64,000 bases of DNA from Aselliscus stoliczkanus (lineage: Eukaryota > Chordata > Mammalia > Chiroptera > Hipposideridae). Below are positions 1 through 64,000 of the stretch, in pieces; within the stretch, counting starts at the first letter, position 1, and each line of letters starts with the position of its first letter. The position numbers were made by a program, and so were the translations under genes. Where the stretch lies: contig CM066731.1 of the NCBI GenBank assembly GCA_033961575.1, forward strand, positions 79,567,501 through 79,631,500. The letters run 5' to 3'. Below the pieces are notes generated by a model, which saw only the letters and a program-made list of their open reading frames with translations, was not told the DNA's origin and did not search any database.

Positions 1-587
1 TATAGCCTCTCCCACATACCCCCTGGTCTAGCACAGGGAGCAACCACTCATGAACCACTTTATAGTTCCAACCAGGTAGTGCCTGACCAATCACAGGCAG
101 TGGCTGTCCAGGACCTGCACCAGAGACCCTCCCAAGAGGCCCCAGAAACAACATACCTGGACATCAATTTCAGACCACAGTAGAGCACCATCCAATTAGC
201 CCCAAAGCAGCACATTCAAAGGGCAGTCTCTACAGTCACCAGAGGGCAGTCTCTACAGTCACCAGAGTGCACTGGGGTAAATCCCACTCTGCAGGGTAAG
301 CCCCTTTCACAGCAGCTCATAAGCTGTGTGTGGCAAAACCCAAAGCCAGTCAGCCTGAGGGTCAAGCCTACGCACTGATGTTCCAGTAGCAATCAAGGCT
401 CAACCATAAAAGGAGGGTACAATCAGGACACACAAGGGACACTCCTGGAAGCACCCAGTACAAGTGACTGGGGCAACTGTGCCACTGGGTCCTAAAGGGC
501 ACCTACTACATAAAGCCACCTGGTCAAGACTGGGAGACATAGCAGATCTATCTAATACATAGGAAAAAACACAGAGAGGCAGCCAAA
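1..587 (+). promoter_or_regulatory. L1 #1 5' UTR (partial)
   Basis: This untranslated leader precedes ORF1. Its 3' boundary is set by the phrase GATCTATCTAATACAT just before the ORF1 start, which recurs at the same place in L1 #5 (near 49605). It lacks the 111-bp monomers seen in the younger L1 leaders, so the promoter type differs. It contains a perfect 23-bp tandem duplication at 221-266. No functional promoter motif could be identified. Confidence 0.7.
221..266. repeat. Perfect 23-bp tandem duplication
   Basis: The unit beginning GGGCAGTCTCTACAGTCACC at 221-243 is repeated exactly at 244-266, inside the leader of L1 #1. It may be private to this copy (slippage) or diagnostic of the subfamily; comparison with other genomic copies would decide. 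Confidence 0.95.
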
Positions 588-1563
588 ATGAGGGAGAAAA
601 AGAAATATGCCCAAATGAACGAATAGGAGAAAACTCCAGAAGAAAAATAAAAATGGAAGCAAGCAACCTACCAGATACAAAGTTTAAAACACTGGTTATG
701 GGGGCTGGCTGAGTGGTGCGGTGGTTAAGCACTGGCTTGGGAAGCCAGCGGCCCTGGTTCGGTCCCACATATGAGGGCCAGTGACACTGCCCTCAAGGAA
801 AAAGAAACAAAAAACAAAACACTGGTTATAAGGATGCTCAATAAACTGAGAAGAATAGACGTACTCAGTGAGAACTTCAACAGAGAGATAGAAAGCATAA
901 ATAAAAGACACAGAAAGCACAAAACAGAGCTAGACAGAAGTAAATAACACAATAATTGAAATGAATAATTCATTAGAATGAATAAACAGCAGAATAGATG
1001 AAACAGAGGATCAAATCAGGAAGACAATATAGCAGAAAACACTCAACTGAAATAGAAAAAAAGAATAAAGAATAAAAAAAAAAATGAGCGTAGTTTAAGA
1101 GACCTCAGGGACAACATCAGAGATAACAACATTCTCATCATAGGGGTACCAAAAGGAAAAGAGAGAGAGCAAGGGATTGAGAACCTTTTTGAGGAAATAA
1201 TGACTGAAAAAGTTCCTAACCTGGTGAAAGAAATAGATATATAAGCCAAAGAAGCACAGATACTCCCAAACAAGATGAACCAAAATAAACCAACACCAAG
1301 ATACATTATAATTAAAATGGCAAGGTTAAATAAAAAGACAGAATTTTAAAGCAGCAAGAGAAAAGCTGTTAGTTATTTTGTGCCACAAGTGAGTGGCACA
1401 AAATATTCAAAGTGATGAAAAGCAAGACCTACAACCAAGACTACTCTACCAAGCAAGACTATCATTTAAAATTGAAAGAGAAATAAAGAGCTTCCCAGAA
1501 AAAAAACTAAAGGAATTCATCACCACCAGACCAGTGTTTCAAAAAATTTCAGAGACTTTTTAA
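588..1563 (+). pseudogene. L1 ORF1 pseudogene (element #1)
   Basis: In intact L1, ORF1p is a trimeric RNA-binding chaperone with a coiled coil, an RRM and a C-terminal domain. The start at 588 follows the conserved GCAGCCAAAATG context shared with the other ORF1 copies here. The region aligns with the ORF1 of elements #2, #4 and #5 through the coiled-coil coding stretch (about 830-1100) and the RRM/C-terminal stretch, ending at a TAA near 1561. The frame is broken by stops, indels and a SINE at 700-815, and the segment around 1370-1400 is rearranged. No functional product is expected. Confidence 0.85.
686..829 (+). mobile_element. Short tRNA-like SINE (type A) with target duplications
   Basis: The SINE body at 700-815 is flanked by a perfect 14-bp target-site duplication, AAAACACTGGTTAT (686-699 and 816-829), the mark of L1-mediated insertion. 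The head resembles a tRNA gene: a box A-like GTGGTTAAGC and a box B-like GGTTCGGTCCC, ending in CACTGCCCTC and an A-rich tail. It is about 115 bp long. The same unit forms the 5' module of the longer T+ SINEs in this window. It interrupts the ORF1 of L1 #1. Confidence 0.93.
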
Positions 1564-1712
1564 GAAGAAGGGGGTCATAAAAATGAACATAAAAATTAAT
1601 ACTAAAATGGCAATAACTATGTAGCTATCAATAATCACTTTAAATGTAAATAGACTAAATGCTCCAATCAAAAGATATAGGGTGCTAAATGGATAAGTAA
1701 ACAAGACCCATA

Positions 1713-1868
1713 TAGAATAAATCCTTGGATTGTGAGTAACTTGGTTTGCAAGTATTCCGCAAGACAAGCAAACATTTCTAATACACTTTAACGTGGTAAA
1801 CAGTGATGTCTTGCAATATGAGTAGTTTGTTTCCAGATGAATTATGCTCACAAACCAAGATATAACTA
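1713..1868. mobile_element. MITE-like DNA element inside L1 ORF2
   Basis: About 155 bp that is not L1 interrupts the ORF2 sequence, between ACCCAT and ATATGCTGTCTGC of the L1 text. Its ends form imperfect inverted repeats: TTGGATTGTGAGTAA on the left and TTGGTTTGTGAGCATAA when the right end is reverse-complemented. Both edges lie in TA-rich sequence, compatible with a TA target. It has no coding capacity. This suggests a Tc1/mariner or pogo-type MITE, but the family was not identified. Exact ends are uncertain by a few bases. Confidence 0.7.
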
Positions 1869-2030
1869 TATATGCTGTCTGCAAGAGACCCACTTCAGAT
1901 TGAAAGACACACATAGACTGAAAGTAAAGGGATAGAAAAATATATTTCATGTGAATGGAAACAAACAAAAAGCTTGGGTAGCAATATTTACATTAGAAAA
2001 AATAAACTACAAACTATAAACTACGGCCCT

Positions 2031-2205
2031 ACAAAGGCTACATAGGGCCGGCAGAGTGGTTCAGTTGGTTAAGAGCTCACTCAAGAGTGTGAGCTGAGCT
2101 CTGAGCAACAGCAGTTCGATACCCAGCCTGAGCCGAGCTGCCACTGAGCTGCCAACAGGTGGCAGGATGGTTCAGCTAAAACAAAAAACAAAAAAACAAA
2201 GGCTA
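2031..2205 (+). mobile_element. tRNA-like SINE (type B) with target duplications
   Basis: The SINE body at 2041-2195 is flanked by 10-bp duplications ACAAAGGCTA (2031-2040 and 2196-2205). The head has a box A-like TTCAGTTGGTTAAGAGC and a box B-like GTTCGATACCC. A GAGCTGCCACTGAGCTGCC core follows, then an A-rich tail. It is about 150 bp and lacks the AATAAA tail of the long SINEs. Copies at 12808, 45033 and 59413 belong to the same type. Confidence 0.88.
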
Positions 2206-5200
2206 TAATAAGAGACAAAGAGGGACATTACATAATGACAAAGGGGTAAATCCGACAAAAGGATATAACCCTTGTAAATATTTATGCACCCAAATATATA
2301 AAGTAAATAAATATATAAAAAGCATCTAAATATATAAAGCAAGTATTGACTGACATAAAGAGAGAGACAGTAACACTTTCATATTAGGGAAATTTAACAC
2401 CCCATTCACACCAATGGACAGATCTTCCAGGCAGAAAATCAATAATGAAACGGCAGCCTTAAATGACACATTAGACTAGATGAATTTAATGTATATTTTT
2501 AGAGTATTTTACTCCAAAGCAGCAGAATACACATTTTTTCAAGAGCACAAGGACCATTTCCCAACATAGATCACATGGTACCACAACACGATTTTCAAAA
2601 AATTTAAGAAGATTGAAATCATATCAAGCCCCTTCTCTGACCACAATGATATGAAACTAGAAATCAGTTACAAGAAAAAAACTGAAAAATACACAAACTC
2701 ATGGAGACTAAACAACATGCTACTGAACAATGAATGGGTTAACAATGAGATCAAGGAAGAAATCAAAAGATACATTGAGACAAATGAAAATAAAAATAGA
2801 GCACCTCAAAATCTATGGGACACAATGAAAGTGGTCCTAAGAGGGAAATTCATAGCAATACAGACCTATCTCAAGAAATAAGAAAAATCTCAAATAAACA
2901 ATCGAACCTTACACTTAAAGGAACTAGAAAAAAACAACAACAGTAAATAAAGTTCAGAGTGAGTAGAAGAAAGGAAATAATAAAGATAGGACTGGATATA
3001 AATTAAATAGAGTCTAAAAAAACATAGAAAGATAAATGAAACCAAGAGCTGGTTCTTTGAAAATAATAAACAAAATTGGTAAACTTTTAACCAGAGTGAT
3101 GAAAAAAAAAAAGAGAAGACACAAATAAATAAAGTCAGAAATGATAGAGAAGTGACAACTGATGCCACAGAAATACACAGGATTATGAGGAAATATTACA
3201 AACCATTATATGTCAACAAATTGAACAATTGGGAAGAAATAAATAAATTCTTAGAAATATAAAATCTTCCAAGGCTGAATCAAGAAGAAACAAAAATCTG
3301 AACTGACTGATTATTACTAATGAAATCAAATCAGTAGTAAAATAATTCTCAACAAACACCAGATGGCTTCACAGGTGAATTTAACCAAACATTCAAAGAA
3401 AAATTAATACCTATCCTTATCAAACTACTCCAAAAAATTCAAAAGGAGGGAAAACTCCCAAGCTTATTTAACAAGGCCACCATTACACTAATTCCAAAAC
3501 CAAAGACATTACAAAAAAAAAAAAAAGAAAAGAAAATTATAGACCTGTATCCCTGATGATGAACATAGATATAAAAATCCTCAACAAATATTAGCAAACC
3601 AAACTCAGCAATACATTAAAAAGATAATATACCAAGATCAAGTTGGATGTATTTCTAGTATGCAAGTTTGGTTCAATATCCACAAATCAATTAATATGAT
3701 ACAGCACATAAACAAAATGAAAAATAAAAATCATATGGTCATTTCAATAGATGTAGAAAAGCATTTGACAAAATCCAACATCCATTTATAAAAACCCTCA
3801 ATGAAGTGGGAATAGAGGGAACATACCTCATCATAATAAAGGCCATATATGACAAACATATACTCAATGAGGGAAAAGCTAAAAGATTCTCCTTAAGATC
3901 AAGAAGACAAGAATGTCCACTTTCACCATTTTTATTCAACATAGTATTGGAAGTCCTAGCCACAGCAATCAGACAAAAAGAAGAAATAAAAGGCATCCAA
4001 ATTGGAAAGGAAGAAATAAAACTGTCATTATTTGAAGATGACATGATACTATATATAGGGAAAACCTCAAATATTCCACCTAAAAACTATCAGAACTGAT
4101 AAAAAGAATTCAGTAAAGTGTCAGGATACAAAGTGAATATTCAGAAATAGTTGCAGTTTTATACACCAATAACGAACTGTCAGAAAAAGAAACTAAAAAA
4201 AAATCCCATTTTAAATTACATCAAAAAATAAAATACCTAGAAATAAATTAACCAGGAGGTGAAAGACCTGTACTTGGAAAACTATAAAATACTGATGAAA
4301 GAAATTGAAGAAAATACAAATAAATGCTCATGGATAGAAACAATTAGCATTGTTGAAATGTCCATACAACCCAAAGCAATCTATAGATATAATGCAATTC
4401 GTATCAAAATACCAATAGCATTTTTCACAGAACTAGAACAAATAATCTGAAAACAAAAGACCTCAAATACCCACAGCAATCTTGAGGATGAAGAACAAAA
4501 TTGGAGGAGTCATGCTAGCTGATATCAAACTACATTACAATGCTATAGTAATCAAAACAGCATTGTACTGGCATAAAAACAGACACATAGATTAATGAAA
4601 GAGAACAGAGAGCCCAGAAATAAGCCCACATTTATATGGTCGTTTAATATGACAAAAGAGGCAAGAACATAGTGTGGAGTAATGACTGTCTATTCAATGA
4701 ATAGTGCTGGGAAAACTGGACAGATACATGCAAAAAAAAAAAAAATGAAACTAGACCATGTTCTTACACCATATACAAGAATAAACTCGAAATGGATTGA
4801 AGACTTAAATGAAAGACCTGAAGCCATAAAACTCCTAGAAGAAAACATAGGTAATTAACTCTAACATAGTACTTTGTAATATTTTTACTGATATATCTCC
4901 TCATGCAAGGGAAACAAAACAAACAAACAAACAAATAAATAAATAGCACTACATCAAACTGAAAAGTTTTTGCACAGCAAAGGAAACCACCAATAAAATG
5001 AAAAGACAGCCAACTGAATGAGAGAAGATATTTGCCATAATACATCTGATAAGGGGATAATATCCAAAATTTATAAAAACCTCATACAGCTCAACACTAA
5101 AAAGCAAACAATCCAATTAAAAAAATGGGCAGAAGACCTGAATAGACATTTCTCCACAGAGGACATACAGATGGCCATTAGACATATGAAAAGATCCTCA

Positions 5201-6359
5201 ACAACACTAATGATCAGAGAAATGCAAATTAAACCACAAAGAGATACCACCTCACAGCTGTCAGGGTGGCTGTCATAAATAAATCAACAAACAATAAATG
5301 TTGGTGAAGATGTAGAGAAAAGGGAACCCTTATGCACTGTTGGTGGGATTGCAAGTCGATGAAGCCTCTATGGAAAATAGTATGGAGGTTTCTCAAAAAA
5401 TTAAAACAACTACCTTGTGACCTTCCACTCCTGGGTTTTTATCCAAAGAAATCCAAAACATTAATTCACAAAGGTATATGCACCCCTGTTTACCACGGCA
5501 CTATTCAGAATTGCCAAGAAATGGAAACAGCTGAAATGCCCATCAATAGATGATTGGATAAAGTGATATGTACATATAATAGAGTATTTCTCTTCCATAA
5601 AACAGAATTAAATCTTACAATTTGCGACAACATTAATGGGCTGATGGGGCATTATGCTAAGTGAAATAAGTCAGACTGAGAAAGACAAATATCATATAAT
5701 TTCATTTATATGTATAATCTAAATAACAAAACAGACACATAAAATTGAAACAGACTCCTAAATACAGAGAACAAACTGATGGTTACTAGACAGAAGGGAC
5801 ATTGGGGAGCTGAGTGAAAAAGGTGAAGGAATTAAGAAATACAAATTGGTAGTTACAAAATAGTCACCAGGATGTAAAGTACAGCATACAGAATATAGTA
5901 AATCATGTTGAAACAACTACGTATACTGCTAAGTGGATACTAGTCAGGGGAAATCATTTCATAAATTATATAAATGTCTAACCACCATCCTGTATACCTG
6001 AAACTAATATAAGATAATATTTTTTAATCTTTTATTGTGAAATAAACATTTTTTATTAGTTTCAGGTGTACAACACAATGCAATAGTTATACTTTTTACC
6101 CCTCAAAGTGACAACCCCCCTCCCCCAGTTTGCCACCCCATTCTTCCCCCCCATATCATACATATCTATTACAATTCCTTTGACTCCTTTCCACAGTATA
6201 CTCCACATCCCATGACTATCTATATATTCAGTTACAGTTGGCATACAATATTATACAACATCAGATTCAGTTGTACAGTGCAGTGATCAAGCCTCTACTC
6301 CATCCATGAAGTGGTCTCCCTAACAAGACATGTGATTATCTAACACACCACAAAATTTT

Positions 6360-6760
6360 TACAACATCATTATATTCCCCGACGTGTTTCATATCCCTGT
6401 GGCAATATTGTAGTTGTCTATTTATGCTGTCTAATCCCTTCCCCTTCTCCCTTATCCCCACCCACCCCCCTCCCAACTAGCAACCCTCATTTTTCCTCTA
6501 TATCTATGAGTCTGTTTACGTTGATCGTTCATTCAGTTTTCAGATTCCACATATAAGTGAGATCATATGGTACTTGTCTTTCTCCGACTGACTTATTTCA
6601 CTTAACATAATAGTCTCCTCACAATATTATCAATTGCATTTCCAAAACTGACCCCCATATCCCTGCGGCAACATTGTAGTCACCCACTTACACTGTCCAA
6701 AACCTTCCCCCTCTCCCTCATCCCCACTCCCTCCCAGCCAGCAACCATCAGTTTTTCCTT
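6360..6760 (-). repeat. Duplicated L1 3' segment in element #2
   Basis: Two diverged copies of one roughly 140-bp L1 3' UTR segment lie at about 6360-6497 and 6618-6759, separated by the ORF2 C-terminal coding end. On the element's sense strand each copy starts near GGAAAAACTGATGGTTG or its variant and runs through a G-rich stretch. The same arrangement is present in element #4 (29737-29878 and 29998-30140), which makes it a diagnostic feature of this derivative family. Confidence 0.75.
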
Positions 6761-6769
6761 TATATTTGC

Positions 6770-7356
6770 TTGATATGATTTCAATATTCTTAAATTTACT
6801 GAGACTTGTTTTGTGGCCTAACGTGGTCTATCTTGGAAAATACCTATGTCCACTTGAGAAGAATGTATATTCTGTTTTTTCAGGGTGAAATGCTCTAAAT
6901 ATATCGACGAAGTCCAGCTGGTCTAAAGTGTCATTTAAGGCCCCTCTTTCTGTGTTGATTTTCTGTCTAAAGGGTCTGTCCATTGGTGACAATGGGGTGT
7001 TGAAGTCCCCTACTATGATAGTGTTACTGTTGATCTCTGTCTTTATGTCTGTCAAAATCTGTTACACGTAATTAGGAGTTCCTATGTTGGGTGCATAGAT
7101 GTTCATTAGGATTATAGTGGCCTTCTTTGTCTTTTATTTTAGTCATTTTAAAGTCTATTTTGTCCAAAATAAGTACTGGTACTCCAGCTTTTTTTTCCTT
7201 CTCATTTCCATTTGCATAAAACATCTTATACCATCTGTAAACAGCATATACATGTGTCCTATTTCTTGTCCACTCAGCCACTCTCTGTCTTTTGATTGGA
7301 GCATTTAGCCCATTCACATTTAAAATGATTACTGATAGGTACATATGTATTGACAT
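6770..7356 (-). pseudogene. L1 ORF2 N-terminal remnant (element #2)
   Basis: This is only the start of ORF2. It keeps the NVNGL motif of the endonuclease, but a 47-bp deletion relative to L1 #5 removes the segment with the catalytic Glu (the QETHL motif). A second deletion of about 30 bp and a stop (the TAA before CAGATTTTGAC on the sense strand) follow. The GDFNTPLS motif survives. RT and C-terminal domains are absent, so no endonuclease or RT activity is possible. All three lesions also occur in element #4. Confidence 0.85.
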
Positions 7357-7412
7357 TTTATTATTTGTATTCCTGGTCTTCCTGGGTTAGTTTACTTACC
7401 CTTTTCTTTTGT

Positions 7413-8281
7413 TTAAAAAAGCCCTTTTAACATTTCTTGCAATGCTGGCTTGGTGGTAATGAATTCCCTAAGCTTATCCTTTTCTGAGAAGCTCTTTATT
7501 TCTCCTTCAATTTTAAGTGATAGCCACGATGGGTAGAGCAATCTTGGTTGTAGGCCTTTATTTTGTGTCACTTTGCATATCTCCTGCCACTTCCTTCTGG
7601 CCTGCAGAGTTTCTGTAAACAAGTCAGCTGTTAGTCTAATAGGAGTTCCTTTGTATGTAACCTGCTGTCTTTCTCTTGCTGCTTTTAGGATTCTGTCTCT
7701 GTGTTTAACCTTTGCCATTTTAACTATGATGTGTCTTGGTGTGGACCTGTTTGGGTTCAGCTTGTTTGGAACCCTCTGCACTTCCTGGGCATGTATGTTG
7801 ATTTCCTTCACCAGGGTAAGGAAGTTTTCAGCCATTATTTTTTCAAATACATTTTCTACCCCTTGCTTCTTTTCTTCTCCTTCTGGTATTCCTATGAGTC
7901 GTGGGTGGTTGCATATCACCTTGTCCCATAGGGCTCTTAAACTATTTTCATTGTTTTTTATTCTTTAGTCTTTTTGCTGTGCCAACTGGGTGATTTCTGC
8001 TATTTTATCTTCCAAATCGCTGATCTGCTCCTCCGCTTCATCTACTCTACTGGTGATTCCTTCAAGTGTGTCCTTCATTTCAGTTATTGTATTCTTTAGT
8101 TCTAATTGGTTGCTTTTTATGATTTCTCTATCCTTCCTTATGTCCTAAGTTTGTTAAACATTCTTATCATCAGTGTTCTAAACTCTGTCTCTGAAAGGTT
8201 GGATCCCTCTGTTTCATTTGGTTCCATTTCTAGAGGTTTCTTCTGATCTTTTACTTGTGACATGTTTCTTTGTTTCCCCAT
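7413..8281 (-). pseudogene. L1 ORF1, nearly intact (element #2)
   Basis: This encodes an ORF1p-type RNA-binding chaperone of about 290 residues. The longest open part (7413-7919) covers the RRM and C-terminal domain, with LIGIPEGEE, VTYKGTPIRLTAD and LQARRKWQEI motifs typical of L1 ORF1p, and ends LKGLF-stop. The N-terminal part (to the ATG at 8279-8281) is open separately, and a disturbance between about 7920 and 8140 breaks the coiled-coil section. It is clearly better preserved than the ORF2 remnant beside it, as expected for a family selected or recently propagated with ORF1. No expression evidence can be seen. Confidence 0.85.
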
Positions 8282-8481
8282 TCTGGCTGTCACTCTGGGA
8301 TTGCTTTGATGTACCAGATAGATCACCAGGAGAACCCTGGCTGGATCACATAGGCACACAACTCATGGCCCAACACTCCCAGGAATACTCCCAGTCTCAG
8401 CCTGTCCCAATCAGCCTCTTGCCAATCAGGCAGAGCAGCCTGACATCCAATCACCAGCCTGGCAACTCTGCAAGCACAGTG

Positions 8482-8722
8482 CGGAGAGTGGGGACCCGAG
8501 GCGGCTCGCGCACTCCCGTGTCTCAGTGAGCGGCCTGTTGGAGCTGGAGCACGCCCACCAGGCATTTCCTTGGCAACGCAGCACATGCCGTGCGGAGGGT
8601 GGTTATCCGAGGCGGCTCAAGCACTCCCGGGTCTCAGTGAGCAGCCTTTTGGAGCTGGAGGGCATCCACCCAGCGTTTCACTGGCAACACAATATAAGCC
8701 AGACGGAGGGTGGGGATCCAAG
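8482..8722 (-). repeat. Tandem ~111-bp monomers in L1 5' UTR (2 + partial)
   Basis: The phrases CGGAGAGTGGGGACCCGAGG, CGGAGGGTGGTTATCCGAGG and CGGAGGGTGGGGATCCAAG start at 8482, 8593 and 8704, a period of 111 bp. Between them the units align throughout (CTCAGTGAGC, GTTGGAGCTGGAG, TTGGCAAC blocks). Element #5 also has two full units and element #4 has one. The arrangement recalls the monomer-type promoters of rodent L1, though the unit is shorter. Confidence 0.88.
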
Positions 8723-8728
8723 TCTGCA

Positions 8729-8740
8729 TGCGCATGCGCA
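8729..8740. promoter_or_regulatory. NRF1-like palindrome in L1 5' UTR
   Basis: The sequence TGCGCATGCGCA is a perfect match to the palindromic NRF1 consensus YGCGCATGCGCR and sits just upstream (in L1 sense) of the monomer block. Element #4 has a degraded version, CGCGCATGCG at 27884-27893. Binding is inferred from motif only. Confidence 0.55.
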
Positions 8741-9471
8741 TGCACACACGCACTTCTGCGCCAATTCCACCAGACCAACGAGGTCCCTGACATGATCCTC
8801 TGTGGGAGCACCCAACCCTGACAAAATGGCGCCTTCCTGTACACCACTTGCGTGCACGCTCCACACCAGTGGAACAATAGTCCAAAAACCTCCAGCTTCT
8901 GTACCAAAGGTGCTCAGTTCAGTCCGTCCCTGCAGGCTCCTGGGCCCGGCTCTCACAGCTACTCCCTCCACCAGGAACCAGGTAAGTGTTCACCGGCGAG
9001 CAAGCCCGTGCACCGGCCCCACTGATTCTCTAACCGGTCTTAGTCTCACAGAGCTGAGCAAAGAGAGTCCTCACTAATTTACTGCCAGCTATCTTGGAAC
9101 TCCTCTTCCCAGCAAAGGAACTCTAGGCTGGTGAGCTTGGTGTGCGGCCGGAGGGTCTCTCCCCACAACCGGAGAAGCCTCCCCACAGCTGGGACCTCCC
9201 TCACGGGGTTCACCCTCTCTCATCTCCACCCGTCCTACCAGACTTGACGTGGCCTCCTCTTTAAGTTCTTCGTTTAGTGGTTCTGTTCATCTAGTGTTCC
9301 GGGGACCTCTGGGGTTGAATGTTGTATACATTGTTTGTAATTTTGGTGTGTTCCTGGGAGGTAGTTAGCACAGCGTCCAATATGAGATAATTTTGATTTT
9401 TCAACTTTAACTACAAAAAGAAATAAATAATTCTAAAAATGAATTTCTTATAAATGGATACAACATACTTT

Positions 9472-10606
9472 AAAAAATTTAGCTTTTTTTTGGGGGGGGC
9501 GTTTTCATTTTATTTATTTATTTATTTTTTTAAATTTTATTTATATATACTTTTAATTAACTTCAGGTGTACAACAAAGTGCAATAGTTATACTTTTTAC
9601 CCCTCAAAATGACAACCCCCCCAATTCTCCCCTCCCACTCCTCCCCCCCATATCATACTATCTATTATAATTCCTTTGACTCCCTTCCACCATATAATCC
9701 ACATCCCGTGACTGTCTATATATTCAATTACAGTTGGCATACAATATTATACAACATCAATTTCAGGTATACAGTGCAGTGATCAAGCCTCTACTCCATC
9801 CATGAAGTGGTCTCCCTAACAAGACATGTGATTATCTAACACACCACAAAATTTTTACAACATCATTATATTCCCCGACGTGTTTCATATCCCTGTGACA
9901 ATACTGCAGTTACCTATTTATGCTGTCTAATCCTTTCCCTTTCTCCCTCATCCCCACCCTTCTCCCAACTAGCAACCCTGTTTTTCCTCTATATCTATGA
10001 AACTATGCATATGAAAAAATGTTCAACCTCACTAATCATCAGAGAAATGCAAATAAAAACCACAATGAGATATCACCTCACTCCAGTCAGAATGTCTATC
10101 ATCAACAAATCAACAAACAACAAGTGTTGGCGAGGGTTTGGAGAAAAGGGAACCCTGGTGCACTGTTGGTGGGACTACAAATTGGTTCAGCCATTATGGA
10201 AATCAGTATGGAGGTATCTCAAAACACTGGAAATGGAACTGCCGTATGACCCAGCAATTCCACTCTTGGGAATCTACCCAGAGGAATCCAAGACGCTAAT
10301 TCAAAAAATATATGCACCCCTATGTTTTTTGCAGCGCTATTTACAATAGCCAAGATTTGTAACAACCGAAATGCCCATCGGTAGATGACTGGCTTAAGAA
10401 ACTGTGGTACATTTATACAATGGAGTATTACTCCGCTATAAAGAAGAATGAAATTGTACCATTTGCAACAATATGGATGGACCTAGAGACTATTATGTTG
10501 AGTGAAATAAGTCAGTCAGAGAAAGACAAATACCACATGATCTCACTTATATGTGGAATCTGAAAAACTGAATGAATGAGCATAAGAAACAAAAAATTTA
10601 GCTTTT
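9472..10606 (-). mobile_element. Twin-primed (5'-inverted) L1 insertion, element #3
   Basis: A perfect 16-bp target-site duplication, AAAAAATTTAGCTTTT, flanks the insertion (9472-9487 and 10591-10606). Inside, 9488-10000 is an L1 3' end in reverse orientation, starting with a T-rich tail. At about 10001 the sequence switches to forward L1 ORF2 C-terminal text running to about 10583. An inverted 5' piece joined to a normal 3' piece is the signature of twin priming during target-primed reverse transcription. Only a few tens of bases of L1 are lost at the switch. The perfect duplication suggests a fairly recent event. The ORF2 piece is non-functional. Confidence 0.92.
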
Positions 10607-10619
10607 AAAAACATTAAAG

Positions 10620-11110
10620 TGTTAGTCTGTGCATGGGCATATATTTCATATTTCTTGGGTAAATACCTAGGACTGTAATTGCTAGGTAATATGCTAATTG
10701 TACATTTAACATTATAAATTCATTATAAATTTGCAAAACAACTTCCCAAAATCATTATACCATTTTACTATCCACTAGGAATGTATAAGAGTTCCAGTTG
10801 TGCTATAGTCATGCAAACATTTAACTATTGTCAAAATTTTTTATTTTAGCTGTTTCAGGGGTATGCATAGGAGTACCCTATTTTGGTTTTAACTTGCATC
10901 TCCCTGCTGACTAACCACAGTGGCAAAATTTTTACGTACGTATTGGCCATTCATACCCCTTCTTTTGTTCAGTTGTTGTTCAAGTGTTTTGATGATTATT
11001 TTAATTGGCTAGTTGCCTCATTATTGAATTGTAAAAGGTCTTTATATATTTGTATACAAATGTTATGTTAGAAATATTCATTGAGATTATAGTCTCCAAT
11101 TCTGGACCAT
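10620..11110 (-). mobile_element. Ancient L1 fragment (ORF2 3' part), reverse
   Basis: Reverse-strand text such as TTTTAACTTGCATCTCCCTG and TATTGGCCATTCATACCCC matches the well-known antisense look of the L1 ORF2 C-terminal region. It is strongly diverged, truncated on both sides and has no reading frame. Confidence 0.7.
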
Positions 11111-11129
11111 ATCACATTTATTAAATTCC

Positions 11130-11425
11130 CTTTTTGAATATTTTAATTAAAATATAGCTAATATACAATATTATATTATTTTCAGATATACACAATAGTT
11201 AGTCAACATTTATATACCTAAAGAAGTGGTGATCACCATGGTAAGTCCAGCGTACATCTGACACTGTACCATGTTATCATAATATGATTGACAATATTTC
11301 CTATGCTGTATATATTACATCCCTATGACTTATTTGTTTTATACCTGGAAATTTAAACTTCTTATTCTCCATCACCTTTTCTTCTCTATTTTAATTTTCC
11401 AATTACAGTTGACATTCAATATTAT
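11130..11425 (-). mobile_element. Ancient L1 3' UTR fragment, reverse
   Basis: The stretch reads as the reverse of an old L1M-type 3' UTR (ATTTTCAGATATACACAATAG and GTGGTGATCACCATGGTAAG portions). It lies on the wrong side of the preceding ORF2 fragment to be one continuous element, so it is a separate or rearranged insertion. Confidence 0.6.
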
Positions 11426-11820
11426 GCTGAGTGGAGTAAATCATACATAGAAAGACAAATATCATACAATTTCACTTATACACTGAATCTAAAGAACAAA
11501 ATAAACAAACATACAAAACAGGAACAAATTCATGAATACAGAGAACATTTTGATGGTTCCCAGATGGGAGGGGGTTGGGAGCAAGGTGAAAAAGGTTAAG
11601 GGATTAAGAAGTACAATTTAGTAGTTAGAAAATAGTCATGGGAATGTAAAGTAAAGCACAGGGAATATAGTTAATAATATGGTAATAACTATGTATAGAG
11701 CCAGGTTAGTACTAGACTAGTCAGAGAAATCACTTCTTAAGTTGTATAAATGTCTAGCCACTATACTTTATGCCTGAAATTAATATAAAATGATACTTCA
11801 ACTGAAATTTAAAAATTAAA
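11426..11820 (+). mobile_element. 5'-truncated L1 3' end, forward
   Basis: It starts within the ORF2 C terminus (ATTATGCTGAGTGGAGTAAA) and runs through the 3' UTR (GGTAATAACTATGTATAGAG) to GCCTGAAATTAATATAAAA. It is an ordinary dead-on-arrival L1. Confidence 0.8.
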
Positions 11821-11869
11821 AATGTGGTAGGAAATAAGTTGAAGGGGAATAAGAGGTCCAAAATTCCAG

Positions 11870-12065
11870 GTATAAACAAATAAGTCATGGGGATGTAATG
11901 TACATCATAGGGAATATAGTCAATAATATTGTGATAGTATGGTACCATTTCAGATGATTGCTGGACTTATCAAGGTGATCACTGTTTTAGGTATATAAAT
12001 GTTGAATAACTATGGAGTACACCTGAAACTAATATGTTAGCTATACTTTAATAAATATCTTTAAA
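11870..12065 (+). mobile_element. Second truncated L1 3' UTR, forward
   Basis: It repeats the 3' UTR motifs GGGAATATAGTCAATAATAT, GGTGATCACTG and ACACCTGAAACTAATATG, ending in an A-rich tail. It is an independent short insertion next to the previous one. Confidence 0.75.
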
Positions 12066-12098
12066 AACAACAACAACAAAAAACCCCAACCTTTCATT

Positions 12099-12547
12099 GC
12101 AAATATTCTTTTTTTTTTTTTAAAGACTTTTATTGGGGAATTGGGGAAGGGGAACAGTGTTGGGGAATTGGGGAAGGGGAACAGCCAAGTTGCTGTCCTT
12201 CAATCATAGCTGTGGAGGGCACAGCTAGCTCAGCTCTAAGTCCAGTTGCCATCTGGCCGACCATCGGCAGCTCATGGCCGCTCAGCTCAAGGTGCTTTGG
12301 GTTCAGTGTTAGTTGCAGTTGAGCGTAGCCCACCATTCCATGTGGGAGTTGAACTGGCAGGCAACCTTGTTGATAGGAGCACGTGATCTCACCAGCTAAG
12401 CCATCCTGTCACCTGTTGGCAGCTCAGTGACAGCTCAGCTTGGGCGTAGCTCACCGGCCCATGTAAGAATAGAACCAGCGACCCTATTGCTCAGAGCTCT
12501 TGCTCTTAACCAACTGAACCACTTGGGCAGCCCGCAACTATTCTTTT
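12099..12547 (-). mobile_element. Composite dimeric SINE, reverse
   Basis: The body at 12113-12533 is flanked by near-identical duplications, GCAAATATTCTTTT on the left and GCAACTATTCTTTT on the right. Reading the minus strand, there are two tRNA-like heads in series: one with TTCAGTTGGTTAAGAGC and one beginning after GGATGGCTTAGCTGG. Then follows the T+ SINE 3' module and a tail with two copies of a CCCCTTCCCCAATTCCCCAA-type unit and AATAAAAGTCTTT. It is thus longer and more complex than the other SINEs here and may be the form from which type B was cut. Confidence 0.85.
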
Positions 12548-12807
12548 AGAACAAACTTAAAGAAATTAATATTATATGTATACACATAGTCCCTACTCCA
12601 GGAGATTAAGCTAATCTTTCCTTCCCTTCAGCATGGACTGGGCTTAGTGACATGCTACAAAACATGTAGTATGGAAAGTGAAAATTAGTAAACACAGTCA
12701 ACAAATCTCATTGACATTACCTTATCAAAGAAATGGAGGTTATATATACTCTGTACTAGCTTTGGAACTTTTCTGTAACTCTAAACGTATTCCAAAATAA
12801 AGTTCAA
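12548..12807 (+). mobile_element. Ancient L1M-type 3' end, forward
   Basis: The ending ACTCTGTACTAGCTTTGGAA and CCAAAATAAAGTTC resembles the 3' end of an old mammalian L1M-age repeat. It is highly diverged; the family name is uncertain. Confidence 0.5.
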
Positions 12808-12955
12808 TTTTTTTTTTTTTCTTAGCTGAGCCATCTTGCCACCTGTTGGCAGCTCAACGGCAGCTCAGCTCAGGCTGGCATCAAACTACTATTGTTCAGA
12901 GCTCAGCTAGCACTCTTGAGTGAGCTCTTAACCAACTGAGCCACTCGGCCAGCCC
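12808..12955 (-). mobile_element. tRNA-like SINE (type B), reverse
   Basis: The minus strand reads GGGCTGGCCGAGTGGCTCAG, TTGGTTAAGAGCTCACTC and the GAGCTGCC core, ending in a T-rich tract on the plus strand. It is the same type as 2041-2195. Target duplications are not clear. Confidence 0.82.
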
Positions 12956-12964
12956 AAGGTTTAC

Positions 12965-13990
12965 TTTTTAAAAGGGGGAAAAAAAATGTGCCAAAGTCCT
13001 TAACAGACACCTCATCAAAGAAGGTCAACAGATGACAAATTTTGAGATAAGAAAAGATGGTCAACATCACATGTACTCAGGGGAAGGCAAATTAAAACAA
13101 TAAGATACCACTAAGACAATTAGATGCCACTCTTTGCTTATTTAAATGGTCAAAATCCAAAACATGAAAACACCAAATGAGTGCAAAGCAACAGGAACTC
13201 TCATATATTGTTTGTGGGAATGCAAAACTGCATATAATTTGGAATATAGTTTGGCTGTTTTGTTTTTTTTTACAAAATAAAACATACCTTTAACATACAA
13301 TCCAGCAATCACACTCTTAGAATTGCACCCAGAAGAGCTGAAAATGTTTGTCCACACAAAAACCTGCACACAGATATTTATAGCAACTTTAGTCATAATT
13401 GCTACAACTTGAAAGCAACCAAATATCTTTCAGTAGATGAATGGATAAATAAAACGTGGTTAATCCACAAAATTGAGTATTATTCAGGGCTAAAAATAAA
13501 TGAACTACGAAGCCATGAAAAGACAGAAACTTAAAAGCATATTGCTAAGTGAAAGAAGCAAATCAGATAGGGCTACATGGTATATAATTTCAACTGTAGG
13601 ATATTCTGAAAAAGACAGAAATATAGAGACAGTAAAATGATAAATGGTTGGTGGAGGAGGAAAGGTATGATTATGTGGAGCACAGAGGATTTTTAGAGCA
13701 GTGAAAACGTGCTGTATGATACCATAAGGATGGATACATGTCATTATATATTTATTCAACACCATAGAATGTACCAAGAGTCAATTATAATGTCAACTAT
13801 TGGTTTTGAGTTATTAGGATGTGTCAATACAGGTTTATCAGTTGTAACAATATTGTTTCTAATGGGGATATTGATAAAGGGGGAGGCTGTGCATGTGTTG
13901 GGGAAGGAGGTATATGAGAAATCTGTATCTTCCTCTTATTTTGCTATAAACCTTAAACTGTTCTAAGAAAGTCTTAAAAATCTGTAAACA
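12965..13990 (+). mobile_element. Ancient L1 (ORF2 C terminus and 3' UTR), forward
   Basis: It contains degraded L1 text for the end of ORF2: AGACACCTCATCAAAGAAGG, TTTATAGCAACTTTAGTCAT, and GTAGATGAATGGATAAATAA. A diverged 3' UTR follows to about 13990. No frame remains. Confidence 0.75.
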
Positions 13991-14527
13991 TAATACTTGT
14001 AATAGCTGTTTGAAATTCTTCACCTCTAATTCTATCACCTCTGTCATTCATGGGTCCATTTCTAATAACTGAATGTTACATAGTTGTGAGTCACAATTTG
14101 CAGCATCTTTGCATGTCAAATGCAATGGACATTGTGTTGTATCACTTTAAAGAGTGCTGATGTTTGCTTAGCCAGGGAATTAAGTTATTCTAGATTAGGT
14201 TGAGCCATTCATGATTCGTTTTAATCTTTGTTTAGGTAGGTCTAGTGTAGCCTTTATTCTAGTACTATTTTACCTATATTGTGAATAAGTGACTTTTTCT
14301 GTTTCTATTGAATATTCAGTCTTTAGTGTGATTTATCTTGTCTAGCCAGACAAAATTCATACATCTCTCAACCATAATGAACTCTGGGAAATGATTTTCT
14401 TTGTAACTCCTCAAATGTTGTTCTTTATCTGATCTCACAGAATTTCTCCCTAGCCATGTACAGATTAGTGTCCAGCCAAATATTCATGAAAAACATCTAT
14501 GAAGATTTCTGAAGCTTTTGCCGAGTA
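13991..14527. other. Probable ancient repeat or single-copy sequence, left of mariner 1
   Basis: No gene was seen. Phrases such as CACCTCTGTCATTCATGGGT have the look of an old L1-age repeat, and similar text seems to resume at 15104-15360, as if the mariner split it. The family was not identified. Confidence 0.4.
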
Positions 14528-15101
14528 CAAGTTCTGACAATTAAGTTTGTGAACTTGTTGCAATGATGTTCCTAACATTTTTTGATATCAGAGGGATTAT
14601 TCATTATAAATTTGTACCAACTGGACAAACATTTAACCAAGTTACCTATTTGGAAGTGCTGTAAAGACTGTGTGAAAAGTTAGACAGCCTGAACTTTTTG
14701 CCAACAATTCATAGCTCTTGCATCACAACAATGCACCAGCTTACACGGCACTGTCTGTGAGGGAATTTTAGCCGGTAAACAATTAACTGTATTAGAATAC
14801 CCTCTCTACTCACCTGATCTGGCCCCCAATGACTTCTTTCTTTACCCGAAGATAAAGGAAATATTGAAAGGAAGACATTTTGGTGGCATTCAGGATGTCA
14901 AGTGTAATAATGACAACCGCTCTGATGGCCATTACAGAAAAAGAATTCCAAAATTGCTATGAAGGATGGAATAGTCATCGGCATTGGTGCATAGCTTCTT
15001 AAGGGGAGTACTTTGAAAGTGACCATAGTGATTGATATTCAGCAATGAAGTATGTAGCACTTTTTCTAGGATGAGTTCACAAACTTAATTGTCCAACCTC
15101 A
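14528..15101 (+). mobile_element. Mariner deletion derivative, copy 1 (574 bp)
   Basis: A DNA transposon bounded by TA dinucleotides (14526-14527 and 15102-15103) with terminal inverted repeats related to GAGGTCTGACAATTAAGTT. It encodes, in broken form, only the C-terminal catalytic part of a mariner transposase. A DIRGIIHY-like block includes the first catalytic Asp, then come the HDNAPAH-like and SPDLAPND-like blocks. The N-terminal helix-turn-helix DNA-binding region is missing: the left repeat runs almost directly into the first catalytic block. The same shortened structure is seen at 57062 and 60890. Confidence 0.9.
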
Positions 15102-15103
15102 TA

Positions 15104-18100
15104 TATCTCTCCTCTTTTGTCTTCTGTCCCACAAAGGCCATTCACCTCAGCTTACCTAGACTTTGTTCTCTGTCCACTGAATGCAATAAGATTCTTCTGT
15201 TCTGCTTATGTTGCCTTCTCTGGGTTGTGGTCCAGAAAAGTGCCTCCATTATAAACCTGGGGTATTCTGAGGGATGACCTCATTGGTTTTCCTTCTCTCT
15301 GGAATCACAGTCATACACCACTCGACAGTTTCTGTTGTGTTTTGTTTTTATGACAGGTGAGTAAATCTGATCCTGATTACTACTTCATGACCCAAAGCAG
15401 AAAAATATACTGAGGATTTCTGGAATTAACTAGTGCATAAGTGAATTAGTGACAATTATGGTTAGTATGTTGAATTCAAAGTGTTTGTGGGGTACCCACT
15501 TGAAAATAATCATCAGGTAATTATAGCTTCATATATTTGACAATTTATGACAGTGATTTGGACAGGAAACATATTGGAGGTTTATATTCATCGACCTGAA
15601 AATTTATGGCAGAAGAGTAGAGCAAGTTAGAACTATTATAGTCAAGAGATAGATACATAAATAAATTGTTGGGTGTTAATAAGTGGTTAGAAGTGAGGAA
15701 GTAGTGACTACATTTTATGAATTAAATTTTATAAATATTACTGGGAGAATATGCATATGATGATAGAGAGCAGGTTGCAGGAAAATGACTGCCCTGTTAT
15801 AAATCATTCAAATTAGTAGATACTGTGTTCCCCATCTCATATTAAAGAATCTTTATGTACATCCTGGAGCTTTTTCCCAGTTTTTATGGATATGTTGCTC
15901 AGCAACTGAACCAAGATGAAAAAGAAACAGATGAATAAATTGATATAAGCTAAAATTACATTTAGTGATATAGACATACCAAATATACATATTTGAAGTG
16001 CTTTGGGTACATGTAATGTACAAATATAGTAACCAACAACTAAAAATAAATGCCTTATCTCTATCTGTTGATTTTATCTTCTTTATTATTAACACAAATT
16101 TATAACCTATTAGTGTCAGAAGTTTTCTTAGGGGCCAAACATTGTACTTTATTATTGCTATGAACTTCAATGCCAAAGGAGGTTAACCAATGAAGAGATC
16201 ATGTATTAAGTTAGTGGCAGCACCAGAATGAGGTAGGACTCAAGTCTTCATATATGCTGCCCATATCTCTTCCTTAAGAAGGCACCTGTCTATTCACTAA
16301 AGGGCATCTCATTCTCCCTGAACACACAATTCGGATAAATCCCTATCCTCACCCAAAGTTAGGTAGCTTCATCTGTCCTTGTGTCCTGCATATTAAATTC
16401 TCCCACAGCATGCTCTACCCTTTCTCCTCCCCGATGTGCTGGTATCTATGAAATGAAGATAAAATGAGAAGACACAGGTGGGAATGGCAGAGCTTCTGTT
16501 AGTCTGAACCCTATATAGCTATGAGCATCCTTCCCTCCTACCATCTCCATTTGAACTTTGCATAAATCAGAAATATATTTCTATTGTCATGTTTCTGAGA
16601 TTTAGAAAGCCATATTTCAAAGCAATGAGTGCTGTCTTAATTAATAAAGGTTTATAACTTTGCATAGAGTAATAACCTGAAACATGTTTTAACAGCTAAG
16701 AATAGAGGCTACTGGGAAAATGGGTGTACAGAATGGTACATTCCAAAGGTACTTTCTTCTACATGGTCTCTTTGCGCCTTGTCTGAATCTATCGCTATCA
16801 TACTGAAGGGAAACTGGCTCAGGCAGGGATGGTTTCTTTACAGCCTGGGATGGAACTTGTAATCTTTGTTCAATGCACAGAAGATGCTGAAACTGGGATA
16901 GAGAGCTAAGTCAAAAGCTACACAGAAAGCATAATTTTGTACTTGGGGAAGAGGCTCCAGGAACGAAAGACAAGGGCAAGTAAAAGTGTGAATATAGGGT
17001 GAACTGAAAAGTTTCCTTGAAAAAAAGTAGTCATCAGGCTCTTAAATTTTTCTTTATGAGCCACCTGGGACATGGTACACAGGAGAGTTTTGTTTTCTTC
17101 ATGCTTTTTTTAGAGAGAAGACACCCATAATGTATTTCTTGATGGTCAAAGTCATAACAGTATCTCCCTTCTTCAGAAAATAGCCTCTGAGGTCAGGTAT
17201 TCATCATCCTTTCCTACAAGAAAATTGGTCATCCATTCCCATTAGCAACCACTCCCAGTCACTCAACATCACCCAATGAAGCCACTTAAGACAAACTGGA
17301 GGACTGTGTGGCATGGATCAGGCCAGCACATCCATTTTTCCTTGTATTAGAATTTGCTCACCTAGTTTCATTGTCTCGCTTAACACAGTCATCTATCTGA
17401 GTTCACTGACTGGTCTGAATTTGCACAGGTTATTTCAAAGATAAAGGTCAGATACATAACACACTGCTAGGACCACATTTATTAACCACAGTCCCCCCAA
17501 CCCCCACTCCCACCTGTCTCACTGACTTTCAGCATCATCAGTGTCGTCTGGAGCAAGAGAGCTGTAAATTAAATGTGGCAGAACATGAAATGGGAGCCAA
17601 GAATACAGCCACAGACTAGTGATAGATGATGCCAAGTTCAACCTTATTAGCCTTTGAAAAACCATACTGCTCTGCCAAGACAGTATCTAAACCTTGTTAT
17701 ATACAGAGTACCTAGACAGTCCAGTTGTAGCTGGTTTTAATCACAAGATGACAAAGAGGCAATTAGATATGGCTTGGAGATGAAGTTGAACTCCTTCCTC
17801 AAGGGGATTTGCTGCTGGCTGAGATTTCAACCTACAAAGTTTTGAAAGCTCTTTCTTCATTCTATGCCTTAGAGCCTTGCTCATTTTATACCACCAGGTT
17901 TCAGACTTTTTTTTTTTTTTTAAGATTCATATGTAGGCATTCATTAAACAAGACATCCTCAAGAAAGAAAATTCAGAAGTAGCTCCCATGCAAAGAAGGG
18001 ACCAGCTGGTTTTCCCCTAGTTTCCTTAAAGCCTAACTTTGATACTGAACTTTGAGGCAGGATATTTCTTGGAGGCCAACAACAGGGACACGTCACAGGA

Positions 18101-18284
18101 GGCAGAATCTTTGAGATATGGCTGGTCCTCGGCAATTATGATCAGGATGGCTGGGCTATATTTGGCTACCTTTCTCTGGATTAATATTATGGGGAGTGAC
18201 AAACTATTCAAGGGGCAAGGGTGAGGGTGTTGGGATGTTTTGAGGACTGACTCAATATCACAGAGTCCTAAAGGCTGGAGTGTA
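15104..18284. other. Mostly single-copy non-coding sequence
   Basis: No supported gene lies here. Apart from a probable MIR at 16120-16290, I see no recognisable repeat beyond 15360 and no exon-like frame with splice signals that I would defend. A T-run occurs at 17908-17921. Confidence 0.6.
16120..16290 (+). mobile_element. MIR SINE remnant
   Basis: The stretch with GGAGGTTAACC, TTAGTGGCAGCACCAGAATG and GACTCAAGTCTTC follows the order of the MIR core (GAGGTTAAGT, AGTGGCAGAGCCAGGATT). It is very old and diverged. Confidence 0.5.
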
Positions 18285-18830
18285 TGAGGGTTCCCTTTTC
18301 TCCACATCCTCACCACCTCTTATTTGTTGAGTTCTTGATGATGGCCACTCTGACATGGTTTTAATTTGCATTTCTCTGGTGACATGGATGAACCTAGATA
18401 GTATTATGCTAAGTGAAATAAATCAGACACAGAAAGATAAATGCCGTATGATTTAACTTATATGTAGAATCTTAAAAAAAGAACAGACAAAATAGAAATA
18501 AGCTCATAGATACAAAGAACAAATTGAATTGATGGTTGCCAGTTTGGTGAAAGGGGTTGGGAGACTGGATGGAAAAGGTGAAGGGATTATGAAGTATAAA
18601 TTTCCAGTTATAAAAATAATCATGGGGATGTAGAGTATAGCATAAGGAATATAGTCAATAATATTGTAATAACTATGTATGGTGTCAGATAGGTACTAGG
18701 CTTAACAGGGTGATCACTTTGTGAGGTATATAAATGTACAATCAGTATGTTGTACACCTGAAACTAATATAATATGTCAACTGTAATTGAAAAAGCTTGC
18801 AATTAAAAATAATTCTAAAAAATTAAATCT
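18285..18830 (+). mobile_element. Twin-primed L1 fragment
   Basis: At 18285-18381 the text is reverse L1 ORF2 (GAGGGTTCCCTTTTCTCCAC; TTAATTTGCATTTCTCTGG). At about 18382 it turns to forward ORF2 C-terminal and 3' UTR text (ATGGATGAACCTAGATAG; GTACACCTGAAACTAATAT), ending A-rich near 18830. An inverted 5' piece joined to a sense 3' piece indicates twin priming, with about 290 bp of L1 lost at the junction judged against element #1. No target duplication was recognised. Confidence 0.78.
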
Positions 18831-19423
18831 GCATCAAAGGCAAACCAGTCTGACTTCATAGCAGCCCAGTAAAAATCTGAGCAGGGGAATGTAGCAACTT
18901 CTACCTCTAGGCTAAAAGTCTAAACTTTCTGTGAATAAAGAGCTGCCTGCCTGGGCAGCAGGGCAGTTCTGGTCATTGTGGCCTCCATGATAGACAAGGA
19001 GGGCAAACCAAGAAAGACTGTCCTTCCCAGGAGGAAACACATTGATGACCACATGCCTTCCTCACAGAATCCTGCTGCTTGCTCCTGGTCCACACACTGA
19101 AATGAGTCCTAGTCGTTCACATGCCCCAATCCTGATAAGGAACCACAGGTGTCTATTGGGACAAACAGACCTACTCTACTCCTGAGGAGCCCAGGTCAGC
19201 TGCCTTCACCACCTTACCCAGCTCTTCATATACACTTATAAACAGACAACTAAAACCACAAAATAAGCATCATAAAGAGATTTTCAAATGGAAATATTTA
19301 ACAGCTAATGGTGCATGGGCTCCAATGCCTTAAAACATGTACTAGCCAGCAACATCCAGAATTGCCCACAAGTGTCAAATAGCAGAGTGTCATTTATGAC
19401 CTTGAAAGAGAATAGTCAAAATC
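18831..19423. other. Single-copy non-coding sequence
   Basis: No gene or recognisable repeat was seen in this stretch. Confidence 0.5.
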
Positions 19424-19608
19424 AGTGGTTCTCAGTCACTGAGCAGAATCACCCAGAGGGCTTTTGAAAAGACAACTTGCTGGAACTACCCCAGTGGTCC
19501 TGTTTCAATGGGTCTGGGACAGGGCTGGACAATTTGCATTTCTAAGAGGCCCTAGGTGATTCTGATACTGCTGGTCCAGTTACCACACTTTGAGAAGCAA
19601 TGGCCAAG
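19424..19608 (-). mobile_element. MER20-like hAT element
   Basis: It begins CAGTGGTTCTCAG and ends CACACTTTGAGAAGCA, hAT-type inverted ends. Internal phrases (AGAATCACCCAGAGGGCTT; GGCCCTAGGTGATTCTGATAC) follow the reverse orientation of the MER20 non-autonomous hAT-Charlie element, and the length (about 185 bp) is near the usual ~220 bp. Confidence 0.75.
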
Positions 19609-19639
19609 ATGATCAAGTAGATCAACCTGTGAATAAAAA

Positions 19640-19768
19640 CAGGAATTATTCAGGAAACAAGTGAACATTTGCAGGTGTGAGAATCAAAAATGTCTCCAGA
19701 CATTGCAGAATGTCCCCAGGGAGTCATGGGGTCACATTGCCCCAGGCTGAGAACCACTGACTTCATCC
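19640..19768. mobile_element. hAT-type fragment
   Basis: AAAAATGTCTCCAGACATTG followed by GGCTGAGAACCACTG is the familiar end of a mammalian hAT non-autonomous element. The family was not resolved. It lies between two MER20-like copies. Confidence 0.55.
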
Positions 19769-19805
19769 AGTGGCTTGTGAGAATATGGGGCAATGTTGCC
19801 CATTT

Positions 19806-19950
19806 AGACCACTGGTTCTCAAAAACCAGCATGTATCAGAATCACCTAAAGAGCTTGTTAAAACATAGATTATGGGCTCAGCCCCAGAGTTTCTGGTTCC
19901 CAGGTGATGCTAATATACCTGGTTTATGCACCACAGTTTGAGAAAAAAAA
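19806..19950 (-). mobile_element. MER20-like hAT element, second copy
   Basis: GGTTCTCAAAAACCAGCATG, ATCAGAATCACC, GAGCTTGTTAAAACATAG and CACAGTTTGAGAA match the reverse MER20 order. It is shorter than the first copy because of internal losses. Confidence 0.7.
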
Positions 19951-22207
19951 ACACTGGTTTCCAAGGCTTGAACCAATCCAGTTTTATCATTGGAGCTGGA
20001 GAAAGACTTCCCTCCTGAAAGCATATGGACTCAAGATGGAAGACAGCTCTCTGTATACAATCTGTGTCCCGTTTGAAAATAAAAAGTGGGGAGGAAATGT
20101 CATTAGGGATGTGATCCACAAGTTCTGCTACTGTTCATATTCAGACAGCTTATCTGGCCAGTGGACCTTAATGACCAGTGCTGATTAGAGCGTGAGAGGG
20201 AGATGTCAGAGGCCAGAGCAGTCATTTTGATTGTGAGGTAAGACACTGAGAGGAAACCCTGCTGCAAAGATCTGCAAGCATGGGACTGGGGAGCAGAATT
20301 TAGGGTTAAGACTTCTATTGCCCCTTCTCTCTGCCTCTGACCCTGTGCCCCAATCCTGCACAGCAACATCCTTACATCTTAGATTTTTGCCACCTTTTAG
20401 CAGCTACATGTAATAGAGAAGTTGGGGACAGAGAGATGTTGTGAGCCTGCTCAGGGTGACAACAAGGTCATCATTGTACACAGATATGTGGACCAAAGCA
20501 AGGGAAGGTGGGAAAGGTGAAGAGTGATGGACTGAAACACAGCTACCTTGTTATTCACAATCAGCCTGACAATTATAAAATGTCCAATACAAATTTTGGA
20601 ACTTTAAGCAGATTATGCTTTCTACATCTCCTTCTGTGTGAGGGAGGAGAGCAGGTGGATCATAGTGGTGGTTAGAAGGACATACACAGATTTAGCATAG
20701 AGAGAAGAAAAGCATCCCCTCCCATGGAACCAAGTCTTCCTACCTGTTATGAAAAGGCTCAGCCTCCAGGATCACCTCTGTACACTACCAAGACAAACCT
20801 GACTTTCCCACATGGCCCAACTTGAGTTCTACCAGCTTTATGCCAGTCCTCCCACCCAACCCCATCACAATATCATCTGTTTCCTAAATCTTTTGTATAT
20901 TTAATCCTGTGCTGTCTTTTACTGTGCCATCATTTATTTTTTAGGTGGGAAGTCTGATTGCTGCAACAAAACTGCAAAACTCTGTTAGTTCCTACTAGAG
21001 TATAATAGGACTATGTTTCCATTTGTTTCCCTCATGCCAGGCCAATAGACTATCTTCAAATAGCCACATCCATCCTTCACTGAAAGAAAAGCACCATATG
21101 AAACACATGGAAATTAAGGATAAAGCTATGGAGCAACTATGCATTGAATCCTTCATTCCTTCACCTACTTGTGTAACACTGTGCAATTTAACCTCTCGTC
21201 ATTCCAGTACTCTTCTGTTGGGAAGAGGATGGTTGTTTTCAGAATCAGAGACAATGTATGCAAAAGGCCTGGTACCAAACCTTTCAAAAGGTAGCACAAA
21301 ATAAATGTAACAATTCTTAAATTACTAAAAGATCAACATATGGATATACCCTCTGTGTCACAGGCCAATGTACACTTAGCCTGTGAACGCAACTCTCCTG
21401 GTTCTCCCAGCCATCCACCTCATAGCTCATTATTTCCATTATAAATCTGTCTGATCCGTCATACATGCCTTTGCCTTTGTCTTGCCTACTTCCGATGCGG
21501 ATTTCCTCTTTATTCTGGAAATAGATCCCCATGTGCATCTTCTTTGATAGCATGCCTCCCAGTTGCATTCAGTCTACTCCCCATCACTAGGACACTTCTA
21601 CCTGGATTCCCTGGAGGCATCACTCACAATGAAATCAGTCTACATTGCAAATGTGGCTCAAGTCCCTAAGAATGCCTGCTACCTCTGACATCACAACACA
21701 ATTTTCCTGCCAACTCATAACTTAGTTAAGGAAATTGGAACACAGGCAGCAAGGTAGGAATATGTGAGCTGAGGCAATGGGCTTGCATTTTGGAAAGTCA
21801 GCTCCCTCTCAAACACATACCTCTTTGTAACTTCTCCATCTCCCATTATTCTCCTCTATTGAAAACAATTACTTGAATGCCTTTGGACTCACCAGGTAGG
21901 CTACACTTTTCTCCTTGGCTAATTTTTATCATTATACTTGGGCTTTCATTGGTAGGTTCTTAATTAGGTCTTTGCAGTATCTGTGGCAGATTAGCCCACC
22001 TGGTTTCACAGGCCGTGGGAAGTCTGTGGCATTGCTGGAACATGACGCTGGCAAGTCTGCTCCTGTCCTGTGACCAGAAACAAAGAAACGTCTACTGTGT
22101 AGAATATTTCCAACCTTTTCAAATCTCTTGGGCTTCCAACTTATCCAGATGATGCTTCTCACTCTGAAGTATTCAGGACTCTGAGAACGCAGAATTTAAT
22201 TTAAACA
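19951..22207. other. Single-copy non-coding sequence
   Basis: No gene, RNA gene or clear repeat is supported. Several 60-95 codon frames on both strands lack splice context and any family resemblance. Confidence 0.55.
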
Positions 22208-22290
22208 TATTGGGTTGTCGAAAAAGTCATGACCTATTTTTTTCTGTTTTTCATTGCAAAAATGGGTCATGACTTTTTGACAACCCAATA
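22208..22290. mobile_element. 83-bp palindromic mariner-type MITE, copy 1
   Basis: The element starts TATTGGGTTGTCGAAAAAGT and ends with the inverted counterpart GACTTTTTGACAACCCAATA. The ~25-bp terminal inverted repeats differ by one indel, and the central loop is short. The TA ends and the TATTGGGTTG start are typical of mammalian mariner MITEs. A second 83-bp copy lies at 62002-62084. Confidence 0.88.
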
Positions 22291-22398
22291 AATCTCTGCA
22301 GATTTAAAAAAAGGATCCCAATGTTTCCATACATTTAAGCTCATGGATTTTGTTTACAGGAGAGTTCTGCAGGCCTTCCTTCACATAATCCATTTACT

Positions 22399-22501
22399 CT
22401 TTTTTTTGAGGGCAGTGTCACTGGCCCTCATATGTGGGACCCGAGCTGGGGCCGCTGGCTTCCCAAGCCAGCGCTTAACCACCGTGCCACTCAGCCAGCA
22501 C
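22399..22501 (-). mobile_element. Short tRNA-like SINE (type A), reverse
   Basis: On the plus strand it opens with a T tract, then GAGGGCAGTGTCACTGGCCC and CTGGCTTCCCAAGCCAGCG, and ends TGCCACTCAGCCAGC, the exact reverse of the type A SINE at 700-815. Target duplications are unclear. Confidence 0.88.
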
Positions 22502-22894
22502 CTTACATAGTCTTTTAATAACCTTGAGTATCTGGCGTCCCAGTCCAAGCCCAGTTAGAAATAGCAAATTAGAGGAGACAATAATCTTAGAAGTTTGCCC
22601 TCTAAGAATAGGAAAAGACAGCTGATAGGAAAGTAAGAAGACAAAAAATGCTGAAAACAAGCAGACAGCTTTTCCATCCCCTCTGCCATTCCCTTCAACC
22701 CTCCTTACTGTTCTCTTTGATGATTGCAACTACCTCCTATTGGTGATGGGGCCTGCCTTCACTGGAACTGATTCCTAGAAGTGTTATTATAGTCATCTGC
22801 CTGTGAAAGAAACCATAAGCTACACTTGCTTTAATGCCTCTGTTGCACTAGTTTTGCCTCCAGGACACTGTTTTGAAATGTACCCAGAATTTGG

Positions 22895-23545
22895 TTTTTT
22901 TTCAGGTGTGTTGAGGCCAACTGCTCAGGAAAAGACAGCTATTAAATGATAGTTTGTTACTCACGGTTCCAAAGAGGAAGGGGCACACCATGCAAGGAAC
23001 ACGGGAATCACCAGGGTTGGTCAGGAGGCAAAGGAACAGGAAAACATAAGCAGGAGGCTATATGCAGTTTTCATTGAAAGGAATAAGTGAGAAGGGCCAG
23101 CTGCCAAGTGGGTTTAGAATTGGCTAGTTTGAATAATTGCAGCAGACTCTGGATGGTAGGGGTGGACCCTAGTTATCTGATTGCTGGCCTTGGAGTGATT
23201 TAGGGAAGGGGTAATGTGTCAGAGACTTCAGGAGCCTGACATGAGAAAGCAGGTGGGGGTATGAATTTGGGATCGGTTGATTGCATATCAAAAGCATGCC
23301 TACAAGGGCTGGCCGAGTGGCACAGCGGTTAAGCGCTGGCCTTGGAAGCCAGCGGCCCCGGTTCGGTCCCACATATGAGGGCCAGTGACACTGCCCTCCA
23401 AAAAAAAAAAAAAAAAAAAACTACAAAAGCATGCCTACAAGCAGGTAGTTTACTCTCCCTAGGAATTAGCTATCCCAGGAAGGGCAGTCTCTCCAGGATC
23501 AGCAGCCAGGCCCCAAGATATCAAAGCATCAGGAAATAAAATTTT
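22895..23545. repeat. Possible old LTR-like repeat, split by a SINE
   Basis: The text around 22910-23280 and again 23441-23540 (GTCAGAGACTTCAGGAGCCT; GGGCAGTCTCTCCAGGATCA) resembles common mammalian LTR sequence, but I cannot name the family or find its ends. The type A SINE at 23306-23423 interrupts it. Confidence 0.3.
23289..23440 (+). mobile_element. Young short SINE (type A) with perfect 17-bp duplications
   Basis: Perfect flanking duplications CAAAAGCATGCCTACAA (23289-23305 and 23424-23440) enclose a type A SINE at 23306-23423 with an uninterrupted A tail of about 20. The tRNA-like head has GTGGCACAGCGGTTAAGCGC and the box B-like GGTTCGGTCCC. The clean tail and perfect duplications mark a recent insertion, probably polymorphic or lineage-specific. 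Confidence 0.95.
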
Positions 23546-23579
23546 TTTTTAAATGATTAATACAGAGAAAGCTGTTCTT

Positions 23580-24075
23580 CGTTAGGATCAGAGGCCATTC
23601 CCGCTCTGCTTCTGCACATCTTTCTCAGCCTCATCTCCAGCCACCCTCCAGCACACCCCAGGTTCCAGCCACACAACTCTCCTCCACCTGCCGCAAGCTA
23701 CCCACACTCTTGCCCCTTCTGTGGCTTTTCATATATTGTTCCATGTGCTGGGAATTCTCTTCCTTACATTATTCACCTAGCAGACCTACCTGGAGCCTTC
23801 AGCAAAGCCCCTCATATTCCCTGAGTTCCTTTGGTACACACACATTTTCTTTCCTTAATTTTTCATTCAATGTGTTCTATATTTCAATGGCATTTAACAC
23901 TTAATAAGTTGTACATCATTTGCCTGTTAATATGTGTGTGTCTCTATCACCAAAACAGGAGTCTTGTAAGTAGAGACTGCCATGTCTGTCTGTGTTGCCT
24001 CATTGACTAGCATACACATATAGGGTAGGCATCACAGGCACATACCTAGTATCAGTTGAATGCATGACAGACTTA
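23580..24075 (+). mobile_element. LINE-2 (L2) 3' end
   Basis: C-rich text with CCAGCCACACAACTCTCC, TTCCATGTGCTGGGAATTCT, CTACCTGGAGCCTTCAGC and the terminal TTGAATGCATGA follows the L2 3' region in order. L2 is a pre-placental repeat, so this stretch is old and has been in place since before bat radiation. Confidence 0.82.
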
Positions 24076-25621
24076 TGCCCTTTCATGTAGATGTGAGCAG
24101 CCATATGAACTTGAATAGCTTACAAGGGTTCCATCAAATTAAGGTAAAACTGCTTGGCTTTCCATTAGGACTCAAACTTGGAGGCAAGTGGCCTGATAAA
24201 AACAGGATTTATTTGTGAAGCTAAAATCATCCTTAATCTCAGGAGTTTGATTGGTTTGGGTTTTAGAAAGCTGATTTTTTTAGACTGAAGACCTAGTTCC
24301 TAACTCCCCACCCCCCAACTCATAGTTCAACTAAAATGTATATGGCTGGCTTAAAGGGAAGAAGCAGGGAGGCTCACTTTAAGTATGTGTTGAATGTGTT
24401 AGAACCAACACTCTGTTTCATTTAAATAGTAACATGAGAGAAGTTTAGCTTTTGGTTGGATGAAGAATCTGGAATCACCCTGAGGAAGGAGGGAGATTTG
24501 GGATGGCAGCTGGCTTTTTCTATCACCACTGAAATCATACCATGTGGAGATAGTCTGATTTTGCCTTTGAATTATTGAGGATGAAGTAACAAACTATTAG
24601 TTTAATCCTCCTAAGCTCCTCCTAGATCTGTTGATGAAGTGTAAGTGACACATGATATTGTCAGGAAGAAGTTATACCATATTTGTCATTACTCAAACGG
24701 AGGTGTATTTTTTTCAGTCTAGTTTATATGAGACTCCCCACAAGGCAGTTTACAAACTTCCCTTCATAGAAGGAGCAATTGCTGATCCTGCAGGACTAGT
24801 GTTCATTTCTGTAAAAGAAAAGTGTCAAGGAACTTTATACACCTATCTGTATGCATGAATACATTTATTATGTATGTCTTATATATACATGTGTATACAC
24901 ATATGAGAGAAAGAGATAGATATAGAGAAATGGAGGTATAAGAACACACCTGTTTTGGTTCTAAATCTACTCAAATTAACTTTAAACATTTTCAAACAAA
25001 CTTGTACTTCTGTAACCTAAAAAAAAAAAAATGTGACTTGAGATGTTTGAAAGAGTGTAAAAGACATTTTGAAAACAAAGTGATGTAGGCTGTAGAGTTT
25101 GTCTTTCTCCATGATATTTTCATAGATCAAATGAGGATAAGCATGTGGACATGGAAAACAGTCTATTGGCAAAAATGACCTTGACTGCAAAAAAAAAAAA
25201 AAAAAAAAGACCCCAGATTAACATCTTGGAACTCAGCCTTGGAATTATGGCACACTACACTTAAGTCAAGAGCAAATGACCAACTGTTTTGTGGTTGCTC
25301 TTCCCGAAAGTATTCCTAAGCACAACTGATTTGTAAGAACAAAAGAAGATAATTAAGTGCTGGAATAGATTTGATTTATTAAGCATAGGATTATTTCTGA
25401 CATTTATAGTGTTGCTCAGAGAGTCCAGAGCTGGAAAATATGTGTTCATTACTTTGTGTGATGTTTATATAAGAGAAGGAGACATGACCTGGGGCAAATA
25501 TGACAAACTGTAATTTGGTCTCCAGTTCTCCTCTCCCTGGGAGTTCTTGTCAGCTCTATCTCCTTTCTTCACAAGAGCCAGGACTCTCATGTGCTTTCTC
25601 TACACACCATATCAAAATATT
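24076..25621. other. Single-copy non-coding sequence
   Basis: No gene was seen. It holds two A-runs (25019-25031 and 25190-25208) that could be tails of undetected short insertions, but no head sequence was recognised. Confidence 0.5.
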
Positions 25622-25691
25622 TTAACACATTGTGCACTGGTGACACAGATTTGCATCTATGTATTTAAATGCCCCGTCCTCAATGTGTTAA
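25622..25691. mobile_element. 70-bp piggyBac-like MITE candidate
   Basis: TTAACACATTG at 25622-25632 is the perfect inverse of CAATGTGTTAA at 25681-25691, and both outer ends are TTAA, the obligate target of piggyBac transposases. The repeat extends imperfectly for two more bases. There is no coding capacity. Size and ends fit an internally deleted piggyBac derivative, but chance cannot be excluded from one copy. Confidence 0.55.
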
Positions 25692-25820
25692 CTTTTATTT
25701 TAAAAGAATTTAGAATTTAAAGAAAAAATGCAAAAATAAAAACAGTATGAAAAATACCCATGTACCATTTACCCAGATTGACTGATTGTTAACATTTTAT
25801 TTATTTTCTTTATCATCTGC

Positions 25821-25860
<40 letters not shown>

Positions 25861-26740
25861 ATTTGAGGGCAAGTTAAACACATCAACCCTTTTGCCATAA
25901 ATTCTTCAGTGCATTTCCTAATAACAGGGATATGCTCTTACACAAGCACACTGTAAATATCCACTTCAGGAGATTTAACATTGATATTGTACTTTTATGT
26001 AACCTATGATTCTGATCTAATTTTATCACTTGACTCTATGATGTACTTTATAGTGCTGTTCCCTTCTAGTTTATGATCCAGTAGAGTCAGGTACTCCATT
26101 TAGTTGTCATATTTCTTGGCCTTCTAATCTAGAACATTTCTACAGCCTTTTTTTGACTTTCATAACATTGTTGTTTTTAAAGAATACAATCTCCCCTTTT
26201 TTATAATATACAATGTTTCTCATCCTGTATTTGTCTGATGTTTCTTAACCATTAGATTGAGGCCATGTATTCTTGTAATACTGCATAGTTGATGTGTTTC
26301 TCTCATGGTATTCCATTTTTATGGCCATCTGTCCTTCACAGGTGAAGTTAATTTTGGTCACTCAGTCAAAGAGTTTCCCAATTTCTCTACCATAAAATCT
26401 CTGCCTCCCATTATACTAACAAGCAGATTGTAGAGAGACATTCTAAGACCACATAAATATCCTTCTCCTTATCATCCATTGATGATTCTTGTCTGGTTGC
26501 AAAGTGATTTTTTTTAACTCTAGCACTGACTCTACATTTAATAGGTGGCCTTCTGCATTCTACTGTGATTCCTCTGTACAATTTATCTATCATCCATATT
26601 AACTCATAAGTTCCCATTGTAATGGTTTATAACTCATTGTTGCACTTTATTGGATTCTCAAATTGTTCCATATTTGCCTTGTGAAAATCCATTCTATGTC
26701 CTTGTAACATGTTTCCACCATTAAAAAAAAACACATTTCT
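25692..26740 (-). mobile_element. Ancient L1M-type 3' region, reverse (probable)
   Basis: Phrases such as TTAGTTGTCATATTTCTTGG, TCTAGAACATTTCTACAGCC and GTCTGATGTTTCTTAACCAT match a very common old mammalian repeat in antisense, which I take to be an L1M-age 3' region. It is much diverged and interrupted by a TATC microsatellite. Confidence 0.5.
25821..25860. repeat. (TATC)n microsatellite
   Basis: Ten uninterrupted TCTA/TATC units occur here. The purity suggests current length variation. Confidence 0.97.
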
Positions 26741-27202
26741 TACTTTCTAGTCTACAAGATGCCCCAAGCTCATTTTCTACCTAGCTTGCCCAGCCTTGAA
26801 ATAATTTCTCTGCTTTGTCTGGGTGCATTTTAATGAGGATGTATTAGAGACCAAGAAAAGAGCATTAGCTGTGCTCACCGATACTAGGATGGCTTTGCTT
26901 CCTGGCTCTTTCAGCAGACAGAAATAGGAAACAACTGCTTATTGTTCACATAATGTGCACATACATACGGATATGCACATAAGCATACAGGTGCAAATCC
27001 ACATACATCTTTTGGAAATCCTGAGTTCATATCAACACCTTCAATTCTAATTCACCTCTTTCATATTTTTATGTTGCTTCTTCTGTAGGGTGAACCTTGG
27101 CTCCCAACAGCCTCAACAAATCTATTTATTTGCTCAATTTTATATTGTTTTAAAAATAGCTCTGGAAATATGCCTATATGTCTAAAGTAAACAAACCTAT
27201 TC
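26741..27202. other. Single-copy non-coding sequence
   Basis: No gene or clear repeat was found between the old L1 remnant and L1 element #4. Confidence 0.5.
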
Positions 27203-27212
27203 AAAAGTTCAG

Positions 27213-28218
27213 GAGGAACTTCGGGTAAAATGGTGCAATAGACAGACGCTGTGCTAACTGCCTCCCAGGATCACACCAAAATTACAAGCAAATTATACAG
27301 CATTCAACCCTGGAAGTCCCCGGACCACTGGAAGAACAGAATCACTAAACGAAGAACTTAAAGAGGAGGCCACGTCGGGTCTGGTAGGATGGGCGGAGAT
27401 GAGACAGGGCGAACCCCGTGAGGGAAGCCCCAGCCGTGGGAAGCTTCTCTGGTTGGGGGAGAGATCCTCCGGCCACACACCAAGCTCACCAGCCCAGAGT
27501 TCCTTTGCTGGGAAGAGGAGTTCTAAGATAGCCGGCAGTAAATTAGTGAGGACTCTCTTTGCTCAGCTCAGTGAGGCTAAGAGCCGCTGGAGAATCAGTG
27601 GGGCCAGAGCCTGGGCTTGCTCGCTGGTGAGCACCTACCTGGTTCCTGGTGGAGGGAGTGGCTGTGTGAGCCGGACCAGGGAGCCTGTGGGGACGGACTG
27701 TACTGAGCACCTTTGGTGCAAAGGCTGGAGGTGTTTGGACTGTTGTTCCTGTGGTGAAGAGCCTGCACACGAGTGGTATATGGAGGGCGCCATTTTGTCG
27801 GGCTTGGGCCCTCCCACAGAGGATCAGGTCCGAGACCTCATTGGTCTGGTGGAATTGGCGCAGAAGTGCGTGTGTGCGTGTACGCGCGCATGCGGCCTTG
27901 CATCCCCACCTGGCTTATACTGCGTTGCCAGGGAAACACTGGGCGGGTGCCCTCCGGCTCCAACAGGCTGCTCACTGAGACGCGGAAGTGCACAAGTCGC
28001 CTCGGGTCCCGCTCTCCGCACTGCGCTTGCAGAGTTGCCAGGCTGGTGATTGGTTATCGGGCTGCTCGGCCTGATCTGCGAGGGGCTGATTGTGACATGC
28101 TGAGACTGGGAGTTTTCCTGGGAGTGTTGTGCCGTGAGCTGTGTGCCTGCATGATCCAGCCAGGCCTGTCCTGGTGATCTATCTAATACATCAAAGCAAT
28201 CCCAGAGCGACAGCCAGA
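27213..28218 (+). promoter_or_regulatory. L1 element #4 5' UTR / internal promoter
   Basis: A GC- and CpG-rich leader with a complete 5' end. It contains one ~105-bp monomer (27906-28010) plus a partial one, a GGCGCCATTTTGTC-type YY1/E2F-like site near 27786 and a weakened NRF1-like site at 27884-27893. The 5'-terminal YY1-like core is mutated here (AAAATGGT) relative to element #5 (AAGATGGC). A sense-strand reading frame of 216 codons (27399-28049) stays open through most of it. Confidence 0.7.
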
Positions 28219-29086
28219 ATGGGGAAACAAAGACACATGTCACAATAAAAGATCAGAAGAATCCTCTAGAAATGGAACTAAATGAAACAGAGGGATCCAA
28301 CCTTTCAGAGACACAGTTTAGAAGACTGATGATAAGAATGTTTAAGGAACTTAGTGAGGACATAAAGAAGGATAGGGAAACCATAAAAAACAACCAGTTA
28401 GAAGTAAGAATACAATAACTGAAATGAAGAACACACTCGAAGGAATCACCAGTAGAGTAGATGAAGCAGAGGAGCGGATCAGCGATTTGGAAGATAAAAT
28501 AGCAGAAATCACCCAGTTGGCACAACAAAAAGACCAAAGAATAAAAAACAATGAAAATAGTTTAAGAGCCCTATGGGACAAGGTGAAACGCAACCACCAA
28601 CGACTCATAGGAATACCAGAAGGAGAAGAGAAGCAAGGGGTTGAAAATGTATTTGAAAAAATAATGACTGAAAACTTCCCTACCCTAGTGAAGGAAATCA
28701 ACATACATGCCCAGGAAGTGCAGAGGGTTCCAAACAAGCTGAACCCAAACAGGTCCACACCAAGACACATCCTAGTTAAAATGGCAAAGGTTAAAGACAG
28801 AAACAGAATCCTAGAGGCTGCAAGAGAAAGACAGCAGGTTACATACAAAGGAACTCCTATTAGACTAACAGCTGACTTGTCTACAGAAACTCTGTAGGCC
28901 AGAAGGGAGTGGCAGGAGATATCCAAAGTGACACAAAATAAAGGCCTACAACCAAGATTGCTCTACCCAGCACGGCTATCACTTAAAATTGAAGGAGAAA
29001 TAAAGAGCTTCTCAGAAAAGAATAAGCTTAAGGAATTCATGACCACCAAGCCAGCATTGCAAGAAATGTTAAAAGGGCTTTTTTAA
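28219..29086 (+). pseudogene. L1 ORF1, nearly intact (element #4)
   Basis: This encodes an ORF1p-type RNA chaperone of about 288 residues, starting at the ATG in the CAGCCAGAATGG context and ending LKGLF-stop at 29084-29086. The main open part (28424-28897) covers the end of the coiled coil (RVDEAEERISDLEDKIAEI) and the RRM with LIGIPEGEE and VTYKGTPIRLTAD. One early stop near residue 11 (CAATAA) and one at the former LQARREWQ motif (TGTAGG) break it. These look like simple point mutations, so the source copy was probably open throughout. Confidence 0.87.
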
Positions 29087-29143
29087 ACAAAAGAAAGGGG
29101 TAAACAAGCTAACCCAGGGAGACCAGGAATACAAATAACAAAA

Positions 29144-29730
29144 TGGCAATACATATGCACCTGGCAATAATCATTTTAAATGTGAATGGGCTAAATGCTC
29201 CAATCAAAAGACAGAGTGGCTGAGTGGATAAGAAAATAGGACACATGTATATGCTGTTTACAGATGGAATAAGATATTTCATGCAAATGGAAATGAGAAA
29301 AAAAAAAGCTGGAATACCAATACTTATTTTGGACAAAATAGACTTTAAAATGACTAAAATAAAAGACAAAGAAGGCCACTATAACCCTAATAAACATCTA
29401 TGCACCCAACATAGGAACACCTAATTACATATAACAGATTTTGACAGACATAAAGACAGAGATCAACAGTAACACTATCGTAGTAGGGGACTTCAACACC
29501 ATTGTCACCAATGGAGAGATCCTTTAGACAGAAAATCAACACAGAAAGTTAGGGGCCTTAAATGATACTTTAGACCAGCTGGACTTCATTGATATTTTTG
29601 GAGCATTTCACCCTGAAAAAACAGAATATACATTCTTCTCAACTACACATGTGTCATTTTCCAAGATAGACCATGTTAGGCCACAAAACAAGTCTCAGTA
29701 AATGTAAGAAGATTGAAGTCATATCAAGCA
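29144..29730 (+). pseudogene. L1 ORF2 N-terminal remnant (element #4)
   Basis: It keeps the endonuclease NVNGL start and a GDFNT motif but lacks, compared with L1 #5, a 47-bp piece that includes the QETHL catalytic Glu, and a second ~30-bp piece. A stop precedes the CAGATTTTGAC phrase. All these lesions are shared with element #2. RT and Cys-rich domains are entirely gone. A non-coding role in packaging or RNA structure is possible but untested. Confidence 0.85.
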
Positions 29731-29736
29731 GATATA

Positions 29737-30140
29737 AAGGAAAAACTGATGGTTGTTGGCTGGGAGGGAGTGGGGAAGAGGGAGAGGGGGAAGGTTTCGG
29801 ACAGTGTAGATGGGACTACAATGTTGCTGCAGGGATATGGGGGCAGTTCTGGGAATGTAATTGATAATGTTGTGAAGAGACTATTATGTTGCGTGAAATA
29901 AGTCAGTCGGAGAAGGACAGGTACCATGTGATCTCACTTGTGTGTGGAGTCTGAAAAGCTGAATGAACAATCAAAGTAAACAGACTCGTAGATGTAGAGG
30001 AAAATCTGAGGGTTGCTAGTTGGGAGGGGGGTGGGGATAAGAGGGAAGGGGAAGAGATTAGACAGCATAAATAGGCAACTACAATATTGCCACAGGGATA
30101 TGAAACACAGTTCAGGGACTATAATAACGTTGTAAAAATT
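29737..30140 (+). repeat. Duplicated L1 3' segment in element #4
   Basis: Copy A (29737-29878) and copy B (29998-30140) are diverged duplicates of one L1 3' UTR segment. Between them lies the ORF2 C-terminal end (GAGACTATTATGTTG to ATCTCACTTG). The order is the same as in element #2. Confidence 0.78.
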
Positions 30141-30499
30141 TTGTGGTGTTTCAGATAGTCACATGTCTTGTTAGGGAGACCACTTCATGGATGGAGTAGA
30201 GGCTTTACCACTGCACTGTACACCTGAAGCTGATGTTGCATAGTATGGTATGCCAACTGTAACTGAATATGTGGATGGTCACGGAATGTGGAGTATACTG
30301 TGGAGGGGAGTCAGGGGAGTTGTGATAGATATGTGTGATATGGGGGGGAGTGGGGTGGCAAACTAGGGGAGGGAGTTGTCACTTTGGGGGTTAAAGAATA
30401 TAACTATTGCATTGTGTTGTAGACCTGAAACTAATAAAAAAAAATGAAAAAAAAAATAAAATCTTAGGAATAAATTTAATAATAAAAAAAAAAGGTCAG

Positions 30500-31124
30500 A
30501 ACATTGTGTTCTGTACTGCACCAACATATGCACATACCTTACCCTGCCTTGATGCTAAGGGTATAGCATCAAAAACTGTGACCATTCGTTACTGGGATTG
30601 GTTCTTTTCCTGTTTTCTTTCCTTTCTCCTTCAGTGTGTTTCGGGTATTCATTTGGAATATAATTAAATCATTTGTTTCAAGTTTCTTTCAGTTTTATGT
30701 CTAGTTGTGTCTCCATTCTTATTGATTTGAATTCATTTTATGAATATGCAAACAATTGAGAGGGTTTAAAAAGTCAAAGCATAACAAAAGTTATACTAGA
30801 AAAGTGTTTCTTCCATATCCTTTCAACCCAGCCTTCTCCCTGCTGTCTTCTTGTAGATTACAAACTTTATTTTTTAAATGTATTCTCCCTAGGTCTCTTC
30901 TAAATGAATCTCTTTATCGAAGTCTTCCTTCATCCTGAGTGGTAGAATTGAAAGAACACCTACATTATTGAGACAGGTGCCATTAATCCTCAGAGTACCC
31001 CTATAAGGAAGGTACCAATCTGCCTGAGATAATGGAATCTTCACGTGAAAAATTGCTATTCATCTTGGAACAGGAAAGAGGAATGCATTTGGTTCATCTT
31101 CATCATTTCAGATTAGAAGGTCAG
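30500..31124. other. Single-copy non-coding sequence
   Basis: No gene was seen. The part near 30960-31030 faintly resembles the MIR centre, but the match is too short to claim. Confidence 0.45.
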
Positions 31125-31345
31125 AAGATATGTACAAAGTGGTAGTTAGATAGTCACAGGGATGTAAAGCACAGTATAGGGAATGTAGTCAATAATATTG
31201 TAATAACTATGTATAGTGCCAGGTGGGTACTAGGCTAGTTGGGGGATCACTTCATAAATTATATAAATGTCTAACCACTATCCTGTACACCTGCAACTAA
31301 TATAAAATAATATTGAATGTCAACTATTAATTTTTAAAAAAATTA
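31125..31345 (+). mobile_element. 5'-truncated L1 3' UTR
   Basis: GGGATGTAAAGCACAGTATA, GGTAGGT-type middle text and CTGTACACCTGCAACTAATA followed by an A-rich tail identify an L1 3' end. Confidence 0.82.
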
Positions 31346-31944
31346 AAGAATGGATTGGGGACCTCTGTGATTCAAAGCCCTCCAGATGCAATCATTCTAA
31401 GACTGTGACCACACCTTAGGAAAATGATTTCATAGCAGAGAAATAATTAGAAACAGTGGGCCACTATAGAGCTGTAACTGGGAGTCAAGATCTGTGGTGG
31501 AGCACCACCAGGTGAATATGCTAATGCTGTGGAAGAGAGATTCCTCCTTCAGACCCAAGCTCCAACAGCAACTTTAACTTCCCAAGCCCCATCTGTAGGA
31601 GATGGAAATGGCACCTGGATTCCTAGCCATCAGTGGTAACACAGAAGGGGTACAGAAGATTGTGTGAGTAACCAGGTCTTCTAGGTTATAGCAGTATACT
31701 GTGAGGTCATCACAGTAGGCAAAAGAACTGTATGTAGCATAGCAACTACATTCCTTTCCTTGGAGGTGATGAGGACCAGAGGTGACTTGTCAGACTGAGT
31801 CATTCCACTTGAATGCCTTGAAGTTACCCCAGCAGGAAGGATTGTAAACACAGAGAATAGCATTCTCATAATCAGCTGGGTGTAAAATCTTGAATCATTT
31901 GAGTATTCCCAAGAATGTGATCGTATTTTGTACCTAAGCCAGTA

Positions 31945-32100
31945 AAGGTTATGCCAATTTTATAGATGAGAAAACAGGCTCAGGAATACTAAGCAGCTTG
32001 ATGAGCATTACACGCTTAGTAAATGGCAGGCCTAGATTTAGGACCTTGAACTTTTTAAATACAAAATCCATGCTCTGAGAACTATACAGAGGAAGTCAGA
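31945..32100 (+). mobile_element. MIR SINE remnant
   Basis: TATAGATGAGAAAACAGGCTC, AGTAAATGGCAGGCCTAGAT and CCATGCTCTGAGAAC reproduce the MIR core and 3' order. Confidence 0.75.
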
Positions 32101-32316
32101 TACCTGGAATCCCTACCTGCATATCCCTAGGCAAATTACATCTCCTTTCCACTTCTTACATTCCGCACCTGTCCAGTGAGGGGGTGGATGGAGTTCTATC
32201 TATTTTTAGGCTTATTTACTTATTATTTTCTCTTTTTAATTTCAGGTGTACAAATATTTTTAAACTATCTCCCAGTTCCAAAATAGAAGTTTGACCTCTA
32301 TGAATATATTTGTGGT

Positions 32317-32336
32317 GGGGGGGGAGGGGAGGGGGG
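32317..32336 (+). repeat. G-tract with G-quadruplex potential
   Basis: Three G-runs of 8, 4 and 6 separated by single A residues; the long run can be divided to give the four G-tracts needed for an intramolecular quadruplex. It lies in single-copy sequence. Confidence 0.6.
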
Positions 32337-32619
32337 CTATTTTCCACTGACACAGGCCATAAGCATAAAAAATATGTCAATACAGGTAATGATAATTCAG
32401 AGTAGGTGTGGGAAAGATATAGATTGGCTGAAGTGTGGATATTGGGATTTCCTGGTCCCTAATGTCATGATAGGTAGAGGTAGAGAGAAATGGAGATTAC
32501 TGGCAGAGCACTGAGAGAGGAGCCATAGACCAGCTGTGGTTCCCAGGTTGAAACAAGCATGGCAGGATGGGGATAAGAAATGACTGTTGAAAACCTCTTG
32601 GAGTTTCACTCTTGCTGGG

Positions 32620-32800
32620 AGCTTTTTATATATATTTCCACATTCTTATAGGAACTTTATGAAATAGATAGCAATGCCCATATATAGCACTTATGGGCAG
32701 ATTGAGCCTCAAAGAGGTGATAGGCCTGAACATGGCATGCAGCTAGTTAAGGAGGAATGCAAAATGCCACACCAGCCAGTCTGCAGGACTCAAAAGATTG
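32620..32800 (+). mobile_element. MIR SINE remnant
   Basis: TTCTTATAGGAACTTTATGA, GGGCAGATTGAGCCTCAAAG and TGCAGCTAGTTAAGGAGG follow the MIR core order. It is diverged. Confidence 0.62.
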
Positions 32801-34959
32801 TCCCTCTCTGCTCTGTGCTCCAGTCCTGAGGAGAAAGTCAGTAGCTGAGAAGAAGCTATATAGCATGCCCATTCTCTGCACTGTGGGGAAGGGCCCCCTG
32901 GCTCTCACTTTAAAATTTGTCTTCCTTCCTATCCTAGTATTGTGGGGAGTAAAGTATGACATTTGATCATTAATTTGTCACATCTACAAAGCCCATGACG
33001 AAAAGGCTGTCCATTAAACAATTCTCATTTCCATAACACTGCAGTCCAGAGAGCATTGCTTTGTGATGCATTCCTCAAGCAATGATGCATAGATTTATTA
33101 ATCAGAGGATCAGGATCCAAGAGTCTCTTTCCCCTTCTCTGTGATGAAGTTAAGCATGTGGAACAGAAAAATTATTGGACATGTTTATCTCCTGATTTGT
33201 TTTATCTGAATCTACTCAACAGGGCTGTCAGGGACTAAGACAGATCTACTGTATGAATAAAGATAAAAGAAAAAAAGGGCATTTACTATGTAATTTCCAC
33301 CTCATTCCAAGGCTGTCTTGGAATGCATGCAGTAGAATATGAGGCAAATAGATAAAATGATCAGGGAGAATGAAGATGTAGTACTATGTAGTAAATTAGG
33401 ACTAGGATGACAGCAAATAAAAGGCTGACAGTGTCCAAGCAGAGAACGGCCTGACAATGTTTTAATGGTTTAATGGTAGCTGAAAGAAAGAGGGGACAGG
33501 TGAGAGTCACAGACACACTGAAAGGAGTTAGAACTAGACAATCCATGAAGAGGGTTAACTCTGGGCAGTTTGATCACATTTGGCAAATAAATGGTCCCAG
33601 CAGGCTGGGGATTTGGTCATGGGACAATTAAACAGTCCAGAGTGAGGTGAGTCCTGAGGGCAGAAGAGCAGAGCTCAGCCACAGATCAGGATCTCAGGCA
33701 AGAGGGCTGTGGGTTTGGCCCTTTGACTTTTCACAGAGGTCAAAGCCGGGTATGGAGTTGATGCCTTAGAAATTTCTTATCAAGGCTGGTACCACAAACA
33801 GAGGCCAGGACTAAAGAAGTCACAGGCCTCATTAGGAGATTTGGAAGTTAAACAAGGAGACCATGAGGAAGAGGAGGGCCAGCCTCAAATGGTGGGCCAT
33901 CTTGTTGCTTCAACCAGGAGAACTCAGTGAGTGGATCTGTCTTATGGCCCATGCCACAGTCTCACCTGCATCTTCTCAGGCCTGCAGGGACATATGGCTG
34001 GCATGGGCATTGAAGGGATGAGGAGAAGGGCTATCCTGACATTAAAATGAAACCAATGAGTGGTGTGGGATGTATGTTTTAACTGGGGCAAAATAGGGCA
34101 AACTTAGAGAATGCCTAGTATATGCCTGGAGCTGAGCTAGTGAATATAGAAATGGATAAGACCAGTCCCCCACCCTGTGTTAAGAAGGTTAAACTTGTAC
34201 ACAGGTAATTGTTCCCACAGCTCATATAGCAGCTGTTTTGAGTACACAAGGGAGGAGACATTTACTTGTGCCATTGGGGAATTGGGGCAAGCAAGGGAGA
34301 AAATGTGATATTTGAACAGGATCTTGAAAAATAACAAGGAATTTCCCTACGAGCAGAGGGGGAATTGTGGAAGGATATTTTAGACAGAAGAAACTGTGTT
34401 CTAGGCATAGATTCCTAGTGTTCACTGGACCTATCCATGACAGCGAATTCCAACTTGACATATATAGGGTAAAATTATTGACGAGAGCTGAAAGAGAACC
34501 CTGAGTTATCCAAAATAATTCTATTAAATAGAGTTCATGCTCTTTAAGTAGGCTTTTCCCAATGTGTTTCTCATAGTTATTTATAATTACTAAAAACTAT
34601 GTGGAGGAGTTTCATTGTTGATAACTGAGGAAATTTCAAGTTAACTATACTGAAGATCTTTTCTGCACAACTTATAAGAGCTTTTAAAATATTGATGTGC
34701 ATTTTGAATTTCAATGAGAGTGTGTAGCATGAAACATTTCTTAGGTTTATTAACGACAAAATACTTCATTTTATTTTTTAGCCACTATATAAATGGGAAA
34801 TCCTAGAAAACTGGTTTAAACAATCTGGGTAGTTTAAGAATTTAAGGCCCACATCTCAATTCATTTTACCTTGTGAATCTTTGTTGTATGAGTTTCATAT
34901 TGTGTAGTAATTGTTTACATCCCTGTCTCCCCCAGACCTGTGCTGTACAGTATGGTGAG

Positions 34960-35160
34960 CTCATGAAGCATGGCTAGTTTTAGTTAAGATGTGTAATGAG
35001 TGACTAGGAAGTGACTACTAAGTACATAAGTGCCTTGCATTATATTTCCACTGGACACACTGAGTGTGAACTGACTCATCCATATATGCTTCATGCTTTA
35101 CAAATTTCTTGTCCAATAATAGGCATTGAATAAATATTTATTGAATGGATAAAATAAGTA
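34960..35160 (+). mobile_element. Possible L2 3' tail
   Basis: The ending GGCATTGAATAAATATTTATT followed by GAATGGAT is typical of L2 termini; the upstream part is only weakly similar. Confidence 0.4.
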
Positions 35161-35199
35161 AACAAGTGAAGCCATATACATAAAATACTTGCTGCACTT

Positions 35200-35702
35200 A
35201 AAGTCTGACGCAAACTGGGCCGGCTGAGTGGCACGCTGGTGAAGAACTGGCTTGGGATGCCGGCTCTGAGCAGCAGGGCCCCAGTTCAGATCCCACATAT
35301 GAGGGCCAGTGACACTGCCCTCTACAGCTAAGATGGTGAACAGCAGCTCCACCTGGGGCTGGGCTGCTGTGAATCGCCAGGCAACGGTGTAGCTGCAGTC
35401 CCTGCTGCAGTGGGCTGCCATAGGCTACAGTGAGTGGTCAGCAGCCAGCGTGAGTGGTTGGCAGCTGGTGTGAGCTGCCAAGAGCCACAGTGAGTGGCCG
35501 TCCAGAGGCTGACGACCAATCTGCCTCACCCGAGAAGAGCACAATGATGATATCAACATGGGCCAGTGAAACAACATCCTCCACAACTAGACTGAAGAAT
35601 AAAAGGACAGCAACTTGTCTGTTCCCCTTCCCTGGTTCCCCAACATTGTTCCCCTCCCCCGATTCCCCAATAAAATCTTGAAAAAAAAAAAGTCTGATGC
35701 AA
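35200..35702 (+). mobile_element. Long T+ SINE (Rhin-1-like), copy 1
   Basis: The body at 35214-35688 lies between AAAGTCTGACGCAA and AAAGTCTGATGCAA. The 5' module equals the type A SINE up to CACTGCCCTC; then a long 3' module (CTACAGCTAAGATGGTGAAC onward) leads to AACTAGACTGAAGAATAAAAG and a tail with two CCCCTTCCC...CCCCAA units. It ends with AATAAA at 35669-35674 followed by TCTT and A's. AATAAA plus a T-rich Pol III stop is the hallmark of T+ SINEs, whose RNA can be polyadenylated. The bat SINE Rhin-1 is the nearest relative I know. Confidence 0.88.
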
Positions 35703-35955
35703 GTTGAAAACAACAAATGAACAAGATAAACAAGCAAAAACTCGTAGACACAGACAACAGTTAATGGTTACCAGAGGATAAGGTGGGAAGGGGGAAGTAG
35801 AAGAGGGTAAAGGAGGTCAAATATATGGTGATAGGAGGATATCTGACTTTGGATGGTGAGCACACAGTGCAATAAAAATAGAATTGAAACCTATATAATT
35901 TTATTAACCAATGTCATCCCAATAAATTTAATTAAAAATTTTAAAAACAAAAAAA
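35703..35955 (+). mobile_element. 5'-truncated L1 3' end
   Basis: ATGGTTACCAGAGG, GTGAGCACACAGTGCAATA and AACCAATGTCATCCCAATAA form the 3' UTR and end of a mammalian L1 subfamily different from L1 #1-#5. Confidence 0.75.
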
Positions 35956-37159
35956 ATGCCTGTTTCCTTTTTTTAACCTTCATCTTAACAGCTCTTTCCA
36001 CTTATACATAGATGACTTCTTTATTAATGTAAATACCTCATTTGCATGTAAGAAATTTATCCCCAGTATTGTTTTAACATATGCTGGAAACTAGTCCTCC
36101 AAGCAATAACACTCTCTTTTAAAAGAATCGAGAACTCTGGGCTATGAAGCCATCTGCTACAGCTGGAAAATCTGCACTGAGCATCCAACTCCTGTGGTTA
36201 TATAACTTTCTTCACTCTCCTGTGTACTTCTGGCCTCATCTCTCCTTTCCTCTTGCCCCCAGGATAGCTTCTTTCTGAAAATAAATAAATAAATAACTCC
36301 CTGATCTCCAAAGCCTTGTCTTGCAGTCAGGGTTCTAGATGTTCTGAAGCATTAAGTTCTTTCAAGCAAGCTTCCTAGTGTTGTAATACCCCGCCCTCAA
36401 TGGTGTTCTTATCTCCTCCTGCTCCACCTTCTCCTCCAATGTCCTGCCTCCTCTTTTTCTTCTCCCTACCTTGACACTGATTTTCTGGGTACCTGGAAAA
36501 GGCTCAGCAGTCTTTGAAATGGAGATAATAGTGTGTGCCATGACTACTCGGCCACTTTGAAAGTTAAGCAAACTGTTGAAAGTAGAGCTGTATAAACTGT
36601 CAAGTGTGCATGAGGTATGAAGTGCTACTCTTATAAGTTGGAATGGAAGAAAGCAAAACATTTTATACCATTTTTCCTGAATTTACCAGCCTTCCTACTT
36701 CTTTAGAGAAATTTAAACCTACAGCTAAGTACCTAAAGATGAACCATTTAGACCACTTTGTACTTTTACTCATCAGACTGTTACTTTTACTCACCATCCT
36801 GATTTCCTTTTCTTCTTGATATCTGATTAAGAGAAGAGTATGGAAGAGTAATCCTATAGTAACGAGTAAACTTTCTTCTCATATTGTCCAAAATATCTCA
36901 CTGCCTTCATCATTATGCAATTATAATGATCTAACACATAGAATTGTATTTTACCTTCGATTGGCTATAAATACTAGTATAGGAAATTTAATATACTTTT
37001 TCCCCAGGAGATTTGTGGCTATGTGGATTTTAGTGAGATACTGAACTTGGGGTCTTTTATAACAGTGATTAAATGCTGTCTGTTAGATCAACTAAGGTTT
37101 TGTTGTAAATTGAGAAACCACATTTCATCCCATACTATCAAAAGGGGGCATCTTTTTTT
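35956..37159. other. Single-copy non-coding sequence
   Basis: No gene or repeat recognised, apart from a short AAATAAATAAAT tract near 36280. Confidence 0.5.
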
Positions 37160-37562
37160 TTTCTAGTTTGTATTGGGGTTGGCCACATGACATGATTTAG
37201 CAGTGGATCACTAGCCATCATAATATAAACAGAGAAATGAAAAAATTATTACTGGTGATATTTGTCCTCTTGCTAATTTGGGAATGCTTCAGATACCAGC
37301 AAGTGAAGAAACGTAGGGAAGCTACCAGGAGATGACTGATGCATTGCACCATTATCTTCATTGTTTCAGCCAACTGCCAGACTTCTGGAGCCATCCCAGA
37401 CCATGCAACCACTGACCAACCAACCATCACATCACAGCCACATAAGAAAAGCAGAAAACTGCCCAGGTAACCAACAAAAAATTTAAGCTAAATGAATGCT
37501 TATTGTTTTAAGCCACTATGTTTTGGGTGGTTTGTAATGCAGCAAAAGGGGACTGATACAAA
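37160..37562 (+). mobile_element. MaLR (MLT1-type) solo LTR remnant
   Basis: GTTGGCCACATGACATG at the start, CCAGACCATGCA in the middle, and TTTAAGCCACTATGTTTTGG, GTTTGTAATGCAGCAA with GGGACTGATACA at the end match the MLT1 LTR order. MLT1 LTRs are ancient non-infectious remnants of ERVL-MaLR elements. No internal viral gene is present. Confidence 0.78.
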
Positions 37563-37744
37563 AGCACTTGCCTAGAAGAGGAGTGCTCTTGTTAAAAACA
37601 AACCCTCAAACACATGTTCACTGAGAATAGCTGGAAAAACAGAAGTGACACATCTGAATAGTTAGAGATCTATCATGATCAAGCATGTGATTGACCTTAA
37701 TTCTTGTTAGCCTTTCTGACATGGAAAAATGTAATATATATATT

Positions 37745-38384
37745 ACCTGGGAAACAGACAAGAGAGTGAAGCATTGATGCTAACAAAATATATTATATTA
37801 TATTATATTATATTATATTATATTATATTATATTATATTATGTTATGTTATGTTATGTTATGTTATGTTATGTTATGTTATATATTACCTGTAAATGTGT
37901 ATCTTTTCTAAATTTCAAATATAGTCTCCTGACCTGAATAAACAACTGTATGCTTATTTTAAGAATGCCCTGTGTCTTTCTAAACTATAATTCCTGTGTT
38001 CTAGACTGCTCTTTTTAGGCTGATGGGGTCTCAAGATTCAGTTATGTCCCCTGTGAATTTGTTCCTCTGTGTACCTACTCCCCTTCTGCAACATCCTACT
38101 CTTCCCTGGAATTATCTCAGTTTCTTTTCTCCATTAGTCTTTGGCAGCCTCCAATCACTTCTCTTGCAAACCAACACTCCTCTTGCAAACAACCACCATC
38201 ACCAGTATTGCCAACAACTTCATCAAGAAGTAGCCTTTGGATATATATATCCAAGAGAAACCATGGGGGGTAATCAGTAGACCACTATGGAGGAAGGAGC
38301 CAAAGCAGTCAAGAAAGAGTAGGAGAGCACCTAAGGGCCACCTGGGAAACAGACAGGAGAGTGATGTTTTGATGCTAACAAAAT
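37745..38384. repeat. 45-bp imperfect direct repeat, 595 bp apart
   Basis: ACCTGGGAAACAGACAAGAG at 37745 and ACCTGGGAAACAGACAGGAG at 38340 begin 45-bp blocks (37745-37789 and 38340-38384) that agree at about 41 positions and both end GATGCTAACAAAAT. The block borders the pentanucleotide microsatellite on its left copy. It is not a known repeat to me. Confidence 0.85.
37790..37880. repeat. Two-phase pentanucleotide microsatellite
   Basis: About ten TATTA units (to 37840) are followed by eight TGTTA units (37841-37880). The A-to-G variant spread through the second half as a block, as expected from slippage after one substitution. Confidence 0.95.
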
Positions 38385-38729
38385 AATGCAGTGGCCACAG
38401 ATGCTATGTGTGAAGCACCAAGGAAAGGATGTACATCTGTGGATTGCAGTTATCTATGAGGGATTCCTGGAAGAGAGAAATTAGCAGAAATAATACGTTA
38501 AAGACAGGTATTTTTGAAATGGCTATTCATCTCATTTAATAAATGTTTAATGAGTGCTATGAACCAAGTGCTATACAACATAATGAGGGAATAATAATAA
38601 TAAATAATAATATCAATAATAGGGCTTGTCTTTGTGTTGCATTTTATAATTCATGATCCAGTCAGGAATGATAATGTGACTCTGGAAGGAAAGGAAAGGG
38701 ATGAATGGGAACTGGAACTGATTAAACAT
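37881..38729. other. Single-copy non-coding sequence
   Basis: No gene recognised. It contains the right copy of the 45-bp direct repeat and an AATAAT-rich patch near 38590. Confidence 0.5.
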
Positions 38730-38925
38730 CTCTGCACTCCTAGGACTATGCTGGCACTTCACATCCGTGATTTCATGGAAACAACTCTCTGAGGCCAGTT
38801 CAATTGTCATCCTCAGTTTGGGGTTGAAAAAAATTAAATCAAGAGAGATATTAGGTGACCTGATCAAATCACAGAGCTTGTACTGGTAGAGCTGGAAACT
38901 AAAGTACGATTTGAGTTTCTCCAAA
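38730..38925 (+). mobile_element. MIR SINE remnant
   Basis: GGCACTTCACATCCGTGATTT, GAGAGATATTAGGTGACCTG and CACAGAGCTTGTACTGGTAG match MIR in order. Confidence 0.68.
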
Positions 38926-39064
38926 GATGCATCTCATGGCGGGGAAGAGTAAGAAGGTGTAGTCAGCCTTTGGTTTGAACAGTGTCTTGGAGAAGGAGGA
39001 AAGAGGTGTGGACATGGGGGTGAGGGGGTGGAGGAGAAAGGGATGGAGGGAAGGGAAGGGGGGC

Positions 39065-39079
39065 AGAGAGAGAGAGAGG

Positions 39080-39131
<52 letters not shown>
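39065..39131. repeat. (AG)n-rich purine tract
   Basis: Interrupted AG dinucleotide repeat with AGAGAC variants; flanked upstream by G-rich sequence. Confidence 0.95.
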
Positions 39132-40492
39132 ACACAAGTTAGGAAGAAGGGATAAAGACCCAGAAGCCAAGTACACTCACTAAAGAATGGCTTCCTCCCA
39201 GGAGAGAGCTGTCAGTACAACTATTTAGCACCTGGAGCACTTTTTCCAGCCCAAAGATATTCTTTCCTATAATCACCAATTAGCACCTGTCACAGTTGTT
39301 TTCCTGGGTTTCTTGATGAGGATTGAGATTCTGGCCAGTTGGAGATTTCACAAAAGCCCTGCAGTTAAGAATGGTGCTTTTCAGAGCAGAACTAATAGCT
39401 CACACTTGGAATGAACTCCCCCTTTTGTGTGACCAGATTCTCCCAGGACCTGTACAGTTTGATTTTCCTGTGCCCAAGAACTTTAAATAGCTACCAAGAG
39501 CCAGTAATAACTTGGGGAGCCCCCTGACAAGAAAGCAAAGCACTTCATCCCTGCATAACCCAGCTGATTTATTTTATTATTCAGGGAGTTTGTAAAAGGC
39601 TGACTCATTGTCCTCCTGCTCTTAGGTGATTCTGTGAGCCATCCTTCTCAGTCCGGCACACTGACCCTCATTGCTGCAGAAGCTGTGCAGTGCAAATTAT
39701 CATCCAGGACCCAGACTGCAGAGACAACAGCCAGAGTGTGGGCTCTGCAGGGGAGGCCGTGCACTTGGCCTTCTACCATAAGTCAGAACATCATCATTAA
39801 GAGGGATGCCCACACCCAGCACACAGACCCCTCCCACTTTTTGCACCAGGGCCCCTACAAGACTCGAATGTACTGATTTGTTTCCATGCGAGTCTTCTCC
39901 ATGCAACTGTGCATCCTTACATGTCAAACACTCTGTGTGATCACATTTCTGGAACAAACCCAACCTCAGGGCCCGCCCTGAGTCATAATGATGAGAGAGC
40001 ATGTGTTCATTTGATTTCCCAACATCTGTTGCCCATTTTCTGGATAATAGTACTTCACTATCGTTTGTGGTGGGCATTTCCCTTTCTCAGCTTCTGTTTT
40101 GGATGGGGCTAAACTTTTCTCAGGCAGTGGGTGGGCAGTAGATGTAGGAGTGGTCTCTCCAGCCCAGAACGTTGGTCAGACCTGGTCACATTACCCAATT
40201 TGTACCGAGGAGAATAAAGGCCAGGGCTTTCGCATAGTTATTGGGGAAGAAGTTTCCTCTTTCCTCAGGGGCTCCGAACATGGCAGGATATAAGGCTGAG
40301 CTATCTGCTAACATTGTTGTCTTTGTGTACAAAGAATCTGACTAATGAAGAAGAAAAATGGAGGAGGACAATTCTAGGACATGATAGAGACAGGATCCTA
40401 ATGACATTGTTTAAGCCTCTAAACCCATTGCTTCCTGAAGCTATTAACCTTGACTGAGCACTAGACTTCCCTTCCTTCTTAACATTGCCCTA

Positions 40493-40550
40493 ATGTACAT
40501 TGCTGCACAACAACAAGCCATCCCAAAACTTAGTGACATTAAAAACTATG
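40493..40550 (-). mobile_element. Short MLT1-like scrap
   Basis: ATTGCTGCACAACAACAAGC and ATCCCAAAACTTAGTGACAT match the reversed end of MLT1 LTRs; too short for firm assignment. Confidence 0.45.
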
Positions 40551-40780
40551 GATTCTGTTGAAGTCCCTCTTTTAGAGAAATTACATATGCTGCATAATGA
40601 ATTTATATTGTCTGTGTGATATAATAATACATATGAACTGGTAGGCAGAAGTAGTCTATATAAACACAGATATACTTAGCACTGTACTATCAAAATGGAA
40701 TTGGTTAAATATCTGTGCACACATCATATCATGCTGGGCTCACAGGCTGACTAATTAGTTGTCAGAGAACACAAAAAGGT

Positions 40781-40883
40781 AAGGCGGAAGGAAGGGGGAA
40801 AGAAGGAAGGAAGGAGGGAAGCAGAGGAAGTTTGGGGAGGGAGGAAGGGAGGAGTGGAGTAGGGAGGAAAGGAAGGAAGGGCA
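40781..40883. repeat. GGAA-rich low-complexity tract
   Basis: Imperfect GGAAG and GGGA repeats. GGAA arrays can bind ETS factors, but nothing indicates that here. Confidence 0.9.
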
Positions 40884-41209
40884 AGTGTGATGCGGTGCTG
40901 GTCATCAGCACCAGCTACCTGGTCTCTCAGCTGGTACGTAGCTGGGCTACACAAGATGCTACTTGGGAAGTTCCTTTGAACAGTTGCCCATAGGAGTCAT
41001 GGTTCTACCTTTGAGAGCCCTGAGAAACCATTCAGTTTCAAATCTTAGTGACCTCTCTCCCCTGGTGACTCAGGGAAGTGGCTTCAGTCTGACAAATGTG
41101 TGATCTTAGTCTGACCTACTGAAAAACTACACTAGTTCCATCTGTGTCCCTCAGATATTGAAAGGTTTCCTAACACATGATATACTTGGAGGAGGAATTT
41201 AAATATCCT

Positions 41210-41945
41210 GTATCAGTTTCCTAATGCTGACATAACAAATTACAAACTTATTGGCTTAAAACAACACATGTTTGGGTTGGCCAAGTGGTGCATTGGTTAA
41301 GAGTTAGGTTGGGACGCCAGCTCTGAGCAACAGGGTCCCGGTTGCAATCCCACATAGAGGGCCAGTGATGCTGCGCCCTCTATAGCTAATATGGTGAACA
41401 ACAGCTCGACCTGGAGCTGGTCTCCGTGAGTCACCAGCGACGGCTTAGGGTGCAGTGGGGCTGGCCGGCAGCTCGCGAGAACTGCGGTGAGCTGTCATGA
41501 GCCGCCATCCAATGGCCAGCAAGCAGCTGTGTCATCCAGAAAAAGCGCAATGATAATGCCATCATGGGCCAGTGAAGCGATGTCCTCCATAACTAGACTG
41601 AAGAACACAAGGACAGCAACTTGTCTGTTCCCTCTCCCTCATTTCCCCAATAAAATCTTTAAAAAAAACAGCAACAACAACACATGTTCATTCTATTATG
41701 TTTTTGGAATCCCGAAATCTGGCAGGGTCTTACTTTGCTAAAATTGAAGTGTTGGCTGAGTTACGTTCCTTCTGGAGGATTGTAAATCTGTTTCCTTACT
41801 TTTTCAAGTTTCCAGAGGCCATCTGCATTCCTTGGACCATGGCCCTTTCCTCCATCTTTAAAGCTAGTAGTTAACATCTTCAAGTCTGTCTCTGACTCTG
41901 ACCTCTGTTTCTGACTTGGGCTTGATGGTGCTGGCCAGGTGAGCA
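41210..41945 (-). mobile_element. MaLR (MLT1-type) LTR remnant, split by a SINE
   Basis: TATCAGTTTCCTAATGCTGA and TTGGCTTAAAACAACAC (left part) plus CTTCTGGAGGATTGTAAATC and GGCCATCTGCATTCCTTGG (right part) are the reverse of an MLT1-type LTR. A T+ SINE at 41273-41675 sits between the parts. It is a non-coding, ancient LTR with no viral genes. Confidence 0.72.
41260..41688 (+). mobile_element. Long T+ SINE (Rhin-1-like), copy 2
   Basis: Perfect duplications AACAACACATGTT (41260-41272 and 41676-41688) flank the SINE body 41273-41675. It has the type A-like head, the long 3' module and AATAAAATCTTT before the A tail. Its tail has only one pyrimidine-rich unit, where copies 1 and 3 have two, so it represents a different subfamily or a deletion. 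Confidence 0.92.
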
Positions 41946-42029
41946 AGGAGAGCAGCCTAGATGTGAGAGTGCACTTTCAGCCCTGGGTCACCCCTCTGCC
42001 CAGAACACTGGTGCTACATCAGTTGGTTC

Positions 42030-42215
42030 TAAAATGTGGAGGTGCCTCCAAATCTCTAGGGGAAATGGTTAAAACACACACGCCTAGGCTCCACCCACAC
42101 AGACTGATGAGTTAGGTCTTCAGTGAGGCATCTGCAGACTTAACAAGCTCCCTGTGTGCCCTACAGGCTTCTGATAAATATCTCTGGACAGCCAAACCCT
42201 GAGAAACACTCTTCT
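42030..42215. mobile_element. hAT-Charlie (MER5/MER20-like) fragment
   Basis: GGCTCCACCCACACAGACTG, TTAACAAGCTCCC and CCCTGAGAAACAC resemble this group, diverged. Confidence 0.5.
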
Positions 42216-43724
42216 GGATGTTTAAACAAGTCTTGTTTCTGAATTAGGAAGTAGCACTGTGGCTCTTCCTAGAGTATCCCTCTCATTTATTGTGGATTGG
42301 AGGACCTCTCAGAGTCTGAGAAATGGCAGGAAACAAGCTGTATTCATTAGCAGAAATATGCTGGACTCATCTCCCACCAAGGCTTTCCACCACAGCCCCA
42401 TGAGAGGAACTCTGACTTACCTCAGTGCCTGCAGCAGGCAGCACTGGGCATCCTTAGCTCGACCACTAAGCAAGAGTGAACGGATTGGAAGATTAGAAGA
42501 AAAAGAAATAGCTGTGTGGATGCTCTAGTGAACTCATGTCAGGGATAATATGTGTTGTCTTCTTACCCAAGAAAGATGTTCTGTCTCAGAAAACTTTCCC
42601 TCCCTCCTCCAACACACACACACACACACACATGCTCCTTTAAATCCTTAGACCTTTTCCCTCATTTTTTTCTCAGGCAATTAGCTTTATGAAAATCTTT
42701 ACTCAAACTGTTAGCGTCCTGAGCACTACAAAACATGTGGGTTACCCTGAAGTTCTCACAAGATAGCCACAGGCCCTTGTAACACATCACTAGAGCATTT
42801 AGAGAACAAAAACTTCACATATGTTGTAAAAAAGGAGAGAAGGAACCTACACAGTATTCATCACATTACTGGTTATGTTTCTTGCTGAGATATACATGTT
42901 CTTAATATCGAAGCAAATGCTAAAAGCCTGGAAATGTGAAGTGATCTCAGAAAAATAAAATGTTACATTTTATTTTGTACTTTTTAAGCCAACAACTGTT
43001 CACTTTCTCTGCAGAATCTTTTTTTTTTCTTTCTTTCTTTTTGCAGTAAGTCTCTGTCTAATTCCATCTTCTCCACTGATCCGGGTTTGTTGTTAAAAAT
43101 AAATGCCTTTCTTTAAAGTAACCTTCCACCTTTTGTGCTGTGCCTAGGAAAAGAAAGAAAAAAAAAGTTAGCTATAAAGAAAACAATGACTTTGGCTGGC
43201 ATGAGGTGGGAATAATTTAAAATGCTTTCATCCAATTCAGAAGAAAACCTGTAGCACTTTACAGCTGAACTCTTAGAAGCTGCACTGCACATAATTGGAA
43301 TCAGTGTGAATATCACATGCAGCTAAATAAGAAAATGTCACTAACTCATCCTTCTTTGGTGAAGAAATGCTTGCCTTTCTGTTCTAAGGGCTTGAAACAG
43401 ACCAGCTTAGATGAGAGCAATTTTTCCCCCATTCTCTTATTTGTGAGTTCCATTTTCTTATGCCCCTGTGGAAAATGATATGAGGCCATAGTGCCTCTCT
43501 ATTTTCTTTATAGATGTCCATTCATGAAATACCAGAGGATATCTCCTGCATTGATGAGCATGTTGCCTACAACTGAGCCACGTTGTTCAGAAGGAGCAAA
43601 AGAGAACAAATGATGGGGGAGGCACTGGGAGTGAGGTTTGCTGTGGGCCAGGACACAGAGCTTTAACAGTTCCCTGAGAGACAATTAAAAATGTAAAGTC
43701 CACAAGTACCTCATGATTCAGATG
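42216..43724. other. Single-copy non-coding sequence
   Basis: No gene seen. Contains an (AC)n of about 21 bp at 42612-42632 and a T/C-rich patch near 43020. Confidence 0.5.
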
Positions 43725-44110
43725 GTGTTAGGAGAAGGAGACCAGAGTGCCTGGGTTCAATTCTGTTTAGCTTAGGATTGCCCAACAAAATACAAGTTGC
43801 CCAGTTAAATGTGAATTGCAGACACACAATAAATTGCATGGGATGTACTTAAACTAAAATGTTATATGTTGTTATAAGTACCTGGCAAAATCCAGCAACT
43901 CCAATTTTGTCACACATATGCTGTATGATCTTAATCACTCCATGCTTTGTTTTCTCACTGGGATAAATAATACCCCCTGGTAGAGATAATAATAGTAAAA
44001 CTCACTTTATAGGATTGCTATGGAGAGTAAATGAGTTAATATTTCTAAAGTACTAGAATAGTACCTGACACATTATAAGTACTATGTAGGTGCTTGATAA
44101 ATAAAATTAG
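43725..44110 (-). mobile_element. MIR SINE, reverse, split by a palindromic element
   Basis: CCTGGGTTCAATTCTGTTTAG on the left and AATCACTCCATGCTTTG, GGATTGCTATGGAGAGTAAA, CACATTATAAGTACTATG on the right form a reversed MIR. The inserted part at about 43772-43905 runs AGGATTGCCCAACAAAATAC to CAAAATCCAGCAACTCC, roughly palindromic, and resembles a familiar old mammalian MITE that I cannot name. Confidence 0.68.
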
Positions 44111-45021
44111 AAATCCATTTCTAGAAAAAGAAATCTGGGCCCAGACCAGTCAGGTAGAAACTCAAGCTTTACAAATTAATGTACCAGCTATTATACTTCT
44201 GTCTTAGAGTTTTAAAGACCAATGGATGGATCAGCTAAATAGGGCAGCTATGGAAGAACAAAGCTTCAAACCAACAAGCCTAGCAGAAGTGAGCCCTATA
44301 GGTTTGGAGCCTTGAGGATTGTAAAATAGTTACTGAGCTAACCTGATCCACTCATGGGACTTTCAAAAGTGGTTTGCTGTGGATGAAAGCAAAGCCTCAT
44401 TAACTAGCTCTCATGGAAGGCAAAGCAGATTTCATGGAAACCCCATTTCAGCTCTAGTCTGTCTTGCCTTAAGCCTTTGTACACTGTGTTCCCTTATTCT
44501 TTCTACCTCACAAACTCTGAGTGAATGCCTAGTCCTTCAAGAGTCAACTTAAGCTGTGGAAATCAGTATTGGCCCACCTCCACTGCCCCACTTAATAATA
44601 TCACAATAGCTTAAATCAACAGAAGATGGCTTCTACTATTCATTTGCCTTTCAGAGCCATCCTGAGGAATAAAAAACCAACCAAACAAAACAAAAAAACA
44701 TTTGAAAAGAATTACTCTCCCATCTGTTTCTTAATCCTAAAATGCCTTTCCCACTCATATCTACCCTGATAGAAGGAAGTCTTTGACTTACACACACATC
44801 CATGAGTGCAAAATAACCTTTCCTTTGAGCAATTTCAGTGGATGCAGGGAACAGGGACACCAAAGGTACCCAGAGAAAGGTATAAAATTGCAAGATTTGG
44901 TAATATCACAGGTTTCTTCAAGGCCATGCCTGGTCTTTCTCATCTTCTAAATCCCTCATCCCTTGGTCCCCGACTAAGCTTGCTTTGAATGTCAGGATGT
45001 TCCACCCTGTAAAATAAAAAC
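44111..45021. other. Single-copy non-coding sequence
   Basis: No gene or repeat is supported. Confidence 0.5.
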
Positions 45022-45202
45022 GACTGAACTCCTTGGGATGGCCAAGTGGCTCAGTTGGTTAAGGGCTTGCTCAAGAGTGTGAGCTGAGCTCTGAGCAATA
45101 GCAGTTCGATGCCCAGCCCAAGCTGAGCTGCCATTGAGCTGCCAACAGGTGACAGGTTAGCTCAGCTAAAAAACAAAACGAAACAAAAAATGACTGAACT
45201 CC
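45022..45202 (+). mobile_element. tRNA-like SINE (type B) with perfect duplications
   Basis: GACTGAACTCC occurs at 45022-45032 and 45192-45202 around a type B SINE (GGCTCAGTTGGTTAAGGGC head, CAGTTCGATGCCCAG box B-like, GAGCTGCC core, CAAAA-rich tail). It is a clear L1-type insertion. Confidence 0.92.
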
Positions 45203-46433
45203 AAACACAGGTGTTCTGGGCACATGGTAAAATGTTGCAATCAGTGCAAATTTGTCTGTAAAGATACCCTGTTGACCTTTTATCAATGCCCTGGTGGCCT
45301 CATTCCCTGTCCCTATGTCCAAGGTAATTTCTGTTCCAAATACTCCAGCCAGAGAGAAGAATTCTAGGCCACTGGAATTTGGTAAAGGTAGATTACATTC
45401 CTTTGGCACTCCAGTAAGCTCTATTTAGGGAACGAATTCATTTAAACCTCTCCCAATTTGAAGGGTTTTTTTTCTGTCATTATTCAAGTGACTCCAAGAC
45501 TCAGAAGGTTGTGACATGCTCAGGGTCACCTGACTAGTACCTGAAGCTGATGCCAGCTCAGATCTCTCAGGCTCCAGGTGTCAAGTTCATTCAGCTATAC
45601 CAGATATGCTTTTCTGGCTTGCTCCCTAAATTCACAGAGTATTCACGTGAATCTCCGAGTCCATTTTCACATTAACAACTTTCTTCTAGCCTCAGCAATG
45701 ATCCTGTATTCAATTTCTATTATTTACAGGTACTCACTGTGAGCAATTTTTAGGAAAACACCTCATTTGTGTTATGATAAGGTATGTATTATTTCCTTTT
45801 TCACCTTTCTTTGTCTTTTGACAGTGGATATTTTTCTAAGCCCCACTTTACTGCTGGTATTAACAACACCCTATTTTAGGAAATTACTTCTTAGGGTTCC
45901 TCTGATGCACAAGAAGCTGCTCCTCTCCCCATGCACTTTCCATTATACAATCCTCCCAGCAGATTTCAGAGGGCAGGAGAAAAGCAGTAGTTTGAAGTGT
46001 CAGCGAGAAGCCTTTAATTGAGCAACAAAAGAGGAGGTTAGGATGAACTCCTCAAACACAGGGTGCAGAAAACAAGAAGCTGTAGCATTTGCAAAAAAAA
46101 AACCCAAAAAACAAAAAACAACAAAATAAAACTGATCATTCATAGGCAGCCACTGAGGAGGAAATCTCAGTTTTACAGGAGGGTGAGAAGTGGAAATGTA
46201 TTCTAGAAAAACTCAGAAAAACGTTCTGGGGACTCAGATAAGCTGCCATTTCCAATCTTACAAATAAATAACTAAAAGCATAAAAACAGAAAATTGTTTT
46301 CATTAGAAAATGAGGCGATAGAAGCATCAGAAGGTATTTATCTATTTTAGCTATTTTTCTTATTTTCTATGTCTCACTCTCAAAACTCAAAGACTGTAAG
46401 GATACAAACTATAAAATTATAAAATACAAATTT
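45203..46433. other. Single-copy sequence with a possible MIR
   Basis: No gene seen. A MIR-like stretch (CAAGACTCAGAAGGTTGTGA; GGTCACCTGACTAGTACCTG) lies at about 45480-45600. Confidence 0.45.
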
Positions 46434-46566
46434 AAAAAAGCACTGAGCGGGCCGGCTGAGTGGCACAGTGGTTAAGCGCTAGCTTGGGAAACCAGCGGCC
46501 CTGGTTTGGGTCCCACATATGAGGGCCAGTGACACTGCCCTCAGGAAAAAAAAAAAAGCACTGAGC
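46434..46566 (+). mobile_element. Short tRNA-like SINE (type A) with perfect 15-bp duplications
   Basis: AAAAAAGCACTGAGC occurs at 46434-46448 and 46552-46566. The SINE (46449-46551) has the usual head GGGCCGGCTGAGTGGCACAG, a box B-like GGTTTGGGTCCC carrying changes, and a CACTGCCCTC end. Confidence 0.94.
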
Positions 46567-46624
46567 ATTAGTTGTATTGCACAAAGATGCTTAACACATA
46601 TTAATTTGAATGAATGAATAAGAA

Positions 46625-47299
46625 TTAACTAGAATAGATTTGGTGGTGGTGCTGGGAAGATAATATAACACAGAGAAGCAGAATACAGGATACTACACAT
46701 TGGTATTGTTCAGTGACCAATATGGCTACACCTTTTGGGAAGGTCAATGTGGAAATAGGAACAAGACTCTGCATTCTAGCTCCTACTTTGCCAGCAACCA
46801 ATTTGACATTCACCACATCTTCTCTGATTTCCATGTCTTCACAAGTGGGACAAGGCTTCTGGGAGCTCCTGTCAGGCAGAAACCTACCTTCCATCCTCAC
46901 CACCAAATTGGGGATGGCTAGTAAGCCTAGTAAACGTCTGTGGAGCAAATAGTCTCCACCCATTGTATGAGCAAACCTTCTCACTGACTTATTTCCCACA
47001 TTTAACTTTTTCTCTTTCCTGTAATGCTGCACAGCAAGTCCAGGATGGTCTCTACTGCAGGCTAGCGGGGAAATGACCAACATGGGTTTCCGTAAAGAGA
47101 CGATCCCTGATGTCATGTGCTTGCAGCTCTTCTGTGTGAGGTGACATTTCCAAAAAGATGTGGTAAAAGGCCCTAAGACACAGACTCTGAAGTCACAAAG
47201 TTTTCCTGGGATGCTGGAAAGGAAACCCCTGGGAAAAACTAATCTTTTATTGTGGTCACCTGAGTCCCTGATTCTTTTAAGAATATTCTTTGTGAGCAC
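46625..47299 (-). other. Anonymous 224-codon open frame, coding status unproven
   Basis: An uninterrupted minus-strand frame in non-repeat DNA. It opens after a stop at about 47305. The first in-frame codon sometimes taken as a start is GTG, not used normally in mammals; the first ATG is at 47114-47116, giving about 163 codons. It is rich in Cys, His and basic residues and ends in a hydrophobic VVSCILLLCVIL stretch. I recognise no domain and see no conserved motif, clear promoter or splice pattern. By length alone it is unusual for AT-rich sequence, yet chance remains the default explanation. Confidence 0.25.
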
Positions 47300-47939
47300 C
47301 AGCTAAATCATTTGCTGGGACACAGGCTGAATGAAATTGCAGAGGTATCTAATACCCATTAGTATTACTGCCATCCTTGTTTTGAGGGGAACATACCTTA
47401 TTCAGTGGGATTTCACCTTATATTGTGAGTTAGAGCTAATCCTAGAGAGAAATACCTCATCCTATAGAATAGATGAATGTATAGTAACATCATCTAAAGA
47501 TGACACTTTCCCCCCTGCCCTTTATTCTCCAATTGCAAATTCTAAACTCAGATTCAGAGATATGTTTGGAAAACTTTTGGTCTAGAGACCACATTTATGA
47601 ATACAAACAACTTCTTGATAGATACCTCAAGAGGGGAAAAACATTTCCTAATAAATGGTTAACAATACTCCAAGTTAGCTGCTTAACATGAATGCATGGC
47701 TTCCCCCCACCCCCATATTTCCCAGAAATGCTTAGCACTCTAAATCAGGAGTAAAAATAAACAAGGGTTCAAATCAACTAAGCAAAATATTTTGGATTAT
47801 GTATTTCCCCAGATTGCTCCCAACTCCCTTTCTTAGTCTCTCAAGCAAAAAAACATGACACTCTATTTGGTGGTAAACCAGTACTCCACTAGCAACCTAC
47901 TGAAATGAGATGCTTCTGGAACTGTGTACACAGACAAAC

Positions 47940-47941
<2 letters not shown>
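47300..47941. other. Single-copy non-coding sequence
   Basis: No gene or repeat recognised. Confidence 0.5.
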
Positions 47942-48007
<66 letters not shown>

Positions 48008-48040
48008 CGCGTGCACGTGCACGTGCGCGCATGCACATAT
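47942..48040. repeat. (TC)n tract followed by alternating purine-pyrimidine tract
   Basis: About 31 TC units (47942-48004) run straight into 36 bp of perfect purine-pyrimidine alternation (48005-48040: GTGCGCGTGCACGTGCACGT and onward). The first can form triplex (H-DNA) and the second Z-DNA. It lies about 50 bp upstream of L1 #5. Confidence 0.96.
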
Positions 48041-48091
48041 TATCAACTTGCAATAATATGAGGAGAATCTGGGCATTAAGATATAATATAA

Positions 48092-49636
48092 GGAGACTTC
48101 CGGTAAGATGGCAGAATAGACGGACGCTTTCCCAACTGCCTCTGAGGATCACATCAAAATTACAAATAATTTATACAACATTTAACTTCAGAAGTCCCCT
48201 GAACACTAGATGAACAGAACCTCTAAATGAAGGACCTAAAGAGGACGCCAAATCAAGTCTGATAGGAGGGGTGCAGCAAGAGAGGGAGAGCCCCATGAGG
48301 GATGCCCCAGCTGTGGGGAGGCTTCTCCGGTTGGGGGAGAGACCCTCTGGCCCCACACCGAGCTCACTAGCCCAGAGTTGCTTTGCCAGAAAGAGGAGTA
48401 CTACGATAGTGGGCAGTAGAAATTAGTGAGGACTCTTTGCTCGACTCAGTGAGGCTGAGAGCAGCTGGAGAACCAGTGGGTCCGGCACATGGGTTCGCTC
48501 CCCAGTGAGCACTCACCCGGTTCCTGTTAGAGGGAGTAGCTGTGTGAGCCGGGCCCAGGAGCTTGTGGGGAAGGACTGAACTGACCACCTTTGGTGCAGA
48601 AGCTGGAGGTTTGGGGACCATTGTTCCCCTGGTGTGGAGCTTGCACATGAGCAGTGTACAGGAGGGCACCATTTTTTCAGGGTTGGGCCTCCCTGAGAGG
48701 GTGAGATCCAGGACCCCACTGATCTGGTGAAATTGGTGCAGGAGTGCCTGCGTGCATGATCATGTGGACTTGGATTCCCACCCTCTGCACTGCTTGTGCT
48801 GTGTTGTCAGGGAAATGCTGGGTGGGTGCCATGTGGCTTAATCAGGCTGCTCACTGAGATGTAGGAGTGCACAAGCCACTTTGGATCCCCACCCTCCACC
48901 CTGTTTGTGCTGCGTAGCCAGGAAAACATAGGGCATGTGCTCTCCAGCTGCATCAGTCTATTCACTGAGACTCAGGAGTGCATGAGCCGCCTTGGGTCCC
49001 CGCTCTCAGCACTGTTTGTGCAGAGTTGCCAGGCTTGGTACTGGCTGTTGGACTGCTTAGCCTAATCTGTGGGCAGTTGATTGGCACAGGCTGAGACAGG
49101 GAGTTTTCCTGAGAGTGTTGGGCCAGGAGCAGTGAACCTGTGTGATCCAATCGAGGCTTTCCTGGCGAGTTTGTGTGGACTGATTGCTGGTACAGACTGC
49201 ATGCTACTCTGACTTGGTGGGGGCTACTGAACACATCAAGTGGTGCCTTGGGGACCTGCCCCACCCACCTAGAGCTGTGTTGCCAGAGGCACCTTGAGAC
49301 CCCAGTGGCTGGCCCACATCTTCACAGGCCACAGAGGGGTTTTTTGTAGTAGCAGACAACCTGCAACATCCTGTGAAGATTTATTTTTTTTGGTAGTGAG
49401 CATGGTTCCAGAGAACACAGCAGCTAATTGTGGAAAGTTCACTTCAAGCCTGAGAGAGAGGCCGGCACATAACACGTTAAGCTCCTTCCCCCAATAGCTG
49501 GTGCTGAGTCGCCCAGAGACTCTCTATTGCTGAGCAAGTTGTCTGCAGATTAAAGAGGAAGGAGAGCCACCCCAACCTCTTTTCTTTTCTCTCTTTTTTC
49601 TAGGTGATCTATCTAATACATCGAAGCATTCACAGA
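48092..49636 (+). promoter_or_regulatory. L1 #5 5' UTR / internal promoter
   Basis: A complete leader. A YY1-type core AAGATGGC sits at 48105-48112, 14 bp from the element start, the same relative place as in primate L1 where YY1 fixes the transcription start. The monomers lie at 48781-49033. A CACCATTTTTTC remnant of the second YY1/E2F-like motif is near 48667. CpGs are largely decayed compared with element #4. Confidence 0.7.
48781..49033 (+). repeat. Tandem ~111-bp monomers in L1 #5 5' UTR (2 + partial)
   Basis: Units begin at 48781 (CCCTCTGCAC), 48892 (CCCTCCACC) and 49002 (GCTCTCAGC), a period of 110-111 bp, each followed by TGTGCTGCGT-like, CAGGCTGCTCACTGAGA-like and GGAGTGCA-like blocks. 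Confidence 0.85.
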
Positions 49637-50512
49637 ATGACAGCCAGAATGAAGAAACAAAGACACATGTCCCAAGTAAAAGATCAGAAGAAACCTCTAG
49701 AAATGGAACTAAATGAAACAGAGGTATCCAAACTGTCAGAGACAGAGTTTAGAACACTGATGATAAGAATGTTTAAGGAACTTAGCAAGGACATAAAAAA
49801 GGATAGGGAAACCATAAAAACCAATCAGTTAGAACTAAAGAATACTATTACTGAAATGAAGAACACGCTCAAAGAAATCACCAGTAGAATAGATGAAGCA
49901 GAGGAGTGGATCAGTGAATTAGAAGACAAAATAGCAGAAATCTCCCAGCAGGTACAACAAAAAGAAAAAGGATAAAAAAGAATGAAAATAGATTAAAAGT
50001 CCTCTGGGACAACATGAATCACAACATTGGCGTCATAGGAATACCAGAAGGAGAAGAGAAGAAGCAAGAGATTGAGATTTAAAGAAATAATGACTGAAAA
50101 CTTCCCTACCCTGGTGAAGGAAATCGACATACAAGCCCAGGATGTGCAAAGAGTTCAAAACAGGCTGAATCCAAACAGGCTCACATCAAGACACATCATA
50201 GTTAAAATGGCAAAGCTTAAAGGCAAAGACAGAATCCTAAAAGCAGTAAGAGAAAGACAGCAGGTTACATACAAAGGAACTCCTATTAGACTAACAGCTG
50301 ACTCTTCTTCAGAAACTCTGCAGGCCAGAAGGGAGTGGCAGGAGATATTCAAAGTGACACAAAATAAAGGTCTACAAACAAGATTGCTCTACCCAGCATG
50401 GCTATCACTTAAAATTGAAGGAGAGATAAAGAGCTTCTCAGAAAAGAATAAGCTTAAGGAGTTCATTGCCACCAAGCCAGCATTGCAGGAAAAGTTAAAA
50501 GGGCGTTTTTAA
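49637..50512 (+). pseudogene. L1 ORF1 (element #5), two main lesions
   Basis: This encodes an ORF1p-type trimeric RNA chaperone. Residues about 60-110 form a heptad-patterned coiled coil (NTLKEITSRIDEAEEWISEL region). The RRM and C-terminal domain follow with VTYKGTPIRLTAD and LQARREWQEIFK, ending LKGRF-stop at 50512. A stop at about 49973 (GATAAA) and a small deletion near 50078 split the frame into two open parts (to 49975 and from 50072). Start choice is by alignment to the conserved CAGCCAGAATG context; 49649 is an equally good ATG. Confidence 0.88.
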
Positions 50513-50568
50513 ACAGAAGAAAGGGGAAAACAAGCTAACCCTGGAAGACAAGAAATACAAATAACAAA

Positions 50569-53500
50569 ATGGCAATAAATATGCACCTATCAGTAATCAC
50601 TTTAAATGTGAATGGGTTAAAAGCTCCAATCAAAAGACACAGAGTGGCTGAGTGGATAAAAAAACAGGACCCATGCATATGCTGTCTACAAGAGACTCAT
50701 CTCAGATCAGAAGACACACACAGACTGAAAGTGAAGAGATGGAATAAGATATTTCATGCAAATGGAAATGAGAAAAAAGCTGGAGTAGCAATACTTACTT
50801 CAGACAAAATAGACTTTAAAATGAAAACTACAATAAAAGACAAGGACACTACATAACAATAAAGGGATCGATTCAAAAAGAGGACATAACCCTACTAAAC
50901 ATCTATGCACCCAATATAGGAGCTCCTAAATATATCAAACAGATTTTGACAGACATAAAGGCAGAGTTCAACAGTAACAAAATCACAGTAAGTGACTTCA
51001 ACACCCCATTGTCCTCCGGACAGAAAATCAACATGGACACAGTGGCCTTAAATGACACTTTACACCAGCTGGATTTAATTGATATTTTTAGAGCATTTCA
51101 CTCCAAAGCTACAGAATATACATTCTTCTCAAGTGTACATGGAACACTCTCCAAGATAGACCACACGTTAGGCCACAAAACAAGTCTCAACAAATTTAAG
51201 AAGATTGAAATCATATCAAGTGTCTTCTCTGACTACAATGCTGTGAAACTAGTAATCAATTATAAGAAGAAATCTGGAAAGCTTACAAATACATGGAGGC
51301 TAAATGACATGCTACTAAATAGTGAGTGGGTCAAAAATGAGATCAAGGAGGAAATCAAAAGATACCTCGAGACAAATGAGAATGAAAACACCACCACCCA
51401 AAATCTCTGGGATGCAGCAAAAGCAGTCCTAAGAGGGAAGTTCATAGCAGTGCAGGCCTACCTAAAGAATGAAGAAAAATCTCAAATCAACAGACTCTCT
51501 TTACACCTAAGGGAACTCAAAAAGAACAGCAAAACAAGCCCAAAGGGAGTATAAGAAATGAAATAATGAAGACCAGAGCAGTGATAAATGAAATAGAGAA
51601 CAACAACAACAACAAAACAATACAAAAGATCAATGAAACCAAGAGTTGTTTTTTTCTAAAAGAAACAAAATCGACAAACCGTTAGCCAGACTCACCAAGA
51701 AAAAGAGAGAGAGGACCCAAATTAATAAAATCAGAAATGAAAGAGGAGAAGTGACAACATACCACAGAAATACAGAAAAGTTTAAGAAAATACTATGAAC
51801 AACTACATGCTAACAAATTCGACAATCTGGAAGAAATGCATGAATTTCTAGAAGCATACAATCTACCAAGTCTGAACCAAAAAGAAAGAGAAACTCTGAA
51901 CAGACTGATTACTGCCAAAGAAATTGAATCAGTAACCAACAATCTTCCAAAAAACAAAAGCCCTGGACCAGATGCCTACACAGGTGAATTTTACTAAACA
52001 TTCAAAAAAGAATTAATACCTATTCTCCTCAAACTATTCCAAAAAATACAGAAGGAGGGAAGGCTCCCAAACTCTATGAAGCCACTATGACCCTGATTCC
52101 TAAGTCAGACAAAGATATTACAAAAAACAAAAACTACAGGCTGATATCCCTAATGAACATAGATGCAAAAATTCTCAGCAAAATACCAGCCAACCGAATT
52201 CAGCTTCTCCGTAAAAAGATCATATACCACGATCAAATGGGATTCATTCCTGGTATGCAAGTGTGGTTCAATATCCACAAATCAATTCACGTAATACATC
52301 ACATTAACAAAATGAAAAATAAAAGTCATATGATCATATCAAATGATGCAGAAAAAGCATTTGACAAAATCCAGCAGCCATTTATGATAAAAACTCTTAG
52401 CAAACTGGCAATAGTGAGTTCATATCTCAACATTATGAAGGCCATATATGATAAGCCCACAGCAAACATTGTACTCAATGGGGAAAGGCTAAAACCTTTT
52501 TCTGTAAGATCAGGAACAAGACAAGACTGCCCACTTTCACCACTTCTATTTAACATAGTTCTGGAAGTTCTAGCCACAGCAATCAGATGAGAAAATGAAA
52601 TAAAAGGCATCCACATTGGTAAGGAGGAAGTAAAATTGTCATTATATGCAGATGACATGATACTATATAGAAAGAACCCCAAAGACTCCACCAAAAAACT
52701 GCTAGAACTGATAACGAATTTGTTAAGGTAGCAGGATGCAAAATGGATATTCAGAAACCAGTTGCAATTGTATACACCAATAATAAACTATCAGAAGAAG
52801 AAATCAGGACATCAATCCCTTTTACAATTGCTTCAAAACCAATAAACTATCAGGAATCAATTTAACTAAAGAAGTAAAAGACCTGTACTCAGAAAATTAT
52901 GAGACACTGAAGAGAGTAATCCAAGAAGATACAAATAAATGGAAATACATATCATCTTCATGGATAGGAAGAATTAATATAGTCAAAATGTCAATACTAC
53001 CTAAGGCAATATGTAGATTCAATGCAATTCCAATCAAACTACCAGGACATTTTTCTCAGAAATAGAACATATAATCCTGAAATTTATATGGAACCACAAA
53101 AATCCCGAATAGCCATGGCAATCTTGAGAAATAAGAACAAAGTGTGAGGCATCACAGTACCTGACATTAAAACATACTACAATGCTACAGTTATCAAAAC
53201 AGTATGGTACTGGCATAAAAACAGACACATAGACCAATGGAACATAATAGAGAACCCAGGAATAAACCCATCCATATACAGTCATTTAATCTATGAAAAT
53301 GGAAGCAAGAATTTACATTGGAGTAAACATAGTCTATTTACTAAATGGTGCTGGGAAAATTGGTGTGACACATGGCAAAAAATGAAAATGGACCACGTAC
53401 TTACACCATATATGAGAACAAACTCAAAGTAGATTAAAGACTTAAATGTAAGACCTGAAACTATAAAACTCCTAGAAGAAAACATAGGGATAGTTTGCAG

Positions 53501-54361
53501 ACATTACCCTGAGTAATATTTGTACTGATATATCCCCTCGGGCAAGGGAAGTAAAAAAAAAAGAACATATGGGATGACATCAAACTTAAAAGTTTTTCAC
53601 AACAAAGGAAATCATCAATAAAACAAAAAGGCAGCCTACTGAATGGGAGAAGATATTTGTCAATGATATATCTGATAAGGGATTGATATCCAAAATTTAT
53701 AAAACACTGATGAAACTCAACACCAAAAAACAAACAACCCAATTAAAAAATCAGCAGAGGATGCGAAGAGGCATTTCTCTAAAGAGAACATACAGATGGC
53801 CAACAGGCATATGAAAAAATGTTCAACCTCGCTAATCATCAGAGAAATGCAAATAAAAACCACAATGAGATACCAACTCACTCTGGTCAGAATGGCCATC
53901 ATCAATAAATCAACAAACAACCAGTGCTGGCGAGGGTGTGGAGAATAGGGAACGCTGGTGCACTCTTGGTGGGACTGCAAATTGGTGTAGCCATTATGGA
54001 AATCTGTATGGAGGTATCTCAAATACTGGAAATGGAACTGCCGTATGGCCCAGCAATTCCACTCTTGGGTATCTACCCAGAGGAATCCAAGACTCTAATT
54101 CGAAAAAATATATGCACCCCTATGTTTATTGCAGCGCTATTTACAATAGCCAAGACTTGGAAACAACCGAAATGCCCATCGGTAGATGACTGGATTAAGA
54201 AACGGTGGTACATTCATACAATGGAGTATTACTCCACTATAAATAATGAAATCGTACCATTTACAACGATATGGATGGACCTAGAGACTATTATGTTAAG
54301 TGAAATAAGTCAGTCAGAGAAAGACGAATACCATGTGATCTCACTTATATGTGGAATCTGA
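50569..54361 (+). pseudogene. L1 ORF2 (element #5), disrupted
   Basis: ORF2p supplies endonuclease and reverse transcriptase. Visible parts: EN with NVNGL and LQETHL (50569-50856), then, after a frameshift, SDFNTPLS and IDHTLGHK. The catalytic SDH triplet reads SDY at 51228-51236. RT has [17 protein letters not shown] (52087-52590), then a TGA, then the YADD active-site box at 52645-52656. The C terminus ends HVISLICGI-stop at 54361. SDFN also replaces the usual GDFN. Several frameshifts and stops confirm that it is a pseudogene, although every domain is present. Confidence 0.9.
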
Positions 54362-54673
54362 AAAACTGAATGAATGAGGAAAGTAAACAGAAACTGTCTC
54401 ATAGATATAGAGGAAAAACAGGGTTTCTAGTTGGGAAGGGTTGGGGATGAGGGAGAAGGGAAAGGGATTAGACAGCATAAATAGGTAACTACAATATTGC
54501 TGCAGGGATATGAAAGGCAGTTCAGGGAATATAATAATGTTGTAAATATTTTGTGGGGTGTCAGATGGTCACTTGTCTTGTTAGGGAGACCACTTCATGG
54601 ATCGGATAGAGGCTTGATCACTGCACTGTATACCTGAAACTGATGTTGCATGATATTGTGCCAACTGTAATTG

Positions 54674-54721
<48 letters not shown>

Positions 54722-54914
54722 CGGGATGTGGATTATACAGTGCAAGGGAGTCAAAGGAATTGTAATAGATATGTGTCATATGGCGGGGAGGAGTGGGGTG
54801 GCGAATTGGGAAAGGGGGTTTGTCACTTTGAGGGATCAAAAGTATAACTATTGCACTGTATTGTACACCGGAAACTAATTTTTTTAAAAATGTTTATTTC
54901 ACAATAAAAGAACA
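54362..54914 (+). other. L1 #5 3' UTR
   Basis: It runs from GAATGAATGAGG after the ORF2 stop, through the G-rich AGGGTTGGGGATGAGGG part, to ACCGGAAACTAATTTT and the tail. An (AT)n stretch expanded inside it. This one-copy 3' end contrasts with the duplicated 3' segment in elements #2 and #4. Confidence 0.8.
54675..54718. repeat. (AT)n microsatellite inside L1 3' UTR
   Basis: Twenty-two uninterrupted AT units at the place where the other L1 copies read GAATATATAGATAG or similar, so it grew after insertion. Confidence 0.97.
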
Positions 54915-54930
54915 ATAAAAAAAACATATA

Positions 54931-55914
54931 CTATAAGTCTTCAGGGAATGCAAATGATCCATTCACTTATAAATTCTGTAGGAATCGTTTCTGTAGGCAC
55001 CCTCTGCTGGCAATGCTGAAGGTATAAAGAAAACTATGCCAATGGTGGCAAAACAAACTATGGCGGAGCCAACAGGAAGTGTGTAGAAGGGGGCAGGGAG
55101 TAATGGGAAAGAAGCTATGTGTTTAGATGGGAACCACTGTCCACTTTAACGCTCTTCAGCCTGATACCACGCAGATGGAGATCCAGGAAAGTGGAGAGCT
55201 GTGACTTAAGTTTCAGTGACTTCAGATGCAAATAGCTTGAAACTTCAAGGACAATGACGTTCTAATTACATGCACTTGAAGTCCTTTAGTAGGTCATACA
55301 TGACAAACTTTTTTTTTACTCACTGCTACACACACATGTTCACATATACACACAAATATATAAATATATGTATATAATATCATAATTAAGGCATGCTTCT
55401 TGTAGGAAATTTTTCAGTACTGAACAATAAAATAATGAAAAATTAAAGTTCCCTGTCATGTCACCATTTCAACTATCTCCAGTAACTTTTTGGTGTATTC
55501 TTGGGGAGGCTTCACTGTCTATGTATTTAGATAATAGAAAAATAGATAAAAATATGTGAGTGACAGGTAGGTAATTCAATAGGAAATAGATTTTTTAAAA
55601 GGTTGAAATAGATAATTTAGAGGGTTGAAAATGTAGATTTACAAAATATATTATAAATGTACACAGATATGTATTAACATAAACATTAGATATCATGCTG
55701 TATCCCCAACTTTATATTTTTCTTTTTCCACTTATTATATTATGTATGTTTCATGCAGTTAAATATCGTTGTGAATAGAACTGTGAAGGGCTGACTGTCT
55801 ATCTCCTTATGAATGTAACTTATTTAACTACTACCCTATAGTGGATCATTGTTTCTGTTTCTACTTTTTCTATGATAAGTAATATTTAATGAACATCCTT
55901 GTACACAATAACTT
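54931..55914. other. Single-copy non-coding sequence
   Basis: No gene or clear repeat. AT-rich, with short TATA-type tracts near 55350. Confidence 0.5.
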
Positions 55915-56478
55915 ATTGAATATTTACCATATGCAGGTATTTATCAAACTTAAAAACACCAATTTGAAAAGTTATATGCATCCCCTATGTTCACTGAAGC
56001 ATTACTAGTAATAGCCAAAGATATGAAAGCAACAGAAGTATCCACTGATAGATGAATAAAAAAGATGTAGTACATAGATACAATGGAATAGTACTCAGCA
56101 AGAAAAAAGAATGAAATCTTGCCATTTGTGACAACATGGTTGGACTGAGAGGGTATTATGCTAAGTGAAATAAGTCAGACAGAGAAAGACAAATACCATA
56201 TGATTTCACTCATATATGGAATCTAAAACAAAAAGAAAAAAAAAATCAGACTCATAGAAACAAAGATCAAACTAATAGTTGCCAGAGCAGAGGCAGGTAG
56301 AAGGATAGGTGAAAAAGATGTAGGGGGCTATAGACAATGATATTGTGATAAATTTACATGGTGACAGATGGTTACATGACTTAACATAAGGTATATAAAT
56401 GTTGAATCACTATGTTGTAAACCCGAAACTAATATAGCATTGTATGCCAACTCTACTTAAGTCAAAAAAAAAAAAAAA
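55915..56478 (+). mobile_element. 5'-truncated L1
   Basis: ORF2 C-terminal text (GCATTACTAGTAATAGCC, TCCACTGATAGATGAATAAA, AAGTGAAATAAGTCAGACAG) and a shortened 3' UTR ending ACCCGAAACTAATATAGC and an A tail. Confidence 0.85.
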
Positions 56479-56499
56479 TTACTACAAAGGCTCTAGTTC

Positions 56500-56722
56500 C
56501 ATGTCACTTAGATTGAATCCTGGCACCTCTGTTAACTCTGTGACTTTTAGCAATTTAACTAAATAATCTGTGTCTCAGTTTCCTCTTTGGTAAAATGGCT
56601 ATAATAATAGTATTTATTCCATAGGAGTACTGTGACAATTAATGCATTAATACTCCTAGAGTGCATAGGACACTGCCTGTCACATGGTTAGAGTTCAATA
56701 AATGCTAGTGCAATTAGCTGTT
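56500..56722 (-). mobile_element. MIR SINE, reverse, well preserved
   Basis: TTGAATCCTGGCACCTCTG, GTGTCTCAGTTTCCTC, GGTAAAATGGCTATAATAAT, and CAGTTCAATAAATGCTAG-like text give almost the full reversed MIR. Confidence 0.85.
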
Positions 56723-56724
56723 AT

Positions 56725-56965
56725 TTGGGGGAGCAGGTCACCTATGTGCTGAATGTCTTGTACATTGAACATATTTTCCACAGTTATTACCTTAGGTGAC
56801 CTTCTCAATACCCCATGAGGTGAGCATGGCTGATGATAGTTCCCACTGGAAAAGTGAGGAAAATAACACTCAGAAGGTCAAAATATCTTGCAGCTTAGTG
56901 ATTGTCTCAAGATTGAAATATAGGACTCCTTGGGCTGTGCTTTTCACAATGGCAAGCAAGGTTTT
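56725..56965 (+). mobile_element. MIR SINE remnant, forward
   Basis: CAATACCCCATGAGGTGAGC, AAAGTGAGGAAAATAACACTC and TTGCAGCTTAGTGATTG follow the MIR order. It stands tail to tail with the reverse MIR before it. Confidence 0.6.
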
Positions 56966-57024
56966 GGGGGTGAATGCATGCAAAGAAAACATATAGAAAA
57001 AGTGGAAATATATATAAACTATAT

Positions 57025-57027
<3 letters not shown>

Positions 57028-57063
<36 letters not shown>
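57028..57063. repeat. (AC)n microsatellite abutting mariner 2
   Basis: Eighteen AC units end directly at the left terminus of the mariner. Confidence 0.97.
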
Positions 57064-57065
<2 letters not shown>

Positions 57066-57626
57066 CCTGACAATTAAGTACGTGAACTTGTTGCAATGAT
57101 GTTGCTAATCTTTTTTGATATCAGAAGGATTATTCATTATGAATTTGTACCAACTGGACAAGCAGTTAACCAACTTTACTATATAGAAGTGCTGAAAAAG
57201 CAGCGTGAAAAAGTTAGATGACCTGAATTTTTCGCCAACAATTCTTGGCTCTTATATCACGACCATGCACCAGCTCACACGGTACTGCCTGTGAGGGAGT
57301 TTTTAGCCAGTAAACAAATAACTGTATTGGAACACCCTCCCTACTCATCTGATCTGGCCCCCAATGACTTCTTTCTTTACCCGAAGATAAAAGAAATATT
57401 GAAAGGAAGACATTTTGATGACATTCGGGACATCAAGGGTAATACATACGACAACAGCTCTGATGGCCATTCCAGCAAAAGAAATTCAAAATTGCTTTGA
57501 GGAGTGGACTAGGCACTGGCATTGGTGCATAGCTTCTTAAGGGGAGTGCTTCAGTGGTGACTATAGTAATATTCAGCAATGAGGTATGAAGCAATTTTTC
57601 CAGGATGAGTTCACAAACTTGTCTGA

Positions 57627-57631
<5 letters not shown>
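57062..57631 (+). mobile_element. Mariner deletion derivative, copy 2 (~570 bp)
   Basis: It has the same structure as copy 1: terminal repeats (CCTGACAATTAAGTACGTG left; GTTCACAAACTTGTCTGACC right), the DIRGIIHY-like first catalytic block, and then the HDHAPAH and SSDLAPND blocks. Exactly 34 residues separate the second and third catalytic Asp, the D34D spacing of true mariners. An open stretch of 69 codons (57291-57500) covers the third block. The DNA-binding N terminus is missing. It is flanked by (AC)n and (GT)n in inverted orientation. Confidence 0.92.

Positions 57632-57670
<39 letters not shown>
57631..57670. repeat. (GT)n microsatellite abutting mariner 2
   Basis: Twenty GT units begin directly at the right terminus of the mariner; inverse of the left (AC)n. 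Confidence 0.97.
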
Positions 57671-57674
<4 letters not shown>

Positions 57675-58324
57675 CACTCTATTTGAACCTATTTGGATAT
57701 GTCAGAAAGCTAGAAAGCTAGGGAATGTTTACCTCCAAGACTGGGAAGAGAAATATCAAGAGAAACAAGTTTAATATTTGGCACCACTTTTCCCCTTGAG
57801 TGATTACCAATTTTTAAAATAGCTGCAGAGCAGCTGAGAAGCTGAATGGGGATTCATCAGTGTCTTGAGGCTGAGGACACCAAGAACAAGTATATCTGAT
57901 AAAGAGAGCAGGCTTTTGATTAGGAGTTGTAAGAGCTACACCTTTGGAATAAGAAATAATTATAAGTAGACAAACCCTCACAGAGAATGAGCCCCAACTT
58001 TAATCCTCTTCATCTATCATTATATTAAGGCATGTTGTCCCTAGCCTAGCTAATTTGCCAGGACTCACATAGATCTTCTATGAGTAAAGATAACATTATT
58101 AACTGTCTCAAATTATCTCTAAACATTTTCAAATACAAAATCCAGACTTAAAACCAAAATTAGTCTATGTATAAAAACATAAGACTTGACAAAAAAGAAA
58201 AAAATAGACAATAGAAAGAGTGACACAAGAAAGCAGGTAAACTGGAGGGGTCCTTAGGTAAACAGTGGCTGATAGATAGATACTCATATTAGAAAAATGA
58301 CATCAGGCCTCAGACAGAGACATA
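57671..58324. other. Single-copy non-coding sequence
   Basis: No gene or repeat recognised. Confidence 0.5.
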
Positions 58325-58685
58325 TTACTGAATGTGTTGGCCCTCAAAATTAGTATGTTGAGTCCCTAGCCCCCAGTATGATGGTATTTGGAGATGGGGC
58401 CTTTGGAAGGTAATTTGGTGTAGATGGGGGCATGAGAGTGCGGCTCTCATGATGGGCTTAGTATCCTTATAAGAGGAAGAGACACAGGGGCTTCCTGTCT
58501 CTGCCATGTGAAGATGCAATGAGGAAGCAACTGTCTGCAAGCTAGGAAAATGGCTCTCACCAAGAATCAATACCTGGACCCTGAACTCTCCAGCCTCCAG
58601 AAATGTGAAAAATAAATGTCGATTGTTTATGCCACCCAGTCTATGGTGTTTTGTTCTAGAAGTCCAAACAGGCTAAGACAATAAA
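58325..58685 (+). mobile_element. MaLR (MLT1-type) solo LTR remnant
   Basis: TGATGGTATTTGGAGATGGG, GGCCTTTGGAAGGTAATTTGG, TTATAAGAGGAAGAGACAC, TCTGCCATGTGAAGATGC and GCCACCCAGTCTATGGTGTT appear in the order typical of MLT1-type LTRs. There is no internal viral sequence. Confidence 0.8.
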
Positions 58686-58689
58686 TCAA

Positions 58690-59240
58690 GCCCAAATCTA
58701 GGAATCTCACAATAATGCTATTATTGAAAACCAAAGGCTAAGAGCAAGAGACATATGACCTTCAAAGAGTAACAATAAAACTGGGAGCTAATTTCTTTAT
58801 AGAAAATATGAAATCCAGAAAACAACAGAACATGGAACTGTATGTTTAAATTTATGGTAACAGAAAAAGAACTGCCAAATTGGAATTCTGTATCAAGCAA
58901 AGCATTCTTGAGAAAAAGGTGAAGTAAAGCCATTTTTACCAAACATTAAAAAAAAAGAGAGAGAATTTACTATGAGTAGATGTTCACTAAAGGATTTACC
59001 GAAGGAAGTTCTTCAGGCCAAATGAAAACTATGTCTGTTTGAAGTTCAGATATCTAGGAAAGATAAAGAAATGGTAAATAGCCAGATAGATCTAAATCTA
59101 AAATGACAATTAATAATAATAATAAATAGAGAGAATGTTAACATACACTAAAATAATGGTGCAAAAAGTAAAAAAGGGTTAATGGAGATAAAGTGGTTAT
59201 AAAAAGCTAGTGAACATATTTTAAGCTTTCAGGGTGCGTG
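58690..59240 (+). mobile_element. Ancient L1/HAL1-type ORF1 3' remnant
   Basis: CTGCCAAATTGGAATTCTGT, GGAAGTTCTTCAGGCCAAAT and AGAAATGGTAAATAG match the end of ORF1 and the following sequence of an L1M/HAL1-age element. It is fully decayed. Confidence 0.65.
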
Positions 59241-59398
59241 TTGTGAGATCTAGAATAGCCACTCCAAAGGGCCTAGCCTCACCGATGGGGCTTTCCACTT
59301 CCAGGTAAGATTGTGGATTTCAGAGCCTGAGTCAGAGGCAGGGCTGAGTCCTCAAGGCAAGAGGCAACCAGGGGAACTTGAGTCTCCAAGAGACAGAA

Positions 59399-59587
59399 GA
59401 CAATTAACCTCTGTTTTTTTTTGTTTTTGTTTTTTTTTAGCTGAGCCATCCCGCTGCCGCTGCTGGTTGGCAGCACAGCGGCAGCTCAGTGGCAGCTCAG
59501 CTCTGCTGTTGCTCAGAGCTCAGCTCACACTCTTGTGCAAGCTCTTAACCAACTGAGCCACTCAGCTGGCCCTGACAATTAACCTCT
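59399..59587 (-). mobile_element. tRNA-like SINE (type B), reverse, with perfect duplications
   Basis: GACAATTAACCTCT occurs at 59399-59412 and 59574-59587 around a reverse type B SINE (59413-59573). Confidence 0.93.
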
Positions 59588-60360
59588 CAATAGCTTATTC
59601 TGAACCTCCCTTGAGTCTCCTAACAAGTCTGAATGCAAATCTGAACAGCACATTCCACCTTTGTCATTCCCCCCGCCCTTTGCAAACCACACAGATAGAG
59701 GAGACTGTCAACACAAATGTCAGCACCAGAGATGAACCCGAAAACAAAAATCATCTAATATTTGCAGAAAGTCAATCGTTTGGATAAATGAAAACAGACT
59801 CAACAAATAAAAGAACTCAATTCATGTCAACAAAGTAAACAGAGAAAATTGAACAGGATAATATCCTCAGAATAACAGGAAAAGTAATCACAACCAAAAA
59901 GTCTATCAGAGATGCTGAACATTTTAATTATGTTTACTAAACAAAAGTAATAACTGGGATGAGGAGTAGAATAAACACAGCCAAATTCAAATACTGAACT
60001 ATAAGCCAAATGCAAATACTGAACTATAAGATACTCCTTGAACATAGTATAAATGATGCAAATATGAAAAGCATGTTAAGAAACATAACAACAACAACAA
60101 AAAAAAAACCCAGGAGTTTCAACATCCACCTAAAAGATTGGAATAAGTAGAAAAAAGTCACTTATGAAAGAAATACTGATAGAGTGCTCCATATCTGACA
60201 AGAAGAAGAAAACAAGAAGAAAAACTTTCCCATTATAAAACATGCAAAAGTTATGAGATATATAACAAAAAATAATTCAATCACTTTGTGAGGAGTGTAA
60301 ATCTAACTATTACGTTGCTTTGTACACCTAAAACTAATTTTAAAAAATAATTCAAATGCC
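59588..60360. other. A-rich sequence, partly old L1-like
   Basis: No gene. A 25-bp tandem duplication lies at 59981-60030. The end (GTACACCTAAAACTAATTTT near 60320) is a short L1 3' scrap; the rest may be old L1 but is too diverged. Confidence 0.4.
59981..60030. repeat. 25-bp tandem duplication
   Basis: CCAAATTCAAATACTGAACT... at 59981-60005 is followed by the same unit with one substitution at 60006-60030. Confidence 0.93.
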
Positions 60361-60887
60361 TACATAACATTGCAAAAGTGACAGGAAAACACTTTTGCCA
60401 AACCAAGCAGGGTGTTATAAGGCCCCTAAAGCTGTAGCTGCCCTCAGCTCATGCATTCTTCATAATATGTATATTGGGTTTGAAAGGCCACACAAGAGAA
60501 AGGCCTTGGGGTAGGAAAGATGCAGTTTGGGGACTGGGACTCAGCATCAACACACACCCTGGAAATGACTTTAAACGCAATAAAGGATAAACGACAGAAA
60601 TTCCATCCCTTAAAAGTGGAAACATCAAAAAATTGTTAAAGCTTAATCCATCTCAAACTGGACTGTAAGTGGGAATAATTGTATCCTTGGAGCTTTTCAC
60701 ATCACAGGCATGGAGTAAGTGGTAAAATTTCACATTCTACATGATTTACTCAACATCATCACAAATGAAGAGAACTTAATTAAAGCAGCCCTTGATTAGT
60801 ACAAGTCTGGGACATCTAGCAGAAGCAAAACAATTAACCCCTGTGGGACAACCAAACTTCACTGAATTTACTACAAACATTCGAGTA
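60361..60887. other. Single-copy non-coding sequence
   Basis: No gene or repeat recognised. Confidence 0.45.
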
Positions 60888-60889
60888 TA

Positions 60890-61920
60890 CGAGGTCAGAC
60901 AAATTCATGAACGTCATCCTAGAAAAAGTGCTACATACCTCATTGCTGAATATCACTATTGTCACCTTCGAAGTACTCCCCTTTGGAAGCTATGCACCAA
61001 CGCCAGTGCCTAGTCCACCCTACAAAGCAATTTTGGAACTCTTTTTCTGGAATGGCCATCAGAGCTGTTGTCATATTACCCTTGATGTTCTGAATATCAT
61101 CAACATGTCTTACTTTCAATATTTCCTTTATCTTTGGGTAAAGAAAGAAGTCACTGGGGGGCTGGCCGAGTGGCACATTGGTTAAGAGCTGGCTTGGGAT
61201 GCCAGGGGCCCCAGTTTGGATCCCACATATGAGGACCAGTGACACTGTCCTCTACAGCTAACAACAGCTCCACCTGGAGCTGGGCTGTGAGCCCCAGCGA
61301 TGGTGTAGGCTGCAGCCCCTGCTGCAGTGGGCTGCCATAGGCTACAGTGAGTGGCCAGCAGCGAGCGTGAGCGGCTGGCAGGCAGCATGAGTTGCCAACA
61401 GCCATGGTGAGTGACCATCCAGAGGCCAGTGACCAATCTGCCTCATCTGGGAAGAGCACAATGACGATACCAACATAGGCCAGTGAAGCAATGTCCTCCA
61501 CAACTAGACTGAAGAACAAAAAGAGAGCAACTTGTCTGTTCCCCTTCCCTGATTCCCCAATGCTGTTCTCTTCCCCCAATTCCCCAATAAAATCTTTAAA
61601 AAAAAAAAAAAGTCACTGGGGGCCAGATTAGGTGAGTAGGGAGGGTGTTCCAATACAGTTATTTGTTTACTGGCTAAAAACTCTTCTCACAGGCAGCACT
61701 GTGTGAGCTGATGCATTGTTGTGATGCAACAGCCATGAATTGTTGGTGAAAAGTTCAGGTCATCTAACTTTTTAATGCAGCCTTTTCATCACTTCCAAAT
61801 AGTAAACTTGGTGGACTGTTTGTCCAGTTGGTACAAATTCATAATGAATAATCCCCCTGATAGCAAAAAAGCTTAGCAACATGCCTGCAACGAGTTCACA
61901 AATTGAATTGTCAGACCTCA
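60890..61920 (-). mobile_element. Mariner deletion derivative, copy 3, split by a T+ SINE
   Basis: TA dinucleotides (60888-60889, 61921-61922) bound inverted ends GAGGTCAGACAAATTCATG and TGAATTGTCAGACCTC. Without the SINE and its duplication it is about 570 bp, the same size and organisation as copies 1 and 2, but reverse. Transposase blocks are readable on the minus strand, including CIASKGEYFEGDNSDIQQ before the stop. Confidence 0.92.
61148..61622 (+). mobile_element. Long T+ SINE (Rhin-1-like), copy 3, inside mariner 3
   Basis: AAGTCACTGGGGG at 61148-61160 and 61610-61622 flanks the SINE body 61161-61609. It has the type A-like head, the long 3' module, two pyrimidine-rich tail units, AATAAAATCTTT and an A tail, as in copy 1. 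Confidence 0.93.
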
Positions 61921-61947
61921 TATGTAATCTGAAACTTGCATGTGCAT

Positions 61948-61973
61948 GTGTGTGTGTGTGTGTGTGTGTGTGT
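61948..61973. repeat. (GT)n microsatellite
   Basis: About thirteen GT units, 27 bp beyond mariner 3. Confidence 0.93.
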
Positions 61974-62001
61974 ATGCAAGCAAGTCACCATGATTATATT
62001 A

Positions 62002-62084
62002 TATTGGGTTGTTGGTAAAGTCATGACACATCTTTGCAACGAAATTCAGAAAAAATATGTCATGACTTTTCCAACAACCCAATA
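62002..62084. mobile_element. 83-bp palindromic mariner-type MITE, copy 2
   Basis: TATTGGGTTGTTGGTAAAGT at the left and ACTTTTCCAACAACCCAATA at the right form a near-perfect palindrome. The length is the same as at 22208-22290 and the GTCATGAC core is shared. Confidence 0.88.
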
Positions 62085-62279
62085 TATCAGCAGAAACAAC
62101 TGACCAAAGTTTCAGATACTAGAGTTGTCAATTACAGAACATGAACAAACATGTTTAAATAACTAAAGAACTTCTAAAATTAAAAAACTCAGAAAGAAAA
62201 AAGATGTTTCAAAAATCAGCCAGACACAACATCACAACCACCAGTATTGTTTAGATTACAAAGAGAGCCAAAATCAAGT
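62085..62279. other. Single-copy non-coding sequence
   Basis: No feature recognised. Confidence 0.4.
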
Positions 62280-62860
62280 TTGGTGACAATGTGATACAAC
62301 TGGAACTCTTAAACATTTTCAGTGGAATATTAATTAGCACAAACTAATCATACACCAATTCTATGATCAAGAATGATTCTGTCTTGCTTCTAGGTACATA
62401 CCCTCTAGAAATGTACAGAATATTCACTAGATGACAGTGACTAGAATCTTTATAGCATCGCTATTCATAATAGCCCCAACCTGGAACTAAATACCTTTAC
62501 CAGTAGAAGGAATAAATACATACCTAAGAATTCCCAATAGCCGTGAAAAACAATGGAGTATTGCTAAGTGCAATGACAAGATAAAGCTCATGAAGATAAT
62601 ACTGAGTGATGGAAGACAGACTCAAAACAGTGAATGTGGTATTGACTCCATTTGTCTGAAAATGAGAAAGAGGCAAAAGTCCTCAATTATGTTAGAAAAG
62701 AGGAGAGAGGTTGCCTGAGAGAAGGTGGCCAGATGATGCTTGGAAGGGACTACAATTTTTCTGGGACACTGTTAATGACCTATTTTTAAAATTTGGTGCT
62801 GTTTTTAATTTGGGATGGGATTAATTTGTGAAAATGTACATTATATTTCAATTAAGGGCC
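62280..62860 (+). mobile_element. Ancient L1 (ORF2 end and 3' region)
   Basis: Degraded L1-like phrases: CATCGCTATTCATAATAGCC, AGTAGAAGGAATAAATACAT and TACTGAGTGATGGAAGACAG. Strongly diverged. Confidence 0.62.
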
Positions 62861-62949
62861 TTCCAGGAAGATTTGAATTACAACTAAATAGAACTCCTTC
62901 AAAACAGCAGACTAGAGGACAAAGAATAAATTAGAATACAAAAATAGGT

Positions 62950-63620
62950 GTGAAGATTTTATCTGAAGTGCAGCACAAAGAGACAAGGAGATGAAAAATA
63001 TGAGAGGTTAAAAGATAAAGAACATAGAAAAAGAATATCTGACATATATCAAAACAAGAGTTCCATAAAAAGAAAATATGGAAAATAGAGGATGTGCAAT
63101 AATACAGAAAAACAATAAACTACCAAAATCACCAGATGCAGGAAAAACAACTAATTCCAAGCAACCTATAATAAGAAATCTACATTGATACAGGGCATAG
63201 AGAAACAGCAAAACACCAAGGGGAAATAGATGATCTTTAAAGCAACCAGACAGGAAAGACTGATTAATATGAAAGGTTAACAAAATCATATAGGCAAAAG
63301 ATTTCTCAAAAGCCAAAAGATAATTAAATGATACCATCAAAGTCCCTAGCAAAAATTATCATGCAGAATGTTGTACCTAGAGGAAGTACCAATTAGGAAC
63401 AGGGGTATGTAAAGGCAATTCCAGATAAACAAAAACCCAAAGCAAAAATCTGGGGATGTACTATGGGGAAAAAGAAGGAAAACGAACTCAGAGACATTGC
63501 TAACTGCTAAGAAAAACACTTTACCAATACAGTAAGAAATTTTGGAAAACTATACAATTTCCTGGAAAACATAATTAAAAAAAAAACTGACTGAAGAAAA
63601 TGAAAATAATTAAAGCTATA
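62950..63620 (+). mobile_element. Ancient L1M-type ORF1 remnant
   Basis: GATCTTTAAAGCAACCAGACA, GATTAATATGAAAGGTTAAC and AAATTATCATGCAGAATGTTG recall the RRM/C-terminal coding part of an old L1 ORF1. No open frame. Confidence 0.55.
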
Positions 63621-64000
63621 AAAAGGGTGATCATGTATTCCAGTTTGCTGATGTCAGTTCTAGTCTGTGCCTGCCATCCCAGTGCAGATATTAACAGGGA
63701 CTTTTTTCAATCTCGAAAGTACACTGCTTTGGATACCAAATTTTATTGTCACTGCCGATTAAGACTAAGGCTTTAATGTCAATTATTAAGAAATACTCAA
63801 AAACAACATATCAAATATATAAAAGCTTTCACAAGAAAAAATATACATAATATATAACTAATGTAGGTGATAACACATTACAAACCAAGGCCTACATGAT
63901 TAAGGGTATTGATGAATCAATTTTATTTTTTAATATGAATACCAATTGCTAAACAAAATATAGCAAACAGGATCCAGCAAATTATTGTTTAAAAAAAAGA
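63621..64000. other. AT-rich sequence at window end
   Basis: No gene or clear repeat; may continue into the next window. Confidence 0.4.

Follow-up and report, generated by a model that had tools for sequence, protein, structure and literature searches.

Two ORF1-only L1 elements in the window

The window, which is the whole stretch of 64,000 nucleotides analysed here, harbours two ORF1-only L1 copies, element 2 (6021–9378, minus strand) and element 4 (27213–30489, plus strand), as well as a full-length but decayed L1 (48091–54919, plus strand). The latter keeps both an intron-like 5′UTR segment and the endonuclease and reverse transcriptase (RT) regions and served as structural reference. 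Elements 2 and 4 were 91.1% identical to each other (2931 of 3216 alignment columns) and 83–84% identical to the full-length L1. Element 2 had originally been placed at 6019–9378; the boundary at 9378 holds, and the 3′-end was moved to approximately 6021, since positions 6020–6006 are the target-site duplication. At its 5′-end, element 2 lacks the initial ~31 nt; it carries approximately two copies of a 111-bp monomer of promoter type (8482–8716, minus strand), to which promoter activity may be ascribed; element 4 has about one monomer fewer. ORF1 of element 2 (7413–8281, minus strand) is interrupted by one frameshift and one stop, and ORF1 of element 4 (28219–29086, plus strand) by two frameshifts and one stop, with RBD-like and trimerisation domains present in its longest open piece. 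To call both frames nearly open, as in the original prediction, was generous. None of these lesions is common to the two elements.

The two elements do, as predicted, share three losses in the ORF2 region, which alignment to the full-length L1 defined as 47 bp, 31 bp and ~3.18 kb. The 47-bp loss (50690–50736 of the full-length L1) takes out the QETHL endonuclease motif and is located at 7232–7242 (minus strand) in element 2 and at 29256–29267 (plus strand) in element 4. The 31-bp loss (50844–50874) was found at 7121–7132 (minus strand) and 29365–29375 (plus strand), respectively, and the ~3.18 kb loss of ORF2 (51221 to ~54402) has its junctions at 6760–6780 (minus strand) and 29720–29746 (plus strand). 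The stop before CAGATTTTGAC and the 3′ duplication claimed to be common to the elements are also present in both. The duplication consists of a ~145-nt piece of 3′UTR followed by a restart at the end of ORF2, and its first, diverged copy occupies 6618–6765 (minus strand) in element 2 and 29730–29876 (plus strand) in element 4. The duplicated pieces are 81% alike within each element and 91–93% alike between the elements, so the arrangement is older than both insertions. The list of deletions was, however, incomplete: a fourth common loss, bounded by splice sites, had removed 439 bp of the 5′UTR (49165–49603 of the full-length L1), joining CCTG to GTGATC at 8322–8333 (minus strand) in element 2 and at 28168–28179 (plus strand) in element 4. 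We consider this spliced 5′UTR to be the most informative feature of the elements.

Elements 2 and 4 are separate L1 insertions with unrelated flanks. The difference in flanks had been noted before, and in the alignment only scattered repeat pieces matched, mostly inverted or out of register. The 5′ target-site duplication of element 2 (9379–9393, minus strand; 3′ partner 6006–6020) matched in 13 of 15 bp, a score equalled by 1 of 400 random windows. That of element 4 (27203–27212, plus strand; 3′ partner 30490–30499) matched in 9 of 10 bp and adjoins the start of the element, but is weak taken alone, since 56 of 400 random windows scored equally when position was not constrained.

A large non-autonomous family

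The exact 25-nt ORF2 junction occurred 4,131 times in the 2.19-Gb genome and the exact spliced-5′UTR junction 3,656 times, with no occurrence of the reversed-pattern control in either case. The ORF1-only, non-autonomous L1 family postulated from the two elements exists, in thousands of copies, and the condition named in advance for its refutation, a junction confined to the two elements, does not hold. On C1, the 84 spliced places listed first were considered; 58 of them had the exact ORF2 junction downstream, 49 at two modal distances and 9 elsewhere, and 20 of the remaining 26 were fetched and found to be ORF2-deleted without exception. All 78 places checked were accordingly ORF2-deleted downstream, the 9 at unusual distances being less sure.

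For closer study 59 copies were fetched, of which 39 were the best matches to element 4 (40 scored of 4,556 candidates, one being element 4 itself) and 20 came from the start of a list of 60 junction places planned on C1, where one member of a pair separated by 113 bp was omitted. Together with elements 2 and 4, this gave 61 copies, 50 of which matched the spliced probe at 0.85 or above. The other 11 matched both the spliced and unspliced forms poorly (best 0.69), and their family sequence begins downstream of the site or, in copy L046, skips the junction site. L059 and L062 displayed no clear junction score (L062 scored 0.69 to the unspliced probe) and L038 scored 0.91 to the undeleted 47-bp probe; these odd scores were provisionally read as neighbouring or truncated elements.

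Target-site duplications were detected in 25 of 52 copies compared to 1 of 304 mismatched pairings, and TT was located immediately before the duplication in 8 of the 25. Insertion by the L1 machinery is supported by these duplications which, together with the absence of ORF2, also point to probable mobilisation in trans by the ORF2p of L1. Among the 150 RT matches listed and scored as potential sources of ORF2p, out of 41,656 candidates, the longest open frame was 1,081 aa and no full-length open ORF2 was found. In viral_contigs, 32 pattern stretches were detected, none of which was confirmed as a relative.

A phylogenetic tree encompassing 46 of the 61 copies and the full-length window L1 (15 copies were dropped) was generated from 5′UTR/ORF1 plus 3′ sequence, since a tree of ORF1 only was poorly resolved. 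The tree is a ladder that ends in younger copies, in which a further ~577 nt of the ORF2 remnant have been lost and ORF1 has been kept; further pieces of the remnant were lost in at least two sub-lineages. Element 2 falls into an older layer of the family, with a terminal branch of 4.7%, and element 4 into a younger one, with a terminal branch of 3.0%. Their location ~18 kb apart in opposite orientation might suggest that a local (inverted) segmental duplication had multiplied a single insertion, but this, like coincident independent deletions, can practically be dismissed, given flanks that do not align as a unit, the differing target-site duplications, the different depths in the tree and the genome-wide count of the junction, which refutes it.

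An intron-like segment in the 5′UTR of full-length L1s

The segment missing from elements 2 and 4 (49165–49603, plus strand) is delimited in the full-length window L1 by CTG/GCGAGT and TTTTTTCTAG/GTGATC. In full-length L1s its ends are a donor G(C/T)GAGT and an acceptor that has a long pyrimidine tract. Among the 4691 AG sites of the plus strand of the window, the acceptor of the window L1 ranked first. Its donor, when the second base was ignored, was among the best 0.24% of 5390 GT/GC sites. The donor scored 3.9 bits as GC compared to 10.5 bits if it were GT, which weakens the reading as a splice site.

Eight further intron-bearing L1s were taken as the first listed of 666 exact matches to the acceptor pattern TTCTAG/GTGATC, and their TTCTAG is therefore by construction. 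The pyrimidine tract, located upstream of the picked letters, was present in all eight. Readable donors (n = 6, from five of these L1s and the window L1) were GC in four cases, GTGAGT in one and mutated in one. The 47-bp stretch was kept in 8 of 8 and ORF2 at the junction site was clearly kept in 7 of 8. Identity to element 4 was 80–86% in the main aligned stretch and, judged by sequence, the L1s sampled are not direct parents of the ORF1-only family. The older L1 at 1–5861 has an unrelated 5′UTR without similarity to the intron of the window L1 and cannot polarise the intron.

An ordinary deletion or recombination of the 5′UTR in an otherwise genuine family, with ends that only resemble splice sites, would be in line with the replacement of L1 5′UTRs in evolution described in PMC5753468 and with the unrelated 5′UTR of the older L1. 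Neither are the other losses of the family at splice sites: splicing was rejected for the deletions of 47 and 31 bp, for which no equivalent placement gives GT/GC...AG, and no splice sites were seen at the junctions left by the large deletion in ORF2 and by the removal of ~577 nt. Both of these junctions were read by eye, the former because one alignment split its gap. This explanation is nevertheless quite improbable, as both ends of the 439-nt loss coincide with highly ranked splice signals and the pyrimidine tract precedes the same acceptor in the eight other L1 copies.

Splicing of the founder is the reading we prefer, and human SpIREs offer a parallel, in which an intra-5′UTR loss between splice donor and acceptor is described as fixed via retrotransposed spliced L1 RNA (PMC5860796). 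The loss observed here lies likewise exactly between the donor and acceptor of the parental L1, as represented by the relatives 80–86% identical to element 4. Promoter elements are lost from human SpIREs, which are generally described as dead-ends (PMC5860796); a further round of movement has been reported for one that had borrowed the promoter of a gene (PMC13174262). The present family differs from them in that the monomers precede the intron, ORF2 has been lost and amplification has reached thousands of copies. Since SpIREs are otherwise full-length L1s with ORF2 and ORF2 was deleted downstream of all 78 spliced places checked on C1, the founder may have arisen in the manner of a SpIRE, but the family itself is not classed among the SpIREs.

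Retention of ORF1

The majority ORF1 frame of the 51 copies spanning ORF1 (10 of 61 did not and were dropped from the alignment) is open and 290 aa long, and 13 of the 51 are fully open. The ORF1 of copy L049 contains complete trimerisation, RBD-like and dsRBD-like domains, which are the domains of L1 ORF1p. The best named ORF1 matches were all from bats, namely Myotis myotis and Molossus molossus as well as Cnephaeus nilssonii (58% over 100% of the query) and Rhinolophus ferrumequinum (72% over 77%), so that the host is likely a bat.

In the main tree, omega of ORF1 was 0.59 on internal branches, without stops, and 0.87 on terminal branches, which are expected to be neutral (difference p = 0.056). 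The tree of ORF1 alone gave 0.63 and 0.83, respectively (p = 0.095), with three stops on internal branches. Judged from the open majority frames of old, middle and young groups, the trunk contained no fixed ORF1 lesions compared to 4.3 expected (P = 0.013, or 0.052 if half of the frameshifts are alignment noise). Three frameshifting deletions of ORF1 were each common to 2–3 copies. A count of shared versus singleton alleles of ORF1 gave p = 0.022 for alleles in at least 3 copies and 0.13 for those in at least 5; the test is not clean, since apparent constraint was also seen in the dead endonuclease remnant, in one of its frames (p = 0.001). Selection to keep ORF1 in cis, as originally proposed, is suggestive only: the low omega on internal branches is to be set against the deep branch from L1 to the family, on which ORF1 (0.57) did not differ from the endonuclease region (0.63, with 89 codons skipped).

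These weak or mixed signals would suit an ORF1 that is a passive passenger, with all copies stemming, as in processed pseudogenes, from a small number of enduring source loci whose ORF1 was open, and ORF1p being neither needed nor selected; full-length L1s could supply ORF1p in trans. Such a passenger deserves some weight, yet we hold it to be unlikely, as the majority ORF1 is open in all three age groups, oldest, middle and youngest, across a trunk with 45 ORF1 substitutions, while the ORF2 remnant shrank in at least two sub-lineages.

Origin of the family

By structural definition rather than by kinship to named families, the family is of the HAL1 (half-L1) type: it derives from L1 by loss of ORF2, encodes ORF1p, as evident from the majority frame, the fully open copies and the domains of L049, and was amplified as independent insertions according to the junction count, the target-site duplications and the tree. 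HAL1s of mammals are similarly L1-derived, multi-copy and non-autonomous, with ORF1 kept and ORF2 lost. The predicted convergence with HAL1 holds, but it is less of a novelty than was suggested, several independent origins of HAL1s having already been described (PMC5753468, citing Bao and Jurka 2010). The young families listed for guinea pig and marmoset include HAL1s (PMC3183009), and the HAL1s of the rat reportedly retain an internal promoter (PMC8535693). The present family differs from the published HAL1s, set beside it by description, in its separate origin from what is probably a bat L1 lineage, in a putative founder with a precisely spliced 5′UTR, and in stepwise deletions of the ORF2 remnant that are readable from the copies. 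The open-licence papers listed included no previous account of a HAL1 whose founder was spliced, nor of a bat HAL1. To our knowledge, SVA, LAVA and processed pseudogenes encode no L1 protein. They are moved by L1 proteins in trans (PMC7353768, PMC2666806) as this family would be, and differ from it in that it encodes ORF1p.

The evolutionary history of the family may be depicted as follows. Elements 2 and 4 belong to one large HAL1-type family that is L1-derived, has a monomeric 5′ region of promoter type and codes for ORF1p only, and whose copies would be inserted by full-length L1s, the ORF2p (endonuclease/reverse transcriptase) of which would act in trans. The founder would have been an L1 RNA spliced in its 5′UTR, with 439 nt between the monomers and ORF1 removed, and then reverse-transcribed. 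Because the monomers are upstream of the intron, such a copy should still be transcribable, assuming that they function as a Pol II promoter. Most of ORF2 may have been lost in the same or later steps. The lineage would then have spread through successive source elements, in which the ORF2 remnant was shed repeatedly and ORF1 stayed open, probably because a transcript made by Pol II depends on ORF1p, which favours the RNA that encodes it; a need for ORF1p has been described for Pol II-driven transcripts (PMC2666806). In its outline, a HAL1-type family with a spliced-RNA founder, ORF2p acting in trans and serial source elements, we regard this history as very probably correct. A founder like a human SpIRE that amplified, probably thanks to the monomer promoter upstream of the intron, looks new. 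We lean, with less assurance, towards the fuller account in which spliced L1 RNA, by virtue of that promoter position, founded a prolific ORF1-only lineage, a long succession of sources under selection for ORF1 shed ORF2, and the end product is a compact parasite, promoter plus ORF1, of the ORF2p of full-length L1s.

The family provides a readable route to the birth of a half-L1, from splicing of the 5′UTR through small endonuclease deletions and the large loss of ORF2 to further trimming, the later stages of which are countable. It makes testable whether a parasite of L1 must bring its own ORF1. It also sets bounds to the rule by which a spliced L1 copy is dead on arrival; whether the rule applies should hinge on the promoter being located upstream of the intron or not.

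Two deleted L1 copies and their flanks

The window (C5:79567501-79631500; genome of 2.19 Gb in 146 contigs) was compared with itself. The ORF1-only L1 copies at 6021-9378 on the minus strand (#2) and 27213-30489 on the plus strand (#4) were 91% identical and were internally deleted relatives of the decayed full-length L1 at 48091-54919. They share losses of 47 bp, 31 bp and about 3.2 kb, a stop and a 3′ duplication, all in agreement with the original prediction. The 47-bp loss removes the endonuclease motif QETHL, and the flanks differ, both as had been claimed. Since only scattered repeat pieces align between the flanks and the copies carry separate target-site duplications (the one at #4 weak taken alone), the two are separate insertions. 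The first 3′UTR piece (29730-29876 in #4; 6618-6765 in #2) is 81% like the second piece inside each element and is thus either an old duplication or derived from another L1 sub-family.

Adjoining #2 is a separate 5′-inverted L1 insertion (9507-10595). Its 3′ end (9507-10000, minus strand) is followed by a segment in inverted orientation (10007-10595). This segment matches the full-length L1 at 53807-54393, continuing from the point at which the 3′ part ends, and the arrangement looks like twin priming. An 87 bp palindrome at 62000-62086 (arm match 83%), starting TATATTGGGTTG, resembles a mariner-type MITE.

A probably spliced 5′UTR

Both #2 and #4 also lack 439 bp of the 5′UTR, a loss overlooked earlier. 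In the full-length L1 of the window this segment starts at CTG/GCGAGT and has a long pyrimidine tract at its end, TTTTTTCTAG/GTGATC. Of the 4,691 AG sites on the window's plus strand, the acceptor ranked best. The donor, with its second base ignored, placed among the best 0.24% of 5,390 GT/GC sites; its full score was 3.9 bits as GC versus 10.5 as GT. Eight intron-bearing L1s were chosen by the pattern TTCTAG/GTGATC, and a pyrimidine tract preceded the chosen letters in all of them. Six donors were readable, five from these eight and one from the window L1: four GC, one GTGAGT and one mutated. Splicing was rejected as the cause of the 47- and 31-bp losses, whose ends are not at splice sites; the same was read by eye for the large ORF2 loss and for the loss of a further ~577 nt of ORF2 remnant that defines the short form. 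We conclude that an L1 RNA from which the stretch between the monomers and ORF1 had been spliced out probably served as the template for the founder.

Copy number and linkage of the junctions

Confinement of the ORF2 junction to these two copies, considered at the outset, is contradicted by 4,131 exact matches to its 25-nt sequence in the genome. The 24-nt spliced 5′UTR junction had 3,656 exact matches and the unspliced acceptor pattern 666, exact matching being an undercount of decayed copies; the reversed patterns of the two junctions had none. On the 208 Mb contig C1, 31 of 68 listed intron-bearing (unspliced) 5′UTR sites fall within 10 Mb (101.8-111.8 Mb).

When the first 84 places on C1 with the spliced junction were examined for an exact ORF2 junction further downstream, 58 had one: at the short-form distance in 27, at that of #2 and #4 in 22 and at others, up to 2.9 kb, in nine; two of these nine (L050 and L052) were fetched and both carry the ORF2 junction. 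Of the other 26, 20 were fetched: nine were short, nine long and two (L088 and L094) had a third deletion, and ORF2 was found in none of the 20. Of the 84 places 78 were thus checked, and the ORF2 deletion lay downstream in all 78, the nine at odd distances being less certain. Intron-bearing copies kept the 47-bp stretch in 8/8 cases and clearly kept ORF2 at the junction site in 7/8, L074 being unclear. Seven of the 58 pairs, including that at C1:95275065-95277954, had a spacing of 1.7-2.9 kb versus the usual ~1.0 or ~1.55 kb; L050 is one of the seven. These pairs may represent forms with less deleted, insertions that came later, or elements that happen to be neighbours.

Family history

The spliced form was matched by 50 of 61 copies compared, the remaining 11 being without that site, and all 51 copies retaining the endonuclease remnant matched the forms with the 47- and 31-bp deletions. 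The tree, built from 46 copies and the window L1, was a ladder, the shape left by a single lineage whose successive source elements grew shorter. Terminal branches measured 6.1% for L050, 4.7% for #2, 3.0% for #4 and 1.1-3.0% for seven short-form copies; assuming about 2.2e-9 neutral substitutions per site per year, these tips would cover some 5 to 28 million years as a very rough estimate. The seven have the ~577-nt deletion in common and group together with low support at the base (0.11; 0.89 for six of them). The third ORF2-remnant deletion common to L088 and L094, which takes out sequence around the ORF2 junction, suggests a further sub-lineage.

Probable selection on ORF1

Whether the oldest, middle or youngest group is taken, the majority ORF1 frame stays open over 290 aa. 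Of the 51 copies that span ORF1, 13 have it fully open; a representative copy encodes the trimerisation, RBD-like and dsRBD-like domains of L1 ORF1p. Omega of ORF1 was 0.59 on internal branches (51 N, 32 S, no stops, p 0.014) and 0.87 on terminal branches (difference p 0.056); the endonuclease remnant gave 0.72 to 1.30 on internal branches, depending on frame. Along the trunk ORF1 had gained 45 substitutions, yet no lesion had become fixed in it, versus 4.3 expected (P 0.013; 0.052 when half of the frameshifts are counted as alignment noise). Against this stand a deep branch without a difference between ORF1 and endonuclease (omega 0.57 vs 0.63), a cruder count in which one dead frame seemed constrained and ORF1 itself gave p 0.022 or 0.13 by cut-off, three stops on internal branches when the tree was built from ORF1 only, and three deletions that shift the ORF1 frame, each common to 2-3 copies. 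Taken together, the results suggest that cis-selection on ORF1, raised as a possibility at the outset, is likely.

Mobilisation and relation to known HAL1s

Of 52 copies, 25 had target-site duplications, versus 1 of 304 mismatched pairings, and TT immediately preceded the duplication in eight of the 25; such features are the mark of target-primed reverse transcription by L1. Because the elements are without ORF2, ORF2p must presumably come in trans from full-length L1s, as predicted; among 150 RT matches scored out of 41,656 candidates, the longest open frame reached 1,081 aa. In a report using a marked Alu under a Pol II promoter, ORF1p was needed by Pol II transcripts (PMC2666806).

Since the donor is downstream of the monomers, splicing would leave the presumed promoter in place, whereas human SpIREs are described by Larson et al. 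as promoter-compromised and generally dead-ends (PMC5860796). The family is HAL1-type by definition. The suggested convergence with HAL1 holds to that extent, but several independent HAL1 origins are already described (PMC5753468), guinea pig and marmoset have HAL1s among their listed young families (PMC3183009), and HAL1s are described for rat (PMC8535693). The family therefore adds to the known HAL1s, as a variant distinguished by its apparently spliced founder and its legible series of ORF2-remnant losses.
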